A stretch of 64,000 nucleotides of DNA, taken from Pseudofrankia inefficax (lineage in GTDB: Bacteria > Actinomycetota > Actinomycetes > Frankiales > Frankiaceae). The stretch covers positions 868,001 through 932,000 of the forward strand of contig NC_014666.1 in the NCBI RefSeq assembly GCF_000166135.1, given 5' to 3'. This document shows, piece by piece, positions 1 through 64,000 of the stretch (within the stretch, counting starts at the first letter, position 1; each line of letters opens with the position of its first letter). Under the pieces are notes generated by a model. It saw only the letters and a program-made list of their open reading frames with translations, had not been told where the DNA came from and did not search any database. The translations under genes were made by a program, and so were the position numbers.

Positions 1-2
1 TC

Positions 3-848
3 ATCGCGTCTCCAGCGTCATCGGCGACACTTCCCGTGCCGGCGCTGACCACCTCCGCTCCGACCGTGGCGACGCAGCCCACCGCCACCAGCCCGATCCC
101 GCGCGCCACCGCCACGACGGCCGCGACGTTCACCACCGCGCTCACCGCGGCATGGCGGTCCTACCTCGCCGGCCGACCAGGATCGATCAGTGTTGCCCTC
201 TATGACGAGAACAGCGATCAGACCGTCTACGTCACGAAGAACCGGCGCACCGGCTGGGAGACCGCGAGCACGGTAAAGCTCGACATTCTCGCCGACCTCC
301 TCTCGAAGACCGGCACTGCCGGGACGCTGCCCGCGTCACAGCTGGCCCGGGCCAAGCCCATGATTTCTGTGAGCGACAACAACGCGGCCAGCGCGCTCTG
401 GCGGACCGCCGGCGGGACTGCCGGGATGAACGCCTTCTACCGCAGTCTGGGAATGACCTCGACCACCGCGGGGTCCGGCGGTTACTGGGGCCTGACCGAG
501 ACGACCGCGCTCGACCAGCTCAAGGTGCTGCGCGCCGTCTCCTACCCGGGCCCGTACCTCTCGGCGAACGCCAGGTCCACGGCTACCAGCCTGCTGAACA
601 CGGTGATCCCGGCGCAGCGGTGGGGGCTGACCGCGGGCGTCCCGGCCAGCGTCTCGGTCCAGCTCAAGAACGGCTGGCTGCCGCACGGCCCGGGATGGGT
701 GGTCAACAGCCTCGCCCACGTGCACGGCGCCGGCAAGGACTACGTCATGGCCGTCTACACCCGCGACAGCGCCACCGAGCAGACCGGCATCAACACCATC
801 GCCGGTCTTTCACGGATCGCCTGGTCAGCCGTGCCGACCGGCCGCTGA
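3..848 (+). CDS. Class A beta-lactamase-related serine hydrolase, 5' end outside window
   Basis: The frame is open to the window edge, so the true start and probably a signal peptide or lipobox lie upstream; a GTG at 36 is the first start codon seen. The visible N-terminus is an Ala/Thr/Pro-rich linker. Numbered from that GTG, the penicillin-recognising motifs follow in order: STVK at residues 78-81 (nucleophilic Ser, general-base Lys), SDN at 113-115 and KNG at 211-213. The region where class A enzymes carry ExxLN reads TETTALD, so a clean deacylation Glu-Asn pair is not evident. Genes of this type in actinomycetes are usually exported serine hydrolases of unknown substrate; true beta-lactamase activity is doubtful. 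Confidence 0.75.
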   Translation: MASPASSATLPVPALTTSAPTVATQPTATSPIPRATATTAATFTTALTAAWRSYLAGRPGSISVALYDENSDQTVYVTKNRRTGWETASTVKLDILADLLSKTGTAGTLPASQLARAKPMISVSDNNAASALWRTAGGTAGMNAFYRSLGMTSTTAGSGGYWGLTETTALDQLKVLRAVSYPGPYLSANARSTATSLLNTVIPAQRWGLTAGVPASVSVQLKNGWLPHGPGWVVNSLAHVHGAGKDYVMAVYTRDSATEQTGINTIAGLSRIAWSAVPTGR

Positions 849-978
849 CCCACCGACTCTCACCTAAGGTCAGTATTCCGACGCCGAGAGTCGCGTCAGC
901 AAGGGCCCGACCAGCGCCACAAGGATCTGCGTGGCATTGTGTGATCCCGGATCTCGCAGGTGAGGCTGGGGAGGGCAC

Positions 979-2550
979 ATGGTCGGGGCCCCGGAGGGGC
1001 CGGCGGCGGAGGTCACCGGGGATGTCGACGAGCTCGTCGACGGGGTTGCCGACGTGCCGGAGACGGGGTCGGATGCCTCGTCCGCTGAGGAGCCTCAGCG
1101 GGCGAAGCTGTTGCGGCCACGACAGATTCGGCCAACCGAGGCGGTCCTCGCCGTGGCGGTCGTCGCCCTGCTCGTGGCCGCGACCCTGGTAGGGGCGAGG
1201 GTGAGCAGCGGGCACAAGGCGAAGGCGCCCGTAGCCAGGGCGACGACGTCGGTGCGCGCCGCCGCGCCCCCTGCCCAGATCGCCGGGGACGCGGTACTCA
1301 ACTGTTCGCTGCTGACGGGCCTCTCCGGCTGGAAGGCGTCATCCGACACCGGGCACGTCCAGCTGACGCGGGTGAGCGGACCGCCCTCGCCGGCCGGTCT
1401 CCCGACCGCCGCGGACGTCGTGTCGCCCGGCCCCACCGGGAAATGGGCGATGGTTCTGATCGCGCTGCGCGAGCCCGTGGCGTACTTCCAGGTCGGCAGT
1501 ACTTACCGGATGCAGCTCTGGGAGCGCGACGTGACCGGGTCCGGCGCGGGCCTGATCCTCGTGCTCGCGAACCAGAACTACCGGGCCCGACCGACCACGG
1601 CGAGCATGGACGCGGCGCACAAGGACACCGACTGGCACCTGGTCTCCCGAACGTTCGTCGCGACCGCACCAGGTGGCGAAGACACGGGCTTATACGTGCA
1701 GCTGCCGACGGACCAGGCCTTCCACTACCAGCTGACGGGCGCGAGTGTGGTCCCGGTCGTCGTTCCGGCGGTGCCGCGGGTCGACGGTCCGCCGGCCCAG
1801 GTGGTCTCCTTCGACGGTCCCGCGGGCAGCCCGCCGAACCCGGCGCAGTGGAACCGGGAGGTCGGGGGGAACGGCTGGGGGAACGGAGAGCTGGAGACCT
1901 ACACGAGAAGCGTCTCCAACGCCCAGCAGGATGGCGCCGGGCATCTCGTGATCACCGCCCGGCGGGAGACGAAGACGGGCCCGGACGGTATTCGCCGGGA
2001 TTACACGAGCGCCCGGATCAACACCCAGGGGAAGGTCGTCGTCCAGCCCGGGTCCTATGTGGAGTCGACGATCGACGTCCCGGTCGGCGACGGGGTCTGG
2101 TCGGCCTTCTGGCTTATCGGAAGCAATTTTCCGCAGGTCGGCTGGCCGGCGTCCGGTGAGCTGAACGTGATGGAGGTCGCGGGCGCCGACACGACCTGGG
2201 TGCACACGGCCGCCCACATGGCGGCGGTGGGAGACCCGCGGCAGCTGGAAGAGTTCGGGTGGGGCGACGCGGGCGGGTCCACCGACCTGGGGCCGGACCT
2301 TCGCGCCCGGCCGCATTCGTACGGCGTGTATTTCGACGGCCAGACCGTGCGGTTCTACATCGACCGCAAGGAGCACATGGCGGTCTGGGCGCAGGACGCG
2401 CAGACCGCCGGCTGGGACTGGCCCTTCGGCAAGCCGGAGAGCCTGGTCCTGAACATCGCCGTCGGAGCAGGGGATCCGACGAACACGCCCTTCCCGCAGA
2501 CCATGACCGTCGGCCCGATCTCGATCTGGCAGGGCGGTACGCCGTTCTAG
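979..2550 (+). CDS. Membrane-anchored glycoside hydrolase family 16 protein
   Basis: The 523-residue product has a charged cytoplasmic N-terminus of about 50 residues and one transmembrane helix (about 54-76). A jelly-roll-like, possibly carbohydrate-binding, region follows (about 100-260), then a C-terminal GH16 beta-glucanase domain (about 270-523). The substrate-cleft signature GGNGWGNGELETYT is present. The catalytic motif, normally E-x-D-x-x-E, reads ELNVME: Glu394 and Glu399 are kept but the central Asp is Asn396. GH16 enzymes cleave beta-1,3 or beta-1,4 glucans or related polysaccharides, so this would act outside the cell while tethered. ATG 979 follows a GGGGAGGG Shine-Dalgarno. It converges on sthA, and a second GH16 gene lies beyond that. 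Confidence 0.85.
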   Translation: MVGAPEGPAAEVTGDVDELVDGVADVPETGSDASSAEEPQRAKLLRPRQIRPTEAVLAVAVVALLVAATLVGARVSSGHKAKAPVARATTSVRAAAPPAQIAGDAVLNCSLLTGLSGWKASSDTGHVQLTRVSGPPSPAGLPTAADVVSPGPTGKWAMVLIALREPVAYFQVGSTYRMQLWERDVTGSGAGLILVLANQNYRARPTTASMDAAHKDTDWHLVSRTFVATAPGGEDTGLYVQLPTDQAFHYQLTGASVVPVVVPAVPRVDGPPAQVVSFDGPAGSPPNPAQWNREVGGNGWGNGELETYTRSVSNAQQDGAGHLVITARRETKTGPDGIRRDYTSARINTQGKVVVQPGSYVESTIDVPVGDGVWSAFWLIGSNFPQVGWPASGELNVMEVAGADTTWVHTAAHMAAVGDPRQLEEFGWGDAGGSTDLGPDLRARPHSYGVYFDGQTVRFYIDRKEHMAVWAQDAQTAGWDWPFGKPESLVLNIAVGAGDPTNTPFPQTMTVGPISIWQGGTPF

Positions 2551-2570
2551 GCCAGCACGCCGATGTCGAG

Positions 2571-2609
2571 GCGGCTGACCCGGCGCCCGGCGGGCTCGGG
2601 GTCAGCCGC
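2571..2609. terminator. Hairpin between convergent GH16 and sthA genes
   Basis: An 11-bp perfect stem (GCGGCTGACCC with GGGTCAGCCGC) encloses a 17-base GC-rich loop. It lies between two converging genes and overlaps the last codons of sthA. There is no T-tract, so termination is inferred from structure and position only. Confidence 0.45.
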
Positions 2610-4011
2610 TGAAACGGGCCACCGCCCGCATCTTGTTCATGGCGTCGAGAGCCGCCACCTTGTAGGACTCGGACAGCGTGGGGTAGTTGAAGACGCTGTC
2701 GACGAGGTAGTCGATGGTGCCGCCGCAACCCATCAGCGTCTGGCCGATGTGCACGATCTCGGTGGCGCCGGTGCCGAACACGTGGACGCCGAGCAGCTTG
2801 CGGTCGTCGGGGCTGACCAGCAGCTTGAGCATGCCGTACGAGTCGCCGACGATCTGGCCGCGGGCGAGCTCGCGGTAGCGCGCGATGCCGACCTCGAAGG
2901 GCACCGAGCCCTCGGTCAGCTCGTCCTCGGTCTTCCCGACATAGGAGATCTCGGGAATGGTGTAGATCCCGATCGGCATCAGCTCGGCGCGCATCGCGTG
3001 CACCTCCTCGCCACAGGCGGAGTAGGCGGCGAGGCGGCCCTGCTCCATCGACGTCGCGGCGAGCGCCGGGAACCCGATGACGTCGCCGACGGCGTAGATG
3101 TGGTCGACCTCGGTGCGGAAGTCCGAACCGACCTTGATACGGCCGCGGTTGTCGGCGGCCAGGCCGGCCTTGTCGAGGCCGAGGCCGTCCGTCAGGCCCT
3201 GCCGTCCCGCGGAGTACATCACCGTGTCCGCCGGGATCTTCTTGCCGCTTTCGAGCAGCGTGAGAGTTCCACCATTGTGCCGTTCCACCGAGACGACCGA
3301 CTCGCGGAACCGGAATGTGACGGCGAGGTCGCGCAGGTGGTATTTCAGCGCCTCGACGATCTCCAGGTCGCAGAAGTCGAGCATGCGGTCGCGGCGTTCG
3401 ACGACCGTCACCTTCGTTCCGAGCGCCGCGAACATCGACGCGTACTCGATACCGATGACGCCGGCGCCGACGACGACCATCGAACCGGGCAGCTTGTCAA
3501 GATTGAGGATCTGGTCGCTGTCGACGACGGTCCGCCCGTCGAAGTCGACCGTCTCGGGCCGCGCCGGGCGAGTCCCGGTCGCGATGATGACCTTTTCCGC
3601 GGTGACGTGCCGGCCGTCGATACCGGCGGCGCTGGTGATGGAAAGGGTGTGCGGGTCGATGAACGCGGCCGTGCCGGTGAGGATCGACACGTGGTTGCGG
3701 CTCAGCTGGCTGCGGATGACGTCGACCTCGCGGCTGATGACGTGCTGCGTGCGGGTCGTCAGGTCCCCGACGGTGATGTCGTCCTTGACCCGGTAGCTCT
3801 GCCCGTACATCTCCCGCTGCGACAGCCCGGTGAGATAGAGCACCGCCTCACGCAGCGTCTTCGAGGGGATCGTCCCGGTGTTGATGCAGACGCCGCCCAT
3901 CATGTCGCGGCGATCCACGATCGCGACCCGGCGCCCGAGCTTGGCGGCGGCGATCGCCGCCTTCTGGCCGCCCGGCCCGGACCCGATGACCAGCACGTCG
4001 TAGTCGTACAC
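2602..4011 (-). CDS. sthA: Soluble NAD(P)+ transhydrogenase
   Basis: This FAD flavoprotein of the disulfide-reductase superfamily moves hydride between NADPH and NAD+. The N-terminus has the FAD-binding GSGPGG motif. The redox-helix region reads [15 protein letters not shown]: the second Cys of the CxxxxC pair in lipoamide dehydrogenases is Thr, the pattern that marks SthA. The NAD-binding [13 protein letters not shown] motif lies mid-protein and the dimerisation domain is C-terminal. The GTG at 4011 ([10 protein letters not shown] start) has a GGGGGAG ribosome site six bases upstream and gives 469 residues, the normal family length. The open frame runs 86 codons further upstream but that extension is unlike SthA. 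It converges with the GH16 gene. Confidence 0.92.
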
Positions 4012-4273
4012 GCGGGCTCCCCCTGTTGCCGAACACCAGGTTGCTGTGCGCCAGGTAGTCGTGCGCCAGTGACCCGCTCCCGGGTCATTCGATCGCAGAC
4101 CTGCAAACAGAGGGTATCTGGATGGACAAGGGGCAAAGTACCCGCTGCCAGTATTGTTACCGCGTCTTTCCGCGACGGTTCCAACGACGACACTATCGGC
4201 CGACCGTTCGAGAGCTCGCTCTGCCGCGAGCCCCGGACGAATGCCCCAGACGGGCGCGGGAGACCGCAAACGG

Positions 4274-4279
4274 TACAGT
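4274..4279 (+). promoter_or_regulatory. -10 box for leaderless GH16 lipoprotein transcript
   Basis: TACAGT lies six bases before ATG 4286. With no Shine-Dalgarno present, this spacing predicts transcription starting at or next to the start codon and settles the choice of 4286. Confidence 0.55.
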
Positions 4280-4285
4280 GATCAC

Positions 4286-5344
4286 ATGATGCCAGTGTGT
4301 GTTCGCGGCGGCGGGACGAGAGTTTCGAGCCGGCGTCGCGACCGGCGTCGCGCGACGGTGCTCACGACCATCGCGGTCTGCGTCGGCCTTCTCGGCTGCT
4401 CCCAGGCATCGCAGAAGCCCTCGGCGTCCCAGACCCTGGGCGGTGACCACGGACTGGCCACGACCGAGACCGCGCCAGGGGAGACCTCGTCCGCCACCGT
4501 GGTCCTCTCGTCGTCGGCGTCGGCCAGCGCGTCGGGCGCCCAGCCCGTCGTCAGTGCGACACCGTCACCGGTCGCGTTGGCGGCCGCCCCGGCGCCGGCC
4601 GCGAGCCGGGTGCCCGCCCCGGCGAGCAGGCCCGCGGCCGCGGCGGCGCCGGCGGGAAGCGCGGACGGCTGGGGCAGCCCGGCGCAGGTCGAGACGTTCG
4701 ACGGCACCGCGCTCACCGCGTCGCACTGGTACATCTACGACTCGCCGGATGCGCGTGCCTACCCCCGGGAGGCCAGCCGGAGCGTCGTCTCGGGCGGCCA
4801 GCTGCGGCTTACCGGCGGCGTCGACTCCGCCGGCCGGGATGTGTCCGGCGGGGTGGCGTCGACCTTCAACCAGCTGTACGGACGCTGGGAGGCCACGTTC
4901 CGGGTCGACCAGGGGAAGGGCTACTCGGCCGTCGTCCTGCTCTGGCCGCGCTCGGAGAACTGGCCGACCGACGGCGAGATCGACGCCATCGAGGTGTGGG
5001 ACGGCGGTCGCCAGTCCGGTGGCGTGAACATCCACAACGGGTCCGCGAACCACGTGGTCGGTGGCGGGATCTCGGCGGACTTCACCCAGTGGCACACCAT
5101 CGCCGTCGAATGGCTGCCGCAGCGGATCACGGTGCTGCTCGACGGCACGCCGCGTTACACGCTGAACCGGCCGGCCTCCGGCTTCGACCCGATCCCGTCC
5201 ACCTCGCCGATGCATCTGGCGCTTCAGCTCGACAAGGGCTGCGTGGCGACGCTGCCGTGCCGGGACGCGTCCACGCCGCAGTGGGTGACGATGTACGTCG
5301 ACCAGGTACGGATCTGGACGGCCCCGCCGGCCCTGCTGGGCTGA
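4286..5344 (+). CDS. GH16 family lipoprotein, putative beta-glucanase
   Basis: The 352-residue product begins with an Arg-rich n-region, a short hydrophobic segment and the lipobox LLGC, predicting a lipid-anchored exported protein. An Ala/Pro/Ser-rich linker covers about residues 50-125. The GH16 domain carries an intact catalytic motif EIDAIE, with Glu231 as likely nucleophile, Asp233 and Glu236 as likely acid/base. The preceding stretch VVLLWPRSENWPTDG is typical of GH16 xyloglucanase- and laminarinase-like enzymes; the substrate is not decided by sequence. The frame is open upstream to 4154, but a -10 box at 4274 and the position of the signal peptide favour 4286. It diverges from sthA, so the two share a 274-bp promoter region. 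Confidence 0.85.
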   Translation: MMPVCVRGGGTRVSSRRRDRRRATVLTTIAVCVGLLGCSQASQKPSASQTLGGDHGLATTETAPGETSSATVVLSSSASASASGAQPVVSATPSPVALAAAPAPAASRVPAPASRPAAAAAPAGSADGWGSPAQVETFDGTALTASHWYIYDSPDARAYPREASRSVVSGGQLRLTGGVDSAGRDVSGGVASTFNQLYGRWEATFRVDQGKGYSAVVLLWPRSENWPTDGEIDAIEVWDGGRQSGGVNIHNGSANHVVGGGISADFTQWHTIAVEWLPQRITVLLDGTPRYTLNRPASGFDPIPSTSPMHLALQLDKGCVATLPCRDASTPQWVTMYVDQVRIWTAPPALLG

Positions 5345-5408
5345 GAAGGCCCATCCTCTGGGACGCGGGCGGGCGGCGACACCCCGCGAGGGTGCCGCCG
5401 CCGACCGT

Positions 5409-5430
5409 GCCACGGCGGAACCGCCGTGGC
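5409..5430. terminator. Perfect hairpin between convergent GH16 and fumC genes
   Basis: GCCACGGCGG and CCGCCGTGGC form a 10-bp perfect stem with a two-base AA loop. The 148-bp gap separates two genes that converge, the usual place for a bidirectional terminator, but no T-run follows on either strand. Confidence 0.45.
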
Positions 5431-5492
5431 GTCGTCGACCTCGAGCCGACCGCGGCCGCGTCGGCTGCGGCTGGTCGGCTCGGTGTGGTCGA

Positions 5493-6884
5493 CTACGGGT
5501 GGGTCATCGAGAGGACGTCCAGTGCGGCGTCGAGCTGCTCGACCGTCAGCTTGCCGTCCTCGACGTAGCCGCGCTCCAGCACGACCTCGCGGATCGTCTT
5601 CTCCTGCGCGAGGGACAGCTTGGCGACCTTGGCCGCCTCCTCGTAGCCGATGTACTTGTTCAGCGGCGTGACGATCGACGGCGAGGACTCGGCGTACCGG
5701 CGGCAGCGCTCGACGTTGGCCTCGACACCGTCGATGCAGCGGTCCGCGAACAGCCGGCTGATCGTCGACAGGATGTGGATCGACTCCAGCAGGTTGCGGG
5801 CGATCACCGGCAGCATGACGTTCAGCTCGAAGTTGCCGGCCGAGCCACCGAAGGCCACCGCCGCGTCGTTGCCGACGACCTGCGCGACCACCTGGCAGAC
5901 CGCCTCGGGAATGACCGGGTTCACCTTGCCCGGCATGATCGAGGAACCAGGCTGCAGGTCCGGCAGGTGGATCTCGCCGAGCCCGGCGCGCGGCCCGGAC
6001 GAGGCCCAGCGCAGGTCGTTGGAGATCTTGTACAGCGAGATCGCGATCACGCGCAGCACGCCGGACGCCTCGACGAGCCCGTCCCGGGACGCCTGGGCCT
6101 CGAAGTGGTTACGCGCCTCGGTCAGCGGCAGGCCGGTGCTGGCCGCGAGCTCCGAGATCACGGTCGCGGAGAAGCCGGGCGGGGTGTTGATCCCGGTGCC
6201 GACCGCCGTGCCGCCCAGCGGAAGCTCGCCGATCCGGGGCAGTGCCGCCTTCAGCCGCTCGATCCCGAGCGTCACGGCCGCGGCGTAGCCGCCGAACTCC
6301 TGGCCGAGTGTCACCGGCGTCGCGTCCATCAGATGCGTACGGCCGGACTTGACCACGTCCGCGAACTGCTCGCTCTTGCGCGACAGCGACGCGGCCAGGT
6401 GCTCCAGCGCCGGGATCAGCTCGGTGACGATGCCCTGCGTCGCGGCGATGTGGATCGACGAGGGGAACACGTCGTTCGACGACTGCGAGCAGTTCACGTG
6501 GTCGTTCGGGTGCACCGCCCGGCCGAGCCGCTCGGTCGCCAGCGTCGCGATGACCTCGTTCGTGTTCATGTTCGACGACGTCCCGCTGCCCGTCTGGAAC
6601 ACGTCCAGCGGGAACTGGTCGTCCCAGTCACCCCGGGCGACCTCGGCGGCGGCGGACGCGATCGCCTCGGCGATCTCACCGTCCAGCACCCCGAGCTTGG
6701 CGTTCACGGTCGCGGCCGCGGCCTTGATCCGAGCGAGGGCTTGGATGTGCGCGCGGGAGATCCGCATTCCGGAGACCGGGAAGTTCTCGACCGCCCGCTG
6801 GGTCTGCGCCCGCCACTTCGCGCTGGCCGGGACCCGGACGTCCCCCATGCTGTCGTGCTCGATCCGGTACTCCTGCTCGGTCAT
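5493..6884 (-). CDS. fumC: Fumarate hydratase class II
   Basis: This cytosolic homotetrameric enzyme interconverts fumarate and L-malate in the TCA cycle. The 463-residue length fits class II fumarases, which need no iron-sulfur cluster. Family signatures are [13 protein letters not shown], the substrate-site [12 protein letters not shown], the histidine-bearing [11 protein letters not shown], and the flexible-loop signature [11 protein letters not shown] with its catalytic Ser. ATG 6884 is preceded by GAGGAG. The ispH gene lies upstream on the same strand but is separated by a likely terminator hairpin, so fumC probably has its own promoter. The association of fum with glpX and a DUF4245 gene is also seen in mycobacteria. 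Confidence 0.95.
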
Positions 6885-7007
6885 GTCCCGCTACTCCTCG
6901 TCCTGGACCGGCGCGTCGTCCTGATGATGCTGCCACCGGTCATCTTCGATCAGGCGGGTGCCGGCGCGCACGGGCTCCCGGACCGGCTCGCCTGGCCGCG
7001 CCGACGA

Positions 7008-7036
7008 CAAAGGCCGCGCACCTGGCGCGGCCCTTG
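7008..7036 (-). terminator. Likely ispH terminator hairpin
   Basis: Downstream of ispH, GGCCGCGC pairs with GCGCGGCC around a five-base loop, and CAA/TTG extends the stem after one mismatch. On the minus strand the 3' arm ends in CCTTTG, a short T-tract consistent with intrinsic termination. Confidence 0.6.
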
Positions 7037-7060
7037 TGTGTTGCAGAGTCTTCCGCTCGC

Positions 7061-8026
7061 TCAGCTGGTGGCGGCGCTTTCCTTCATGCGGCGCATGTCA
7101 CGGCGCAGCTCCGGCGGGAGCGCGAAGAGCAGGTGCTCCTCGGTGGAGGTGACTTCCTCCACATCGTTGAAGCCGTGCTCCGCGAGCCAGGACATCAGCT
7201 CGGTGACCAGCTCCTCCGGCACGGACGCACCGCTGGTGACGCCCACGGTCTCGACGCCCTGGAGCCACGCGTCGTTGACCTGCTCGCAGTTGTCGACCAG
7301 GTAGGCCGCCGGCGCGCCGGCGTCCAGGGCGACCTCGACGAGGCGGACCGAGTTCGACGAGTTCGGCGAGCCCACGACCAGGATCAGGTCGACCGCGTTC
7401 GCGATCTCCTTCACCGCCACCTGGCGGTTCTGGGTCGCGTAGCAGATGTCCGAGTTCGGCGGCCCGGTCAGATGCGGGAACCGCTCGCGCAGCGCATCGA
7501 CCGTGGTCATCGTCTCGTCGACGGACAGCGTCGTCTGCGAGAGGTAGGCGACCCGCTTCGGGTCACGCACCTTCACGTCCGCCGCGTCCTCCGGGCCGTC
7601 CACCAGGTGGATGCGGTCCGGCGCCTGCCCGGTGGTCCCGACTACCTCCTCATGGCCCTCATGGCCGATGAGCAGGATGTCGTAGTCCTCCCGGGCGAAC
7701 CGGCGCGCTTCGGAGTGCACCTTGGTCACCAGCGGGCAGGTGGCATCGATCGTCCGCAGCTTTCGCTCAGACGCCTCCTCGTGCACGGTGGGTGCTACCC
7801 CATGCGCGGAGAACACGACGGTGGCACCGTGCGGCACCTCTTCCGTCTCCTCGACGAAGATCGCGCCCTTCGCTTCCAACGTCTTGACGACGTGGGCGTT
7901 GTGCACGATCTGCTTACGCACGTATACCGGAACGCCATACAGCTCCAGTGCCTTCTCCACGGTCTGAACCGCTCGATCGACACCGGCGCAGTAGCCGCGC
8001 GGCTTGGCCAAAAGGACCCGCCCCAT
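7061..8026 (-). CDS. ispH: 4-hydroxy-3-methylbut-2-enyl diphosphate reductase
   Basis: IspH (LytB) is the last enzyme of the MEP isoprenoid pathway. It reduces HMBPP to IPP and DMAPP on an iron-sulfur cluster. The three conserved cluster cysteines are in [10 protein letters not shown] (Cys13), [11 protein letters not shown] and [10 protein letters not shown]. The HGVAP and [11 protein letters not shown] histidine motifs and the C-terminal [11 protein letters not shown] signature are also present. ATG 8026 gives 321 residues, the usual size. The frame is open upstream but that part lacks homology, and a TAGACT -10 box eight bases before 8026 supports leaderless initiation there. The gene diverges from xseA across a 112-bp gap, an arrangement shared with mycobacteria. 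Confidence 0.95.
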
Positions 8027-8034
8027 GTCTCGGC

Positions 8035-8040
8035 AGTCTA
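8035..8040 (-). promoter_or_regulatory. -10 box for ispH
   Basis: Read on the minus strand this is TAGACT, eight bases before ATG 8026. It overlaps the short divergent region shared with xseA. Confidence 0.5.
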
Positions 8041-8126
8041 CGCGGCACAGCCCCGGCGGGAAGACCGGCCGCCGGTGCGTCACGCGTTGACGCGATCCGT
8101 CCCACACAGCGTTGGTCCCGACCGCC

Positions 8127-8132
8127 TAACGT
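8127..8132 (+). promoter_or_regulatory. -10 box for xseA
   Basis: TAACGT sits six bases before GTG 8139. The spacing favours the GTG over the in-frame ATG at 8145. Confidence 0.5.
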
Positions 8133-8138
8133 GCAGGG

Positions 8139-9419
8139 GTGACCATGACCTCGACGCCCGAAGAACCGCTGCCAGTGCGGACGGTGTCGCGCGCGCTCGG
8201 GGACTGGATCAACCGGCTGGGCCGGATCTGGGTCGAAGGCCAGGTCACGGAGATCTCCCGCCGGCCTGGGATGAGCACCGCGTTCCTGACGCTGCGCGAC
8301 CCGGTGGCGGATGTCTCACTGCGGCTCACCTGCCCCCGGACGGTGCTCGACGCCGTCGGGCCCGCGCTGACGGACGGCGCGCGGGTCGTCGTCTGGGGCA
8401 AGCCGTCCTTCCACCCGGGGCGGGGCACGTTGGCCCTTCAGGTCTTCGAGATCCGCCCGGTCGGGGTCGGCGCGCTGCTCGCCCGGCTGGAGGCGTTGCG
8501 TCAGCTGCTGGCCGCCGAGGGGCTGTTCGCCGCGTCCCGCAAGCGCCGGCCGCCGTTCCTGCCCGGCGCGGTCGGCCTGATCACGGGCCGGGCCAGCGCC
8601 GCCGAGCGGGACGTGGTCGAGAACGCCCGCCGCCGCTGGCCGGCGGTCCGGATCGTCACCCGCGAGGTCGCCGTACAGGGGCCGCTGGCGGCGGGCCAGG
8701 TCATCGACGCGCTGCGCGAGCTGGACGCCGACCGGGAGGTCGAGGTCATCGTGATCGCGCGCGGCGGCGGCTCGCTGGAGGACCTGCTGCCCTTCTCCGA
8801 CGAGGCGCTGCTGCGGGCGGTCGCCGCGGCCAGGACCCCGGTGGTGTCGGCGATCGGACACGAGCAGGACAGCCCCCTGCTCGACTACGTCGCCGACGTC
8901 CGCGCCTCCACGCCGACCGACGCGGCCAAGAAGGTCGTCCCCGACGTCGGCGAGCAGGCCGCGCTGGTCGCCCAGTTGCGCGGGCGGGCCCGCCGCGTCG
9001 TCGAGCACCGGCTCGACCGCGAGAGCCGGGCGCTGACCGACCTGCGTGGCCGGCCCGCGCTGGCCGCCCCGCTGCGTGATCTCGACCGCCGCTCCGAGGC
9101 GGTGGAGGCCCTGACCCGGCGCGCCTTCCGGTGCGTCACGCACGCGGTCGACGTCGCCGGGCGCGATGTGGCACACGCGGCCGCCCGGCTGCGGGCGCTG
9201 TCGCCGGCCGCGACGCTCGACCGGGGCTACGCCCTCGTCCAGGACGGGTCCAGCGGGGCGATCATCCGCGACCCGGTGGACCTGACCGCCCACCAGACGC
9301 TGCAGGTCCGCGTCGCGCGGGGCTCGTTCGCCGCGACGGTGGCGGACCCGCTGCCGTCCCAGCCGCCGCCGGACGCCGCATCCCAGTTGACCGCCCCAAG
9401 CTCCGGGAGACCCTCATGA
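8139..9419 (+). CDS. xseA: Exodeoxyribonuclease VII large subunit
   Basis: XseA is the catalytic subunit of ExoVII, which degrades single-stranded DNA in both directions without metal ions. An OB-fold domain comes first (about residues 15-110, with [14 protein letters not shown]). The nuclease domain contains [35 protein letters not shown] and [17 protein letters not shown] with the conserved Asp and His. A coiled-coil-forming C-terminal part for XseB docking follows. The 426-residue length is normal. Its last four bases overlap the xseB start (ATGA), so the two subunits are translationally coupled. Confidence 0.95.
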
Positions 9420-9649
9420 CCGAGCCGACCGCCACGCGGCCAGGTCCGCCCACCTACGAGGCCACCCGCGCCGAACTGGAGGACGTGGTGCGCCGGCTCG
9501 AGGCCGGCGGGATCACCCTCGAGGAGTCGCTCGCCCTCTGGGAGCGCGGCGAGGCGCTGGCCCGGACCTGCCAGGACCTTCTCGACGGGGCCCGTGCCCG
9601 CATCGCCGCGGCCCAGCCGGACCAGGCCGCCGGAACCGCCGCCAACTGA
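9416..9649 (+). CDS. xseB: Exodeoxyribonuclease VII small subunit
   Basis: XseB is a small helical protein that binds in many copies along the XseA coiled coil and is needed for ExoVII activity. The 77-residue product carries the family pattern [20 protein letters not shown] followed by [15 protein letters not shown] 9416 overlaps the xseA stop as ATGA. The C-terminus is an Ala/Gln-rich tail. A 73-bp palindromic element begins 40 bases after the stop codon. Confidence 0.95.
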
Positions 9650-9688
9650 CGAGCGCCAGGCTCGGCGACGAGGGCCGCCCGCTGGCTT

Positions 9689-9761
9689 GATCGCCGTTTC
9701 GGCCCTCCCGTGGTCACAAAACCGCTGTGGTTACGACCACGCGAGGGCCAAAACAGCGATC
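9689..9761. repeat. 73-bp palindromic element, copy 1
   Basis: The element starts GATCGCCGTTTCGGCCCTC and ends GAGGGCCAAAACAGCGATC. The two 27-base arms match at 24 positions around a 19-base loop. It lies between xseB and the DUF4245 gene, which converge. Three more elements of identical length are at 15973, 29800 and 52954. Confidence 0.85.
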
Positions 9762-9814
9762 TTGCCCGCCTCGGGCCGTGGCCGGCCCTGTCGACGCGGC
9801 GACAGTTGCAGTCG

Positions 9815-10519
9815 TCAGGACGTGGCGGCCTGGACGGGGCGCAGTGAGGCGGCGAGGGCTTCGAGGTCGGCCCGGTCGGCGCCACCGGCACCGGCACCGT
9901 CGTCGACGATGATCGTGGCCGCCCCGACGACGCGGGTGAGGGCCAGGTGCCCGTCGTTGTCCGGGCGCAGTTCCCAGGGCTGGCCGCCCAGCGTCGTCGT
10001 CCCGGTCACCGGCCGGTTGCCGAGTACCTGTTGCACGGCGTTCGGGTCGTTCGTGACCTCGTACCGGGCGAAGGTCTGGTCGTTCTTGCGGTCGATGACG
10101 TAGCCGATCGTCAGCATGGCCTGGTGCGCCTGGCCCGCGACCGAACCGGGCACCTGCATCCGCAGGGAGGTCGGCTTCCAGAGGTTCTGGCCGAGACCGG
10201 TCGGCGCGAGCACCGGATAGGGCGCCTGCCGGGCGAACGACTGGACGGAGGTGGTCGCGTCGGAGACCACCTTGACCTGCTGCCCGTTGCCCCTCGGCAT
10301 CACGAAGAGGAAGAACAGGAGCACACCAGCCATCACCACGGCAAGCGAGAGCACCATGTCCCGGACGGTCTCCTGACCACGCGCACGTGCCACACCCCCA
10401 TCATCCCGGTCACGCCGCCGCGAGGCGGACCGGGGAGCGTGGCGCCCGCCACGCACCGAACGCGGACGCAACCATTCGGGGTCCTTCGGCGTCTGAAGCG
10501 GAGCGGGGGTGACCGTCAC
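9815..10519 (-). CDS. DUF4245 family membrane-anchored protein
   Basis: The 234-residue product has a basic, Arg-rich N-terminus, one transmembrane helix (about residues 57-77, MVLSLAVVMAGVLLFFLFVM) and an extracytoplasmic domain of about 150 residues. The QETVRDMVLSL entry into the membrane segment and the GYVIDRKNDQTFARYEVTN core are typical of DUF4245, an actinobacterial family without known function that is often beside glpX and xseAB, as here. The start is uncertain: GTG 10519 gives the long N-terminus, but GTG 10393 would give a shorter and more typical one. A 9-bp perfect hairpin covers the 10519 start. Confidence 0.8.
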   Translation of the reverse strand: MTVTPAPLQTPKDPEWLRPRSVRGGRHAPRSASRRRDRDDGGVARARGQETVRDMVLSLAVVMAGVLLFFLFVMPRGNGQQVKVVSDATTSVQSFARQAPYPVLAPTGLGQNLWKPTSLRMQVPGSVAGQAHQAMLTIGYVIDRKNDQTFARYEVTNDPNAVQQVLGNRPVTGTTTLGGQPWELRPDNDGHLALTRVVGAATIIVDDGAGAGGADRADLEALAASLRPVQAATS

Positions 10520-10537
10520 GCGGAGGGGGCGTGACGG
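10513..10537. repeat. Hairpin over the DUF4245 gene start
   Basis: CCGTCACGC pairs perfectly with GCGTGACGG around a seven-base loop and includes the GTG at 10517-10519. It could be an operator, an RNA hairpin affecting initiation, or a sign that the real start is further in. Confidence 0.4.
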
Positions 10538-10645
10538 CCACCCCCGCCCCGTGGCTCCCGCCCGGACCCCGTCAAAGACGGGATGGTTCCCGTCAAGGAC
10601 ATTGGGCGGCCATCACAAGTGTGGGCCGGGAACGGGCCGGACCAC

Positions 10646-10651
10646 TACGCT
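10646..10651 (+). promoter_or_regulatory. -10 box for glpX
   Basis: TACGCT lies six bases before GTG 10658 with no Shine-Dalgarno. It argues against an in-frame start at 10583. Confidence 0.55.
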
Positions 10652-10657
10652 TCTGCC

Positions 10658-11683
10658 GTGGCACATGAGAGCGGGGCCGTCCCCGAACCGCTTGCCGTCC
10701 AAGGCCAGGCGCCGGACCGCAACCTGGCGCTCGAACTGGTCCGGGTCACCGAGGCCGCCGCGCTCGCTGCCGCTCGCTGGGTGGGCCGTGGCGACAAGAA
10801 CGGGGCGGATGGTGCCGCCGTCGACGCGATGCGCCGTCTGGTCGGCACCGTCTCGATGCGTGGCGTCGTCGTCATCGGGGAGGGCGAGAAGGACGAAGCC
10901 CCGATGCTGTTCAACGGCGAGGAGGTCGGCTCGGGCGAGGGTCCCGAGTGCGACGTCGCCGTCGACCCGGTCGACGGGACCACGCTGACGTCCAAGGGCA
11001 TGAACAACGCCGTCTCGGTGATGGCCGTCAGCGAGCGCGGCACGATGTACGACGCGAGCGTCTGCTTCTACATGGACAAGCTCGTCACCGGCCCCGAAGC
11101 GGCGTCCGTCGTGGACATCACGGCCTCGGTCGAGGACAACGTCCGCGCGGTCGCCAAGGCCAAGGGCATCCTCCCGCGCGACGTCACCGTCGTCGTCCTC
11201 GACCGCCCGCGCCACGCCGACCTGGTCGACGAGATCCGCGCCACCGGCGCCCGCGTCAAGCTGATCTCCGACGGAGACGTCGCCGGCGCCGTCATGGCGG
11301 CCTCCGACGACACCGGCGTCGATCTCCTGCTCGGCGTCGGGGGCACCCCGGAAGGCATCATCACGGCCTGCGCCGTGACCTGCCTGGGCGGTGTCATCCA
11401 GGGCAGGCTGTGGCCGACCGACGACGCCGAGCGGGCGAAGGTCACCGCCGCCGGCCTCGACGTGAACCGGGTGCTGTCCACCCGGGACCTGGTCAACAGC
11501 GACAACGTCTTCTTCGTCGCCACGGGCATCACCGACGGCGAGCTGCTCGCGGGCGTCCGCTACCGCCCCGGCGGCGCCAGCACGTCCTCGCTGGTCATGC
11601 GTTCCCGCAGCGGAACCATCCGCCGGGTCGACAGCCAGCATCAGCTCACGAAGCTGCAGGCCTACTCGACCGTCCCGTTTTAG
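10658..11683 (+). CDS. glpX: Fructose-1,6-bisphosphatase class II
   Basis: This is the gluconeogenic enzyme hydrolysing fructose-1,6-bisphosphate to fructose-6-phosphate, with divalent metal. Signatures include [14 protein letters not shown], the metal-binding [25 protein letters not shown] and [15 protein letters not shown] 10658 gives 341 residues, close to other actinobacterial GlpX proteins; the frame stays open upstream to 10583 but the extra residues are not conserved in character. In actinobacteria GlpX is usually the only FBPase, so it is probably essential for growth on gluconeogenic carbon. The gene diverges from the DUF4245 gene and converges with the GT2 gene. Confidence 0.93.
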
Positions 11684-11709
11684 GAAACGGCTCGTTCCAG
11701 GACGGCGGG

Positions 11710-11757
11710 CCCGAGCGAGCGCACCGGCTCCAGCCGGAGCGCGGTGCGTCGCTCGGG
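11710..11757. terminator. Bidirectional terminator-like hairpin between glpX and GT2
   Basis: CCCGAGCGAGCGCACC pairs with GGTGCGTCGCTCGGG with a single bulge, and a smaller GGCTCC/GGAGC stem sits inside. The gap between these convergent genes is only 100 bp and this structure fills half of it. Confidence 0.55.
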
Positions 11758-11783
11758 ACTGACCACCTGCGGGGTCGCCGCGG

Positions 11784-12605
11784 TCAGGCTGGGCGCCGGT
11801 ACGACTCCTCGACCGGTGCCGCCTTCTCGGCGAGCTTGCGGCGCAGCTGAGCTCGCCCGTACGCCGCTTCCAGCAGCACGCTTCGGGACAGCGGACGGAA
11901 CGCCTCGACGAAAATGGTCCGTAGGACGCGCATGCCATCCGAGAACGCATTGAGGTTCGTGACGCCCATGAGGCGCGGGTGCTCGTAGCTCGGGACCTCG
12001 ACGATAGTCAGCCCGCCGCGCGCCGCCCGGATGTTGATGAGGGTCTCGACCTCGAAGCCGTCGCCCCACTGCGGTTCCTGGCCCTTCTCGCCGGGGCGCA
12101 GGTCCAGCACCGGCAGGCAGTACGACCAGAACGCGTTGTAGCCGTAGCAGAGATCCGTGAACCGGTGCCGCAGCAGGATGTTGACGAGGCCACTCAGCCC
12201 GTGGTTGCCGCGGGCCCGTAGCCGGGTGATATCGCTGCTGCCGCCACCCTTGATGAAGCGGGAGCCCTTGGCGAAGTCCGCGCCGTCGACGAGCACCTGG
12301 ACGAAGTCCTTGATCTCGCCGGGATCCGCGGAACCGTCGGCGTCGAGCATGACGATGATGTCGCCCGTCGCGGCGGCGAACCCGGCCGCCAACGCGTTTC
12401 CCTTGCCCTTCCTGGTCTGATGCACAACGACGCAGTCCGGACGCAGGGCGCGCGCGACCTCCTCGGTGCCGTCGGTGGAGCGGCCGTCGACCAGGACGAT
12501 CTCCGCGTCCCGCGGCAGGATGCGGAAAATGTGTGGCACGTTTCGAGCCTCGTTCAGCGTCGGAATGACGATGCTGATCGCCGGCACTGAGCCTGTCGCG
12601 GTCAA
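11784..12605 (-). CDS. Family 2 glycosyltransferase
   Basis: The product has a GT-A fold like dolichyl/polyprenyl-phosphate sugar transferases. Motifs are IVIPTLNEARN at the N-terminus, EIVLVDGRSTDGT, the nucleotide-sugar/metal site MLDADGSADPGEI and KGSRFIKGGGSSDITR. It probably transfers a hexose to a lipid or glycan acceptor; the acceptor is not evident and no transmembrane helices are seen. The TTG at 12605 is chosen because GGAAGGA lies five bases upstream and the catalytic domain begins directly after. The frame is open to a GTG at 12728, but the 41 residues this would add are low in similarity to GT2 proteins. Confidence 0.85.
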   Translation of the reverse strand: MTATGSVPAISIVIPTLNEARNVPHIFRILPRDAEIVLVDGRSTDGTEEVARALRPDCVVVHQTRKGKGNALAAGFAAATGDIIVMLDADGSADPGEIKDFVQVLVDGADFAKGSRFIKGGGSSDITRLRARGNHGLSGLVNILLRHRFTDLCYGYNAFWSYCLPVLDLRPGEKGQEPQWGDGFEVETLINIRAARGGLTIVEVPSYEHPRLMGVTNLNAFSDGMRVLRTIFVEAFRPLSRSVLLEAAYGRAQLRRKLAEKAAPVEESYRRPA

Positions 12606-13370
12606 GTTCCTTCCCCCCTGGAATTTCGCGCGCGACGCCTCTGTCGGGCGAGCCTCATACGTACCGGCCCTGCCCCCGGAAGTCGGAGTTATCTGGTCCT
12701 CTCGGCCGACGGTCCCACGATCACTCACGCCTGAAGCCTGGGTGACTGTGCGACGTAGCCGTATGCCGGAACGAGGTGGCAGCCGTCCGACGTTCTGGTG
12801 ACAATTCTGGCCCGCACCGGCCCCCGCCTCCGGTGCTTCTCATGCTCGCTATTTCCGTGCTGTCGTTTCTGCGTTGTCCGGCCTGTGATGCGAGGCCTGT
12901 GTTGTCAGGCCTGACCGCCATCGCGCAGTAACGGTAGCATCCGCCCGCGGTGGCTCATCCGCCGCTGTGAGGGGTGCGATACGGGCCTCGACCCGTCGGT
13001 GCCGGTTCATTTCGGAGCGCGGTCGGCCGAACGCGGGTCGCGACGGTTGTCGGAGCAACCAGCTATCGGCCATGCTCGGAGAAGTGGCCGAAGGTGCAGG
13101 TGGCGGCGGTGCCCGAGCAGCGATGCCGGCTCCGGTTCGCGCAGGACGGCCGGGGTTCGCGCAAGGCGGCCGGGCCTCTCGGCGCCATAGCCGTGAGGCG
13201 GGGCGGGGCGCACGTCAGCCGGCTTGCTTCTCGACAGGAACCTGCTCGCGCGGACCTGGTCGGGCGATGGGCCCGGCCTGTCCGGGGCGCCGCCGCATGC
13301 CCGGCTGGCGACATTTCTCGCGGTCCATGTGCCGGGCACGGCGCTTCCGCCCACGCGCCCGGACGCGTGG
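12606..13370. other. Long intergenic region, no convincing gene
   Basis: This 765-bp stretch upstream of the GT2 gene contains overlapping short frames on both strands, but none has a family motif, a credible ribosome site or consistent codon bias. It is less GC-rich than the flanking genes. A minus-strand segment near 13080-13110 faintly recalls the small Cys/His protein at 13371-13529 but ends in a stop. Confidence 0.5.
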
Positions 13371-13529
13371 TTATGGGGTATTTCGCCGGAAACGCGAAAA
13401 TTTGCCACACTCGCACAATCCGCAATCGGTGCCCGCGCGATAGTGCTGGTGCGCCTGGAAAATATGGCCGCAGGTACAGGTACGCAACCAGGCAGCCAGC
13501 CCACTGCGCTTCCCGGACCACAGGCACAT
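13371..13529 (-). CDS. Small Cys/His-rich, probably zinc-binding protein
   Basis: The 52-residue product has the pattern TCTCGHIFQAHQHYR followed by AGTDCGLCECGKF: five cysteines and three histidines in a CxCGHxxxxHxHYRxGTDCxxCxC arrangement. From memory, actinobacteria encode small proteins with this kind of motif, function unknown. The ligand spacing suggests one zinc site. ATG 13529 gives 52 residues and ATG 13562 would give 63; neither has a good ribosome site. Codon choice is more A/T-rich than in neighbouring genes, which may mean recent acquisition or weak expression. It stands alone between the GT2 and DUF6542 genes. Confidence 0.55.
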   Translation of the reverse strand: MCLWSGKRSGLAAWLRTCTCGHIFQAHQHYRAGTDCGLCECGKFSRFRRNTP

Positions 13530-13760
13530 AACACGTTGATAACACGGCGCGTGGCCGCGCATCGCCAGGATCCGTCGCTCGGACGCGTCGGCCGCACCGC
13601 TGTGCCGGTCTGGTGGTCAAGCGACGCCAGGTTGCTGAACGCCCTCGTTACGGCGCTCGCGCCGCCCGTTCTGGCCTGCCCGCCCGTTCCGGCCTCGCCG
13701 CCCCTGCCGGGCTGGCCGGCGGCGCGGGTGCTTCCCCCACGCCGCACGGCGGTCGGTCCG

Positions 13761-14333
13761 TCAGCGAGGCGTGAAGTCGTCGCGGTCGCGGCGGGTGCGG
13801 CTGGCCAGGGCGCGGGCGCGTTCCCGCCGGGCGACCGTCGCCCGCCGGGCGCGGACGAGGGCGACGAGGATGACCAGAAGTTCGGCGATCAGCAGGCTCG
13901 GAGCCCGCAGGATCAGCTCGGACCCGATGTCGATGGCCTCGGTCCGCAGTCCGCCGCCGCTGCCGGACGCCGGGTGCAGGAAGCCAACGGCGACAGTGAT
14001 CACCGCGTAGATCAGCGGCGGCATGATCGCCACTCCGACCAGGTCATCGACGTGGGTACGCAACGCGCTGGCCACGCAGGCGAGCACGAACAGCACACCG
14101 AAGATCCAGCTCAGGTTGCCGAACACGGCGACGTCCGCGGCCGCGCCCACCGCACTGATGATCAGCACGATCAGCGACGCGCCGAAGGCGGTCAGCCCAC
14201 GACGGTTCTGGCTGACGACCGTCGTGGGTTGCACGGTGGGACGCCGTCGGCCGACGGAGGCTCGGTCGGTTGACCCGCGCGGACGCTCGGCGCGACCGCG
14301 CGAGCCCGCGGGTTCCCGGTCGGGGAGGCTCAC
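13761..14333 (-). CDS. DUF6542-type integral membrane protein
   Basis: The 190-residue product has a charged, disordered N-terminus of about 45 residues and four hydrophobic segments (about 47-66, 70-88, 100-118 and 138-160). It ends in an Arg-rich tail. The order GLTAFGASLIVLI, FGNLSWIFGVLFVLACV, VDDLVGVAIMPPLIYAV fits the DUF6542 family, which in actinobacteria lies near ychF and ispH as here. No enzymatic motif is seen. GTG 14333 is preceded by TACGTT at -7, suggesting leaderless translation. Function is unknown; the family assignment is from pattern recall. Confidence 0.7.
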   Translation of the reverse strand: MSLPDREPAGSRGRAERPRGSTDRASVGRRRPTVQPTTVVSQNRRGLTAFGASLIVLIISAVGAAADVAVFGNLSWIFGVLFVLACVASALRTHVDDLVGVAIMPPLIYAVITVAVGFLHPASGSGGGLRTEAIDIGSELILRAPSLLIAELLVILVALVRARRATVARRERARALASRTRRDRDDFTPR

Positions 14334-14339
14334 GGGGGC

Positions 14340-14345
14340 AACGTA
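14340..14345 (-). promoter_or_regulatory. -10 box for the DUF6542 gene
   Basis: On the minus strand this reads TACGTT, six bases before GTG 14333. Confidence 0.45.
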
Positions 14346-14425
14346 CCGCTCCGGCTTTAAGAAAACGTCAGAGCGATACGTCGCGGCCGTACCATCCGCC
14401 GATCTTGCCGGCGATCCGTGTGACT

Positions 14426-15856
14426 TCAGGCACTCCGTGAAGTGCTGTCGGCACCAACGGTGTCCGCGCCGCCCGGAACCGTCGCGGCGGGGACGGAGGA
14501 TACGAGCCCCACCATGGCGGGCTCCGAGGCTCGGGCCGCCGCCGGGGAGCCGGTCGCATCCAGGACGATGCCGACCGCCGGCCCTACCTCCGCGTCGAGC
14601 CTTAGCTCGGGAGCGGTGACCGGGCGGACACCGAGCTCGACCGGCCGTGGGCTGGCGAGCTCGTCCTCGACGAACTCCATCGCGGCGAGCCGGCGTGCCT
14701 GCACCAGCACCCGGCTCTCCAGCGAGCCGACGGTCGCGTTGTAGCTCTCGACCGCCCGCCCGAGCGACGTGCCCAGCCGATCGACGTGCTCGCCGAGCGT
14801 CCCGAGCCGGTTGTAGAGCTCCTTGCCGAGGTCGTAGACCTCCTTTGCCCGGGTGGTCAGCGCCTCCTGAGTCCAGGCGTAGGCGACCGTGCGCAGCAGC
14901 GCGATCAGGGTGGTCGGGGTGGCGATCACGACATTGCGCCCGGCCGCGTATTCGAGCAGGCCAGCGTCATGGTCGAGCGCGGGCGCGAGGAAGGCCTCGG
15001 CCGGGATGAACAGCACCACGAACTCGGGCGAGTCGAGCCGGCGCCAGTAGGCCTTCGAGCTCAACTGGTCGACATGGGTGCGGACGTGGCGGGCATGCGC
15101 GGCGATCCGCTCGGCACGTACGGCCTCGTCGGTGCTCTCGGCCGCCTCGAGGAACGCGGACAGCGGGACCTTCGAGTCCACGACGATGCTGCGCCCGCCG
15201 ACCAGGTGAACGACCAGGTCCGGCCGCTGGGTCGCCTCGGCGCCGTCGCCGGTCATCGTCAGCTGCTCGGTGAAGTCACAGCGGTTCAGCATGCCGGCGA
15301 CCTCGACGACGCGGCGCAGCTGCAGCTCGCCCCAGGCGCCCCGGGCCTGCGGCTTGCGCAGCGCGGTCACGAGCTGCGCCGTCTGGGTGCGCAGCCCGTC
15401 CGACGCCTCGCGCACCGAGCGAACCTGCTCGACGAGCGTCGCGTAGGCCTCGGTCCGGGCCGTCTCCAGCTCGCGCAGCCGGTCCTCCATCTTGGTCAGC
15501 GTGTCCCGCAGCGGCGCGACCAGGCTCTCGACGGCGGCGCGGCGAGCCTCCAGATCACCCTGGGCGCGGGTTCCCGCCTCGTCGAAGCGGGCCGAGGCGA
15601 GCTGAAGGAACTGTCGGCTCGCCCCTTCGAGCGCCCGCGCCGACAACGCCTCGAAGGTCTCGGTGAGCCGCCGCTGGCTGTGCTCGACGAGCTCGACCCG
15701 CTCCGTGGCCGAACGGCGCTCGTACTCCAGCGCCGTCCGCATGCCGGCCACGTCCGCCGTCGCCTGCTGGCGTGCCGCCTGCCGCCCCACGAGATAGCCA
15801 CCCGCGGCCCCGAGCGCGAGGCAGAGCAAGGCGAGCAGCACCCCGGTGGCGTCCAT
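14426..15856 (-). CDS. rmuC: RmuC family DNA recombination protein
   Basis: RmuC proteins limit recombination between inverted repeats and carry a predicted PD-(D/E)XK-like nuclease core. The 476-residue product starts with a membrane-spanning helix (LLALLCLALGAAGGYLVGRQ), then a long coiled coil (about 30-185). The RmuC core follows with GAWGELQLRRVVEVAGM, DLVVHLVGGRSIVVDSKVPL and EFVVLFIPAEAFLAPAL, where the Asp...Asp-Ser-Lys residues may form the active site. A poorly conserved Ala/Pro tail ends the protein. ATG 15856 is preferred over a TTG at 15868. It is followed on the same strand by the DUF6542 gene and flanked upstream by a repeat-dense spacer. Confidence 0.9.
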   Translation of the reverse strand: MDATGVLLALLCLALGAAGGYLVGRQAARQQATADVAGMRTALEYERRSATERVELVEHSQRRLTETFEALSARALEGASRQFLQLASARFDEAGTRAQGDLEARRAAVESLVAPLRDTLTKMEDRLRELETARTEAYATLVEQVRSVREASDGLRTQTAQLVTALRKPQARGAWGELQLRRVVEVAGMLNRCDFTEQLTMTGDGAEATQRPDLVVHLVGGRSIVVDSKVPLSAFLEAAESTDEAVRAERIAAHARHVRTHVDQLSSKAYWRRLDSPEFVVLFIPAEAFLAPALDHDAGLLEYAAGRNVVIATPTTLIALLRTVAYAWTQEALTTRAKEVYDLGKELYNRLGTLGEHVDRLGTSLGRAVESYNATVGSLESRVLVQARRLAAMEFVEDELASPRPVELGVRPVTAPELRLDAEVGPAVGIVLDATGSPAAARASEPAMVGLVSSVPAATVPGGADTVGADSTSRSA

Positions 15857-15893
15857 GCCCACAGGCAATCACGCACCACCGACAAAACTCCCC

Positions 15894-15942
15894 GCAGCCC
15901 GCAGCCCGCAGCCCGCAGCCCGCAGCCCGCAGCCCGCAGCCC
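15894..15942. repeat. Seven tandem copies of a 7-bp unit
   Basis: GCAGCCC is repeated seven times without error, starting 37 bases upstream of the rmuC start. The heptamer makes the region prone to slippage, so copy number may vary between strains. Confidence 0.9.
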
Positions 15943-15972
15943 GCGCACGCTGCCTGCTGCCGCCAGGCAGTT

Positions 15973-16045
15973 GATCGCCGTTTGAGCCCTCCCATGGTCG
16001 TGATCCGCGCGTTCCTACAACCACGACGGGGCCCAAACGGCGATC
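15973..16045. repeat. 73-bp palindromic element, copy 2
   Basis: The outer arms GATCGCCGTTTGAGCCCT and GGGCCCAAACGGCGATC pair with few mismatches. It matches the length of the copies at 9689, 29800 and 52954 exactly and lies in the divergent region between rmuC and ychF. Confidence 0.85.
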
Positions 16046-16162
16046 ACCGCCCCCAGCTCCTCGACGCACGCCGAGGCCAACCCAGATCCCACGTGCCGAT
16101 GTCAGCCCCCGGCCCGGCACCCCAGCCCGGTGAGCCGGCGCGGTAACCCGGCCACGATCACC

Positions 16163-16416
16163 GCGGCCGTCCAGGCCGCAATCGCGACGCACCCACCACG
16201 CCCAGGTCGGGAAGGCGCGGCCCGCCTGTGCGCCCCGACCTCGTTCTGGCCGGGGGCAGCGCTCAGCGTGTGCCGTTGACGGCGGCCGTCCAGGCCGCAA
16301 TCGCGGCGCACCCACCACGCCCAGCTCATCAAGCCGCGACCCCGCCTGTGCGCCCCGACCCCGCTCCAGGCAGAGGGCGCGCTCAGCGCGCCCAGATCAC
16401 GCGGCCGTCCAGGCAC
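16163..16416. repeat. 119-bp direct tandem repeat, two units plus partial third
   Basis: Units begin with GCGGCCGTCCAGG at 16163, 16282 and 16401, exactly 119 bases apart. The first two share a long head beginning CGGCCGTCCAGGCCGCAATC, a central CCCGCCTGTGCGCCCCGAC block and a GCGCTCAGCG block near the end, with more divergence in between. The third is cut short after 16 bases and runs directly into the ychF promoter. Confidence 0.85.
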
Positions 16417-16425
16417 GCGTGATCG

Positions 16426-16431
16426 TAGGAT
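16426..16431 (+). promoter_or_regulatory. -10 box for ychF
   Basis: TAGGAT lies six bases before ATG 16438, ten bases after the last truncated 119-bp repeat unit. Confidence 0.55.
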
Positions 16432-16437
16432 TGGCCT

Positions 16438-17514
16438 ATGGGTCTGTCGATCGGCATCGTCGGGCTGCCCAACGTCGGCAAGTCGACGCTTTTCAACGCG
16501 TTGACCCGTAACGACGTGGTGGCCGCCAACTATCCCTTCGCGACGATCGAGCCCAATGTCGGCGTCGTCGGCGTGCCGGACTCGCGTCTCGCGGAGCTGG
16601 CCAAGCTGTATGGCGACCCACGGGTGGTTCCGGCGACGGTGAGCTTCGTCGACATCGCGGGCCTGGTGCGCGGCGCGGCCGAGGGGCAGGGCCTGGGCAA
16701 CAAGTTCCTCGCCAACATCCGCGAGTCGGACGCGGTGTGCCAGGTGGTCCGGGTGTTCTCGGACCCCGACGTCGTGCACGTCGAGGGCCGGGTGGACCCG
16801 GCCGATGACATCGCCACGATCAACACCGAGCTGATCCTCGCCGACCTGCAGACCGTCGACAACCGGCTGCCCCGCCTGGCCAAGGAGGCCAGGATGGACA
16901 AGTCCAAGCAGGCCTTGCTGACCGCCGTCGAGGCCGCGCGAGCCGTGCTGGACGCGGGGCGGCCCCTGTCGTCAGAGCCGAAGATCGACCTGGTGGCGCT
17001 GCGTGAGCTGTTCCTGCTGACGGCCAAGCCCTTCCTGTACGTCTTCAACGTCGATGAGGACGTCCTGTCCGACGACGCGCGGTGCAAGGAGCTCACCGGG
17101 CTCGTCGCCCCGGCCGACGCGGTCGTGCTGTGCGCGAAGGTCGAGGCCGAGCTGGCGGAGCTGCCCGAGGAGGACGCGGCGGAGCTGCTCGCCTCGCTCG
17201 GCCAGAGCGAGAGCGGCCTCGCCGCGTTGGCCAGGATCGGTTTCCACACCCTTGGGCTGCAGACCTATCTCACCGCGGGCCCGAAGGAGGCGCGGGCCTG
17301 GACCATCCGGAAGGGTGCCACCGCGCCCGAGGCCGCCGGGGTGATCCACACCGATTTCCAGCGCGGCTTCATCAAGGCCGAGATCGTCTCGTTCGACGAC
17401 CTGATGGCCGCCGGCTCCATGGTGTCGGCCCGCGCCGCTGGCAAGGTCCGGATGGAAGGCAAGGACTACGTCATGGCCGATGGTGACGTCGTCGACTTCC
17501 GTTTCAACGTCTGA
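16438..17514 (+). CDS. ychF: Redox-regulated ribosome-associated ATPase/GTPase YchF (Obg family)
   Basis: YchF/OLA1 is an Obg-family P-loop NTPase that prefers ATP, binds ribosomes and affects stress responses. The 358-residue length is typical. Motifs seen are the Walker A GLPNVGKSTLFN, switch region NYPFATIEPNVG, Walker B DIAGLVRGAAEGQGLGN, a coiled-coil insertion (about 125-200), the NVDEDVL specificity region and the C-terminal TGS domain (DFQRGFIKAEIVSFDDL). ATG 16438 appears to be leaderless. The association with ispH, xseA and a DUF6542 gene is conserved in mycobacteria. Confidence 0.95.
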   Translation: MGLSIGIVGLPNVGKSTLFNALTRNDVVAANYPFATIEPNVGVVGVPDSRLAELAKLYGDPRVVPATVSFVDIAGLVRGAAEGQGLGNKFLANIRESDAVCQVVRVFSDPDVVHVEGRVDPADDIATINTELILADLQTVDNRLPRLAKEARMDKSKQALLTAVEAARAVLDAGRPLSSEPKIDLVALRELFLLTAKPFLYVFNVDEDVLSDDARCKELTGLVAPADAVVLCAKVEAELAELPEEDAAELLASLGQSESGLAALARIGFHTLGLQTYLTAGPKEARAWTIRKGATAPEAAGVIHTDFQRGFIKAEIVSFDDLMAAGSMVSARAAGKVRMEGKDYVMADGDVVDFRFNV

Positions 17515-17703
17515 CCCTCCAAGCCGGCGGGCTGAGCGTCGTGGCGTAATCTTCCGTTACTGCCTGGTTGCCAGGTCCGCGACGCACGCCGGAGGTTGGC
17601 CTCTCCAGGGCAGGCTCCCTTGGGCGCGCCCGCGGGCGTTGCCATGACCCAACGTTCGGTCCGGACTGAGTCAGCGCGCGACGGAGCGAGCGGAGGAGGC
17701 CGT

Positions 17704-18714
17704 ATGAGCACGGTGAGTGTGGTCGTCTGTAGTCACCTGGTCTCGCGTTTCCCGTTGCTGGTCGCGGCCCTGGACTCGCTCCGGACACAGACCTGTGGCC
17801 CTGTCCAGGTTGTCGTCGTCGTCGACGGCGACGACGATCTGCTGAAGAAGTTGCGCGACCGCGATGGTGACGAGCTGATCCTGTCGACCGGTGGCCGGAC
17901 GGGTCTGTCGAATGCCCGGAACACGGGGCTGCGAGCGGTCACGACGGATCTTGTCGCTTTTCTGGATGATGACGCGACGGCGGAGCCGACCTGGTTGGAG
18001 TCGTTGATCGCCGCGGTGGCGGGTTCCCCGGATGTCCTGGGTGTGGGTGGGCGGACGGTACCGGCCTGGGAATCCCGGCAGCCGGAGTGGTTCCCGGACG
18101 AGTTGCTGTGGACGGTCGGCTGTAGCCATCGGGGCCTGCCGAAGGTTCGCCAGCCGGTCCGGAACGTGTTCGGCGGTTGCGCGTTGTTCCGGCGTGGTCT
18201 CTTCGATGAGGTCGGTGGTTTTGACGACCGCCTGGGCCGTAAGGCGAAGGGCGCGGCCGGGTGCGAGGAGACGGAGTTCTGTATCCGGGCGCAGCGGCTG
18301 CATCGGGGCGGCAGGTTTCTGTACGAGCCGGCGGCCGTGATTCACCATCGTGTGCCGCGGGAGCGGAGCTCGGCGTCTTATGTGTTGCGCCGGTGTTGGG
18401 AAGAGGGCCGTTCGAAGGCGATTCTTCGAATGATTACCCGTGATGAGGGTGGCCCGGTGCGGGTGGGGCGTCGCGGATCGGCGTTGGGTCCCGAGCAGGA
18501 CTTCCTGTTGCGGGTGCTGCCGGCCGGCGTCGTCGACGGGCTGAGGCAGGCGGTACACGGCCGGCCCGCCGCGGCCGGGCGGGCGCTGCTGCTCCTGGTG
18601 GGCTCGGTCGCCACCGTCGTCAGCTTCGCCGCGGCCGCGCTCCAGTCGGCTGGCCGTGGCCGGGTCGCGGCGCCGGCACCGCGGCCGGTCGCGGCGCACG
18701 CCCGCGACCTGTAG
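17704..18714 (+). CDS. Family 2 glycosyltransferase
   Basis: The 336-residue product has a GT-A catalytic domain: VSVVVCSHLVSRFPLL, VVVVVDGDDDLL, GLSNARNTGLRAVTTDLVAF and the metal site FLDDDATAEPTWLE, then an acceptor region with GCALFRRGLFDEVGGFDD and EETEFCIRA. A single hydrophobic segment near residues 285-310 may attach it to the membrane. ATG 17704 follows a strong GGAGGAGG site; an open extension upstream has none. Substrate is unknown. It converges with the acyltransferase-like membrane protein gene, 31 bp away. Confidence 0.85.
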   Translation: MSTVSVVVCSHLVSRFPLLVAALDSLRTQTCGPVQVVVVVDGDDDLLKKLRDRDGDELILSTGGRTGLSNARNTGLRAVTTDLVAFLDDDATAEPTWLESLIAAVAGSPDVLGVGGRTVPAWESRQPEWFPDELLWTVGCSHRGLPKVRQPVRNVFGGCALFRRGLFDEVGGFDDRLGRKAKGAAGCEETEFCIRAQRLHRGGRFLYEPAAVIHHRVPRERSSASYVLRRCWEEGRSKAILRMITRDEGGPVRVGRRGSALGPEQDFLLRVLPAGVVDGLRQAVHGRPAAAGRALLLLVGSVATVVSFAAAALQSAGRGRVAAPAPRPVAAHARDL

Positions 18715-18745
18715 AACTCCGGGGCCCGGCGTCGCGGCACGGGAG

Positions 18746-20095
18746 TCACTCGGTCGCGACCGCGCCTCGGCGGGTGGCGGCCCGGGCGGCCGCGGCGACG
18801 GCGGCCTCGAGGGGTCCGCGGCGGCGGGTCGCCCGCCAGGCACTGGCGAGGACGAGCGCCACCACGACCTGCAGGACGTAGGAGCGGTTCGGGTCGTCCG
18901 GCAGCGCGTCGGTCGCGAGCAGCGCGGCGTGCAGGGTGTACCAGGTCAGCGTCATCGAGCCGACAGCGGCGAGCGGCCAGAGCAGAATCCGGCCCAGCCG
19001 TCCGTCGGCGCCGAGCCGGGCCACCAGCAGCGCCAGGCCCAGCAGCGCGATCGCCGTCCCGGTGGTGTGGGCAAGGTCGAGCGGCGTCGTCGCGTGTGGT
19101 GAGGAGACCGCGAGCCACCACCAGCTCTGGGTCGGCGTGCTCCCATAGAGCCCGGCGGCGAGCAGCCGGGAGGCCTGTTCGGGCCCCACCGGCCCGATCC
19201 CCGGCAGCACCGCGTTCGTGGCGAGAATCGCGGACCGCCCGCCGAGCGGCCCGAGCAGGAACCAGGACAGGGTCTTCGCCGCCACGGCGGTCGCGGCGCC
19301 GCCGACGAGCAGCCAGCCGGCGGTCCGGGCCGACCGCAGGTCGAGCCGGCCGACGAGCATCCCGACAGCCAGGTACCCGACCCACGCCAGCGCCGGGTAG
19401 TAGCCGGTCAGCAGAAGGGTCAGCACCAGTCGACCCGGCGCGGTCGCCAGCGTGCCGAACGAGGGGTTGGCCGTGATCGGCGCCGGCAGGTGCGGGCGGA
19501 CGAGCTGGCTCAGCCACGGCTCGCCAGCCAGCGTGACCGCGGCGACGACGGCCAGGGCCCAACGGGGCGCCCGCAGCAGCGGGAGCACGAGCAGGAAGAA
19601 CACCGCGTAGTAGACCAGGATCACCGCGAGTGGCGTGCGCGTCTCGCCCAGGACCAGCCCGACCAGCCCGATGCACAGCGCCCGCACCAGCGTCGCGAGG
19701 TGCGGCCGGGGCGTCCGGGCCGCCACGAGGGCGAGCGCCACCCCGGCGAGCACGGCGAACGCCGCCGCCGACCGTCCGGCCGCGATCCGGAACGCCCAGG
19801 TCAGGTGGCCCTGGGAGTCGAAGTCGGGCAACACGTGCGTCGCGGCCATCCCGAGCAGTGCCGCGCCGCGCGCCGCGTCGACGCCGACGATCCGTCCGGG
19901 GCGCGGTCGGGTGACCCAGACGACGGTCGGCGAGCCAGGCGAGGGCGAGGCGGCCGACCGGATGGCGGGGGAGTCCCGCTGCCGAACCACGGCGCTGGGC
20001 GGGCAGTCCGGCGGCGACGTCCTCGGAAGCGGCAGGACCCCGGGGAAGTGTGGCTCTCCGGATGCCGGCGCCGGGAGCTCCGGCATGTCGGGCAT
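18746..20095 (-). CDS. Heparan-alpha-glucosaminide N-acetyltransferase-like (DUF1624/DUF418) membrane protein
   Basis: The 449-residue product has a Pro/Ser-rich cytoplasmic N-terminus of about 65 residues and then roughly ten hydrophobic segments to the C-terminus. The first segment begins with the family signature GVDAARGAALLGMAATHVLP, in which Asp and Arg are conserved. Later there is ETRTPLAVILVYYAVFFLL and a late LTWYTLHAALL. Members are thought to move acyl groups across or at the membrane, for example acetylating surface glycans. An acceptor cannot be named. ATG 20095 has GAGAGGGTGAGG upstream. It diverges from mutT. Confidence 0.75.
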   Translation of the reverse strand: MPDMPELPAPASGEPHFPGVLPLPRTSPPDCPPSAVVRQRDSPAIRSAASPSPGSPTVVWVTRPRPGRIVGVDAARGAALLGMAATHVLPDFDSQGHLTWAFRIAAGRSAAAFAVLAGVALALVAARTPRPHLATLVRALCIGLVGLVLGETRTPLAVILVYYAVFFLLVLPLLRAPRWALAVVAAVTLAGEPWLSQLVRPHLPAPITANPSFGTLATAPGRLVLTLLLTGYYPALAWVGYLAVGMLVGRLDLRSARTAGWLLVGGAATAVAAKTLSWFLLGPLGGRSAILATNAVLPGIGPVGPEQASRLLAAGLYGSTPTQSWWWLAVSSPHATTPLDLAHTTGTAIALLGLALLVARLGADGRLGRILLWPLAAVGSMTLTWYTLHAALLATDALPDDPNRSYVLQVVVALVLASAWRATRRRGPLEAAVAAAARAATRRGAVATE

Positions 20096-20215
20096 GGCCT
20101 CACCCTCTCACCGACTGGCCGCCCGCGACCGGCGTGGGCGCCGCGAGGCCATAGGTCCCAGTTCGGATGGGGTGGCTATACCCAATGGGGTCGCGTTCTG
20201 GGAAAGTCAAGAGCT

Positions 20216-20818
20216 ATGAATCCCGAGCCGGATGCGGGCCGCACCGCCGGGGCCGATTCGGTGCTCGGTGGCGGTCTGGTGACCGGCCCCGCCGCTCGGG
20301 CCGGGGCGGCCGGCGGTCGTTCGGCGAGGCACCCCGGTGCGACCCGCGCCGCGGGCTCGGATGACACCGCCGGCGGCCGGGCCGCGGTCAGCTCGGCGGC
20401 GAGCCGGGGCCGGCTGGTGGTGGCGATCGCGCTCCTCGACGACACCCGGCGCGTCCTGGCCGCCCGCCGCACGTCCCCGCCCGCCTACGCCGGGATGTGG
20501 GAGTTCCCCGGCGGCAAGGTGGAGCCCGGCGAGAGCGAGCTGGCCGCGCTGGCGCGGGAATGCCGCGAGGAACTCGACGTCGAGATCGAGATCGGCTCGT
20601 TCCTCGGCCAGGCGGATCTCGCCAGCCCCGGCTGGCGGCTGCGGGTCTGGTTCGGCCGGATTCTGGCCGGCACGCCCCGCGCGGTCGAGGGCGGCGAGCT
20701 GCGCTGGCTGACCGTCGCCGAGCTGGACGACGTCTCCTGGCTGCCGGCGGATCTGCCGCTGGTAGAGGCGATGCGCGGCAGGCTGCTCGATCCGGCTCCG
20801 CTGACGGCCGGCGACTGA
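20216..20818 (+). CDS. mutT: NUDIX hydrolase, MutT-like 8-oxo-dGTP diphosphatase
   Basis: The Nudix box GGKVEPGESELAALARECRE continues with ELDVEI and fits GX5EX7REUXEEXGU. The preceding AARRTSPPAYAGMWEFPGG is characteristic of MutT proteins that clean oxidised dGTP from the nucleotide pool. The 200-residue product carries about 65 Ala/Gly-rich residues before the domain, longer than usual for MutT. ATG 20216 is the nearest good start; a GGAAAG site lies about ten bases upstream. The mutT-typA order is shared with M. tuberculosis (mutT2, typA). Confidence 0.85.
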   Translation: MNPEPDAGRTAGADSVLGGGLVTGPAARAGAAGGRSARHPGATRAAGSDDTAGGRAAVSSAASRGRLVVAIALLDDTRRVLAARRTSPPAYAGMWEFPGGKVEPGESELAALARECREELDVEIEIGSFLGQADLASPGWRLRVWFGRILAGTPRAVEGGELRWLTVAELDDVSWLPADLPLVEAMRGRLLDPAPLTAGD

Positions 20819-21240
20819 CGTCACAACCCGGGTCCGAGCCCGTGCCGCTCGGGCGGGACAGGTGACCGGTGCCACATGTCCGTCGCCGATCGGGCCCGAC
20901 GCAGGGCGTGCAGGGACAAGTTGTTGTTGAAATCTCGCCGGCCGGTGGGTGTCCAGACTCTCGCGCCAGGTAAGCCCGCCAGTCGAGTCCGTACGATGGA
21001 ACGGAAGCCCGAGTCGGTCCTCGTTCTCGACGTCCGTGTTTGTCGCGGTCCGAGTTGTCGGCGCCTGAGTTCGCGATTCGCGAGTCCTCGACGTCGGAGA
21101 TCTCGTCGGTCGAGCCGCCCGGGCTGTCGGCACGCCTGGCTTGGCGCGTAATCGCGCCCCGTCACGTCGGACCCGGGCGTTCCAGCAGTCAAGCCCATCT
21201 CGGGGTCGAGCGCCCCCTGTCCGCCCCGGAGCCCGCCACC
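20819..21240. other. mutT-typA intergenic region
   Basis: The 422 bases hold a CCGAGC/GCTCGG hairpin at 20834-20852 just after mutT, a weak terminator candidate. The rest is open in the typA frame back to 21040 but has no motif. A long typA leader or a longer N-terminus cannot be excluded. Confidence 0.4.
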
Positions 21241-23163
21241 GTGCCCACCAGCACTGAGCAGACCAGCACCGCGACCGACGCCGTGCCCGCCAGCACCGAG
21301 TCCGCCGCGGGCGAGGTCCGCAGCCGCAACGACCGTCGGAACATCGCGATTATCGCGCACGTCGACCATGGGAAGACAACCCTCGTCGACGCGATGTTGC
21401 GCCAGTCCGGTGCCTTCAGCGCCCACGCCAGCGAAGACCTCACCGACCGGGTGATGGACTCGATGGACCTGGAGCGCGAGAAGGGCATCACCATCCTCGC
21501 GAAGAACACCGCGGTCCGCTACGGCGACACGACCGTCAACATCATCGACACTCCGGGCCACGCCGACTTCGGCGGCGAGGTCGAGCGGGGCCTGGCGATG
21601 GTCGACGGGGTGCTGCTGCTGGTCGACGCGAGCGAGGGCCCGCTGCCGCAGACCCGGTTCGTGCTGCGCAAGGCGCTCGCCGCCCGGCTGCCGGTCATCC
21701 TCGTCATCAACAAGGTCGACCGCTCCGACGCCCGGATCGCCGAGGTCGTCGACGAGGCCTACGAGCTCTTCCTCGACCTCGACGCGGACGAGGAGCAGAT
21801 CGACTTCCCGATCGTCTACTGCAACGCGAAGGCCGGCCGGGCCTCGATGAGCCGCCCGGCCGACGGCGACAGCCCGGACTCCCCGGACCTCAAGCCGCTG
21901 TTCGACCTGCTGCTGGAGACCATCCCGGCGCCGACCTATGTCGAGGGCGCGCCGCTGCAGGCCCTGGTCACCAACCTGGACGCCTCCCCGTACCTGGGCC
22001 GGCTCGCGCTGTGCCGGGTGCACAACGGCACGATCCGCCGCGGCCAGCAGGTCATGCTCTGCCGCGCCGACGGCACCCAGGAGCGGGTCAAGGTCAGCGA
22101 GCTGCTGGTCACCCAGGCGCTGGACCGGGCGCCCGCCGAGTCGGCCGGCCCCGGCGACATCATCGCCATCGCCGGCATCCCGGACATCACGATCGGTGAG
22201 ACGCTGGCCGACCCGGAGGACCCGCGCCCGCTGCCGGTCATCACCGTCGACGAGCCGTCGATCAGCATGACGGTCGGCGTCAACACCTCGCCGCTGGCCG
22301 GCAAGTCAGGCAAGAAGCTGACCGCGCGGCTGGTCAAGGCCCGCCTCGACGCGGAGCTGGTCGGCAACGTGTCGATCCGGGTGCTGCCGACCGAGCGGCC
22401 GGACACCTGGGAGATCCAGGGCCGAGGCGAGCTGCAGCTGGCCGTCCTGGTCGAGCTGATGCGCCGGGAGGACTTCGAGCTCACCGTCGGCAAGCCGCAG
22501 GTCGTCACCCGCGAGGTCGACGGCAAGCTGCACGAGCCGGTCGAGCGCCTCACGATCGACGCGCCCGAGGAGTTCCTCGGCACGCTGACCCAGCTGCTCG
22601 CGGTCCGCAAGGGCCGAGTCGAGCAGATGATCAACCACGGTACGGGCTGGATCCGGCTGGAGTACCTGGTGCCGGCGCGCGGCCTGATCGGCTTCCGCAC
22701 CGAGTTCCTCACCGAGACCCGCGGCACCGGCCTGCTGCACCACGTCTTCGAGGGCTACGAGCCCTGGTTCGGCGAGCTGCGCACCCGGGCGACCGGCTCG
22801 ATGGTCGCCGACCGGTCCGGCCCGACCACCGCCTACGCCCTGTTCAACCTGCAGGAGCGCGGCACGATGTTCGTCCCGCCGATGATCGACGTCTACGAAG
22901 GCATGATCGTCGGTGAGAACTCCCGGGCCGACGACATGGACGTCAACCCGACCAAGGAGAAGAAGCTCACCAACATGCGCTCCTCGACCGGCGACGAGCT
23001 GGTCCGGCTGACCCCGCACCGCCAGCTCACCCTGGAGCAGGCGCTGGAGTTCTGCCGCGAGGACGAGTGCGTCGAGGTCACCCCGGCCACGGTCCGAATC
23101 CGCAAGGTCGCGCTCCTCGCGGCTGACCGGGAGAAGCTGCGGGCGCGGCGTCGGTCTAACTGA
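21241..23163 (+). CDS. typA: Translational GTPase TypA/BipA
   Basis: TypA is an EF-G-like GTPase that binds ribosomes and helps assembly and stress adaptation. The G domain shows [15 protein letters not shown] (G1), the G2 region [23 protein letters not shown] (G3) and NKVD (G4). Domains II, III and V follow, and the C-terminal domain ends in an Arg-rich tail. GTG 21241 has GGAG nine bases upstream and gives 640 residues with about 30 Thr/Ser/Ala-rich residues before the G domain. The frame is open to 21040, so the N-terminus may be longer, but that would be atypical. Confidence 0.92.
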
Positions 23164-23648
23164 GTTTCTGGTTCGCTCCGTCCGGGCGCGGCGCTCCGCG
23201 GCCGTCCTCGCCTGGCGGCTCGGACGACCACTCCGCGCCGCGTCCTCCTCCGCTCACGGGCGCTCCGGCGACCTGCGCTGCGGCCCAACCCCCTTCGCTT
23301 CGCTCGGGGGCCGGGCCTCCGCGCAGGTGCGCCTGCGCGCCGTTGTGGCCGGGGGTCGACTATGCGGTTCGCTGACGCAGGCGCGCCTGCGGGGTTTCTG
23401 CTGGATCGCGGCAGCGATCTGGTAGGTCAGGTCTCCGGTCACGGGAGTTGTGGCCCGGTCACGTTCGCTTCGCTCCGTGGACGGGCCTCCGCGCCTGCGC
23501 GCCGCCGGGGCCCGGGGGCTGCCTCAGGTTTCTGGGGGCCGGTGTACCCGGGGCCGTGAGCGGGGCGGGGCGGTCGGTACCGTCAGAGCCGGGCAGAAGT
23601 GCGTATCCGGGGGTGGGGGTGCCGCCGGACCGACGAGACGGGTGATCT
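23164..23648. other. typA-galE intergenic region with duplicated GC-rich module
   Basis: No gene is seen in these 485 bases. A module containing TTCGCTTCGCTC, CGGGCCTCCGCGC and CTGCGCGCCG occurs twice (about 23293-23342 and 23465-23508). A perfect palindrome GCAGGCGCGCCTGC sits at 23377-23390, and a near-palindrome CGCGCAGGTGCGCCTGCGCG at about 23320-23339. CCCCC and GGGGG flanking the first TTCGCTTCGCTC could form a terminator hairpin for typA. Confidence 0.55.
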
Positions 23649-24695
23649 GTGTCAGCTGCGGACAAGACGGTGCTGGTGACGGGGGCGGCCGGGTTCATCG
23701 GGTCGCACACCTGCGTCGATCTGTTGACGGCCGGCTACCGGGTCGTCGGTGTCGACAACTTCGCGAACAGCTCGCCGCGGGCCGTCGAGCGCATCCGGGA
23801 GGTCGCGGGCGAGGCCGGCGCGAACCTGGAGTTCGTCGAGCTCGACGTGCTCGACGCGGTGGCGCTCGGCAAGCTGCTCGCGGCGACGCCGTTCGAGGCT
23901 GTGATCCACTTCGCGGCCCGCAAGGCGGTCGGCGAGTCCGTGGCGATGCCGGTCGAGTACTACGACACGAACCTCAACGCGACGCTGCGGCTCGTCGAGG
24001 CGCTGCGCGAGCACGGCCCGCGCAGGCTGATCTTCTCCTCGTCCTGCTCGATCCACGGTGACGTCGACGTCCTGCCGATTCGGGAGGACGCGCCGGCCCG
24101 CCCGACCAACCCCTACTCGCGCACCAAGTGGATGTGCGAGCAGATCCTCGCGGACGTCTGCGCGGCCCAGCCCGACTGGCACGTGACCGCCCTGCGCTAC
24201 TTCAACCCGGTCGGTGCCCACCCGTCGGGCCTGCTCGGTGAGGACCCGCGGGGCATCCCGAACAACCTGATGCCCTACCTGCAGCAGGTCGCGGTCGGGC
24301 GCCGGGAGTACCTGTCGGTGTTCGGCGACGACTACCCGACCGCCGACGGCACCGGCGTCCGCGACTACATCCACGTCGTCGACCTCGCCGAGGGCCACCG
24401 GGCCGCGCTGGAGCACCTCGACGACGAGGCCGGCTACCGCGTGGTCAACCTCGGCACGGGCGTCGGCACGTCGGTCCAGCAGTTGCTGACGGCGTTCGGC
24501 GCCGCCTGCGGCCGCGAGCTTCCGCACCGGGTGGTCGCGCGGCGCGACGGGGACGTCGCCGCCCTCTACGCCGATCCGTCGTACGCGGCCGAGACGCTCG
24601 GCTGGCGGGCCAGCAGGGGGCTGGACGAGATGTGCCGCGACGCCTGGGAGTTCCAGCGGCGCAACCCGGGCGGCTACGACGGGGCGGCGGCGTGA
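23649..24695 (+). CDS. galE: UDP-glucose 4-epimerase
   Basis: GalE interconverts UDP-glucose and UDP-galactose for the Leloir pathway and for galactose-containing surface glycans. This 348-residue extended SDR has the NAD site [18 protein letters not shown], the [10 protein letters not shown] loop, the SSS motif followed by CSIHGD, the catalytic YSRTK (Tyr-x-x-x-Lys) and [12 protein letters not shown]. Start GTG 23649 gives the correct N-terminus ([13 protein letters not shown]). The stop overlaps the mshB start by GTGA, suggesting the two are cotranscribed. Confidence 0.93.
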
Positions 24696-25630
24696 CAGCC
24701 GCCGAGCAGTCCGTCCCCGCCGAGACGGCACCGACCCCGGCGCGCCGGGTGATGTTCGTGCACGCCCACCCGGACGACGAGATCATCGCGACCGGGATCT
24801 CCATCGCCCACTACGCGGCCACGCCCGACACCCACGTCACACTGGTCACCTGCACCCTCGGCGAGCTCGGCGAGGTTCTCGTCCCCGAGCTGGAGCACCT
24901 GCGCAGCGACCTCGGCGACCAGCTCGGCGGCTACCGGATGTCCGAGCTGGCGGCGGCCTGTGTCGCCCTGGGCCTCGACGACCAGCGCTATCTCGGTGGC
25001 CCGGCCCGGTTCCGGGACAGCGGCATGATGGGCACGCCCGGCAACGACGACCCGCGCTGCTTCTGGCAGGCCGACCTCACCGAGGCGACCGCCGAGCTAG
25101 TCCGGATCGTCCGTGAGGTCCGGCCACAGGTCCTGGTCAGCTACGACTCCAACGGCGGCTACGGCCACCCGGACCACATCCGCGCGCACCAGATCACGGT
25201 CGCGGCGTTCACCGCGGCCGCCGACCCGGACTTCGCTCCCGACGCGGGCGAACCCTGGGCACCGTCGAAGCTGTACGAGACGGCGCTGCCGAAGTCGTTC
25301 GTCCAGCGCGCCGTCGAGCGGTTCTCCGACGTCGAGGGAACCCCGTTCCACGGTGCGACCAGCGCCGACGACGTCCCGATGGGCGTGCCGGACGAGGTCA
25401 TCACTACCCGGATCGAGGCGCCCGAGTACCTGGACGCGAAGCTCGCGGCGCTGCGGGCGCACCGCACCCAGATCGCCGTCGACGGGTTCTTCTTCGCCCT
25501 GGCCGACGGGGTCGGCCAGCCGGCGTTCACCGTCGACCACTATGTCCTGACCCGGGGCGAGCCCGTCCCGACGAACGGGCCGGACGGCACCGCGTACGAG
25601 ACGGACCTGTTCGCCGGCCTCGATCTCTGA
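24692..25630 (+). CDS. mshB: N-acetyl-GlcN-Ins deacetylase of mycothiol synthesis, PIG-L family
   Basis: MshB removes the acetyl group from GlcNAc-inositol, the second committed stage of mycothiol synthesis, using zinc. The metal motif AHPDDE is at the N-terminus (about residues 26-31) and the third ligand is in [11 protein letters not shown]. Between them lie [11 protein letters not shown] and [17 protein letters not shown], typical of MshB as opposed to the mycothiol amidase Mca. The C-terminus with [20 protein letters not shown] also fits. The 312-residue length is normal. It overlaps galE by four bases and is followed by a DUF6113-type gene. Confidence 0.88.
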
Positions 25631-25774
25631 CGCTACGGCAGCGGCCCGATCGGGTGATCCGGTCGCGGCACCCCGGACCGGTAGCCCCGGGCGCCGGAAC
25701 CCGGTGCGGCGCCTGAGCTGCCGACCGGCGAGCCGCCGTGCCACGGCGCCTGGCGGGCCGGTCCGGCGGCTGGC

Positions 25775-25780
25775 TACTGT
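25775..25780 (+). promoter_or_regulatory. -10 box for the DUF6113-type gene
   Basis: TACTGT lies six bases before ATG 25787, so the gene may be transcribed separately from galE-mshB. Confidence 0.45.
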
Positions 25781-25786
25781 CGAGGT

Positions 25787-26326
25787 ATGCCTCGCCCCAG
25801 CACAGGCCCGCGCTCGCCGGCACCCGGCGGGCCGGACGCGGGCGCCGCCGGCGCGCGACCGGAGGACTCGATCGCGGCCCGGGTGACGGGGCTCGGCTCG
25901 ACCGACCGGTTGCCGGCAAACCCGCCGCGGCTCTTTCTCGCCGCGGCTTACGCGCTCGGGCTCGTCCTCGGGTTCGTGCTCGGCCTCTACGGCGTCGTCT
26001 GGGTGCCGGAGGGGCTGCGGCTGGGGGGCGTCTTCCTGTCCGTCGGGCTGCTGCTCGCGCTGGTCGGCAACACCGCCGTCGCGCTGCTGGTCCGCTGGCT
26101 GACCGGGACCCGCCTGGGCGCCCTCGTCGTGCTGATCGGCTGGGCCCCGGTCGTCCTGGCGCTCGGCTCGTCCCGGCCGGAGGGGGACCTGATGCTGCGG
26201 GCCACCACCACCGGCTACCTGTTCCTCGCCCTCGGCGCGCTCGCCCCGGTGACGGTGGCCGTCGTCGGGACGGCCAAGCGCGGCCTGACGGCGTTCACGC
26301 TGCCGCCGCCCGGGTCGTCCAGGTAG
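25787..26326 (+). CDS. DUF6113-type small integral membrane protein
   Basis: The 179-residue product has a Pro/Gly/Ala-rich N-terminus of about 45 residues and then four hydrophobic helices (about 49-70, 76-100, 108-124 and 138-155). No catalytic motif is visible. In other actinomycetes a gene of this type follows mshB; the family name is recalled from that context and is not certain. Function is unknown. Confidence 0.65.
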   Translation: MPRPSTGPRSPAPGGPDAGAAGARPEDSIAARVTGLGSTDRLPANPPRLFLAAAYALGLVLGFVLGLYGVVWVPEGLRLGGVFLSVGLLLALVGNTAVALLVRWLTGTRLGALVVLIGWAPVVLALGSSRPEGDLMLRATTTGYLFLALGALAPVTVAVVGTAKRGLTAFTLPPPGSSR

Positions 26327-26409
26327 TTCGGGGACGCGCGCCGCTCGGGGCTGACGCCGGGAGCGGGCCGCGGCGGGCCTCAGCTCGACGCTGACGGCAC
26401 CGAAGCCCT

Positions 26410-26429
26410 TGTTGGGCACTCGCCCAACA
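26410..26429 (-). terminator. Hairpin downstream of the SirB1-like gene
   Basis: TGTTGGGC pairs with GCCCAACA around a four-base loop, seven bases beyond the stop codon of the minus-strand gene. It could also serve the converging DUF6113-type gene. Confidence 0.5.
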
Positions 26430-26435
26430 GGACGG

Positions 26436-27302
26436 CTAGTTGAGCCGGGAGCGGGCCGCGCGGGCGGCGGCACGGGCCGCCGCGGCCGCCGTCGGCTCGG
26501 CCGCGTCCACCGCGTCGGCGAAGGTGGCGAGGTCGCGGGCGCCGCCGAGGTAGTCGCCCCGGCGGATACGCAGTTCGCCGCGCTCGCGGCGCAGGCTCGC
26601 GGGATGGTGCGGGAGCAGCAGGGACAGCTCGACCGCCCACAGCCTGGTCGACGTCGAGTCCGCCCTGGCGGCCAGGACGCGGATGTTGCCCAGCACCCGG
26701 GCGAGCAGGTCCTCCCGGTTCATCGGGGCGAGCTGGGCCCGGCTGAACGGGACACCGGCCGCCCGAACCCGGGCTGCCGCGTCGTGGACCGTGATCCGCC
26801 GCCCGCCGGCGAACGGATCCACCAGCACGTTCTCGCGCGGAGTCCCGATCGCCACGACCATGTGGCCCGGTAGCCCGACCGGGTAGGCCGGCACCCCCAA
26901 CCGGGCGGCCACCTCCAGCCAGATGACCGAGAGCAGGATCGGCAGGCCGTGCCGTCGGCGCAGCACCTCCGGCAGCAGCGACGAGCGCAGGTCGTCGTAG
27001 TCGCCCTGCAGGCCCGAGTAGCCGCCGCGCAGCCCGAGCGACTCGTGCAGCGCCTCGGCGGCGTCCAGCGGCTCCGACGTCGCCATCGTGTCCCCGGCCT
27101 GGCCGCCGGCCGCGCGGGCCCGGGAGACCTTGGCGGCGAGGACCGGCCGGGCCTCGTCGGTGAGCCGGTCGAGCGCCCCGAGGACGTCGGCGGTCTCGGC
27201 CTCCGGGTCGGCCTCGGCGGCGATCAGCTGGCAGGCGAGGGCGAGGTCGATGGGAGTCCTTCTGACGACATCGGTGAAGCGGGCTCGGCTGCGGGCGCTC
27301 AT
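26436..27302 (-). CDS. SirB1/transglutaminase-like family protein
   Basis: The 288-residue product matches the SirB1 N-terminal/Transglut_core2 family. It has VLRRRHGLPILLSVIWLEVA, GVPAYPVGLPGHMVVAI and NVLVDPFAGGRRIT in the order seen in members, followed by a TPR-like helical C-terminus. The Cys of true transglutaminases is not apparent, so this may be a non-catalytic protein-binding member. ATG 27302 overlaps the stop of the upstream SH3-like gene by four bases (ATGA), which implies one transcript and perhaps one function. Biological role unknown. Confidence 0.8.
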   Translation of the reverse strand: MSARSRARFTDVVRRTPIDLALACQLIAAEADPEAETADVLGALDRLTDEARPVLAAKVSRARAAGGQAGDTMATSEPLDAAEALHESLGLRGGYSGLQGDYDDLRSSLLPEVLRRRHGLPILLSVIWLEVAARLGVPAYPVGLPGHMVVAIGTPRENVLVDPFAGGRRITVHDAAARVRAAGVPFSRAQLAPMNREDLLARVLGNIRVLAARADSTSTRLWAVELSLLLPHHPASLRRERGELRIRRGDYLGGARDLATFADAVDAAEPTAAAAARAAARAARSRLN

Positions 27303-27571
27303 CGACGGACCTCCAGACCCCTGTCCTCCGGATCCGGCGGGTCGGGCTCCGGCCGGCGCCGGTCAGGTCGCGGTGGGACGACCTTGGCCGCGACGAGATC
27401 GGCCTCCGCGACCCTGGTGACCTCGCCATTCGCGTCGACGACCGTGAGCACCCCGGCTGTCCAGGACTGGAGGGTTCCGATAACGTCCGTCAGCGGCACC
27501 GGCCCCGCGATGCGGCGCCGGATCACGACCCGCGCGCCGATGTCGGCCAGAGTGATGCGGACGACATACAC
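27299..27571 (-). CDS. Stand-alone SH3-like domain, as at the N-terminus of Rv0428c-type GNAT proteins
   Basis: The 90-residue product (GTG 27571) begins VYVVRITLADIGARVVIRRR and continues with IGTLQSWTAGVLTVVDANGE and AEADLVAAKVVPPRP, ending in a Pro/Asp/Arg-rich tail. The pattern recalls the small beta-barrel found before the GNAT acetyltransferase domain in Rv0428c-like proteins of actinobacteria. Here no acetyltransferase follows; the next gene is the SirB1-like one, overlapping by four bases. It is divergent from fdxA. It is either a truncated acetyltransferase or an independent binding module. Confidence 0.65.
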   Translation of the reverse strand: MYVVRITLADIGARVVIRRRIAGPVPLTDVIGTLQSWTAGVLTVVDANGEVTRVAEADLVAAKVVPPRPDRRRPEPDPPDPEDRGLEVRR

Positions 27572-27658
27572 GACCAGCGAACGCCCTTGCTGTCGACACG
27601 GAACGGTCGAGGTCGATACTAAGGAATCAGTCGCCCGTGAGCCGAGGAGGAACATCCG

Positions 27659-27982
27659 GTGACCTACGTCATCGCCGAGCCCTGTGTCGATGTTAAGGAC
27701 AGGGCTTGCATCGAGGAGTGCCCGGTCGACTGCATCTACGAAGGCGGACGGATGCTCTACATCCAGCCTGACGAGTGCGTCGACTGCGGTGCATGTGAGC
27801 CGGTCTGCCCGGTTGAGGCCATCTACTACGAAGACGATGTGCCCGAGCAGTGGAAGCCGTACACCGACACGAACGCGAGCTTCTTCGAGGAGCTCGGCTC
27901 GCCCGGTGGCGCTTCCAAGGTCGGCGCACTTGACTACGACCCGCCGGCGGTTGCCGCGCTGGCCCCCCAGGGCGAGCACTGA
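27659..27982 (+). CDS. fdxA: Ferredoxin (7Fe, FdxA/FdxC type)
   Basis: This 107-residue acidic electron carrier has the Zn-free 7Fe ferredoxin pattern. The first cluster region is CVDVKDRACIEECPVDC, where the spacing suits a [3Fe-4S] site, and the second region CVDCGACEPVCP suits a [4Fe-4S] site. It likely donates electrons to P450s or other oxidoreductases. GTG 27659 has a strong GAGGAGGAA ribosome site. It lies upstream of dapC in the same direction, as fdxC does before the aminotransferase gene in M. tuberculosis. Confidence 0.93.
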   Translation: MTYVIAEPCVDVKDRACIEECPVDCIYEGGRMLYIQPDECVDCGACEPVCPVEAIYYEDDVPEQWKPYTDTNASFFEELGSPGGASKVGALDYDPPAVAALAPQGEH

Positions 27983-28106
27983 GCGCAGGAGGTAACGAAC
28001 GGAGGTCCCGTCGTCGGGGTCCCTGCCGGATCGGCGAAGCCGATCTGGGAGGTCCGGAAGCGAGGACGGGGCCGGAGTTCGTTGCCGACGGAGCGAGGGC
28101 GCGGCC

Positions 28107-29708
28107 TTGACCAGCCCCACCGGCGTACCCCGCACGACCCGGGCGGGCGGCCGGGCGAAGGTCCGGCTGCCTGACTTTCCCTGGGACACGCTGGCGCAGT
28201 ACAAGCAGAAGGCCAGCCAGCACCCGTACGGCCTGGTGGACCTGTCCGTCGGCACTCCGGTAGACCCGGTGCCGGCGGTCATCCAGCGCGCCCTCGCCGC
28301 CGCCGCGGACTCTCCCGGCTACCCCCAGGTGTGGGGTACGCCGGAGCTACGGGACGCGGCGGCCGGGTGGATGGCCCGGCGGCTCGGCGTTCGCGTCGAC
28401 CCGTCGGCCGTGCTGCCCGTGCTCGGGACCAAGGAGCTGGTCGCCCAGCTGCCGACCCAGCTTGGCCTCGGCCCGGGTGACCGGGTCTGGGTGCCGACTC
28501 CGGCGTACCCGACGTACGAGGTCGGCGCGCTGCTCGCCCGCTGCGAGCCGGTCTACGGGCCGGCGGACGGCGTGGCGCTGGTGTGGCTGAACTCACCGTC
28601 CAACCCGACCGGCCGCTGCATGAGCGTCGAGGAGATGCGGGCGGTCGTCGGGTGGGCCCGGCAGCGAGGCGTGATCGTCGCCAGCGACGAGTGCTACATC
28701 GAGCTCGGCTGGGAGAACCGGGCCGTCTCGGTGCTGCACCCGGACGTCTGCGGCGGCTCGCACGAGGGCCTGCTGGCGGTGCACTCGCTGTCTAAGCGGT
28801 CGAACCTGGCCGGCTACCGCGCCGGGTTCGTCGCCGGCGACCCGGTGCTGGTCCGGGAGCTGCTCGAGCTGCGCAAGCACTCGGGCTTCATGCTGCCCGG
28901 CCCGGTCCAGGCGGCCATGACGGCGGGGCTCGCCGACGACATGCACGTCGCCGACCAGCGGGCCAGGTACGTCAACCGGCGCACCGTGCTCGCCGCGGCG
29001 CTCGCCGTCGCCGGGTTCACGATCGAGCACAGCGAGGCCGGCCTGTACCTGTGGGCCACCCGCGGTGAGGACGCGTGGGCGACGGTGGACGCGCTGGCGA
29101 GCGTCGGCGTGCTGGTCGCGCCGGGAACGTTCTACGGCGAGGCCGGCCGGCGGCACGTCCGGGTCGCGCTGACGGCGCCGGACGCCCACGTGGCGACGGT
29201 GCCCGAACGCATGGCCATGCTGCCGCCACCCCGCTCGGCCGCGCCGGCCACCGGCCCGCGCACCGGCGGGTACGCCTATCCGCCAGCCGGGCAGGCACCG
29301 CCGACCGGTCCTGTGCGCATCACCGGCCCGGGAGGCGGCGCACCCGGCGGCCACCAGCCCCCCGCGCCCGGCCGCGGTCCCGCCGGTCAGGGGCAACCCG
29401 GGTACGGGCAGTCACGGCCAGGTGCCGGGCCGCCAGGCCCACCGCCCGGCTATGGCCAGGCTGACCACGGTCAGGGTGGTTATGGCCAGCCGGACCATGG
29501 TCAGCTCGACCGTAGTCAGGCCGGTTACAGCCAGCCCGACCACGGTCAGGGTGGTTACGGCCAGCGGGCGCCCGGCCAGCCCGACCCCGCCCGTCAGGGC
29601 CCGGACCGTCAGGGCCCGGACCGGCAAGGGGTCTTCGACACCTTCGCGGGTCTCGCGGACACCTACGGAGGCCCGGACGAGCAGGACGGTCCAGCCGACC
29701 TGAGGTGA
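28107..29708 (+). CDS. dapC: N-succinyldiaminopimelate aminotransferase with long repeat tail
   Basis: DapC makes N-succinyl-diaminopimelate from the keto precursor using glutamate and PLP. The fold-type I domain spans about residues 20-375, with PTPAYPTYEVGAL, LNSPSNPTGRCMS, ASDECYIELGW and the PLP lysine in HSLSKRSNLAGYRAGF. Homologues end near residue 370. This protein continues for about 155 residues of Pro/Gly/Gln/Tyr-rich sequence with repeats of the type GYGQPDHGQ. The TTG at 28107 is the only start giving the conserved KVRLPDFPWDTL N-terminus. It lies between fdxA and dapD, so the DAP pathway genes are near each other. Confidence 0.9.
   Translation: MTSPTGVPRTTRAGGRAKVRLPDFPWDTLAQYKQKASQHPYGLVDLSVGTPVDPVPAVIQRALAAAADSPGYPQVWGTPELRDAAAGWMARRLGVRVDPSAVLPVLGTKELVAQLPTQLGLGPGDRVWVPTPAYPTYEVGALLARCEPVYGPADGVALVWLNSPSNPTGRCMSVEEMRAVVGWARQRGVIVASDECYIELGWENRAVSVLHPDVCGGSHEGLLAVHSLSKRSNLAGYRAGFVAGDPVLVRELLELRKHSGFMLPGPVQAAMTAGLADDMHVADQRARYVNRRTVLAAALAVAGFTIEHSEAGLYLWATRGEDAWATVDALASVGVLVAPGTFYGEAGRRHVRVALTAPDAHVATVPERMAMLPPPRSAAPATGPRTGGYAYPPAGQAPPTGPVRITGPGGGAPGGHQPPAPGRGPAGQGQPGYGQSRPGAGPPGPPPGYGQADHGQGGYGQPDHGQLDRSQAGYSQPDHGQGGYGQRAPGQPDPARQGPDRQGPDRQGVFDTFAGLADTYGGPDEQDGPADLR
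29458..29570 (+). repeat. In-frame degenerate repeats encoding GYGQPDHGQ-like units in dapC
   Basis: The motif CCACGGTCAGGGTGGTTA occurs at about 29466 and again at about 29540, with diverged copies between. They encode successive units such as ADHGQGGYGQP, DHGQLDRSQAGYSQP and DHGQGGYGQ. The DNA-level identity suggests recent expansion by slippage or recombination. Confidence 0.75.
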
Positions 29709-29799
29709 TCACCCGGCCCAGGGTCAGGAGTACTGGACCTGGGCCGGCCGGGGTCTGGCGCCGGATCTGGCCAGGCTGGCCTCGTCGCGAGACCAGCAA

Positions 29800-29872
29800 G
29801 ATCGCTGTTTCCGCCCTCGTATGGCTGTAACCGCAGCGGTTTTGTGACCGCGCGAGGGCCGAAACGGCGATC
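29800..29872. repeat. 73-bp palindromic element, copy 3 (opposite orientation to copy 1)
   Basis: It begins GATCGCTGTTTCCGCCCTC and ends GAGGGCCGAAACGGCGATC. Its reverse complement matches copy 1 (9689) far better than its own strand does, including the loop GGTCACAAAACCGCTG, so the element has a defined polarity and inserts either way round. Confidence 0.85.
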
Positions 29873-30010
29873 AAGTCGGCGGGCGGACCTCGCCGGGCCC
29901 GGCACTAGGTAGCAATCGCTTGTCTTGGGCAGCGGTCGCCTGGGCCAGCGGTTGTCTTGAGCGCCGTGTCAATTCTGGGCGGTCGCCTCTCCGCGGCCGC
30001 CGTTTCCCCT

Positions 30011-30170
30011 GCGCAATTGGCGATCATCGCGCCCTGGCGCCGGCCCAGTTCTTCATGATCGTCGGTTGGGCAGGGGGAATCGTCGTTCGGTGCCCCGGTT
30101 TGTCGCATTTATCTCTGCGCAACTGGCGATCATCGTCGTGATCCACCGCCGGATCGTTCGAAGATCGCCA
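30011..30170. repeat. Repeated GCGCAAYTGGCGATCATCG with inverted partner
   Basis: The 19-mer occurs at 30011-30029 (Y = T) and 30117-30135 (Y = C). The second copy's TGGCGATCATCG can pair with CGAAGATCGCCA at 30159-30170, with one mismatch. This may be a further small dispersed element; no coding potential is seen. Confidence 0.6.
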
Positions 30171-30266
30171 GATGGGTGGGCGGTTCGGCGGCTCGAACCG
30201 TCGCTCGCCTGAAGGACTAACCGTCCATCGCTTGAGCGATCGCCAGGGCGCCCCGGCGCCCGCCGC

Positions 30267-30316
30267 GTTCCGCGGTGCGGGTGATCTCTGTGTTCCGTGG
30301 TGCGGGTGATCTCTGC
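30267..30316. repeat. 25-bp tandem duplication upstream of dapD
   Basis: Two adjacent 25-base units starting GTTCCGYGGTGCGGGTGATC are identical at 23 positions. The second ends 44 bases before the -10 box of dapD, a position suitable for an operator. Confidence 0.75.
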
Positions 30317-30360
30317 GGCAGCGAGTGGCTTTGGTTTTCCGGGGTGGGGGCGGGCTCGGC

Positions 30361-30366
30361 TAGGGT
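30361..30366 (+). promoter_or_regulatory. -10 box for dapD
   Basis: TAGGGT lies seven bases before GTG 30374 and no ribosome site is visible, so the 99-bp in-frame extension upstream is probably untranslated. Confidence 0.5.
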
Positions 30367-30373
30367 CGGGCTG

Positions 30374-31210
30374 GTGAGCACTTCATCCTTCGTCTCTCCG
30401 CTGGACTCGGGCATCGACGAGCTCTGGGCGCGCCGGGCGGACATCACCCCGGCCGACGCGGACGCCCGCAAGGCCGTCGTCGCGGCCGTGGACGCCATCG
30501 ACGCCGGCGAGGCTCGGGTCGCGTTCGTCGCCGCCGACGGCTCGGTGGTCGTCGATGAGCGGGCCAAGCACGCGATCCTGCTGTCCTTCAAGGTTCTGCC
30601 CATGGGCGAGTCGAACGCCGGCGACTTCCGCTACAACGACCGGATGCCGCTGAAGACCCGGTTCGACGGCGTCCGCGTCGTCCCCGGCGCGATTGTCCGC
30701 TGGGGCGCCCATATCGCCCCCGGCGCCGTGCTCATGCCGAGCTACACCAACATCGGCGGCTTCGTCGACTCCGGCTCGATGGTCGACACCTGGGCCACCG
30801 TCGGCTCCTGCGCGCAGGTGGGCAAGAACGTGCACCTGTCCGGTGGGGTCGGCCTCGGCGGCGTGCTGGAGCCGCCGAACGCGGTGCCGGTCATCGTCGA
30901 GGACGACGCCTTCGTCGGCAGCCGCTCAATGATCATCGATGGTGCCCGGGTGCACCGTGGCGCGAAACTCGGCGCGGGCTCGATCCTCACCGCATCCACT
31001 CACGTCTTCGACGCGAACACCGGGGAGGAGTACCCCCGCGGGGAGATCCCCGAGCGAGCCGTCGCCGTCGGCGCGAGCCGGGTCAAGAGCTTCCCCGGGG
31101 GAGATTTCGCGATGCCCTGCATGCTCGTGCTGCGCACCCTGGCCGAGGGGCAGATCCACGACAAGCTGGCGCTGAACGACATCCTGCGCGAACACGGCGT
31201 CGCCACCTGA
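30374..31210 (+). CDS. dapD: Tetrahydrodipicolinate N-succinyltransferase
   Basis: DapD transfers succinyl from succinyl-CoA to tetrahydrodipicolinate, the entry to the succinylase branch of meso-DAP and lysine synthesis. The 278-residue product has an N-terminal helical domain and a left-handed beta-helix with hexapeptide turns (VVPGAIVRWGAHIAPGAVLM, VDTWATVGSCAQVGKNVHLS, GVGLGGVLEP). The EDDAFVGSRSMI and GSILTASTHVFD blocks are typical of the actinobacterial type. It forms a trimer in this family. It is followed after 30 bp by dapE, which has its own predicted -10 box. Confidence 0.93.
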   Translation: MSTSSFVSPLDSGIDELWARRADITPADADARKAVVAAVDAIDAGEARVAFVAADGSVVVDERAKHAILLSFKVLPMGESNAGDFRYNDRMPLKTRFDGVRVVPGAIVRWGAHIAPGAVLMPSYTNIGGFVDSGSMVDTWATVGSCAQVGKNVHLSGGVGLGGVLEPPNAVPVIVEDDAFVGSRSMIIDGARVHRGAKLGAGSILTASTHVFDANTGEEYPRGEIPERAVAVGASRVKSFPGGDFAMPCMLVLRTLAEGQIHDKLALNDILREHGVAT

Positions 31211-31227
31211 GCCGGTGGCCGGGCTCG

Positions 31228-31233
31228 TAGGGT
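31228..31233 (+). promoter_or_regulatory. -10 box for dapE
   Basis: TAGGGT is seven bases before ATG 31241, in the 30-bp gap after dapD. The same hexamer precedes dapD at the same distance. Confidence 0.45.
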
Positions 31234-31240
31234 CTCTGGC

Positions 31241-32311
31241 ATGGGACTTGATGTCGCGGTGCCGGCGGGGGAGCTGACCGGGGCGCTGGTGGACTTCGCG
31301 TCGGTGAGCGGTTCCGAGGGGCCGCTCGCCGACGCGGTCGAGGCGGCGCTCGTTGGTCTGCCGGGGCTGACGGTCGACCGGGACGGCGACGCGGTGGTGG
31401 CGCGCACGAGCCTCGGGCGCCCCACCCGGGTGGTGCTCGCGGGGCATCTCGACACCGTGCCGATCGCCGACAACGTGCCGTCGCGCCGGGAGGGCGACCG
31501 GCTCTACGGGTGCGGCACGTCCGACATGAAGTCCGGCGTCGCCGTCATGCTGCACCTCGCCGCCACCGTGGCGGCGGAGTCCCTGGTGCACGACCTGACC
31601 TGGGTGTTCTACGACAACGAGGAGGTCGACGCCTCCCGCAACGGGCTGCGTCGGCTCGCCGAGCGGCACCGGGACTGGCTGGAGGGCGACCTCGCGGTCC
31701 TGATGGAGCCCACGGGCGGGGAGATAGAGGCCGGCTGCCAGGGAACGTTGCGGGTGATCGCGACCCTGCCCGGCCGCCGCGCCCACTCGGCCCGTTCCTG
31801 GCTCGGGGACAACGCCATCCACCGGGCCGGAGACCTGCTCACCCGGCTCGCGGCCTACCAGCCGCGCACGGTCGAGATCGACGGCTGTGCCTACCGGGAG
31901 GGGCTGTCCGCCGTGCGGATCTCGGGTGGTGTCGCCGGCAACGTCATCCCGGACCGGTGCGAGGTGACGATCAACTTCCGGTTCGCCCCGGACCGGGACG
32001 TCGCCGGCGCCCTGGCCCACGTCCAGGAGGTGCTCGCGGGCTACGAGCTGGAGCTCACCGACAGCTCGGGCGGCGCCCTGCCGGGCCTGTCGGCCCCGGC
32101 CGCGGCGGCGTTCGTCACCGCCACAGGGCGCCAGCCCCGGGCCAAGTACGGCTGGACCGACGTCGCCCGGTTCGCGGCGCTCGGCATCCCGGCGCTCAAC
32201 TACGGCCCCGGCGACCCGAATCTCGCGCACACCCGCGACGAGTACGTCGAGCTGCCCCTGGTCGAGGAGGCAGAGCGCGTCCTGCGCGCCTACCTCACCA
32301 CCAGGTCATAG
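31241..32311 (+). CDS. dapE: Succinyl-diaminopimelate desuccinylase
   Basis: DapE is a di-zinc M20 hydrolase releasing succinate to give L,L-DAP. The 356-residue product shows metal-site motifs [37 protein letters not shown] (with the catalytic Glu pair), [16 protein letters not shown] and the dimerisation-domain [17 protein letters not shown]. The last metal ligand is in [17 protein letters not shown]. Together with dapC and dapD this gives three consecutive DAP steps within 4.3 kb. Confidence 0.93.
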
Positions 32312-32507
32312 ATCCCCACCTCTAGTAATCGAAAATGGGATTCGTCACAACGTGTACCGCCGTTCCGGCGACCGTTTAGGGACGTAACGGCGCGAACGCG
32401 GCCCTCGGCGCCGCCCGTGGTCACGATGCGGATCCCGGCGGCGCCGGTCGGTCGACGTGGGCCGCCGCCGGGCCCAACCGGCGGTCCGGCCCCGCCTCCC
32501 GGTGGCC

Positions 32508-32513
32508 TATGGT
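32508..32513 (+). promoter_or_regulatory. -10 box for first LOG-family gene
   Basis: TATGGT is six bases before GTG 32520 and supports that start over an in-frame one at 32457. Confidence 0.5.
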
Positions 32514-32519
32514 GCCGAG

Positions 32520-33452
32520 GTGACACCCATCAAGCCTGGTGAACCGGACCCGACGCCGGCCGACAGCCTCGCCCGCGCCGCGGCCGAGGCGGCGGCCGTG
32601 CTGGACGAGACGGCGGTACTGGACGAGACGGTGGCGCTGGGCGCTCCGGTACCGCCGAACGACGGTCCGCGCCGGTACGAGCCGGGCGAGTTCCCGACCC
32701 CGCCGCCGGAGCAGCGCCGCGGCCCGCAGCTGGCCCGCCGCAGCCAGATCCGGCACTCCACCTCCGACGAACGGCTGCTGGCCAACCGCGGCTCCGGGGA
32801 CTTCACCCACGCGGACCCGTGGCGGGTGCTGCGCATCCAGAGCGAGTTCGTCGAGGGCTTCGACCTGCTCGCCGACCTGCCGCGCGCGGTGACCGTCTTC
32901 GGCTCGGCCCGGGTGCCGCGCGACCACCCGGACTACGAGGTCGGCCGCCGGCTGGGTGCCGCGCTGGTCGAGGCGGGCTTCGCGGTGATCACTGGAGGCG
33001 GGCCGGGCGCGATGGAGGCGGCGAACCGGGGTGCCCAGGAGGCCGGCGGCCTCTCGGTCGGCCTCGGCATCGAGCTGCCGTTCGAGCAGAAGCTCAACGA
33101 CTGGGTGGACCTCGGCGTCAGCTTCCGGTACTTCTTCGTCCGTAAGACGATGTTCGTGAAGTACGCCGAGGCGTTCGTCATCCTGCCGGGTGGGCTCGGC
33201 ACGCTTGACGAGCTGTTCGAGGCGCTCACCCTGGTCCAGACCGGCAAGGTCCGCAGGTTCCCGGTCGTGCTGCTCGGCACCGACTACTGGCGCGGCCTGC
33301 TCGACTGGCTGCGCGGCACCGTCGTCGGCACCGCCCGGATGAAGGACACCGACCTCGACCTGTTCTCGCTCACCGACGACGTCGACGAGGCCGTCCGGCT
33401 GGTTGTGGACGGCATCGCCTCCAGCACGCCGCCCCAGCCCCGGGGCCGGTAG
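32520..33452 (+). CDS. LOG-family Rossmann-fold protein (TIGR00730-like), larger paralogue
   Basis: LOG proteins cleave nucleoside monophosphates such as cytokinin ribotides at the N-glycosidic bond. The signature PGGLGTLDELFEALTLVQ, with its essential Arg/Glu context, is near residue 220, preceded by AVTVFGSARVPRDHPDY and ITGGGPGAMEAANRGA. About 90 residues of acidic and Pro-rich sequence come before the core, giving 310 residues, so this is the long subgroup. A second, short LOG gene begins 12 bp downstream. The dapE-LOG-folP2 order is shared with mycobacteria. Confidence 0.88.
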   Translation: MTPIKPGEPDPTPADSLARAAAEAAAVLDETAVLDETVALGAPVPPNDGPRRYEPGEFPTPPPEQRRGPQLARRSQIRHSTSDERLLANRGSGDFTHADPWRVLRIQSEFVEGFDLLADLPRAVTVFGSARVPRDHPDYEVGRRLGAALVEAGFAVITGGGPGAMEAANRGAQEAGGLSVGLGIELPFEQKLNDWVDLGVSFRYFFVRKTMFVKYAEAFVILPGGLGTLDELFEALTLVQTGKVRRFPVVLLGTDYWRGLLDWLRGTVVGTARMKDTDLDLFSLTDDVDEAVRLVVDGIASSTPPQPRGR

Positions 33453-33464
33453 AAAGCCGGGTTC

Positions 33465-34067
33465 ATGAGGATCTGCGTCTACTGTTCGTCGTCGGAGCGG
33501 ATCGACCCGGGGTACGTCCTGCTCGCCGGCCAGGTGGGCACGGAGCTCGCGGCGCGCGGCCACTCGCTGGTCTCCGGCGGCGGCTCGATCTCCTGCATGG
33601 GCGCGGTCGCCCGGTCGGCGCGGGCCGGCGGGGCGAGCACCCTCGGGGTGATCCCGCGCAAGCTGCTCGACCTGGAGGTCAGCGACACCGACGCCGACGA
33701 GCTGATCGTGACCGAGACCATGCGGGAACGTAAGGCCATCATGGACGAGCGGGCCGACGCCTTCCTGGCGCTGCCCGGTGGCCTCGGCACCCTCGAGGAG
33801 CTGTTCGAGATCTGGGTGGCGGCCATGCTGGGCATGCACGCCAAGCCGATCGTCGTGCTCGACCCGGACGGCGTCTTCGCCCATCTGCACACGCTCGTCG
33901 ACGGCCTCGTCGACCGGGGCTTCGTGCGTCCCGAGGCCCGCGCGCTGCTGCGGTGGTCGACCACCCCGGCCGAGGCGCTGGACTTCCTCGAAGCCGCCGG
34001 CGTCGGCTCGGCCGTCAACCCCACCGTCGGCGAGGCGATCGAGGCGGCGGCACCCCCGATCGACTGA
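33465..34067 (+). CDS. LOG-family Rossmann-fold protein (TIGR00730-like), short paralogue
   Basis: The 200-residue product begins MRICVYCSSSERIDPGY and carries SGGGSISCMGAVARSA, METRK-like ETMRERKAIMDERAD and the motif LPGGLGTLEELFEIWV. Residues for AMP-type phosphoribohydrolase activity are present, so it is the better candidate of the pair for a true cytokinin-riboside-monophosphate phosphoribohydrolase. ATG 33465 lies 12 bp after the first LOG gene, so both are probably on one transcript. The next gene is on the opposite strand. Confidence 0.9.
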   Translation: MRICVYCSSSERIDPGYVLLAGQVGTELAARGHSLVSGGGSISCMGAVARSARAGGASTLGVIPRKLLDLEVSDTDADELIVTETMRERKAIMDERADAFLALPGGLGTLEELFEIWVAAMLGMHAKPIVVLDPDGVFAHLHTLVDGLVDRGFVRPEARALLRWSTTPAEALDFLEAAGVGSAVNPTVGEAIEAAAPPID

Positions 34068-34075
34068 GCCGAGGC

Positions 34076-35020
34076 CTACGCGAGCCCGCGGCGCGCGACG
34101 GTGAGGTCGGCGTCGCCGCGGATCGCCGCGACCATCCGCAGGGCCCGGCGGGTCGCCGCGACCTGGTGGGCTCGGAAGATCCGGGCACCGAGCCAGGCGC
34201 TGACGGCGGTGGCGGCCAGCGTGCCCTCCAGCCGCTCCTCGACGGGCGTGTCGAGGGCCTCGCCGACGAAGTCCTTGTTGGACATCGCCATGAGCACCGG
34301 CCAGCCGGTGGCGACGAGCTCGTCGGTCCGCCTGGTCGCCTCCATCGAATGGCGGCTGTTCTTGCCGAAGTCGTGCCCCGGGTCGATCACCACCGCGTCC
34401 GGGCGCACCCCGAGCGCGACGGCCCGCTCCGCGAGGCCGCAGGTGGTCGCGACGATGTCGGCAACCACGTCCTGGTAGGTCATCCGGTGCGGCCGCGTGC
34501 GTGGCGGCAGGTGCCCGGCGTGGGTGCAGACCAGGCCCACGCCGCCCGCGGCCGCCACCTCGGCGAGTTCCGGCTCGACACCGCCCCAGGCGTCGTTGAG
34601 CAGGTCCGCGCCCTCCGCGACGACGACCCGGCCGACCTCGGCCCGATAGGTGTCGACGCTGATCACGACGTCCGGGTGGGCCGCGCGCACCCGGGCGACG
34701 AACCCGCCGATCCGGCGCAGTTCCTCGGCCGCGCTGATCTCGGCTCCCGGAGCGGCCTTCACCCCGCCGATGTCGATGATGCCGGCGCCCTCGGCGATCG
34801 CGCGCTCGACGGCGGCGAGCGCCTCGCTCTCGCCGTAGGTCGCGCCCTTGTCGAAGAAGGAGTCCGGCGTCCGGTTCACGATGGCCATGACGACCAGCTC
34901 GGCCGGCCCGAACACGCGCCGGCCGAGCCGCAGCGGCCCAGGTAGTGGGCCCCTGTCGTCCGGCGCGGGGCCGGCCGGGCGGGTAGGGAGGTCTGCGGGC
35001 GGAGCGACGTCGTGCGGCAC
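34076..35020 (-). CDS. folP2: Dihydropteroate synthase paralogue of FolP2 type
   Basis: The TIM-barrel fold of DHPS is clear: VMAIVNRTPDSFFDKGATY, IIDIGGVKAAPGAEIS, VVISVDTYRAEV, LLNDAWGG, VIDPGHDFGKN, MSNKDFVGEAL and a final FRAHQV. However, the loop that reads GGESTRPG in active enzymes is GGVKAAPG here, removing the Thr-Arg pair that contacts pABA. Mycobacterial FolP2 is reported to lack DHPS activity, so folate synthesis by this protein is doubtful. GTG 35020 gives 314 residues with a Pro-rich start. It is convergent with the LOG genes and divergent from the DivIVA-like gene, as part of a conserved neighbourhood. Confidence 0.85.
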   Translation of the reverse strand: MPHDVAPPADLPTRPAGPAPDDRGPLPGPLRLGRRVFGPAELVVMAIVNRTPDSFFDKGATYGESEALAAVERAIAEGAGIIDIGGVKAAPGAEISAAEELRRIGGFVARVRAAHPDVVISVDTYRAEVGRVVVAEGADLLNDAWGGVEPELAEVAAAGGVGLVCTHAGHLPPRTRPHRMTYQDVVADIVATTCGLAERAVALGVRPDAVVIDPGHDFGKNSRHSMEATRRTDELVATGWPVLMAMSNKDFVGEALDTPVEERLEGTLAATAVSAWLGARIFRAHQVAATRRALRMVAAIRGDADLTVARRGLA

Positions 35021-35192
35021 GACTGCGAGCCTGCCAGACGTCGACGGACGCGGCGTTACGCCCGCGGAGGACCCGGCCCTGGGGTGGCGCCGTCGGTCCG
35101 GTTTCGACCTGAGACGGGTGCCGTCGCCCGCTTTCCGCGCCGTCCGGGTACGCGGGGGACGCCCGACGGGTTGGCCACTATGGCCCCGACCG

Positions 35193-35198
35193 TACGAT
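35193..35198 (+). promoter_or_regulatory. -10 box for DivIVA-like gene
   Basis: TACGAT lies six bases before GTG 35205 and nine before the alternative GTG 35208. Confidence 0.5.
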
Positions 35199-35204
35199 CG
35201 GGGC

Positions 35205-35615
35205 GTGGTGCTCGCTATCGAGATCCTCGTCGTCGCCGCGCTGGTGTTCGTCGTCGCGGCGCTGGCTGTCGGCTGGTTCGACCGGATGGCCCCCGCTCCG
35301 CCGGACGCGGCGCCAACCGGCCTGCCCGCCGCCGGCCCGGTCGGCGCGCGCGAGGTCGGTGGTGTCCGGCTCAACCTCGCCTTCCGCGGCTACCGGATGG
35401 CCGAGGTGGACGCGCTGCTCGCCCGGCTGGCCGGCGAGCTGGCCTGGCGGGACGAGGAGCTGGCCCGCCGTGACGACGAGCTGGTCCGGCTCGCCACGTT
35501 CGCGCACGCCGACGCGACGCAGGGCCCGGCCGGGGGTGCCGAAGGCGCCACACCCGGCGCCTCGCCCGGGACGCCCACCGACGGCCACACCCAGTGGACC
35601 GGCCTCGACGGATAA
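35205..35615 (+). CDS. Small membrane-anchored DivIVA-domain protein (Rv1209-like)
   Basis: The 136-residue product starts with one transmembrane helix (residues about 3-24, IEILVVAALVFVVAALAVGWF). A short linker and a DivIVA-type segment follow: LNLAFRGYRMAEVDALLARLAGELAWR, continuing as a coiled coil (REEL-like repeats of DEELARR). A Gly/Ala/Pro-rich tail ends the protein. DivIVA domains bind curved membranes or other polar-growth proteins. In mycobacteria a protein of this architecture lies next to folP2 and gpgS; its function is unknown. Confidence 0.75.
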   Translation: MVLAIEILVVAALVFVVAALAVGWFDRMAPAPPDAAPTGLPAAGPVGAREVGGVRLNLAFRGYRMAEVDALLARLAGELAWRDEELARRDDELVRLATFAHADATQGPAGGAEGATPGASPGTPTDGHTQWTGLDG

Positions 35616-35763
35616 GGTCGCGAACCCCCAGCCCGGACGCGTGACCGGCGCGGTGCGGGCTCAGAACGCCCCGCGGGCCGCACGAGCCGCCAACCATCCC
35701 GGTCGGCCGCTGATTTCCGCTCCGTGGTGCGGTGAGCGTGGGGAGGGCGCCCAGCGCCCGACA

Positions 35764-35787
35764 TGTCGGGCCCCCTAGGGCCCGACA
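35764..35787. terminator. Perfect hairpin after DivIVA-like gene
   Basis: TGTCGGGCCC pairs with GGGCCCGACA around CCTA, a 10-bp stem in the 284-bp gap before the DUF3117 gene. It is a good terminator-shaped structure though without a T-run. Confidence 0.5.
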
Positions 35788-35899
35788 ACATCGGCCGCCG
35801 ACCGTTGTGGTTCTGCGGAGGGCCGTGTTTCGGTTTGCTGCCCTGACTACGGGATAATCGTCGGCAGACGTAGGTCCGACGGCAGGAAGAGGTGCACCG

Positions 35900-36067
35900 A
35901 TGGCGGCCATGAAGCCGCGGACGGGTGACGGTCCGCTCGAGGTCACCAAGGAAGGGCGGGGGATCGTGATGCGCGTCCCGCTCGAGGGCGGCGGCCGGCT
36001 CGTCGTCGAGCTCACCGCCGACGAGGCGAGCGCGCTGGGCGACGCCCTCAAGACCGCGGTCGGTTAG
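35900..36067 (+). CDS. DUF3117 family small protein
   Basis: The 55-residue product starts MAAMKPRTGDGPLEVTKEGR and continues as a compact beta-rich sequence with VMRVPLEGGGRLVVEL. This tiny family is nearly universal in actinobacteria (Rv1211 in M. tuberculosis) with no assigned function. ATG 35900 has an AGGAAGAGG site. A downstream ATG at 35909 is the alternative. It keeps the conserved position after the DivIVA-like gene. Confidence 0.88.
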   Translation: MAAMKPRTGDGPLEVTKEGRGIVMRVPLEGGGRLVVELTADEASALGDALKTAVG

Positions 36068-36287
36068 CGCGGGTCGGCCCGGTTCGCCGCCCGTGGGTGG
36101 CCGGCCGGGTGCCTCGCCGTATGGCCCCGGGACCTGTTCCCGGGACAGTTCAGGACGCCCGGCGTCGAGCCAGCCTCGACCTGGGCGCTTCGGTGTTGAC
36201 GCCGCCGGCCGTCGCGGCTGACCGTACGGGTGGGCACGTCGTCGTGCTCCTCGGTCGCCCGCTGCCTCGCTCTGGGTCTGGGAAGGT

Positions 36288-38126
36288 GTGGCTATCTCCA
36301 TCCGTACGGAGTCAGGGAGTGGGCGCGTCCCGGTCGTCACCCTACGGCCCGGCGGGCCGGCCGCGCCGGAATCGTCCGTGCTCGCAGTGGTCGTCCTGTC
36401 GTCTGCCCAGGCCGACACGGCCGACGGGACTATCGCCGCGGCCGGCGGCCCGGCGGTGGGCGACCAGAACGGCGCCTCGCCGGCCGGTACCACCGTGGGC
36501 ATCGTCAGCCCCGCGGCCGCCGGAGCCTGCGCCGACCTCGGCCTCGATCTCGACACGCTGCTGACCGCGCACAACGTCGGTGGTGATGCCGGCTCGGTGC
36601 TGGTGGTCCCGCTGGCCCGAGCCGAGGCGCCGACCCGGCTGCTGCTGGTCGGCGCGGGCGGCGGCGGCCTCGGGGAGTGGCGGACCGCCGGAGCGGCCCT
36701 CGCCCGCAGGGCCGGCAGTGGCGACCGGGTGGTGGCCCTGGTCGCCGACCCGGAGCCGGCGCAACTCGCCGCGCTCACCGAGGGTCTGGCACTGGCCGCC
36801 TACAAGCAGCCCAAGGGCCCGGGCGAGCCCATCGCGACGGATGACCTGGACGCCGACGGCGACCACACGGACGGTGCCGAGCGCGGCGCGGCGGACGTCG
36901 AGGCGGGTGACCTCTCGGCCGGCACGACCGACCTGACGGGTGCCGAACGCGACGCCGACGGCGCGGCCGAGCCCGCTGGCGAGACCGACGAGCTCCCGCC
37001 GGCCGCGGCCGAGAGCGCGCCGGCGGCAGCGGGCGGCCCGGGCCTCGACGAGGTCATCGTCTGGTACTCGGGTGCGCTGACGTCGACCGAGCTGGCCGAG
37101 GCCACCGAGGCGGTCCGCCGGGCGTCGGTGCTCGCGCGCGCCGTGTTGACCGCCCGAGACCTGATCAACACCCCCAGTCTGGTCAAGTCCCCGGAGTGGC
37201 TCGCGCGACGGGCGATGGCGGCGGCCCGCGCCGCCGGGCTCGACGCGGCCCTGCTGGACGCCACGGAGCTCGCCGCCGGCGGGTTCGGCGGGCTGACCCA
37301 CGTCGGTGGTGGCTCGTCCCGGCCGCCGTATCTGGTCGAGCTGCGCTACCAGGGCCCACCGGCCGAGGACGGCCCGGCCGCCCGGCACCGGGTGCTCGTC
37401 GGCAAGGGGATCACCTTCGACTCCGGTGGTCTCTCCCTCAAGCCTCCCGGGTCGATGACCAGCATGAAGACCGACATGTCCGGCGCGGCGGCCGTGCTCG
37501 CGACCATGGCCGCGCTGCCGGAGCTGGGCGCGCCCGGCAAGGTCACCGGCCTGCTCTGCATCGCCGAGAACATGATCGGCGGCGCGGCCGTGCGGCCGGG
37601 CGACGTCATCAGCTGCTGGGGCGGGACGACCGTCGAGGTGCTCAACACCGACGCGGAGGGCCGGCTGGTGCTCGCCGACGGGCTCGCCTACGCCGCCGGA
37701 GCGCTCGGCGCCGAGGTGCTCGTCGACCTCGCGACCCTGACCGGAGCGGTCTCGATCGCGCTCGGCCGGCGGACGGCCGGGCTGTTCGCGAGCGACGACG
37801 CGCTGGCCGGCGAGCTGACGGCCGCGGCGGAGCTGGCCGGCGAGCGGGTCTGGCGGCTGCCGCTGGTCGAGGAGTACCGCCCGGCGCTCGAGTCGACGGT
37901 CGCCGATCTGGCCAACATGGGCTCGGCCCTCAACGTCGGTGGCGGGTCGATCGCGGCCGCGCTCTTCCTGCGTGAGTTCACCGCCGGCCTGCCGTGGGCC
38001 CACCTGGACATCGCCGGCACCGCCCGGTCGGATGCCGACGACGCCGAGATCACCCGCGGCGGCACGGGCTGGGGTGTGCGCACACTGCTGCGCTGGCTGA
38101 CCGCCGACCCCACGCTGGCCGAGTAG
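36288..38126 (+). CDS. pepA: Leucyl aminopeptidase, M17 family, with acidic insertion
   Basis: M17 peptidases are hexameric di-metal enzymes removing N-terminal residues in the cytosol. The catalytic domain has VLVGKGITFDSGGLSLKP (Lys and Asp ligands), SMKTDMSGAAAVLATM and the family signature NTDAEGRLVLADGLAYA. The N-terminal macro-like domain covers about residues 25-175. Between the two lies a strongly acidic, Ala-rich segment of roughly 75 residues (about 178-252), which makes the protein 612 residues instead of about 500. GTG 36288 is close to a GGAAGG site; GTG 36286 is out of frame. A tandem repeat begins directly after the stop codon. Confidence 0.92.
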   Translation: MAISIRTESGSGRVPVVTLRPGGPAAPESSVLAVVVLSSAQADTADGTIAAAGGPAVGDQNGASPAGTTVGIVSPAAAGACADLGLDLDTLLTAHNVGGDAGSVLVVPLARAEAPTRLLLVGAGGGGLGEWRTAGAALARRAGSGDRVVALVADPEPAQLAALTEGLALAAYKQPKGPGEPIATDDLDADGDHTDGAERGAADVEAGDLSAGTTDLTGAERDADGAAEPAGETDELPPAAAESAPAAAGGPGLDEVIVWYSGALTSTELAEATEAVRRASVLARAVLTARDLINTPSLVKSPEWLARRAMAAARAAGLDAALLDATELAAGGFGGLTHVGGGSSRPPYLVELRYQGPPAEDGPAARHRVLVGKGITFDSGGLSLKPPGSMTSMKTDMSGAAAVLATMAALPELGAPGKVTGLLCIAENMIGGAAVRPGDVISCWGGTTVEVLNTDAEGRLVLADGLAYAAGALGAEVLVDLATLTGAVSIALGRRTAGLFASDDALAGELTAAAELAGERVWRLPLVEEYRPALESTVADLANMGSALNVGGGSIAAALFLREFTAGLPWAHLDIAGTARSDADDAEITRGGTGWGVRTLLRWLTADPTLAE

Positions 38127-38128
38127 GC

Positions 38129-38245
38129 CTCCGGGTCCCGAATAGGCCTCCGGGTCCTGACCTAAGTCTCCGGGTCCTGACCTAAGTCTCCGGGTCCTGA
38201 TCTAAGTCTCCGGGTCCTGACCTAAGTCTCCGGGTCCTGACCAGG
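38129..38245. repeat. Six tandem copies of a 20-bp unit after pepA
   Basis: Units beginning CTCCGGGTCCTGACCTAAGT start at 38129, 38148, 38168, 38188, 38208 and 38228. The first is 19 bp and divergent, the middle four are almost identical and the last runs out after CCTGACC. The array starts three bases past the pepA stop. Confidence 0.92.
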
Positions 38246-38339
38246 GCCCCCGAACGTCCCGACAGGGCCGGGCCCGTCGGCCCGCCAGCCGGGTCGACCT
38301 GCCTGGTTCGGCGGCGGCCCGGGTGGGAACGCCTGGTTC

Positions 38340-38807
38340 GTGAACATCCGTGACTTCTACGCGGCCGACCCACAGCGTCAGGAGTCCGAGGAGGTCTCCT
38401 TCGGCGCCGGCTGGACCGACCACACCGACGCGGCGTCGACCTTCCGGCTGAGCTGGGTCGCGCGGACCAGGGAGCTGTACGCGGTCCGTGAGCCGCATCC
38501 CGGCGGTGGGCTGCTCGCGCCCGTATTCGATCACTACAACGTGCATCAGGCCGGGATCGACGAGCTGAGGGTGGAGATCCTGGCCGTCGCGGACCTGCCG
38601 GCGGTCGAGGAGGCCCTCGCCGGTTGGCGGCAGGTCATCACCGATCACGACAGCCTGCGCTGGGCCCGCAAGCGCGTCGCCGCCCTGCCGCGACCAGCGG
38701 CGGGGTCCGGGACTGAGCCGGCCGAGCCCGAGTACCAGCCGCCGCGGCTACACGCCGAGAGGGCGGGGATCTTCCACCGTTCCCGGTCGCCGCACGACGA
38801 CCATTAG
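38340..38807 (+). CDS. Conserved hypothetical protein of actinobacteria
   Basis: The 155-residue product is soluble, begins VNIRDFYAADPQRQESEEVS and contains TFRLSWVARTRELYAVREP and LEEAL-type helices (PAVEEALAGWRQVITDHDSL). It resembles a short uncharacterised protein seen in several actinomycetes, which I recognise only by pattern. No catalytic or metal motif and no signal peptide are visible. The C-terminal 45 residues are Pro/Arg/His-rich. A GCCTGGTTCG decamer occurs twice just upstream, once overlapping the start. Confidence 0.55.
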   Translation: MNIRDFYAADPQRQESEEVSFGAGWTDHTDAASTFRLSWVARTRELYAVREPHPGGGLLAPVFDHYNVHQAGIDELRVEILAVADLPAVEEALAGWRQVITDHDSLRWARKRVAALPRPAAGSGTEPAEPEYQPPRLHAERAGIFHRSRSPHDDH

Positions 38808-38908
38808 CGCAGGCCGCGAGCCAGGCCCCGTGGTCGTGGCAAGCCGCGATCCACAACCGCGACGGCTGACCCGACGGCCGACGCCGACCGACCCGACCGG
38901 GGCCGCGG

Positions 38909-39526
38909 TCAGGCGGCGGGCGGCGGGGTGGCGAGAGAGGTGAGCGCCGTCTCGTAGGCCTGCGCCTGGGCCTGGGTCAGGTATCTGGAGAGTCGCAGGA
39001 CCACGCCGTCCTGTCGGAAGTCGACCTCCTGGGTCAGCTGCCCGCCCGCTGCGCTGATCTGGCGCAACTGCTGGAGGCGGGCGTCGGCGCTGGTCGCGTC
39101 GGCGAACACCTCGATGCTGCCGCCGATCTCGACCGGGTCCTGGCTGGTGACTCCGTTCAGGTTGACGCCGGTCCGCGCGTCGGCGAACTCGATTTTGCTG
39201 GTGTAGCCGCCGGGCTTGCCGAACAGCTGGTTCGGGTCGCTGCCGGCCGTGTACACCCGCACAGTCCTCAGCGGCAGCCCGGTGCCAGCCAGCTTGATCG
39301 CGACGACCTCCGCGGTGAGGCCGGTCAGGGCGCTGGGGGCCGTGGGGGTCGCGGTCGCGGTGCTGGCGGTCGTGGGCGTCGAGGTGCCCGAGCCGCCATC
39401 GCTCAACGTGACCTTGCGGACGCCGTAACCGGCGAGGCAGGCGACGACGGCGACGACGACAAGAAAGACCGCCATGGAGGCGTTCCCGCTGCCCCGGTCG
39501 CGCTCCGACCGCCGGCTGCCAGACAT
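38909..39526 (-). CDS. Membrane-anchored hypothetical protein
   Basis: The 205-residue product has a charged N-terminus, one transmembrane helix (about residues 18-37, MAVFLVVVAVVACLAGYGV), a Thr/Ser/Ala-rich linker and an extracytoplasmic domain of about 135 residues with no recognised motif. ATG 39526 has an AAGGGG site and is preferred over open sequence back to 39718. The layout (single helix, linker, small domain) resembles the DUF4245 protein at 9815, but the sequences are not clearly related. Function unknown. Confidence 0.6.
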   Translation of the reverse strand: MSGSRRSERDRGSGNASMAVFLVVVAVVACLAGYGVRKVTLSDGGSGTSTPTTASTATATPTAPSALTGLTAEVVAIKLAGTGLPLRTVRVYTAGSDPNQLFGKPGGYTSKIEFADARTGVNLNGVTSQDPVEIGGSIEVFADATSADARLQQLRQISAAGGQLTQEVDFRQDGVVLRLSRYLTQAQAQAYETALTSLATPPPAA

Positions 39527-39738
39527 GCTCGTCCCCTTGGAATTGCCGCGTACTGTCCGGTGACCAGGCCGCCGGTCCGGCTGTGAGAGGTGCCTTCTCG
39601 GCCGGGCGGCCCGCGGCGAACGGGTCATTCGGATCGTATGTCGGAAATCCGACAGCCTTACCCGCGCTTCAGGTGACCGTAAGGCGCCGGGGGTGAGGTG
39701 AACGCATGACCGCACCACCGCCGGCCCGCCCGGGCAAG

Positions 39739-40401
39739 CTATCCGACCGGATAGGACTTCGCGACGGCGGCAACCAACAGTCCGTCGCCGGAGTTCAGCA
39801 ACATCGGCGTCAGACGGGCATCGTCGCGCACAGCGGTCGCCAGCTCGCGGATGGCCATGATCTCCGGGTTGCGCACCGCGGGGTCGGCGGCCAGGCCGTC
39901 GATCAGGATGCCGGCGAACGCCACCACGCCACCCGGGCGCAGCAGCCGCAGCGCCTGGATGAGGTACTCGGTGCCCTCGCGCCGGTCGGCGTCACAGAAC
40001 ACCAGGTCATAGGCCCCGTCGGTGAGGCGGGGAAGCACGTCCAGCCCGCGGCCGGTGATCAGCCGGCTCCGGTTGGGCGCCATCCCGGCGTCCGCGTAGG
40101 TGCGCCGGGCCAGGCGCAGATGCTCGGCCTCGACGTCGATCGTGGTCAGCGTGCCGTCCGGCCGCATGCCCCGCAGCAGCCAGGTACCCGAGACGCCCGT
40201 CCCGGTACCGATCTCGACGACGGCACGCGCGCCCACGGACGCGGCGAGGAATCGCAGCACCGCACCGGCTCCGGGGCTGATCGGGAGAATCCCGACCTCC
40301 TCGGCGCGGGCGCGGGCAGCACGAAGAATCGGGTCTTCCAACAGGAAGCCCTCGGCGAAGGCGGCGGCTCGATCTTGTGCGCCGATGTCGGTGTCCGGCA
40401 T
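39739..40401 (-). CDS. SAM-dependent O-methyltransferase, family 3
   Basis: The 220-residue protein has the O-methyltransferase family 3 core: [19 protein letters not shown] (SAM loop), [37 protein letters not shown] (metal Asp) and [16 protein letters not shown]. Substrates in this family are small phenolics; none is indicated here. It is divergent from sigE with only 202 bp between, exactly as in M. tuberculosis (Rv1220c-sigE). A predicted ECF promoter for sigE begins 17 bases upstream of this start. Confidence 0.88.
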
Positions 40402-40417
40402 GACAAGCGCAGCCTAC

Positions 40418-40445
40418 GGGAACGGCGCCGTACGAAGGCGCGTTG
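40418..40445 (+). promoter_or_regulatory. Predicted ECF-type (SigE/SigH-like) promoter of sigE
   Basis: GGGAAC at 40418-40423 and CGTTG at 40441-40445 are separated by 17 bases, matching the -35 and -10 elements of stress ECF sigma factors. The leader to GTG 40604 would be about 150 bases. This predicts that SigE activates its own operon. Confidence 0.6.
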
Positions 40446-40603
40446 CTCCCGTCAACAGATGTCGTGTCGAGTCAGGCCCAGCGCCGCCAACGTGTCGTTC
40501 TAGCTGGACGAGGGGAGAAGCACTCGTGTCCGCAGCGGGAATTGCCGCGCCGTGGCCGGCCCGTCGAGTACGGTCATCGTCCCGGACCGATCGAGAGGCC
40601 ACC

Positions 40604-41392
40604 GTGACTGGACTGGACGCCACGTCGTCCACCCAGGCGGCCCAGCCCACGGTCGCGTCGGCGCAGGAGGCGACGGCCTGGGTGCCGCCGTCCTGGGATG
40701 ACGTCGTGCGCGAGCACGGCAACCGGGTCTACCGGCTGGCCTACCGGCTCACCGGCAACGCGCACGACGCGGAGGACCTGACGCAGGACGTCTTCGTCCG
40801 GGTCTTCCGCTCGCTCGCCGACTACACGCCCGGCACCTTCGAGGGCTGGCTGCACCGGATCACCACGAACCTCTTCCTGGACCGGATGCGCCGGCAGCAG
40901 AAGATCCGGTTCGACGCGCTGCCGGAGGACACCGAGCGGCTGGCCGGTCGTGAGGCGAGCCCGGAGGCCGTCTACGCCGAGGCGCATCTGGACGCGGACA
41001 TCGAGGCGGCCCTCGCCGCCCTGCCGCCGGACTTCCGGGCCGCCGTGGTGCTGTGCGACATCGAGCAGCTGTCCTACGAGGAGATCGCGCAGACGCTGGG
41101 CGTCAAGCTCGGCACCGTGCGCAGCCGGATCTCGCGCGGCCGGGCCATGCTGCGGGCGGCGCTCGCGGACCGTGCCCCACGTGAGTCGCGGGCCGTCGAC
41201 CTCGACGAGGAGGCCATCGCGGCCGTGCCGGCCCAACTGCCGGACCCGGTGGCGCTGCTGGCCCCGGCCGACTCGACGCCCGACCCGTCCCCGGTGCCCA
41301 CCAGCCGGGAAGGGGGAACGCGACCCCGAGGCCGCCGGCGGCGCGCCGCGGTCAACGCCGGCGTCGAGGTCGGCGCGGAGAGCCGGGCGTGA
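40604..41392 (+). CDS. sigE: ECF RNA polymerase sigma factor SigE
   Basis: The 262-residue protein has sigma region 2 ([43 protein letters not shown]) and region 4 ([40 protein letters not shown]), separated by a short linker. A 60-residue Ala/Pro/Arg-rich C-terminal extension is additional. GTG 40604 follows a GAGAGG site; the open frame to 40100 has no sigma homology. The stop overlaps the anti-sigma gene start. The sigE-rseA-htrA-tatB order mirrors the mycobacterial envelope-stress operon. Confidence 0.92.
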
Positions 41393-42066
41393 CGGGACAC
41401 CTCGGCGAGCGGCTCTGCCCGCTCGTGGACGGCCAACTGCGGCACGACGATCGGGACAGGGCGCTGGCCCATCTGGCGCACTGCCCGACCTGCCGGCTAC
41501 AGGTGGCCGAGTACCGCAGGATGAAGCAGCGGCTTGCCGGTCTCTGGGATCCGGCCCTGCCGGACCAGCTGGCCGATCGGCTGCGCGGGCTGGGCGTCGG
41601 CCTACCCGGCGCGGGGCCGGCCGAAGGCCGCGGTCCCGACGATCTCGCGTTGGTCGCGGGTAGGCGTGCCGCCGTTTTGACGCAGCCGCGGGTGCCTGTG
41701 GCGGGCCCGGCACACGCCGTCGCGTTCGGGCCGTCGCCGCGTCAGCGCCTGGTACTGGTCGGCCCGCCAGGACGGGGCGACCGGACGGCGCCCGCCGGTG
41801 GGCTCGTGCGCCCGGGGCGGATGCCGCCGCTCGTTGGCGGCCTGGTCCGGCCGGCTCGGCGGTCCCGGGTCCGCAGGACACTGATCAGCTCGGCGGCGCT
41901 CATGGTGCTCACAGTGACCGGTGCCGCCGCGTCGGACCACGCGAGCGTGGCCGGCGGCAGCCCGTCGAACGTTCGGCCGTCCGCCCCAGCCAGCCAGCTA
42001 CCGGTGGCCAACGGCGGTCGGGCGACGCCGCAGATCACGCCCGTCTCCTACGCGCTGCGGCGCTGA
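41389..42066 (+). CDS. rseA: Zinc anti-sigma factor of SigE (RseA-like)
   Basis: The 225-residue product has the ZAS motif HLAHCPTC, fitting HxxxCxxC (His28, Cys32, Cys35), within the N-terminal SigE-binding domain. A Pro/Gly/Arg-rich linker and a hydrophobic segment near 163-182 ([18 protein letters not shown]) follow. The cysteine motif suggests redox control, as in other ZAS proteins. GTG 41389 overlaps the sigE stop by four bases, so the two are coupled. Unlike the soluble mycobacterial RseA, this one may be membrane-attached. Confidence 0.85.
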
Positions 42067-42292
42067 GACCCGGCCCGGCGTTACCGGGAGATGACGCTCG
42101 GGGCGCGGTTTTGTCACGGTGTGCCCTACACCCGGCCAGTCGGCCTCCCGATGTGGGTCGGCTGTCCAGGCGCTGTGGGGGAGTTCACGAACAGGCCTTA
42201 CCGTGTATTTCGCACACACCGTCCTGGGCGGGCCGGCCCAGGGGATCGGGAGTTCTCCGAGCGGCGTGGGCGTGATCGGAGGGCGCGTGGGC

Positions 42293-44671
42293 GTGACCGA
42301 CGGCGAGCCTGTGGGCAGCGATGCCGCCGCGCCGAACGCGCTGGGCCGGGTCGCGGCGCAACGTGCCCAGGCGCTCGCGGGGGCGGTACGGGCGGCGGAC
42401 CTCTCCGGCCGGCCCGACCCGCTTGGCTCCCGGGGATCCGGCGCTCGCCCCGTGGCCCGGACGCCCAGCCCCGCCCTGACGTCCGGCCCGGCCACGACCG
42501 GTTCGCCGGGGCCAGGAGAGCCCGAGCTCGACCCGGCCGACCCGCTCGGCCTTGGCGCGAAGCCGGCCGCCGCCGTCGAGCCGGCCACACCCGAGAATCG
42601 CGGGCCGCGGACCGGTAAGCCCGAAGGTCCCAGGCCCGAGGTCCCCAAACCCGCGGCGCCGGCACGTCCCCGCCGGCTGGAGGCGGACGCCACGCCTGCC
42701 CCGGTGGAGCCCGAGGCTCCCGCGGCGCGAGGTGTACCGACGGTGGCGCAGCCCACCGAGCGGGACGACCCCGACGAGGCGGCGGCGGATCAACCGACTG
42801 ACAACGAGCCGTCGGGGCGCCCGCCACGGCCGCAGCGGCCGCCCTGGTATCGCCAGACGCCCGCGGAGCCGGCGCCAGATGACCAGGACCCTGCGGCGAC
42901 CGAGCAGGCCGCGGCGACCGGGCAGCCGGCGCCGGCGGCGCCGGCCGGGGCGACGACTCCGGCTGGGACGGCGGCCCAGGCCGGCTCGTCCCGCCAGCCA
43001 GGGGCGACGGCCCAGGCGGGACCGGCCGCGCAGGCCTCGTCCCCCACGAAGGCTGGGTCGTCCGTGAAAGCCGGGCCGCCCGCGAAGGCTGGGCGGTCGG
43101 CGGATACGAAGGCCGAGCCGGCCGTGCGGGACTCGGCTGGTCAGGTGACCGACGCGCGCTCGCCGTCCGCGGCGAAGCCCGCGCCGCCCAGGAGCCCCGA
43201 GCCCGGTGCCGCCACGTCGAGAGCGCGGGTCCAGCCGATCTCTCCTCAGCCGGGGGAGACGACGCCGTGGACGCCCGCGGTGGCGGGCGGCGGTTCGGCT
43301 GGTCGGGACCAGCCGGCGGCGCGGGCGCAGACACCTCGGCCGCCGGTCGCGCCGCCTACCGAGCGCCCCACAACCGACCGCTCCACAACCGAGCGCCCCA
43401 CAACCGAGCGGCCTGCACACCAGCACCAGCACCGGCGGCCGCCGTCCGAACAGGCCGCGGTGGGACGGCCGTCCCGCGGCGTCCCGGCTGTCGGTACGCG
43501 GGTCGAGCGGGTCGAGCCGGCCGATCGGGACGAGGCGCAGCCCGCCGCCGCGAACGACGGACGCCGGCGACGGTTCAGCGGGCGGGCGCTCGCCACGGCC
43601 GCGCTCGTCGCCGGGGTGCTGGGCGGCCTGGTGGGTGGCGGGTTCGCCGCCTGGCTCGCGCCCCACGATGCCGGCTCCGGTGGCGCCGGAATGATCGTCA
43701 GCGCGACCGTGCCCGTGACCGGCGCGGGGTCGGTCGCCGACGTGGCCTCGAAGGCGCTGCCGTCGGTCGTCACCGTCGAGGTACAGGGCCACGACGGCAG
43801 CACCGGCGCCGGCGTCATCATCCGGTCGGACGGCTACATCCTCACCAACGCGCACGTCATCGCCTCCGCGACCGGCGGCGACAAGATCGTCATCAGCCGC
43901 TACCAGGACGTCACCCAACTGCCTGCGCACCTCGTCGGCCAGGATCCGAAGACCGATCTCGCCGTGATCAAGATCGATTCTGGCGCCTCGCTGCCGGCGG
44001 CGACGCTCGGCCAGTCGGCGCCGCTGCGGGTCGGCGACCCGGTGATCGCGATCGGCGCCCCGCTCGGCCTGTCCGGCACGGTCACCACCGGCATCGTGAG
44101 CGCGCTGGACCGCAGCCCGACGGAGCCGGTGGCCGGCGGGGCGACGACGGTTCTCGCCGGCGCGATCCAGACCGACGCGGCGATCAACCCGGGCAGCTCG
44201 GGCGGCCCGCTGCTGGACGCGCTCGGCCAGGTGATCGGCATCAACACCGCGATCGGCGCGGTTCCAGGTGCTCCCGGCGGCGCGGACGGGCAGACCGGCA
44301 GCATCGGCGTGGGCTTCGCGATCCCGATCGACTACGCCCGCTCGATTGCCCAGGAGATCATCCAGACGGGGCACGCGACCCATCCGTACCTCGGCGTGTC
44401 GGCCGACACCGTCACGGCGGCGGCCGCGGCCAGCAGCGGCCGGGTGCCGGGCGCGCTGATCCGCGATCTCGACCAGGGCGGCCCGGCCGCGTCGGCGGGC
44501 CTGCGGGTGGGCGACGTGGTGACGAAGATCGACGGCAAGACGGTCACGACCGCGGACCAGCTGCTGGAGACGGCCCGGCTGCACCACGTCGGCGACCGGC
44601 TGAGCGTCAGCTATGTCCGGGCCGGCCACTCCGCCACCACGCAGGTGACCTTGGCCGAGCAGCAGTCCTGA
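42293..44671 (+). CDS. htrA: HtrA/DegP-type serine protease with long cytoplasmic region
   Basis: This S1C protease probably degrades misfolded envelope proteins. From GTG 42293 the protein is 792 residues. About 430 low-complexity Pro/Ala/Thr-rich residues come first, then a transmembrane helix (about 431-455, LATAALVAGVLGGLVGGGFA), the protease domain and a PDZ domain (about 690-790). The triad is His521 in LTNAHVIAS, Asp555 in KTDLAVIKI and Ser636 in NPGSSGGPLLD. A GGAGGG site lies near the start; GTG 42287 is a close alternative. The gene follows sigE-rseA with a 226-bp gap and precedes tatB. Confidence 0.9.
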   Translation: MTDGEPVGSDAAAPNALGRVAAQRAQALAGAVRAADLSGRPDPLGSRGSGARPVARTPSPALTSGPATTGSPGPGEPELDPADPLGLGAKPAAAVEPATPENRGPRTGKPEGPRPEVPKPAAPARPRRLEADATPAPVEPEAPAARGVPTVAQPTERDDPDEAAADQPTDNEPSGRPPRPQRPPWYRQTPAEPAPDDQDPAATEQAAATGQPAPAAPAGATTPAGTAAQAGSSRQPGATAQAGPAAQASSPTKAGSSVKAGPPAKAGRSADTKAEPAVRDSAGQVTDARSPSAAKPAPPRSPEPGAATSRARVQPISPQPGETTPWTPAVAGGGSAGRDQPAARAQTPRPPVAPPTERPTTDRSTTERPTTERPAHQHQHRRPPSEQAAVGRPSRGVPAVGTRVERVEPADRDEAQPAAANDGRRRRFSGRALATAALVAGVLGGLVGGGFAAWLAPHDAGSGGAGMIVSATVPVTGAGSVADVASKALPSVVTVEVQGHDGSTGAGVIIRSDGYILTNAHVIASATGGDKIVISRYQDVTQLPAHLVGQDPKTDLAVIKIDSGASLPAATLGQSAPLRVGDPVIAIGAPLGLSGTVTTGIVSALDRSPTEPVAGGATTVLAGAIQTDAAINPGSSGGPLLDALGQVIGINTAIGAVPGAPGGADGQTGSIGVGFAIPIDYARSIAQEIIQTGHATHPYLGVSADTVTAAAAASSGRVPGALIRDLDQGGPAASAGLRVGDVVTKIDGKTVTTADQLLETARLHHVGDRLSVSYVRAGHSATTQVTLAEQQS

Positions 44672-44794
44672 GCCCCTCGCGGGTTCGCCGGCACCGTTCC
44701 GCGCAGACGGCTGCCCGGGGCCGGACCTGGAAATGAATCGAGACCCTTACCAGAGCGTCATGTTCGGGCGCTTCGCGGGCGAGGGTGGCGGAGG

Positions 44795-44800
44795 TACGCT
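44795..44800 (+). promoter_or_regulatory. -10 box for tatB
   Basis: TACGCT lies six bases before GTG 44807, so tatB may have its own promoter besides read-through from htrA. A GGAGG just before it may be fortuitous. Confidence 0.45.
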
Positions 44801-44806
44801 CGGCCG

Positions 44807-45268
44807 GTGTTCAACGGGCTTGGATGGGGTGAAATCGCTGTCCTGCTGGTGATCGGACTGTTCGTCTTCGGTCCGGACAAGCTTCCCAGGGTGGCGCGCG
44901 ATGCCGGCAGGCTGATTCGACAGCTCCGGCAGATGGCGACCGGGGTGACCAACGACCTGCGGGCGGAGCTGGGCCCGGAGTACGCCGATCTGGACATCCG
45001 GGACCTGCACCCGAAGACGTTCGTCCGCAAGGCGCTGCTGGAGGACGACGACGAGCTCTTCCCGTCGATCCTCGACAAGCACGGCAAGCTCGATCTTTTC
45101 GGTGACGACACCCCGTCGGGCCCGCTCCTGACGAAGGACCGGAGCCCCGGCGGCGCCACGTCGCTGTCGAAGAACAACGGCGCCAAGGCCACCACGAAGG
45201 CGAGCCCGAGCTCGCCCGCGGCCCAGCCGGAGCCCGCCGACACCCCCTGGGACACCGACGCGACCTGA
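44807..45268 (+). CDS. tatB: Twin-arginine translocase subunit TatB
   Basis: The 153-residue product begins with the TatA/B signature GWGEIAVLLVIGLFVFGPDKLP: one short transmembrane helix, the FGP hinge and an amphipathic helix (RVARDAGRLIRQLRQMATGV). The long acidic helical region and Ser/Ala-rich tail favour TatB over TatA. TatB with TatC recognises twin-arginine substrates. Its position after htrA in the sigE locus is as in mycobacteria. Confidence 0.9.
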   Translation: MFNGLGWGEIAVLLVIGLFVFGPDKLPRVARDAGRLIRQLRQMATGVTNDLRAELGPEYADLDIRDLHPKTFVRKALLEDDDELFPSILDKHGKLDLFGDDTPSGPLLTKDRSPGGATSLSKNNGAKATTKASPSSPAAQPEPADTPWDTDAT

Positions 45269-45294
45269 GTCGAATAGCTGGGCGAGCGGCGCCG

Positions 45295-45897
45295 CTACGC
45301 GGTCTGGCCGCAGCCCGCGGCGCCGGCGGTCTCGCCGCAGCCGCCCGCCTCGTCGCCGGTGGCCAGCCGGCCCAGCAGGTCGCCGAGCAGCTCAAGCTCG
45401 GCCGGGGAGTAGTGCGACAGCACGTTGCGCGCGACCCCGCGCAGGTGGGTCCCGGACGCGTCGCGCAGCCTGGCCAGCCCGGCGGGTGTCAGCACGGCCA
45501 GCGTGCCGCGCAGGTCGGACGGGCAGGACCGGCGCTCGACCAGGCCCTCCTTGACGAGCCGGTCGACCAGCCTCGTCAGCCCGCTGCGCGACAGCAGCAC
45601 CGCGTCGGCGAGCTCGCTCATCCGCAGCGCGCCGTCCGGGGTCTCGGCCAGCTGGACCAGGACGTCATAGGACGCGAGCGGCAGGCCGTGCGCCTCCTCC
45701 AGCTCGGCCTCGAGCACCCTGGTGACCTGGGCGTGCGCGCGCAACAGATTCCGCCAGGCACGCATCCCCCTGGCGTCGACCCGGTCGCTCGCGACCTCCG
45801 TCACGCCGGCCTCGTCGGTGGCTGACTCGTTCTGGGCGGACTCGTCCTCGACGGCCGTGGCGTTGGCCTCGGACAAGGACGTTGGCTGGGTGAGCAT
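45295..45897 (-). CDS. MarR-family transcriptional regulator
   Basis: The 200-residue product has a winged-helix domain: LASYDVLVQLAETPDGALRM, the recognition helix LLSRSGLTRLVDRLVKEGLV and the wing RRSCPSDLRGTLAVLTPAGL. About 45 acidic N-terminal residues and a C-terminal Cys-containing tail (GGCGETAGAAGCGQTA) are extra. The tail cysteines could be redox sensors, but that is inference. It converges with tatB, 26 bp away. The regulated genes are not indicated. Confidence 0.85.
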   Translation of the reverse strand: MLTQPTSLSEANATAVEDESAQNESATDEAGVTEVASDRVDARGMRAWRNLLRAHAQVTRVLEAELEEAHGLPLASYDVLVQLAETPDGALRMSELADAVLLSRSGLTRLVDRLVKEGLVERRSCPSDLRGTLAVLTPAGLARLRDASGTHLRGVARNVLSHYSPAELELLGDLLGRLATGDEAGGCGETAGAAGCGQTA

Positions 45898-46376
45898 GGG
45901 GCTAGCTCGAACCTTCTGGCCGCGCGAGGCTCGACCTCGGGGCGCCGGGCCAGGCTGCCCGAGGTGTGGTGACCGGTGCGAGCGCGGGCGTGACGGACCG
46001 GCGGCGGCGCTGGGCCGCGCGCGGGGGCATCGTCATCGACCCGAGCAGGCACACTCGATCAGGGTACGTCCGGCGTGGCCGGGCATGCCGGCCGACGCGG
46101 GCGGGCGGCGTCACAGTCCGGGCCCCGTCGCACCGCCCGACGCGAGAACCGCTGCCCGGTAGGGCGGCCGGCGCGGCCACGGTCTCGACGGCGGCCCGCG
46201 TGGCCGCCACGGCGGGCTATGGTGGAGTTCCGAGACGCCGTCGTCGGCGTGCCGCCCGGCACTACTCCCGGGCACCACCACCCGGCAGCGTCCTGATGTC
46301 CGTTCGATCGGGTCTCCAGTTCGATCGACAACCGCCGCTACCGCCGGCCGGCGGCAGCCAGACGGCCGAGGTTTCG
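45898..46376. other. marR-mrp divergent intergenic region
   Basis: The 479 bases have no convincing gene. The mrp frame is open back to 45966, but the codons are Arg-rich and atypical. ATG 46296 in this stretch is an alternative mrp start. Confidence 0.4.
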
Positions 46377-47585
46377 TTGTCAGCTCCCACTTCCTCATCC
46401 GACGCCGGGGTCCTTCCTGGTTCGGCACAGCCAACCCAGGAAGCCGTTCAGGCGGCGCTGGCCACCGTGCTCGACCCCGAGATCGGCAAGCCGATCACCG
46501 AGCTGGACATGGTCGAGGCCATCCAGGTCCGTGGTGACGGGTCGGTCGACGTCGTGGTTCTGCTCACGGTGTCCGGCTGCCCGATGCGGGACGAGATCAC
46601 CAACCGGGTCGACCGCGCCGTCCGCGGTGTCGCGGGGGTCACCGACGTCCGCGTCGTGCTGTCCGTGATGAGCGACGCGCAGCGGTCGGGCCTGCACGAG
46701 AAGCTGCGCGGCGGCACCCCGACGCGGGTGATCCCGTTCGCGCAGCCCGGTTCGCTCACGCGGGTCTACGGCGTGGCCAGCGGCAAGGGCGGCGTCGGCA
46801 AGTCGTCGGTCACCGTCAACGTGGCCGTCGCGATGGCCCAGTCGGGCCTGAAGGTCGGCGTCCTGGACGCGGACATCTACGGCCACTCGGTGCCCCGGAT
46901 GTTCGGCATCGACCGGGGCCCGACGCAGGTCGACAAGATGATCATGCCGCCGCAGGCGCACGGCGTGAAGGTGATCTCCACGGGGATGTTCACCCGAGGC
47001 AACGCCCCGGTGACCTGGCGCGGGCCGATGCTGCACCGCGCGCTGGAGCAGTTCCTCTCCGACGTGTTCTGGGGCGATCTCGACGTCCTGCTGCTCGACC
47101 TGCCGCCCGGCACGGGCGACATCGCCATCTCCCTGGCGCAGCTGGTCCCGTCGTCGGAGCTGCTGGTCGTCACGACCCCGCAGGTCGCGGCCACGGAGGT
47201 CGCCGAGCGGGCCGGCACGATCGCCGCGCAGACCCGACAGAACGTGGTCGGCGTCCTCGAGAACATGGCCTACCTGCCCTGCCCGCACTGTGACGAGCGG
47301 ATCGACCTGTTCGGGGCCGGCGGCGGCGCCGCGGTGGCCGAGCGGCTGACCACGGTGCTCGGCCACGACGTCCCGCTGCTGGCGCAGATCCCGCTGGACG
47401 TGCGGCTGCGCGAGGGCGGCGACGCCGGCGTGCCGCTGGTCGTGTCCGACCCGGACTGCGAGGCCAGCAAGCAGCTGCGGACGGTGGCCGACCGGCTCGG
47501 CCACCGCTCCCGTGGGCTTGCCGGCCGGTCGCTCAACCTGTCGCCGTCCCGGGGGCTGGCCGCGACGCCGCCCCACGCGCACTAG
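46377..47585 (+). CDS. mrp: Mrp/NBP35-type iron-sulfur carrier ATPase
   Basis: Mrp-like P-loop ATPases carry or help assemble Fe-S clusters in the cytosol. A MIP18-like N-terminal domain (VLDPEIGKPITELDMVEAIQ, SGCPMRDEI) is followed by the deviant Walker A SGKGGVGKSSVTVNVA, VLDADIYGHSVPRMFG, DLPPGTGDIAISLAQ and the cluster motif CPHC. TTG 46377 has a GAGG site and gives 402 residues, close to mycobacterial Mrp; ATG 46296 would add 27. A strong terminator follows. Confidence 0.9.
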   Translation: MSAPTSSSDAGVLPGSAQPTQEAVQAALATVLDPEIGKPITELDMVEAIQVRGDGSVDVVVLLTVSGCPMRDEITNRVDRAVRGVAGVTDVRVVLSVMSDAQRSGLHEKLRGGTPTRVIPFAQPGSLTRVYGVASGKGGVGKSSVTVNVAVAMAQSGLKVGVLDADIYGHSVPRMFGIDRGPTQVDKMIMPPQAHGVKVISTGMFTRGNAPVTWRGPMLHRALEQFLSDVFWGDLDVLLLDLPPGTGDIAISLAQLVPSSELLVVTTPQVAATEVAERAGTIAAQTRQNVVGVLENMAYLPCPHCDERIDLFGAGGGAAVAERLTTVLGHDVPLLAQIPLDVRLREGGDAGVPLVVSDPDCEASKQLRTVADRLGHRSRGLAGRSLNLSPSRGLAATPPHAH

Positions 47586-47603
47586 GACGGCTCGCCGGGT
47601 CCG

Positions 47604-47646
47604 AAGGGCCGTCGGCACGGGGTAGCGCCTCGTGCCGACGGCCCTT
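47604..47646 (+). terminator. Strong intrinsic-type hairpin after mrp
   Basis: AAGGGCCGTCGGCACG pairs perfectly over 16 bases with CGTGCCGACGGCCCTT around an 11-base loop. It starts 18 bases after the mrp stop and is the most stable terminator-like structure seen in the window. Confidence 0.8.
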
Positions 47647-47846
47647 GCGCGTGTGGCTGCCCGCTGTCCGGCGAGGTTGCGCCGGGTCGGGGCCGATACG
47701 TGACAGTTCGAGAGTCGCGCGGTAGTGATGTTGCCCGCGAACGCCTGCGCGTGGCCCGCGCCGCCGCCTACGCTCCCCCCTTACGAACGGTCGGTGGCCC
47801 GTGGCCCGGCCGGCTCGTCCCGGAACGTCTGGTCAGGGGAGGGCGC

Positions 47847-48353
47847 ATGCAGTTCGGCCGGTACTACGAGGAGTTCGAGGTCGGTGCCGTCTACAAGCAC
47901 TGGCCAGGCAAGACGGTCACGGAGTACGACGACCATCTGTTCTGCCTGCTCACGATGAACCACCACCCGCTGCACCTCGACGCGCATTACGCCGAGGAGA
48001 CGACCCAGTTCAAGCGGAACGTCGTCGTCGGCAACTACGTCTACTCGCTGCTGCTGGGCATGTCGGTGGCCGATGTCTCCGGCAAGGCGATCGCGAACCT
48101 CGAGGTCGAGTCGCTGCGTCACGTCAAGCCGGTCTTCCACGGCGACACGATCTACGGCGAGTCCACCGTCCTGGACAAGGTCGAGTCGAAGAGCAAGGAC
48201 GACCGGGGCATCGTCACCGTCGAGACCCGGGGCTACAACCAGGACGGCGTCGTCGTCTGCGTCTACCGGCGCAAGGTGATGGTCCCGAAGCGGTCCTACG
48301 GCGAGGCGCGCGGCGGCGAGCAGCCGGGCCGTCCGGTCCCGGCCGAGGCCTGA
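47847..48353 (+). CDS. MaoC-family (R)-specific hydratase
   Basis: The 168-residue hot-dog-fold protein matches MaoC dehydratases acting on enoyl- or mesaconyl-type CoA esters. YDDHLFCLLTMNHHPLHLDA provides the catalytic Asp/His-like pair, and FHGDTIYGESTVL follows. ATG 47847 has a GGGGAGG site, so the longer open frame upstream is not used. Mesaconyl-CoA hydratases of the ethylmalonyl-CoA route look like this, and a CoA-ester lyase and acyl-CoA dehydrogenase lie 6-8 kb downstream; the link is only suggestive. Confidence 0.8.
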   Translation: MQFGRYYEEFEVGAVYKHWPGKTVTEYDDHLFCLLTMNHHPLHLDAHYAEETTQFKRNVVVGNYVYSLLLGMSVADVSGKAIANLEVESLRHVKPVFHGDTIYGESTVLDKVESKSKDDRGIVTVETRGYNQDGVVVCVYRRKVMVPKRSYGEARGGEQPGRPVPAEA

Positions 48354-48507
48354 GCCTCCCGGCTCCCGAACCGTCCTCCCGAATAGCGCGGTCCCAAACC
48401 GTGCTCGCCGGTTTGTCGAGGCTGAGCGGTGGCAACACCTTGAGTGCGGGACGTAACCCACTGTAGGTGGTCCCGGGATACTTGAGGAGAAATTCGGGAG
48501 GAGCCAG

Positions 48508-49155
48508 GTGACAAGCGCACCCGCCTGTCCCCGCTGCCTCGGCCAGCTAAGGCCGCCTGACGTGCGGAGCGACCAGTGGCGGTGCGACGTGCACGCCGCC
48601 GTGGCTCCCTGGCGTGAGGCGACGACGGCACCGGAGGAGGCTCTGCGCCAGCTCGCCGGCTCGGCCGCCGTGCCCGTCTGGGTGCCGACGCCGATGCCGG
48701 TGCACTGGTACGTCGGCGGCGTCGGCTGGGCCGGAGACGACCGGACCGGTGCCCGGGCGACCGCCCTGGCCACGGCCGGGCCGTCGCCGGTCGGCGGCCC
48801 CGCCGACATGCTGCTGGTGGCCGAGTCGCCGGGCACCGGCCTCGGCGCCCGGTTCGCCGGGATCGCCGGGCCCGACCCCAACCAGCTCGACACACTGCCG
48901 GAGGCGAAGGTCGAGGCGGCCGGGCATCCGACCGCGCTGTGGCCGGTGCGGTCACCGCCGGACCGGGCCGCCTTCGTCGGCGAGGCCGGCGGCGTCTGGC
49001 TGTGGGTGCTGCTCTGGCCCGCGGACGCCGCGCTGCTGCTGCTGGAGCACCTCGTGCTGGCGGACCTGGGTGACCAACAGACGCTGACCGACCGCCTGAC
49101 GTTCGGCGCGCCCACCGATCGGCTGGGGACGAGAATGGCCTCCTCCGCGGCCTGA
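48508..49155 (+). CDS. DUF6758-type protein with N-terminal zinc-ribbon-like motif
   Basis: The 215-residue product begins with CPRCLGQLRPPDVRSDQWRC and a following DVH, a Cys2-Cys zinc-ribbon-like element. The body is Ala/Gly/Pro-rich with no catalytic motif; VGGVGWAGDD and DMLLVAESPGTGLGA are family-like segments, and a hydrophobic WLWVLLWPADAALLLLEHL stretch lies near 167-185. Family membership is recalled from Streptomyces homologues. GTG 48508 has GGAGGAG upstream. Function unknown. Confidence 0.6.
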   Translation: MTSAPACPRCLGQLRPPDVRSDQWRCDVHAAVAPWREATTAPEEALRQLAGSAAVPVWVPTPMPVHWYVGGVGWAGDDRTGARATALATAGPSPVGGPADMLLVAESPGTGLGARFAGIAGPDPNQLDTLPEAKVEAAGHPTALWPVRSPPDRAAFVGEAGGVWLWVLLWPADAALLLLEHLVLADLGDQQTLTDRLTFGAPTDRLGTRMASSAA

Positions 49156-49272
49156 GCCCTCCGGACGGGCCGCGCGCCCATAGGGCGTTCTCGTCCGGCC
49201 CCGTCTGCTCGTAGGCTCTGGCACACCCGGGCGCCGCCCGAGGCGAACCCGAGCGAGAGGCGATCGGCCGCC

Positions 49273-50217
49273 ATGACCGAAACCGCGGACCCCGCGCCGG
49301 CGGTCCCGGCCGCACCAGAGGACGCGCCGGTCCAGCTCGACCGGCTCCGGGTGATCGTGAACCCGAGCGCCGGCCACGGCCGCGCCGGGAAGGTGCTGCC
49401 CGCCGTCGAGGCGGCGCTGCGCGGCTGGGCCACCGAGGTCGAGGTGTCCCCGACCAGGGACATCGCGCACGCCGACGAGCTGGCCGCTGCCGCTGCCGCC
49501 GCCGGGCAGGTCGCGGTCGCGCTTGGCGGGGACGGCCTGGTCGGCCGGGTCGCGGGTGCCACCGCGGCTGCCGGGGGCGTCCTGGCCGTGCTGCCCGGCG
49601 GCCGCGGCAACGACTTCGCCCGCGGCCTCGGCATCGACCGTGACCCGGCCGCCGCCGCGACGGCGCTCGCCACGGCGGTGGAGCGTCGCGTCGACCTGCC
49701 GGAGGCGGGCGGCACCCCGTTCATCGGCATCGCGAGCCTCGGCTTCGACTCCGAGGTCAACGCGCTGGCGAACCGGACACGCTGGCTGCGCGGGCAGAGC
49801 GTGTACACGTACGCGGTGCTGCGCTCGATGGTGTCGTGGCGCCCGGTGAGGTTCACCGTCAGCGTCGACGGCGGCGAGCCCGAGCAGATCGTCGGCTGGA
49901 CGGTGGGCGCCGCGAACGCCGCCTACTACGGCGGTGGCATGCGGATGGCCCCGGGTGCGGACATCGCCGACGGCAAACTAGAGGTGATCTTCATCCACCG
50001 GTGCGGCCGGCTCACCCTGCTCGCCCTGTTCCCCCGGGTCTTCTCGGGCCGGCACGTCGACACGAAGCACGTGACCGTGCGCCGGGCCACCCGGCTGACC
50101 GTGGACGCCGACCGGCCGTTCCAGGTCTACGCGGACGGCGACCCGGTCGCGGACCTCCCGGCCGAGATCCTCGTCCGTCCCGGCGCCCTACGCCTCCTCG
50201 CCCCGTCCGTCAGCTAG
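49273..50217 (+). CDS. Diacylglycerol kinase-family lipid kinase
   Basis: This 314-residue DAGK_cat protein probably phosphorylates a membrane lipid. It has VIVNPSAGHGRAGKV, the nucleotide-binding GGDG motif in VALGGDGLVGRVAGA, and LPGGRGNDFARGLGI. The C-terminal beta-sandwich has YYGGGMRMAPGADIADGKLE. The second motif is GLVGR rather than the more common GTVNE, but the key glycines are kept. ATG 49273 has a nearby GAGAGG. The lipid substrate (diacylglycerol, sphingoid or polyprenol) is undecided. Confidence 0.85.
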   Translation: MTETADPAPAVPAAPEDAPVQLDRLRVIVNPSAGHGRAGKVLPAVEAALRGWATEVEVSPTRDIAHADELAAAAAAAGQVAVALGGDGLVGRVAGATAAAGGVLAVLPGGRGNDFARGLGIDRDPAAAATALATAVERRVDLPEAGGTPFIGIASLGFDSEVNALANRTRWLRGQSVYTYAVLRSMVSWRPVRFTVSVDGGEPEQIVGWTVGAANAAYYGGGMRMAPGADIADGKLEVIFIHRCGRLTLLALFPRVFSGRHVDTKHVTVRRATRLTVDADRPFQVYADGDPVADLPAEILVRPGALRLLAPSVS

Positions 50218-50253
50218 CCCCGCGTCCCGGTGGAGTCCGCCGGAGGCTTGCGC

Positions 50254-50892
50254 TCAGGTCAGGCGGGCCTCCCGGCGGGTGGGGTCGCGCAGGTCCAGCT
50301 CGTCGGCCAGCCAGCGCTCCCGCAGGGCGCCGGCGCCGTGGACCCGTTTGAACGCGGACTCGTTCGCCGTCATCGGGAACAGCGGCAGGAAGCGGACCGG
50401 CGCCGGCTCCCCGGCCGAGGCCCCGGGGCCGTCCGGGCTGGCGAGGCTGCCCGACTCCGCGGGGTCGGTGGGGTCGGTGGTCGGCAGGTCCGGTATCAGG
50501 CCGCCCGGCTCGCCGACCAGCACCGCGTGGAAGCGGGCGTCGTCCCAGAGCGGTTCGCCGAGGTCGAGACCGGAGCCGGCGACGACCGGCACGCCCTCGA
50601 TCGCGGGGATCGCGGCCAGCACCGCGAGCCGGCGCACCACGCTGTCGCGCGGTGTTCGCAGGGAGAGGACCAGCTCGGCGCGCGGGCCGGCCGGGTCGCG
50701 CACGGCCACCGTCGGGTCGCTCATCGGCTCCGCGGACATGCCGACCGTCGCGTACCGGAAGAAGCCGTCCGGCTGAGGGCCGAACCGCAGCACGTCGATG
50801 GGGTCGGCGCCCAGGAACGTGACGCCGGCGCGGCCGGTGATCGGCCCGAACGTGGCCACCAGGTGCCGTTCGACCGCGGCGCGTAGGTCCAC
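50254..50892 (-). CDS. Suppressor-of-fused (SUFU) domain protein
   Basis: The 212-residue product aligns with bacterial SUFU-domain proteins: DVLRFGPQPDGFFRYATVGMS, ELVLSLRTPRDSVVRRLAVLA and FLPLFPMTANESAFKRVHGA are characteristic blocks in order. Bacterial members are often linked to immunity or stress loci but have no known activity. It is divergent from the TerD-like gene. GTG 50892 is preceded by a -10 box at 50900. Confidence 0.8.
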   Translation of the reverse strand: MDLRAAVERHLVATFGPITGRAGVTFLGADPIDVLRFGPQPDGFFRYATVGMSAEPMSDPTVAVRDPAGPRAELVLSLRTPRDSVVRRLAVLAAIPAIEGVPVVAGSGLDLGEPLWDDARFHAVLVGEPGGLIPDLPTTDPTDPAESGSLASPDGPGASAGEPAPVRFLPLFPMTANESAFKRVHGAGALRERWLADELDLRDPTRREARLT

Positions 50893-51201
50893 GCGCCTGA
50901 TCCTACGGTCGGGCGCCGGGCACCCGATCCGTCAGCCGCCGGGCGTCCCCGGTGTGGACGCGGACCTGCCGGGTACTGCGGTGTACTGGCTGGGGAGCAA
51001 CGTCTGGCCAGCAGGCAAAGCCGGTTGCGCGGTCCGGCGGCGAACGGTCTGTCTGGCGACATTCGTTGAGGCCGGGTGGGGTTGTGCGGCACGCTGAGGC
51101 GCGGTTGGGCGGTGGGCGCTGTCGCGGCGTGGGCGGCATCTGGAACGATCGAGGCCGCTGGTCGCGTTGGCCGGGGGAGTACAGGCGAGACGGAGGCAAC
51201 C
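50893..51201. other. SUFU-terD divergent intergenic region
   Basis: The 309 bases contain the SUFU promoter near one end and the GGAGG site of the TerD-like gene near the other. I see no repeat or small gene. Confidence 0.4.
50900..50905 (-). promoter_or_regulatory. -10 box for SUFU-domain gene
   Basis: On the minus strand this is TAGGAT, seven bases before GTG 50892. Confidence 0.5.
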
Positions 51202-52884
51202 ATGGCTGGGGTGCTGAGCAAGGGGGCGAACGCGCCGCTGCCGACGCCTGACGTGCGGGTGGAGATCTCCTCGTCGACGCCGCTGGACATCGCCGCGCTG
51301 CTCGTCACCGCGTCCGGGCGGGTCCGCTCGGACGCCGACTTCGTCTTCTACAACCAGCCCAGCGGCCCCGGGGTACGGCTGCGACCGCCGTCGACGCTGG
51401 AATTCTCGCTCCAGGCGGTGCCGCCGGACATCGACAAGGTGGTCGTGACGGGCAGCCTGGATGGCTCGGGGCCGCCGACCTTCGCCGCGGTGAACGGGCT
51501 GAGCGTCGCGGTGCTCGCCAGCCAGGGCGGCGCCGAGATCGCCCGCTTCGACCCGTCCGACCTGCGGACTGAGACCGCCCTCATCATGGTCGAGCTCTAC
51601 CGTCGCGCGGGTAGCTGGAAGGTGCGCGCGGTCGGCCAGGGCTATGCGTCCGGGCTCGCGGGTATCGCCACCGACTTCGGCATCAGCGTCGACAGCGACG
51701 CCCCCGCGGCCGCGCCGCAGGCTCCGCCCGCGCCGCCGACCCCAGCGCCCCCGCCGCCGCAGCCTCTGACGCGCCCGAGCGCGCCGGCGGCGCCGCCCGC
51801 CCCGGCAGGTGGGCCGGGACGGTGGGGCGAGGGCGACTACGAGGCTCCGACCCAGCTGGTCCGGCCGGACCAGCCGCCGACTCCCGCCTCCCCGTCGTCG
51901 CGTGGCGCGGCCACCGGGCCGCCGCCCGGCGGACCGGCGCAGGGCCAGCCGCCTGCGTCGCCGCAGTGGGGTCCCCCGCCGACCGCCCAGCCGCAGTACG
52001 GGCAGCAGCCGCCGCGGGCGCCGCAGCCGCCGCCGGGGGGTCAGCCGCAGCCGCAGGGCCCGCCGCAGTGGGGCCCGCCGCCCGGCCAGCCGGGCCAGTG
52101 GGGCGCACCGCCCCCGCCCGGGGCGCAGCCGGGCCAGTGGGCCGGCCAGTCGGGGCAGCAGTGGGCGCCTCCCGCCGGGGCGCCGGTGAACCCGGCCTGG
52201 GGCGCGCCGCAGCCCGGGCAGCCGGGGGGACCGCCCGCCGGCGGTCAGTGGGGCCCGCCGCCCGGTCAGCCGCCCATGGACAAGGCCTGGGGACCGCCGG
52301 CCGCCGGGGTCAACCTCGACAAGGGGCGCGTGTCGCTGCGCAAGGGCGAGGCTGTCTCGCTGGTCAAGACCGGCGCTCCGCCGCTGACCCGGGTCCGGAT
52401 GGCGCTTGGCTGGGATCCGGCCGCGCAGGGCAAGGACATCGACCTGGACGCGTCCTGCATCCTCTACGACGCGCACGGCAAGGACGTCGACCGCGTCTGG
52501 TTCATGTCCAAGAAGGGCGCGAAGGGCGCCGTGCGGCACTCCGGTGACAACCTCACCGGGGCGGGCGAGGGCGACGACGAGACGATCTTCGTCGACCTCG
52601 GGGCGCTGCCGCCGACGGTGATCGCGCTGGTCTTCACCGTGAACAGCTTCGCGGGCCAGCCGTTCACCGACGTCCGGCGGGCCTACTGCCGGCTGATCGA
52701 CGACCTGACCAGCCAGGAGCTGGTCCGGTTCGACCTGTCGGACTCCAAGCGGTCCACCGGCCTGGTGATGTGCAAGGTCCAGCGGGTGCCGAACACGCCG
52801 GTGTGGTCGATGACCGCGATCGGCGAGTTCCACGACGGCAAGACGGTCCGCGCCATGATCGAACCGGCCCGCCGGTATCTCTGA
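51202..52884 (+). CDS. TerD-family protein with two TerD domains and long Pro/Gly/Gln linker
   Basis: TerD domains bind calcium and occur in tellurite-resistance and stress systems. The 560-residue protein has an N-terminal TerD domain (1-170) with RVRSDADFVFYNQPSGPG, a low-complexity linker of about 195 residues (GQWGPPPGQP-like repeats), and a C-terminal TerD domain (about 370-560) with the calcium motif KDIDLDASCILYD and HSGDNLTGAGEGDDETIFVDL. The N-terminal copy has lost part of the acidic calcium loop. ATG 51202 has a GGAGG site. Other ter genes are absent nearby. Confidence 0.85.
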   Translation: MAGVLSKGANAPLPTPDVRVEISSSTPLDIAALLVTASGRVRSDADFVFYNQPSGPGVRLRPPSTLEFSLQAVPPDIDKVVVTGSLDGSGPPTFAAVNGLSVAVLASQGGAEIARFDPSDLRTETALIMVELYRRAGSWKVRAVGQGYASGLAGIATDFGISVDSDAPAAAPQAPPAPPTPAPPPPQPLTRPSAPAAPPAPAGGPGRWGEGDYEAPTQLVRPDQPPTPASPSSRGAATGPPPGGPAQGQPPASPQWGPPPTAQPQYGQQPPRAPQPPPGGQPQPQGPPQWGPPPGQPGQWGAPPPPGAQPGQWAGQSGQQWAPPAGAPVNPAWGAPQPGQPGGPPAGGQWGPPPGQPPMDKAWGPPAAGVNLDKGRVSLRKGEAVSLVKTGAPPLTRVRMALGWDPAAQGKDIDLDASCILYDAHGKDVDRVWFMSKKGAKGAVRHSGDNLTGAGEGDDETIFVDLGALPPTVIALVFTVNSFAGQPFTDVRRAYCRLIDDLTSQELVRFDLSDSKRSTGLVMCKVQRVPNTPVWSMTAIGEFHDGKTVRAMIEPARRYL

Positions 52885-52953
52885 GCCGCCCTTCGACCAC
52901 GCCGCCTCAACGCGGCGGCGCCTCTGATCGCTGGACCCGTCCAGCGGAGGCGT

Positions 52954-53026
52954 GATCGCCGTCTCGGCCCTGGCGTGGTCGCGATGGCGGCCGAGGCACG
53001 ACCGCCCCAGGGCCAAAACGGCGATC
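52954..53026. repeat. 73-bp palindromic element, copy 4
   Basis: It begins GATCGCCGTCTCGGCCCTG and ends CAGGGCCAAAACGGCGATC, with inner GCGTGGTCG and CACGACCGC pairing. It lies between the TerD-like gene and the PHP gene, both on the plus strand. Confidence 0.85.
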
Positions 53027-53174
53027 ACGACGGGACGGCTGACCTCGCCGGCCCCGGTCGGGGCTGGGGCCGGCGGGCGCGGGCCGGTGGGAACAGGGGC
53101 CGCGGCCGTGACGCTGGTGGCAGAGCAAGCCGCCGCTGCGCGAGGCCGCGGGGCAGGAGTTCCGGGAGGCCGCG

Positions 53175-54041
53175 TTGGCGGGCATCGACCTGCACACCCA
53201 CTCCACCGCGTCCGACGGGCTGTTGGCGCCCGCGGCGCTCGTGGCCGCGGCGGCCGGTGCCGGGGTCGGCGTTCTCGCGCTGACCGACCACGACACGACC
53301 GCGGGGGTCGCCGAGGCCGAGGCCGCGCTGCGGCCCGGGATGACCCTGATACCGGGCGCGGAGATCTCGTGCGAGGTGCGGGTCGACGACGGCCGGGTGA
53401 TCAGCCTGCACGTGCTCGCGTACCTGTTCGACCCCGCGGAGCCGGAGTTCGTCGCGATGCGGCGGCGGGTGCGGGAAAGTCGGGATTCCCGGGCCCGGCG
53501 GATGGTGGAGCTGATGGTCGCCGACGGGCTGCCCGTGAGCTGGGAACAGGTCCAGGCCCGGGCGCGGGGAACGGTCGGGCGGCCGCACGTCGCCGGCGCG
53601 CTGCTCGAGGCGGGGCTGATCTCCGACCTCGACGAGGCGTTCGGGCCGAAGTGGATCGGCAGCCGGGGCCCCTACCACGCGCGCAAGGACCAGCCGGACG
53701 TCGCCGAGGCGCTTCGGTTGATCCATGGCGCCGGCGGGGTGAGCGTCTTCGCGCACCCCTACGCGGCCGCCCGGGGCCCGATCATCGGGCCGGACACGAT
53801 CGAGTACATGGCGTCGCTGGGCCTCGGCGGCGTGGAGGTCGACCACCCCGACCACGAACCGGCGGCACGGGATCGACTGCGGGACCTCGCGGCCAGCCTC
53901 GGCCTGCTGACGACCGGTTCGAGCGACTTCCACGGCACCCGCGAAGGGCCGGGCCGCGGCCTCGGCGCCCACAGCACCGGCCCCGACGTACTCGCCGAGA
54001 TCATCGACCGCGCCTCCGGTGACACTCCGCGCTCGGCCTGA
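53175..54041 (+). CDS. PHP-domain phosphoesterase
   Basis: This 288-residue protein is like bacterial 3',5'-nucleotide bisphosphate phosphatases (RNase AM/YciV type). Motifs are DLHTHSTASDG, LTDHDTTAG, IPGAEISCE, FAHPYAAARG and GSSDFHGTR, providing the multi-metal site of PHP enzymes. The TTG at 53175 follows a GGGAGG site and places LAGIDLHTHS at the N-terminus. It lies downstream of the TerD-like gene, separated by a 73-bp palindrome, and converges with the acyl-CoA dehydrogenase gene. Confidence 0.88.
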   Translation: MAGIDLHTHSTASDGLLAPAALVAAAAGAGVGVLALTDHDTTAGVAEAEAALRPGMTLIPGAEISCEVRVDDGRVISLHVLAYLFDPAEPEFVAMRRRVRESRDSRARRMVELMVADGLPVSWEQVQARARGTVGRPHVAGALLEAGLISDLDEAFGPKWIGSRGPYHARKDQPDVAEALRLIHGAGGVSVFAHPYAAARGPIIGPDTIEYMASLGLGGVEVDHPDHEPAARDRLRDLAASLGLLTTGSSDFHGTREGPGRGLGAHSTGPDVLAEIIDRASGDTPRSA

Positions 54042-54060
54042 CCGGCGGCGATTGGCCGTG

Positions 54061-54116
54061 AGCCATACCTGGTGGTCGGCGAGGCGCAGGGCCTTGTCAC
54101 CGCCAGGTATGAGTCA
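54061..54116. repeat. 56-bp palindrome, family 2, copy 1
   Basis: GAGCCATACCTGGTGGT pairs with ACCGCCAGGTATGAGTC over 17 bases with two mismatches around a 22-base loop. It lies between the convergent PHP and acyl-CoA dehydrogenase genes and resembles the element at 61224. Confidence 0.75.
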
Positions 54117-54164
54117 GGCGAGGTGCCCGCAGGGTGGGAGGTTCCCGCTGGGCGGAGCGTCCCG

Positions 54165-55364
54165 CTACTGGGCCAGCTTGTAGTCGCGCAGGAGCGCCCG
54201 GCTGATGATGCGCTTCTGGACCTCGGAGGTGCCCTCGCCGATCAGCATGAAGGGCGCCTCGCGGAACAGCCGCTCGATCTCGTACTCCTTCGAGTAGCCG
54301 TAGCCGCCGTGGATCCGGAACGCCTCGGTGGTGACCTCGTAGCAGTACTCGCTGGCCAGGAACTTCGCCATGCCGGCCTCGACGTCGTTGCGCTCGCCGC
54401 GGTCCTTCTTGCGGGCGGCGTTCACCATCATCAGGTGGCCGGCCTCGATCTTCGTCGCCATCTCGGCGAGCTTGAAGGCGATGGCCTGGTGGTCGGCGAT
54501 CGGGTGGCCGAAGGTCTTGCGCTGCTGCGCGTAGGCGATGGCCAGCTCGAACGCGCGGATCATGATCCCGCAGGCCCGGGCGGCGACGTTGACGCGGCCG
54601 ACCTCGACGCCGTCCATCATCTGGTAGAAGCCCTTGCCGGTCTTCTCCGGGCCGCCGAGGATCGCGCTGGCCGGCACCCGGTGGTTGTCGAGGACCATCT
54701 CGGTGGTCTCGACGCCCTTGTAGCCCATCTTCTCGAGTTTGCCGGGAATGGTCAGGCCGCCCGTGGTGCCGAAACCTGGCTCCTTCTCCAGCAGGAACGT
54801 CGTCATGTTCCGGTAGACCGAGTCTGCGCCCTCGTCGGTCTTCACCAGAGTGGCGACGACCCCGGACTGGGCGCCGTTCGTCAGCCACATCTTCTGGCCG
54901 TTGATGACGTAGTCCTCGCCGTCCCGGGCGGCCCGGGTCGTGATCGCCGAGACGTCCGAGCCGCAGCCGGGCTCGCTCATCGAGAACGCGCCGCGGACCT
55001 CGCCGGTGGCCATCTTCGGCAGCAGCCGGGCCTTCTGTTCGTCAGAGCCGTGCTGGAGCAGCAGGTACGCGACGATGAAGTGCGTGTTGATGACGCCGGA
55101 GACGCTCATCCAGCCGCGGGCGATCTCCTCGACCACCAGCGCGTAGGTGAGCAGGGACTCACCGAGGCCGCCGTACTCCTCCGGGATCGTGATCCCGAAG
55201 AGGCCCATCTCCTTCATCTGCTCGACGATCTCGGCCGGGTACTCGTCCTTGTGCTCGAGTTCCGTGGCGTGCGGCAGAATCTCCTTGTCCACAAAGGTGC
55301 GGACCGCCGCGAGTATGTCGGCCTGAATCTCCGTGAGACCGTCGGTCTGCGCGATCCTGCCCAT
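54165..55364 (-). CDS. Acyl-CoA dehydrogenase
   Basis: The 399-residue FAD enzyme oxidises an acyl-CoA at the alpha-beta bond. Typical motifs are FGITIPEEYGGLGESLLTYA, AFSMSEPGCGSDVSAITTRA, VINGQKMWLTNGAQSG, YAQQRKTFGHPIADHQAIAF and the C-terminal IGEGTSEVQKRIISRALL. The catalytic base is expected in the FRIHGGYGYSKEYEIERLFR region. ATG 55364 is the conserved start, with AAAGGA upstream; the frame is open further. The CoA-ester lyase gene precedes it by 89 bp on the same strand, so they probably form an operon for a branched or methylsuccinyl-type acyl-CoA. Confidence 0.9.
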   Translation of the reverse strand: MGRIAQTDGLTEIQADILAAVRTFVDKEILPHATELEHKDEYPAEIVEQMKEMGLFGITIPEEYGGLGESLLTYALVVEEIARGWMSVSGVINTHFIVAYLLLQHGSDEQKARLLPKMATGEVRGAFSMSEPGCGSDVSAITTRAARDGEDYVINGQKMWLTNGAQSGVVATLVKTDEGADSVYRNMTTFLLEKEPGFGTTGGLTIPGKLEKMGYKGVETTEMVLDNHRVPASAILGGPEKTGKGFYQMMDGVEVGRVNVAARACGIMIRAFELAIAYAQQRKTFGHPIADHQAIAFKLAEMATKIEAGHLMMVNAARKKDRGERNDVEAGMAKFLASEYCYEVTTEAFRIHGGYGYSKEYEIERLFREAPFMLIGEGTSEVQKRIISRALLRDYKLAQ

Positions 55365-55453
55365 TTCCTGTGGATCCTTTCCTGGTTCTGCGGCGAGGGC
55401 TCGGCTGTGGTCAGGGTGGCGCCCGCCGCGGGTCGCGGGCGGGCGCGTCACCG

Positions 55454-56404
55454 TTACTGGGCCGGCGGCTCGAACTTCTTGGTGCGCTGCATGCCCGCGG
55501 CGCGGCCCTTGCCGGCGATGACCTGAGCCATCTTCGCGCTGGCCTCGTCGATCATCTCGTCGCCGAGCATGACGGCGCCGCGGTGGCCACCGGCCTCCGA
55601 GGTGTGCCAGGCGTACGCGTCGAGGATCAGTTCGGCGTGGTCGTAGTCCTCCTGGCGGGGCCGGTAGACCTCGTTCGCCGCGTCGATCTGGCCGGGGTGC
55701 AGCACCCACTTGCCGTCGTAGCCGAGCGCGGCGGACTTCTTCGCCACCGACCGGAACGCGTCCACGTCACGGATCTGGAGGAACGGCCCGTCGATGGCCT
55801 GCACGCCGCGGGCGCGGGCCGCCTCGACAATCTTGAAGAGCGGGTAGTGGAACGGGTCGCCCGGATAGTCAGGGTTCAGCGCACCCACGACGAGGGACGG
55901 CATGTTCATGGACGCCATGAAGTCGGCCGGACCGAAGATGATGGTCTCGATGCGGTCGCTCGCGAATGCGATGTCCTTGACGTTGGACAGGCCGAGCGCG
56001 TTCTCGATCTGCGCCTCGATGCCGATACGGCCGACCTCGAACCCCATCACCTGCTCGATCTGGCTGAGCAGCAGGTCCAGCCACTGCACCTGAGCGGCGG
56101 TCTGCACCTTCGGCAGCATGATGCAGTCGAGGTTCTGCCCGGCACCCTCGACGACGGTGATGACGTCGCGGTAGGTCCACTTCGTGGTCAGGTCATTGAC
56201 CCGGACAACTCGGGTCTTGCCGGTCCAGTCGCCCTCGTTCAGCGCGGCCACGACATTGCCGCGGGCCGCCTCCTTCGCGCCCGGAGCAACGGAGTCCTCC
56301 AGGTCACAAAAGATCTGGTCCGCGGGCAGGCCCTGAGCCTTGCCGAGCATCTTGGTCGACGAGCCAGGAACCGCTAGGCAGGAGCGGCGGGGACGTAGCG
56401 ACAT
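55454..56404 (-). CDS. HpcH/HpaI-family CoA-ester lyase (CitE/Mcl-like)
   Basis: The 316-residue TIM-barrel protein has RRSCLAVPGSSTKMLGKAQG, the metal motifs DLEDSVAP and IGIEAQIENALGL, and GRIGIEAQIE with the acidic ligand. FASDRIETIIFGPADFMAS and YDGKWVLHPGQIDAAN complete the active site. Such enzymes cleave malyl-CoA or beta-methylmalyl-CoA. With the dehydrogenase downstream it suggests part of a CoA-thioester pathway. ATG 56404 is preceded by a -10 box and no ribosome site, so it appears leaderless. Confidence 0.88.
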   Translation of the reverse strand: MSLRPRRSCLAVPGSSTKMLGKAQGLPADQIFCDLEDSVAPGAKEAARGNVVAALNEGDWTGKTRVVRVNDLTTKWTYRDVITVVEGAGQNLDCIMLPKVQTAAQVQWLDLLLSQIEQVMGFEVGRIGIEAQIENALGLSNVKDIAFASDRIETIIFGPADFMASMNMPSLVVGALNPDYPGDPFHYPLFKIVEAARARGVQAIDGPFLQIRDVDAFRSVAKKSAALGYDGKWVLHPGQIDAANEVYRPRQEDYDHAELILDAYAWHTSEAGGHRGAVMLGDEMIDEASAKMAQVIAGKGRAAGMQRTKKFEPPAQ

Positions 56405-56411
56405 GATCGAG

Positions 56412-56417
56412 ATAGTA
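56412..56417 (-). promoter_or_regulatory. -10 box for the CoA-ester lyase gene
   Basis: On the minus strand TACTAT lies seven bases before ATG 56404, giving the probable start of the lyase-dehydrogenase transcript. Confidence 0.55.
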
Positions 56418-56698
56418 GCCGCAGCCCGGTGCCGGCGCCCGAGAACGAAGCCGTTGTGGATCATGTTCGAGTGTGGGTTGCCTCACCGCGTTATTCCGCC
56501 CACGAAGTAGCCGGTGCTTTCTGGCAATTGGACTGGGCGGTCCGTCCAAAGATGGCGACGGCCGAGGCTTCGTCGGTCGTCCGACCCGGGCTCGCCGGCC
56601 GACCGGCGGGGACGGCCGCGGCGGGCCGCGCGATCGCTCCCGCCTTGGCGCCGTCAAATGGGGGCGCGGTAGCTTTGCGCTGTGAGCAGCGAGGCACC

Positions 56699-58144
56699 GT
56701 GACGGCGACCGGGGCACAGCGCACGCCGGCGCCGGTCCGGGTCTACTGCCGGCGGCTGCACGGGCTGCTGGTGCTTGACCCCAACGGCGACCAGGTCGGC
56801 CGCGTCCGTGATGTGGTCGTCACGCTACGCCCTGGCCACGCCGCGCCCCGCGTACTCGGCCTGGCCGTGGACGTGCAGCATCGGCCGATCTTCGTGGCGA
56901 TGGGCCGGGTGACCGGTGTCGAGTCCGGAGCCGTGATCCTGTCGTCGGCGCGGCTGAGCTGGCGGCGGTTCGCCCAGCGCGCCGGCGAGACCCTCGTCCT
57001 CGGCGAGCTGCTCGACCGCCGGGTCACCGAGGTCTCCAGCGGCAAGGAGGTCACGGTCGTCGACGCGGCGATCGCGCCGATCCGCAGCGGCGAGTGGATC
57101 CTCGATCAGGTGGCCGTCCGGGTCGGCCGCGGCCGGCGCGGCGACATGCGCACCGTCGGCTGGGACGAGGTCAGCGGGTTCTCGCTGCAGGAGGACGGCC
57201 AGGGCGCGGCGAACCTGCTCGCCGCGTTCGAGAAGCTGCGCCCGGCCGACCTCGCGTCGATGCTGCACGACCTGTCCCACAAACGGCGGGCGGAGGTCGC
57301 GGCGGCACTGGACGACGAGCGGCTCGCCGACGTCCTGGAGGAGTTGCCCGAGGACGAGCAGGTCGAACTGCTCGGCGGGCTGGCCGAGGACCGGGCCGCC
57401 GACGTGCTGGAGGCGATGGGCCCGGACGACGCCGCCGACCTGCTCGGCGAGCTGCCCGCCGAGGACGCCGAGCGGCTGCTGCGCCTGATGGATCCGGAGG
57501 AGGCAGGGCCGGTCCGCCAGCTCCTGCGCTACGCCGACGACACCGCGGGCGGCCTGATGACCAGCGAGCCGGTGATCCTCGCGCCGAACGCCAGCGTCGC
57601 CGAGGCGCTCGCCCGGGTGCGCGCGCCGGAGCTCTCCCCGGCCCTCGCCGCCCAGGTCTACGTGGTCCGGCCGCCGTATGAGACGCCGACCGGGCGCTAC
57701 CTGGGGCTGGCCCACTTCCAGCGGCTGCTGCGCGAGCCCCCGGCGACGCTGATCGGCGCGGTGATCGACGCGGACGTCCGGCCACTGCGGCCGGACACCC
57801 ACCTCGCCGAGGTCACCCGGCACCTGGCGTCCTACAACCTGGTCGCGGCGCCCGTGCTCGACGACGCCGGCCGGCTGGTCGGTGTCGTCACCGTCGACGA
57901 CGTCCTCGACCACCTCCTCCCGCCGGACTGGCGGGAGCGGCAGCTCGACGACGACGTCGAGCACCGCGCGGCCGAGGAGGCCACGACCCTCGACGACGAC
58001 TTCGACGACTTCGGCCGGAGCGACGATCCGGAGCGGGACAGGGCCCAGCTCGCGGGGGACCCGCCGCCGGACGAGCCGGGCCCGGACGGGCCCGGCGTCG
58101 AGCGTGCGGATCTCGAACCGGAGGACGGGGACCCGGGCCGCTAG
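56699..58144 (+). CDS. Soluble MgtE-N/CBS protein with PRC-barrel-like N-terminus
   Basis: The 481-residue product has two PRC-barrel-like segments (about 20-85 and 95-160, with VRDVVVTLRPGHAAPRVLGL), an MgtE N-terminal superhelix (about 175-290, MLHDLSHKRRAEVAAALDDE and LLGELPAEDAERLLRLMDPE) and two CBS domains (about 305-420). The transmembrane channel of MgtE is missing, so this is not a transporter but may sense Mg2+ or adenosine nucleotides. The C-terminus is highly acidic. GTG 56699 follows GAGG. It diverges from the lyase gene. Confidence 0.85.
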   Translation: MTATGAQRTPAPVRVYCRRLHGLLVLDPNGDQVGRVRDVVVTLRPGHAAPRVLGLAVDVQHRPIFVAMGRVTGVESGAVILSSARLSWRRFAQRAGETLVLGELLDRRVTEVSSGKEVTVVDAAIAPIRSGEWILDQVAVRVGRGRRGDMRTVGWDEVSGFSLQEDGQGAANLLAAFEKLRPADLASMLHDLSHKRRAEVAAALDDERLADVLEELPEDEQVELLGGLAEDRAADVLEAMGPDDAADLLGELPAEDAERLLRLMDPEEAGPVRQLLRYADDTAGGLMTSEPVILAPNASVAEALARVRAPELSPALAAQVYVVRPPYETPTGRYLGLAHFQRLLREPPATLIGAVIDADVRPLRPDTHLAEVTRHLASYNLVAAPVLDDAGRLVGVVTVDDVLDHLLPPDWRERQLDDDVEHRAAEEATTLDDDFDDFGRSDDPERDRAQLAGDPPPDEPGPDGPGVERADLEPEDGDPGR

Positions 58145-58215
58145 CCGGCGCGGACCGTCCCGCTCCGCCGGCTCCAGCCGTCAGCCGAAGCAGGCCGTCA
58201 GCTGGCGCGGAGGGG

Positions 58216-58530
58216 TCAGGTCAGCGAGCCGCGGCAGAGGGTGAGGATCGCCAGCGCGATCTCGACACCGCGCGGGCCGAGCTCGTCCGCCCAGGCGGCG
58301 ATGATCTCGTTCTCCCTGGAGTGCTGGACGCGTGGGCCGCCGTCGGTGGTCCGATGCGTCTGGATCTGCCGGGAGATGTCCCGGCGGACCGCGACGAGGC
58401 CGCGCAGCTGGACGTCGAGGTCGTCGATCAGGCGGCGGCCCTCGTCGATCGAGGCGATCGTCGGCGCGACCGGCGCGGGTGATCCGTCCGTGACGGCGTC
58501 GTTGAGGCCTGCGTCCATCGTGTTGCTCAC
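58216..58530 (-). CDS. Chorismate mutase, AroQ class
   Basis: This all-helical enzyme converts chorismate to prephenate for Phe and Tyr. The 104-residue product has the helix-1 pattern IDEGRRLIDDLDVQLRGLVA and a downstream GGPRVQHSRENEIIAAWADE typical of actinobacterial AroQ. GTG 58530 has an AAAGG site; an internal ATG at 58518 is possible. Partner DAHP synthase regulation, as in mycobacteria, cannot be judged from here. Confidence 0.82.
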   Translation of the reverse strand: MSNTMDAGLNDAVTDGSPAPVAPTIASIDEGRRLIDDLDVQLRGLVAVRRDISRQIQTHRTTDGGPRVQHSRENEIIAAWADELGPRGVEIALAILTLCRGSLT

Positions 58531-58969
58531 GGGAGCACCTTTCGGGTGGAGGCTCGGCGCAGCCCAGGCGCGATGAGGCCCGGGCGTTCCGGGCCTTCGG
58601 TCTGGGGCGTTGTGCCGCGAGATCAGCGGCACAGTGGGGACCGAGCCCGGCCCCCATAAAAGGAGTGCAGCGACATACGGAGCGGCGCGTGTACGACCAC
58701 GGCTTCGCTGCGCTCCATGCGTCGGAGCATGCCAGGCTGCGCCGGGATCGTCCAGTTGCGGTACGTGACTTCGAGCCGGCGAAGCGGGCGCCTGGCCGAC
58801 GGGCCGACCCGGTTCGTGCTGCGTGGCCAGCGGTCCGGTGACGCGGCAGCAGCCGGTTGTGACGTGGGACGAACCGGAACTGTCGGTGGCGGGTGCGAGG
58901 ATCTTCGTGTGCCTCGGCTCGTGGCCGAGCGTTCCGCCCCACCCCGCCCCTGAGCCGGAGGAGTCGACC
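58531..58969. other. aroQ-recB divergent intergenic region
   Basis: This 439-bp stretch has two hairpins near the chorismate mutase gene: AGGCCC with GGGCCT at about 58576-58598, and TGTGCCGC with GCGGCACA at 58611-58633 (7-base loop). They may form a leader structure or attenuator of aroQ, but no leader peptide with aromatic codons was recognised. Confidence 0.4.
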
Positions 58970-59836
58970 ATGGCGCAGCTCGTACTCGACGAGATGCCAC
59001 GCCGGTTGTTCACCTGTACCCCGACCCGGCTGGCCTCGTTCGAGGACTGCCCGCGCCGCTACCGGATGACCTACGTCGACCGGCCGGCGCCACCCAAGGG
59101 CCCGCCGTGGGCGCACACCTCGCTGGGGACCAGCGCGCACAACGCGCTGCGGCTCTGGTGGGACGAGCCCGCGCGGCGTCGCACGCCGGAGCGGGCCGCC
59201 GCGCTGGTCCGCTCCGGCTGGGTCGCGGAGGGCTGGCGGGACGACCAGCAGTCCGCCGACGCCCGGGACCGGGTCGCCGCGATGTGCGAGCGCTACACCG
59301 CCGGTCTCGACCCGACGGACGAGCCGCGGGCGGTCGAGCGCCAGGTGGCGACCCGCACCGACCTGCTCGCGCTGCACGGCCGGGTCGACCGGCTGGACGA
59401 GCGGGACGGCGAGCTGGTCGTCGTCGACTACAAGACCGGCCGGCGGGCGCCGCAGGACGGCGACGCCCGCACGTCGCCCGCGCTGGCGCTCTACGCGTTC
59501 GCGGCCGAGCGGATGCTGCGCCAGCGCTGCCGACGGGTCGAGCTGCACCATCTGCCGAGCGGTCGGATCGTCGAGGCCGAGCACACCGACGAGAGCCTGG
59601 CCCGCCACCTGCGCCGGGCCGAGTCCATCGCGACCGACGCCGTCGCGGCGACCGAGCGGCTGGCCGCGGGGCAGCCGGCCGACGTCGCGTTCCCGCCGCG
59701 CCCGGGCCCCCTCTGCTCCTGGTGCGACTATCGCCGCCACTGCCCCGAGGGACGGGCCGCCGGCCCCGAGCTGGCTCCCTGGGCCGGCGTCGAGTACCTG
59801 GCCGAGCAGGAGCCGGCGGCGAGCCAGGGGACATGA
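58970..59836 (+). CDS. RecB-family PD-(D/E)XK nuclease with Fe-S cysteine pattern
   Basis: The 288-residue product has the RecB/AddB/Cas4-type exonuclease core: TPTRLASFEDCPRRYR near the N-terminus, LHGRVDRLDERDGELV and the catalytic VVVDYKTGRRAP (Asp-x-Lys). Four cysteines, one in FEDCPRRY and three in LCSWCDYRRHC near the C-terminus, match the [4Fe-4S] arrangement of AddB and Cas4. ATG 58970 has a GGAGGAG site. It is probably a stand-alone DNA repair nuclease; no CRISPR array or helicase partner is near. Confidence 0.88.
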   Translation: MAQLVLDEMPRRLFTCTPTRLASFEDCPRRYRMTYVDRPAPPKGPPWAHTSLGTSAHNALRLWWDEPARRRTPERAAALVRSGWVAEGWRDDQQSADARDRVAAMCERYTAGLDPTDEPRAVERQVATRTDLLALHGRVDRLDERDGELVVVDYKTGRRAPQDGDARTSPALALYAFAAERMLRQRCRRVELHHLPSGRIVEAEHTDESLARHLRRAESIATDAVAATERLAAGQPADVAFPPRPGPLCSWCDYRRHCPEGRAAGPELAPWAGVEYLAEQEPAASQGT

Positions 59837-59860
59837 CCACCAGGCCGGTGGGAAACGCTG

Positions 59861-59866
59861 CATGAT
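59861..59866 (+). promoter_or_regulatory. Weak -10-like box for aminotransferase gene
   Basis: CATGAT lies six bases before GTG 59873, the same spacing as other leaderless genes here but with C at the first position. Confidence 0.3.
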
Positions 59867-59872
59867 GGGGCC

Positions 59873-61099
59873 GTGGCCTCGCAGATGCTGCCCTCGCTCG
59901 CCGGCTCCAGGCCCGGGACCGGTCAGGTTCCCGGCCCCGCCCGGTTGTCGGCGAAGGCGTCGACGTTCACCGAGTCGGTCATCCGGGACATGACCCGGCT
60001 GGCGGTCGCGCACGACGCCGTCAACCTGGCCCAGGGCTTCCCGGACTTCTCCTGCCCGGTTGAGCTCAAGGACGCCGCCAAGGCGGCGATCGACGCCGAC
60101 GTCAACCAGTACGCGATCACCTGGGGCGCGCCCGCCTTCCGCGCAGCCATCGCGGCGAAGGTGGCCGGCGCCTACCCGGGCTGGACGGTCGACCCGGACA
60201 CCGAGATCTGCGTGACGTGCGGCGCCACCGAGGCCATGATCGCGACCATGCTCGGCCTGGTCGACCCGGGCGAGGAGGTGATCTTCTTCGAGCCGTTCTA
60301 CGAGAACTACGGCCCGGACGCGATCCTCTCCGGCGCGACGCCCCGGCTGGTGAAGCTGCGCGCTCCCGACTGGAGCTTCGACGAGGCCGAGCTGCGCGCC
60401 GCCTTCACCGACCGGACCCGCGCGATCGTCATCAACACCCCGCACAACCCGACCGGCAAGATGTTCGGCCGCGCCGAGCTCGACCTCATCGCGGAGCTCT
60501 GCCAGCGATACGACGCCCTGGTCGTCACCGACGAGATCTACGAGCACATCCAGTATCTCGGCCCCGGCGGGCACATCCCGCCGGCCACGGTCCCCGGCCT
60601 GGAAGATCGCACGGTCACCGTCAACGCGCTGTCGAAGACCTACGCCGTCACCGGCTGGCGGGTCGGCTGGACGATCGCCCCGGCGGCGCTGACGGAGGGC
60701 ATCCGCAAGACCCACGACTTCCTGACCGTCGGCGCCGCGGCTCCGCTGCAGGCCGCCGGCATCGCCGCGATGGGCCTGCCCGCCGCGTACTACGCCGAGC
60801 TTGCCGAGTCCTATCAGGCCCGCCGGGATCTGCTCTGCGCCGCGCTGGCCGACGTCGGCTTCGGGGTCAGCCGGCCCGACGGCGCCTACTACGTCATGTG
60901 CGACACCCGGGCGCTCGACCCGGCCGGCGACGACGTCGCCTTCGCTCGCCACCTGGTCGCCGACATCGGCGTCGCGTGCGTCCCGGGCTCGTCGTTCTTC
61001 GCCGACCCTGCCGACGGCCGGCACATCATCCGGTTCGCCTTCCCCAAGCGTGAGGCGACCCTGCTGGAGGCCGCCGCCCGCCTGCGCACGCTGTCCTGA
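59873..61099 (+). CDS. PLP-dependent aminotransferase (class I, kynurenine/methionine type)
   Basis: The 408-residue fold-type I enzyme has NLAQGFPDFSCP, VCGATEAMI-like CVTCGATEAMIATML, EPFYENYGPDAILSGA, NTPHNPTGKMF, VTDEIYEHIQY and the PLP lysine in NALSKTYAVTGWRVGW. The pattern NPTGK with EPFYENY is close to YbdL/kynurenine aminotransferase-like enzymes rather than AspC. The first 25 residues are a poorly conserved leader from GTG 59873. It lies 36 bp after the nuclease gene. Confidence 0.9.
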   Translation: MASQMLPSLAGSRPGTGQVPGPARLSAKASTFTESVIRDMTRLAVAHDAVNLAQGFPDFSCPVELKDAAKAAIDADVNQYAITWGAPAFRAAIAAKVAGAYPGWTVDPDTEICVTCGATEAMIATMLGLVDPGEEVIFFEPFYENYGPDAILSGATPRLVKLRAPDWSFDEAELRAAFTDRTRAIVINTPHNPTGKMFGRAELDLIAELCQRYDALVVTDEIYEHIQYLGPGGHIPPATVPGLEDRTVTVNALSKTYAVTGWRVGWTIAPAALTEGIRKTHDFLTVGAAAPLQAAGIAAMGLPAAYYAELAESYQARRDLLCAALADVGFGVSRPDGAYYVMCDTRALDPAGDDVAFARHLVADIGVACVPGSSFFADPADGRHIIRFAFPKREATLLEAAARLRTLS

Positions 61100-61674
61100 C
61101 CGCGCCCGGCCTCGGCACCTCGGATCCCGCCGGGCCGACCTTCGCGGTGACGGCCTAGATCGCTTGGCGGGCTCTGGCCGCCGGTTCGGTCGGGTGAGGC
61201 CTGGAACCGGCGCGAGTGCGGCTGAGTCATACCCGATGGTCGGGACGGGCGAGAATCCGTGGCCACCAGGTATGACTGCATACTGCGAGGCGTCGCATTG
61301 TCTGGCCTGATTCCACCGGAGCCAGCTCGATCGACGCTCCTGCCGACAGCAGGACCCGGGCGGTCCTGGACATTCGGGGACGATACAAGGCCGCGGTGGG
61401 AATCCGGCTGTTCGGCGATGCGAACTGGGTCCTTGTTCCGCCGCTATCCGTATGACGCTCCGGGGTCCCGGAGGATTGCCGCCACGAAATAGCCCGATGT
61501 TATCTTGACGACCCCGGCGAGCTTGAAAGCCAAGGCAAGACCTGTCGCGGTATCCGCGGCACGGGAACATGCCCATCCGACAGCCGAGGAGAACGCTGGC
61601 CCGGCCATGCCGTTTCTGGGCGGTCGTGCGTCAGATCGTCGAACCCTCGCGGCAGCTGACTTTGGATCTCAAGA
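61100..61674. other. Intergenic region before the beta-helix gene
   Basis: In these 575 bases I see a family 2 palindrome and a relatively A/T-rich stretch near 61470-61530 that probably includes the promoter, with TTGACG at 61505. No gene is supported. Confidence 0.45.
61224..61278. repeat. 55-bp palindrome, family 2, copy 2
   Basis: GAGTCATACCCGATGGT pairs with GCCACCAGGTATGACTG over most of 17 bases. The GTCATACC/GGTATGA ends are shared with the element at 54061. It lies 125 bp after the aminotransferase gene. Confidence 0.65.
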
Positions 61675-63039
61675 ATGCCTCTCTCGAATTCTTCCTCGGC
61701 CTTCCCCGAGGCCAGTCCCGACACCCCCGAGGCGAGCTCTCGCACTCTCGCCCGCGCGCGTGCGACGCCGCGTGTCGCCTCGCCCGCGGACCGCCGCCCT
61801 GGAAAGTCCCCGCGATCGTGGCGACGGGGGCAGTGGCTGCTCGCGCTGTCCGGCGTCGCGCTGGCCACGGCGATGCTGCCGACCGGTGGCGCCAGCGCCG
61901 CCACCAGCACCGCCACCCCGGCCCACCACTCGGGGATACTGCGCGGCGGCACGACGAACCTGAACAACACCAATGCCTATCCGAACAAACCGATCATCCC
62001 GGGCCCGGCCAAAATCCCGGCCGGCGGCGTGCCGGTCCCGGCGGGCGCCAACATCCAGTCCTACATCGACAGCCACCCGGCCGGAACCCAGTTCAACCTC
62101 GCCGCCGGCACCTACAAGGGCCCCGGCGTCCTGCTGCCCAAGGCCGGCGACAAGTTCTACGGCGTCAAGGCCGGGCCCGGGGGGACCCTGCTGTCCGGCC
62201 TCGGCATCCACCGGCCGAACGGCAGCGCGACCAACGTCGAGGTCCACAACATCTCCATAACGGGCTACTCCGACGGTGGGAAGAACGGCGCGATCGACTC
62301 CGACATTCACGAGTCCGACCCCGCCTCCGGTTGGGTGATCAGCAACTCGGAGATCTACGGGAACTATCTGGGTGCGTCCGTCGGGTCCAACTCGCTGGTC
62401 GAGAACAACACCTTCCATGACAACTCCTGCAAGGGTGCCGCCGGCGGCATGACCGGCACCATCTGGCGCTACAACCAGTTCATCCACAACAATCTGCCCG
62501 GAGTCAGCGACCCCAGCGGTGACTGCGCCGGAATCAAGGTCACGGTCGAGACGAACAACCAGTTCATCGGGAACCTGATCTCGGACAGCGGCCATCCGGC
62601 CGGCGGCTGGATGGATGTGTCCTGCCACGGCAACACCTTCACCGACAATATTTCCTACAACAACAACGGCTCCGGCTTCACGGACGAGACCGGCTACAAC
62701 AACACCTTCACCAACAACATCGCCGCCGGCAATGGCATCAACACCCCCGACCCCTGGCGGCGCACCGGCATCGTCTTCCAGTCCGCCGCGGGCGACACCG
62801 CGACCGGGAACTATGCGTGGCGGAACAACGGCCCCGGCATCACGATCTTCGAGCAGGACCGCCACGACGCCCCCGGCCAGGCGCGCAACTCCAACAACAC
62901 CGTCCAGGGCAACTACCTCGACATCGCGCCGGCCGTCATCAAGGTGAACATCGACGCCCCGCAGCACGTGGGCACCAACCCGCTCAGCCACGGCAACGGC
63001 ATCCAGGTCCCGCAGATCGTCGCCGGGCCTCAGATGTGA
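61675..63039 (+). CDS. Secreted right-handed parallel beta-helix protein
   Basis: The 454-residue product has a Ser/Arg-rich start, a signal-peptide-like segment (about 50-76, WLLALSGVALATAMLPTGGA followed by SAA) and a beta-helix domain with PbH1-type Asn-rich turns (NNTFHDNS, NNTFTNNIAAGN, GNTFTDNISYNNNGSG). GANIQSYIDSHPAGTQFNLA is the usual N-cap of such domains. Pectate lyase- and polysaccharide lyase-like folds share it, but no catalytic residues were identified. The long n-region suggests the true start may be later, though no better start codon was found. Codon use is slightly richer in A/T than its neighbours. Confidence 0.75.
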   Translation: MPLSNSSSAFPEASPDTPEASSRTLARARATPRVASPADRRPGKSPRSWRRGQWLLALSGVALATAMLPTGGASAATSTATPAHHSGILRGGTTNLNNTNAYPNKPIIPGPAKIPAGGVPVPAGANIQSYIDSHPAGTQFNLAAGTYKGPGVLLPKAGDKFYGVKAGPGGTLLSGLGIHRPNGSATNVEVHNISITGYSDGGKNGAIDSDIHESDPASGWVISNSEIYGNYLGASVGSNSLVENNTFHDNSCKGAAGGMTGTIWRYNQFIHNNLPGVSDPSGDCAGIKVTVETNNQFIGNLISDSGHPAGGWMDVSCHGNTFTDNISYNNNGSGFTDETGYNNTFTNNIAAGNGINTPDPWRRTGIVFQSAAGDTATGNYAWRNNGPGITIFEQDRHDAPGQARNSNNTVQGNYLDIAPAVIKVNIDAPQHVGTNPLSHGNGIQVPQIVAGPQM

Positions 63040-63142
63040 TCCGATGGCCGGCGCCGAGCCGCCCCGCGGTCCCGGCGCCGGCCACCAGCCGGCAAGCGCC
63101 AGTGGGCAAGCCCCGGCCGGCGAGCGTCGTCAGCGGGTTTCG

Positions 63143-63955
63143 TCAGTGTGCCGCGGGCGTCGCGGGTTCGGCGGCCGGCAGAGGCAGGGGATAGCCGGCC
63201 GCCGCGGCCCGGGCCCGACCGGCCCGCAGTTCACGGTCCAGCGCGCGCAGATAGCCGGCGGTACCGCGGCGCAGGCCGGTCCGGCGCAGGCCGGGACGGT
63301 CGAGCATCGCTGGACCGGCGGGCAGCCGGTAGCGGCCGCGGAGGTATTCGCCGACCCAGCCCGCCTGCGCCTTCGTCACGGCCAGGTCGCGCTCGCCGTC
63401 CGGGCGGACGACCTGCCCGCTGTCGGGAACGCCCAGCAGGAAGACGCCGCCGGCGACCGGGTGGAAGACGCCGCCGTACCAGGGCGCGGCCGTGAGCACG
63501 CCGGCGGCCACCGCGAGGTCGCGCGCGGTGACGACGAGGGCGTCCCAACGCCCGGCCGGCCGGCCAGCGATGCTGATCGCGAAACCGCCGTCCGGGCCGG
63601 TCCCGGTCTCGGCGCCGGAGCGGGTCACAGCAAGCACCGGGTCCCCGCCGGCCGCGGAACCCGCACCGACCGTGAGGCCCGCACCGACCGTGAGGCCCCC
63701 GCCGACCGTGGGGTCCCCGCCGACCGGGGGACCCCCGCCACCCGCCAGGCCCTCAGCCACGTCGACCGGATCGGTCGTACCGGCCTGAAAGATCCAACGA
63801 TCCGCGAGGGCGTGCGCGGCGAGGAGCTCGACGGCGGGCCGGGTCAGCCGGCCGCCGACCCCGGTCGCGTCCAGCCCGGCGTCGACGAGCGTGACGAGCG
63901 CGGTCGCGCCGGCCAGGTCAGGACCGAGCACGGCCACGTGGGGAAGCTGAGGCAC
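63143..63955 (-). CDS. FMO-like C-terminal half protein, probably degenerate flavoprotein
   Basis: The 270-residue product begins with a worn Rossmann-like stretch (HVAVLGPDLAGATALVTLVD), in which the GxGxxG pattern is lost. It then resembles the C-terminal half of flavin monooxygenases: YGGVFHPVAGGVFLLGVPDS, QAGWVGEYLRGRYRLPAGPA and a late AGYLRALDRELRAGRARA. Most of the FAD and NADPH domains are missing, so catalysis is unlikely. A Gly-rich stretch with repeats of GLTVGAG and GGDPTVGG lies mid-protein. GTG 63955 has TACAGT eight bases upstream, which speaks for a real but shortened gene. Confidence 0.5.
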   Translation of the reverse strand: MPQLPHVAVLGPDLAGATALVTLVDAGLDATGVGGRLTRPAVELLAAHALADRWIFQAGTTDPVDVAEGLAGGGGPPVGGDPTVGGGLTVGAGLTVGAGSAAGGDPVLAVTRSGAETGTGPDGGFAISIAGRPAGRWDALVVTARDLAVAAGVLTAAPWYGGVFHPVAGGVFLLGVPDSGQVVRPDGERDLAVTKAQAGWVGEYLRGRYRLPAGPAMLDRPGLRRTGLRRGTAGYLRALDRELRAGRARAAAAGYPLPLPAAEPATPAAH

Positions 63956-63963
63956 GCCGCAGA

Positions 63964-63969
63964 ACTGTA
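63964..63969 (-). promoter_or_regulatory. -10 box for the FMO-like gene
   Basis: On the minus strand TACAGT lies eight bases before GTG 63955, near the window end. Confidence 0.4.
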
Positions 63970-64000
63970 GGCGCCCACGGGTCTGACCCGTCGGGCGGGA

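Follow-up and report, generated by a model that had tools for sequence, protein, structure and literature searches.

What kind of element are the four palindromes of identical length in a 64,000-nucleotide stretch of Pseudofrankia inefficax DNA (the window; NC_014666.1, positions 868,001 to 932,000), and why do they lie where they do? A first-pass annotation described them as a non-autonomous mobile or REP/MITE-like element, or a structured binding site. We confirmed their positions, their length of exactly 73 bp, their GATCGCYGT start and ACRGCGATC end, the match between copies 1 and 3 in opposite orientation, and the location of all four between genes (one convergent, one divergent and two tandem pairs, by script gene calls). 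The inner GGCCCTC/GAGGGCC block ascribed to all four does not hold for copy 2, which has GAGCCCTCC and GGGGCCC. The features of the window are as follows.

9689..9761, plus strand: copy 1, 73-bp core (pattern match)
~9655-9804: copy 1, full unit (extrapolated; outer ends decayed)
15973..16045, minus strand: copy 2, 73-bp core (pattern match)
29800..29872, minus strand: copy 3, 73-bp core (pattern match)
29755..29908, minus strand: full-length unit around copy 3 (profile match 29907-29756 plus end listing)
52954..53026, minus strand: copy 4, 73-bp core (tails not recognised)
61130..61157, minus strand: core-less remnant, a right tail ending in CTAG (from alignment to locus L150)

Copy 1 lies between convergent genes that end at 9649 (plus strand) and 9815 (minus strand) in our own gene calls. 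The remnant scores below 14 bits on the end matrix and rests on the alignment to L150; at the corresponding place in Frankia sp. AgB1.9 (G033) there is a complete core, and only the right tail is left here.

A genome-wide search, proposed in the first-pass annotation, found many further copies: the strict full pattern matched 91 times and the half pattern 268 times (132 + 136), which amounts to at least 134 elements or remnants in the genome. Because the reversed controls gave 0 matches for both half and full patterns, a chance origin of the palindromes is excluded. Within the 1.26 Mb of genome examined, 91 of 97 copies measure exactly 73 bp. A pattern search found no copy fitting lengths of about 76-86.

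At the core edge there was no direct repeat longer than 2 bp and thus no target duplication, so the search was extended to a longer unit. This revealed that the 73 bp, previously taken for the whole element, are the core of a ~151-bp non-coding unit bounded by inverted termini, with CTAG at their ends. Profile matches reached both ends in 123 cases (66 once the second strand of the same copy was removed). Among 204 ends, 53 carried CTAG in register and 50 more carried CTA one base out of register, while the bases beyond were near-random. Likewise, at a distance of 30-44 bp from the core, 192 ends contained 30 CTAG sites, as compared to ~1 expected at the genome rate and ~3 at the intergenic rate. 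In the unit around copy 3, the right end has the terminal repeat AGTGCCGGGCCCGGCGAGGT after CT, its CTAG being 29905-29908, and the left end, read outward, is GGCGCCAG (CTAG with T changed to C). Most outer ends are too decayed to recognise: only 28 end matches above 14 bits lie beside the 97 cores (194 ends), and of 13 further such matches elsewhere some are remnants and some probably chance. One full element (L212) splits one copy of a dispersed repeat, whereas the remaining copies of the repeat do not contain it; a diverged paralogue of this repeat provides one approximate empty site, in which no clean TA duplication was found.

The placement of the elements follows the distribution of CTAG. 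The first-pass annotation expected copies to avoid genes, and only 1 of 96 elements shares more than 20 bp with a called gene (96 of the 97 were counted, one at a region edge being left out). Their settings are tandem in 46 cases, convergent in 37 and divergent in 12, as compared to 53, 14 and 33% of intergenic sequence, respectively. CTAG is present at 35 of 120 element-facing gene ends vs 121 of 974 genes overall, and in many cases the CTAG terminus of the unit contains the TAG stop codon of the adjacent gene. Distances to the stop codon, taken from the 90 exact 73-mers only, peak at 31-33 bp on the left-tail side (8 of 55 ends) and at 40-45 bp on the right-tail side (16 of 60 ends). In a census of CTAG, 119 sites fell at stop codons, 61 within genes (999,013 bp) and 267 in intergenic sequence (264,987 bp), making CTAG about sixteen times rarer within genes than between them. 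These data suggest that copies accumulate between genes and just behind them because CTAG is rare inside genes; a CTAG target would concretely explain how a mobile repeat in a genome of 72% GC comes to lie between genes and behind stop codons.

Related termini flank some IS630 elements in sister species. A 1.27-kb IS630 of the sister genome G029 (NF033545, E=2.7e-49) is flanked by CTAGTGCGCTGTCCACGAAGGTTGGCCGGT and CTAGTGCGCTGACCACGAACGTTCACCGGT, comparable ends stand on both sides of an IS630 in G030 (L260), and an IS630 fragment of G033 starts CTAGTGCCGC; G030 also holds a 150-bp copy of the element (L255). The element ends and the best sister IS630 ends are identical at 19 of 28 positions (counted by eye). 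This likeness, short of identity, is confined to a minority of the IS630 loci scanned in sister species: CTAGTG stands at an end-like place in 6 of the 30 DDE_3 loci scanned in the genus (L246, L251, L256, L260, L267, L269), some of which score 7-12 bits, a level also reached by reversed sequence, and most of the 30 have no CTAGTG ends. In the P. inefficax genome itself, profile searches found 0 matches to PF13358 (DDE_3) and only three partial, below-cut-off matches to NF033545, and no intact cognate IS630 transposase was found. The family is therefore probably no longer moving in this genome. A MITE can outlive its transposase, so this absence lowers the certainty of MITE membership, not of MITE-like working.

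Compared with the sister species G033, the core has changed less than the tails, most clearly in its length. Copy 1 is at the same place in G033 and absent at its place in G031, G032, G028 and G030, where the junctions are too diverged to read; the sister-strain check that the first-pass annotation suggested thus yielded an absence and no readable insertion junction. Around copy 2 (~15910-16425), the neighbouring matches are only ~70 bp apart in G033 and ~10 bp apart in G031, as derived from matched coordinates rather than from base-by-base alignment. Of the G033 elements that have corresponding DNA here, a count by eye gave 30 distinct ones, of which 25 are shared and 5 are absent or unclear; the readable differences look like deletions or truncations, not insertions. 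Because the G033 loci were chosen by the exact core pattern, preservation at pattern positions is biased, and the usable measures are non-pattern positions and gap counts. The counts cover the 24 elements with usable synteny and the length-73 ones among them. Gapped positions number 3 of 1749 in the core vs 148 of 1825 in the tails; arm positions that are conserved but not part of the search pattern (14, 19, 23-25 and their partners) differ at 11 of 220, as compared to 255 of 1677 in the tails. Tail identity to G033 (0.848) is below that of distant intergenic sequence (0.887).

Taken together, we think it likely that the elements are IS630-type MITEs that target CTAG and that their 73-bp core has been kept as a site acting at the DNA level. 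In this reading, the ends AGTGCCGC..CCGGCAAGGT would be recognised by an IS630 transposase acting in trans, which would insert the element into the TA of CTAG. Judging from the sequence, the element's first base, G, would restore TAG, so that insertion at a stop codon would leave the gene intact. After insertion the outer ends would decay, while the inner inverted repeat would keep its length and its conserved arm positions. The core would then be a pair of inverted GATCGC.GTTT..GCCCT...TGG half-sites, a fixed distance apart, to which the transposase or a host protein may bind. The 151-bp unit is short, carries terminal inverted repeats and has no transposase gene, as expected of such a MITE. 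The first-pass proposal of a non-autonomous, MITE-like mobile element is well supported by the inverted repeats, CTAG ends, copy number, related sister IS630 elements and one approximate empty site; its structured binding site may still apply to the 73-bp core, and its REP-like part is not supported.

IS630-family MITEs include RUP of pneumococcus and NEMIS/Correia of Neisseria. The present elements resemble them in being short, non-coding and intergenic, with terminal inverted repeats, an apparent TA-containing target and probable mobilisation in trans by an IS630-type transposase, and differ in that an internal 73-bp inverted repeat outlasts the termini and in their apparent target, CTAG at stop codons. 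Agrobacterium carries IS870, also IS630-type, which requires CTAG and thereby gains a stop codon; the TAG of its target, as here, acts as a stop. However, IS870 is a full insertion sequence whose stop serves its own gene; in the present case it is the host gene that retains a stop. MITEPsy1 of Pseudomonas syringae, a MITE of 100 nt, uses CTAG or YTAA as its insertion site; it is entered as 'IS5?', makes a 4-nt duplication and has few copies (PMC3189936). It shares the apparent CTAG target; the part of that paper describing it mentions no internal palindrome of the kind seen here.

Two other readings take their cue from hairpins and palindromes between genes. Immobile bidirectional terminators or mRNA 3'-end stabilisers could explain the placement behind genes, the enrichment between convergent genes and the strong predicted hairpins (median -41.9 kcal/mol). 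However, the 12 nt behind the core contain no T-tract (13.3% T vs 13.75% from window composition), and on this U-tract measure (T fraction 0.133) an intrinsic terminator was rejected. A structured RNA was rejected too: Rfam at gathering thresholds gave no match in the window, and on the transcribed strand of 43 tandem elements G.U pairs (79) were not in excess over A.C mismatches (83), that is, there was no strand bias. Nor do the arms covary overall in this genus, contrary to the first-pass annotation: a 70-copy alignment (70 of the 90 exact 73-mers) contains 1537 Watson-Crick pairs at 28 arm positions vs 1528+/-10 with partners shuffled. No compensatory changes were seen in the home genus overall; the one weak signal lay at pairs 19-55, 20-54 and 21-53, and the covariation score was reached by 9 of 500 shuffles. 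Since these RNA tests were negative, we favour a DNA-level site over an RNA role for the core, and with the placement explicable by CTAG targeting we regard the terminator reading as improbable. Far less probable still is that a RAYT (Y1 tyrosine) transposase moves them as REP/REPIN elements. They share with REP/REPIN the many intergenic palindromic copies, but differ in their exact length and IS630-like ends; moreover PF01797 (Y1_Tnp), sought on the annotation's suggestion, was absent from this genome; among 7 other members of the genus searched, 6 also lacked it, and its sole match was in G034, the genome with the fewest model matches.

A more serious competitor, though one we rank clearly below a CTAG-targeting MITE, is that the 73-bp palindrome is the real unit, either a DNA site that is bound by protein or forms a cruciform, or a palindrome that moves on its own, recognised by its 11-bp ends and total length, with the CTAG-ended MITE only one vehicle. 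Within the home genus, orthologues keep the 73-bp spacing even though they differ at 17% in the loop. Beyond it, a loose end pattern scanned over a sample of 393 genomes (reversed control 0 in the genomes listed) found 29 copies in a second actinobacterial family (G041), 28 of them of 73 bp, with the same 11-bp ends (GATCGCYGTTT), a different interior and arms that do covary, at positions 0, -1, 7, 12 and 20 (z 2.3-4.7). In a third actinobacterial family (G066), 3 copies share these ends at a length of 62 bp, and one viral contig carries an 87-bp palindrome with such ends. Against this, CTAG also lies just outside the G041 core: the 20 loci fetched contain 10 such sites at 10-40 bp, vs <1 expected. 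This fits the same vehicle, although in G041, where gene context covers 18 of the 20 loci, CTAG is also the commonest stop context. Further, unpaired half-sites above 14 bits are nearly all truncated or degenerate elements (judged by eye); and we know of no protein that binds the core.

Returning to the IS630-type MITE, constant ends and an exact palindrome length inside a decayed transposon, met again in a second family with a different interior, pose a testable puzzle. As a tentative and rather doubtful answer based on sequence comparison, the fixed-length GATCGCYGTTT...AAACRGCGATC palindromes (73 bp in two families, 62 bp in a third) might be a previously undescribed protein-recognised DNA element. 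Its recognising protein would be conserved across families; MITEs would carry it to gene ends, where selection, perhaps through some benefit to the host, would keep it after insertion. Weak model matches also occurred in G049, G102 and G108, the one at L330 of G108 having no half-sites.

A search of the whole home genome (G000) confirmed the four palindromes proposed in the first-pass annotation (copies 1–4, at 9689–9761, 15973–16045, 29800–29872 and 52954–53026 of the window), each 73 bp long as claimed, and revealed that the family extends well beyond them: the full pattern is present 91 times. The pattern of a single arm (half-site) matched 132 + 136 times and its reversed control 0 times; with at most two half-sites per element, the genome holds at least 134 elements or remnants.

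G000:C1:868001-932000: the window, within the 8,815,781-bp chromosome

A position matrix was then applied to 1.264 Mb (the window and 60 stretches of 20 kb each), a sample that is non-random because the stretches were chosen to surround known copies. It contained 97 paired copies, of which 91 measured 73 bp, three 74 bp, two 72 bp and one 71 bp. Half-sites scoring above 9 bits numbered 205 in the real sequence versus 0 in the reversed sequence, and 15 half hits above 8 bits were left unpaired; roughly nine of these, judged by reading, are truncated or degenerate copies.

A covariance model (R1) built from 70 copies matched all 8 genomes of the genus, with 6 to at least 141 matches per genome counted per strand, and none of 27 further genomes in its family. 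When 118 genomes sampled from the class were searched, its matches outside the genus were weak ones in G041, G049, G066, G102 and G108. A collection that represents 84,980 species by one genome apiece, and from which the window's own genome is possibly absent, yielded 115 stretches matching the exact pattern: 111 from Frankia sp. AgB1.9 (G033), three from F. nepalensis CN7 and one from Pseudofrankia asymbiotica.

The sequence flanking the palindromic core falls into recurring families, aligned as tails of ~36 bases on the left and ~45 on the right. Iterated profile searching (123 hits, or 66 when each copy is counted on one strand only) revealed a unit of ~151 bp ending in the inverted repeats AGTGCCGCgtCCGgCAAGGTCcGCCCG. 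CTAG lies in register at 53 of 204 unit ends, and CTA one base off at 50 more; CCAG follows in frequency, and positions further out are near random. At 30–44 bp from the core we counted 30 CTAG sites in 192 ends, compared with ~1 expected at the genome rate and ~3 at the intergenic rate. The motif is rare in genes (61 sites per 999 kb coding); elsewhere it occurs at 119 stop codons and 267 times per 265 kb of intergenic sequence, a count that includes some element termini. Of 120 gene ends that face an element, 35 carry CTAG, versus 121 of 974 gene ends overall, and core-to-stop-codon distances peak at 31–33 bp on the left-tail side and 40–45 bp on the right-tail side. These data indicate that the end of the element is often the stop codon of the neighbouring gene.

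Against gene calls from our own script, whose coding fraction of 0.79 means that some genes were probably missed, an overlap of more than 20 bp with a gene was seen for one of 96 elements. The genes flanking 95 elements are arranged in tandem (46), convergently (37) or divergently (12); these arrangements make up 53%, 14% and 33%, respectively, of the intergenic sequence available. The median distance to the nearest stop codon is 45 bp, compared with 93 bp when positions within those gaps are drawn at random.

One locus of G033, L212, carries a full element within a dispersed repeat; copies of this repeat at loci L077 and L198 are without it, their sequence resuming next to the CTAG-type ends, at junctions too diverged from L212 to show duplication. 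The repeat (TGCCTGCGCAGACGCCGATCATCC...CTTGATCGAGAACTGCGCAGGGA) has several dispersed copies in G000 and G033, ~76–80% alike.

L212:5706-6155: dispersed repeat interrupted by the element, which lies at 5856-6005
L077:11777-12069: comparison copy of the dispersed repeat
L198, L128, L079, L060, L040: further comparison copies

Among G033 loci selected for intact cores, we counted by eye 30 distinct elements with comparable DNA in G000, 25 of them shared. Differences between the two genomes include loss: at 61,130–61,160 of the window a tail alone remains where G033 has a core, at L220 a ~165-bp stretch including the element is missing from G000, and the G000 copy at 1,948,959 is a remnant in G033. 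Copy 1 is also present in G033 but absent in G031, G032, G028 and G030. Just ahead of copy 2, at 15920–15945 of the window, is a short CAGCCCG tandem run; the stretch holding both seems to be missing from G033 and G031.

The first-pass annotation had proposed testing for a REP-associated (RAYT) tyrosine transposase elsewhere in the genome; no such Y1 transposase was found in G000, nor in 6 of the 7 other genus members. The sole one among the 8 genomes lies at G034:C610:9267-9632 (L240), in the genome with the fewest R1 matches. Some IS630 elements of sister species have ends of the same kind as the unit. At locus L251 of G029, a 401-aa open frame matching IS630 transposase NF033545 (2.7e-49), with DDE_3 and helix-turn-helix domains, is flanked by CTAGTGCGCTGTCCACGAAGGTTGGCCGGT and CTAGTGCGCTGACCACGAACGTTCACCGGT; L260 of G030 is arranged similarly, and an IS630 fragment in G033 begins CTAGTGCCGC. 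The best of these IS630 ends agree with the unit at 19 of 28 bases, counted by eye. With the end matrix these IS630 ends score 7 to 21 bits, the matrix gives 22 hits above 10 bits on reversed sequence of the home genome (two above 14, none above 16), and most of 30 DDE_3 loci scanned had no such ends; the kinship of the ends is therefore suggestive, not close.

The best-supported reading is that the element is an IS630-type MITE with CTAG as its insertion target and a retained internal inverted repeat. It is probably immobile in G000 at present: DDE_3 had no match in this genome, and three partial matches to IS630 transposase were all below cut-off. Two of these, at G000:C1:7191317-7191703 and 8012518-8012904, have identical scores and lie in 428-aa open frames; near the former is a palindrome with one weaker arm (L380, 2308–2380). 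IS870, RUP and NEMIS are known systems for comparison. The titles and abstract openings of literature on Frankia repeats and palindromes, EuI1c repeats and miniature inverted repeats in Frankia do not describe this element, and a search for Pseudofrankia MITEs returned no paper.

To what extent the core is preserved was assessed in 24 orthologous pairs from G000 and G033. Identity was 0.920 in the arms, a value biased towards preservation at those positions that the search pattern fixes. For the loop it was 0.842, for the 40 bases next to the core 0.848, for intergenic sequence farther away 0.887 and for third codon positions 0.881. Gaps occupy 3 of 1749 core positions versus 148 of 1825 in the adjoining 40 bases. 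Among positions free of the pattern, conserved ones (14, 19, 23–25 and their partners) differ in 11 of 220 cases versus 255 of 1677 in the tails, and variable ones in 13–27%, about as the tails do. The gap counts and conserved free positions indicate that length and certain bases were kept after insertion.

Compensatory changes between the arms, as anticipated by the first-pass annotation, did not emerge in the home genus (1537 Watson-Crick pairs versus 1528 ± 10 shuffled): only pairs 19–55, 20–54 and 21–53 gave weak signals, and the covariation score was attained in 9 of 500 shuffles. What is conserved in the home genus is half-site sequence, not base pairing. Since pairing equals that of shuffled arms, the sense strand shows G.U pairs no more often than A.C mismatches (79 versus 83) and no T-tract follows the core, the core speaks for DNA rather than RNA.

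Covarying arms did appear in a second family. A loose end pattern, GATCGCNGTTT...AAACNGCGATC, scanned in 393 genomes sampled from the class, matched eight (six of the home genus, G041 and G066), and control patterns gave zero matches. G066 (family f9) has 3 copies of 62 bp; G041 (family f8) has 29, of which 28 are 73 bp, with an interior differing from that of the home genus (TTTCATGATC). The G041 arms covary at positions 0, -1, 7, 12 and 20 (z 2.3–4.7), with 586 pairings versus 568 ± 6 shuffled over 25 core pairs and 141 versus 113 ± 5 over eight flanking pairs; at some inner positions, pairing falls below the shuffled level. CTAG occurs at ten sites 10–40 bp outside the core in 20 fetched G041 loci (<1 expected), although it is also the most frequent stop context in G041. 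In the 18 of these loci with flanking genes in view, 9 are tandem, 6 divergent and 3 convergent, not clearly different from the available intergenic sequence (66%, 29% and 6%), so no preference for gene ends is demonstrated in G041. Identical ends and length around different interiors suggest that ends and length are what is recognised. One 87-bp palindrome with the same GATCGCTGTTT ends lies at 344–430 of a viral contig (L387, IMGVR_UViG_3300045996_001133).
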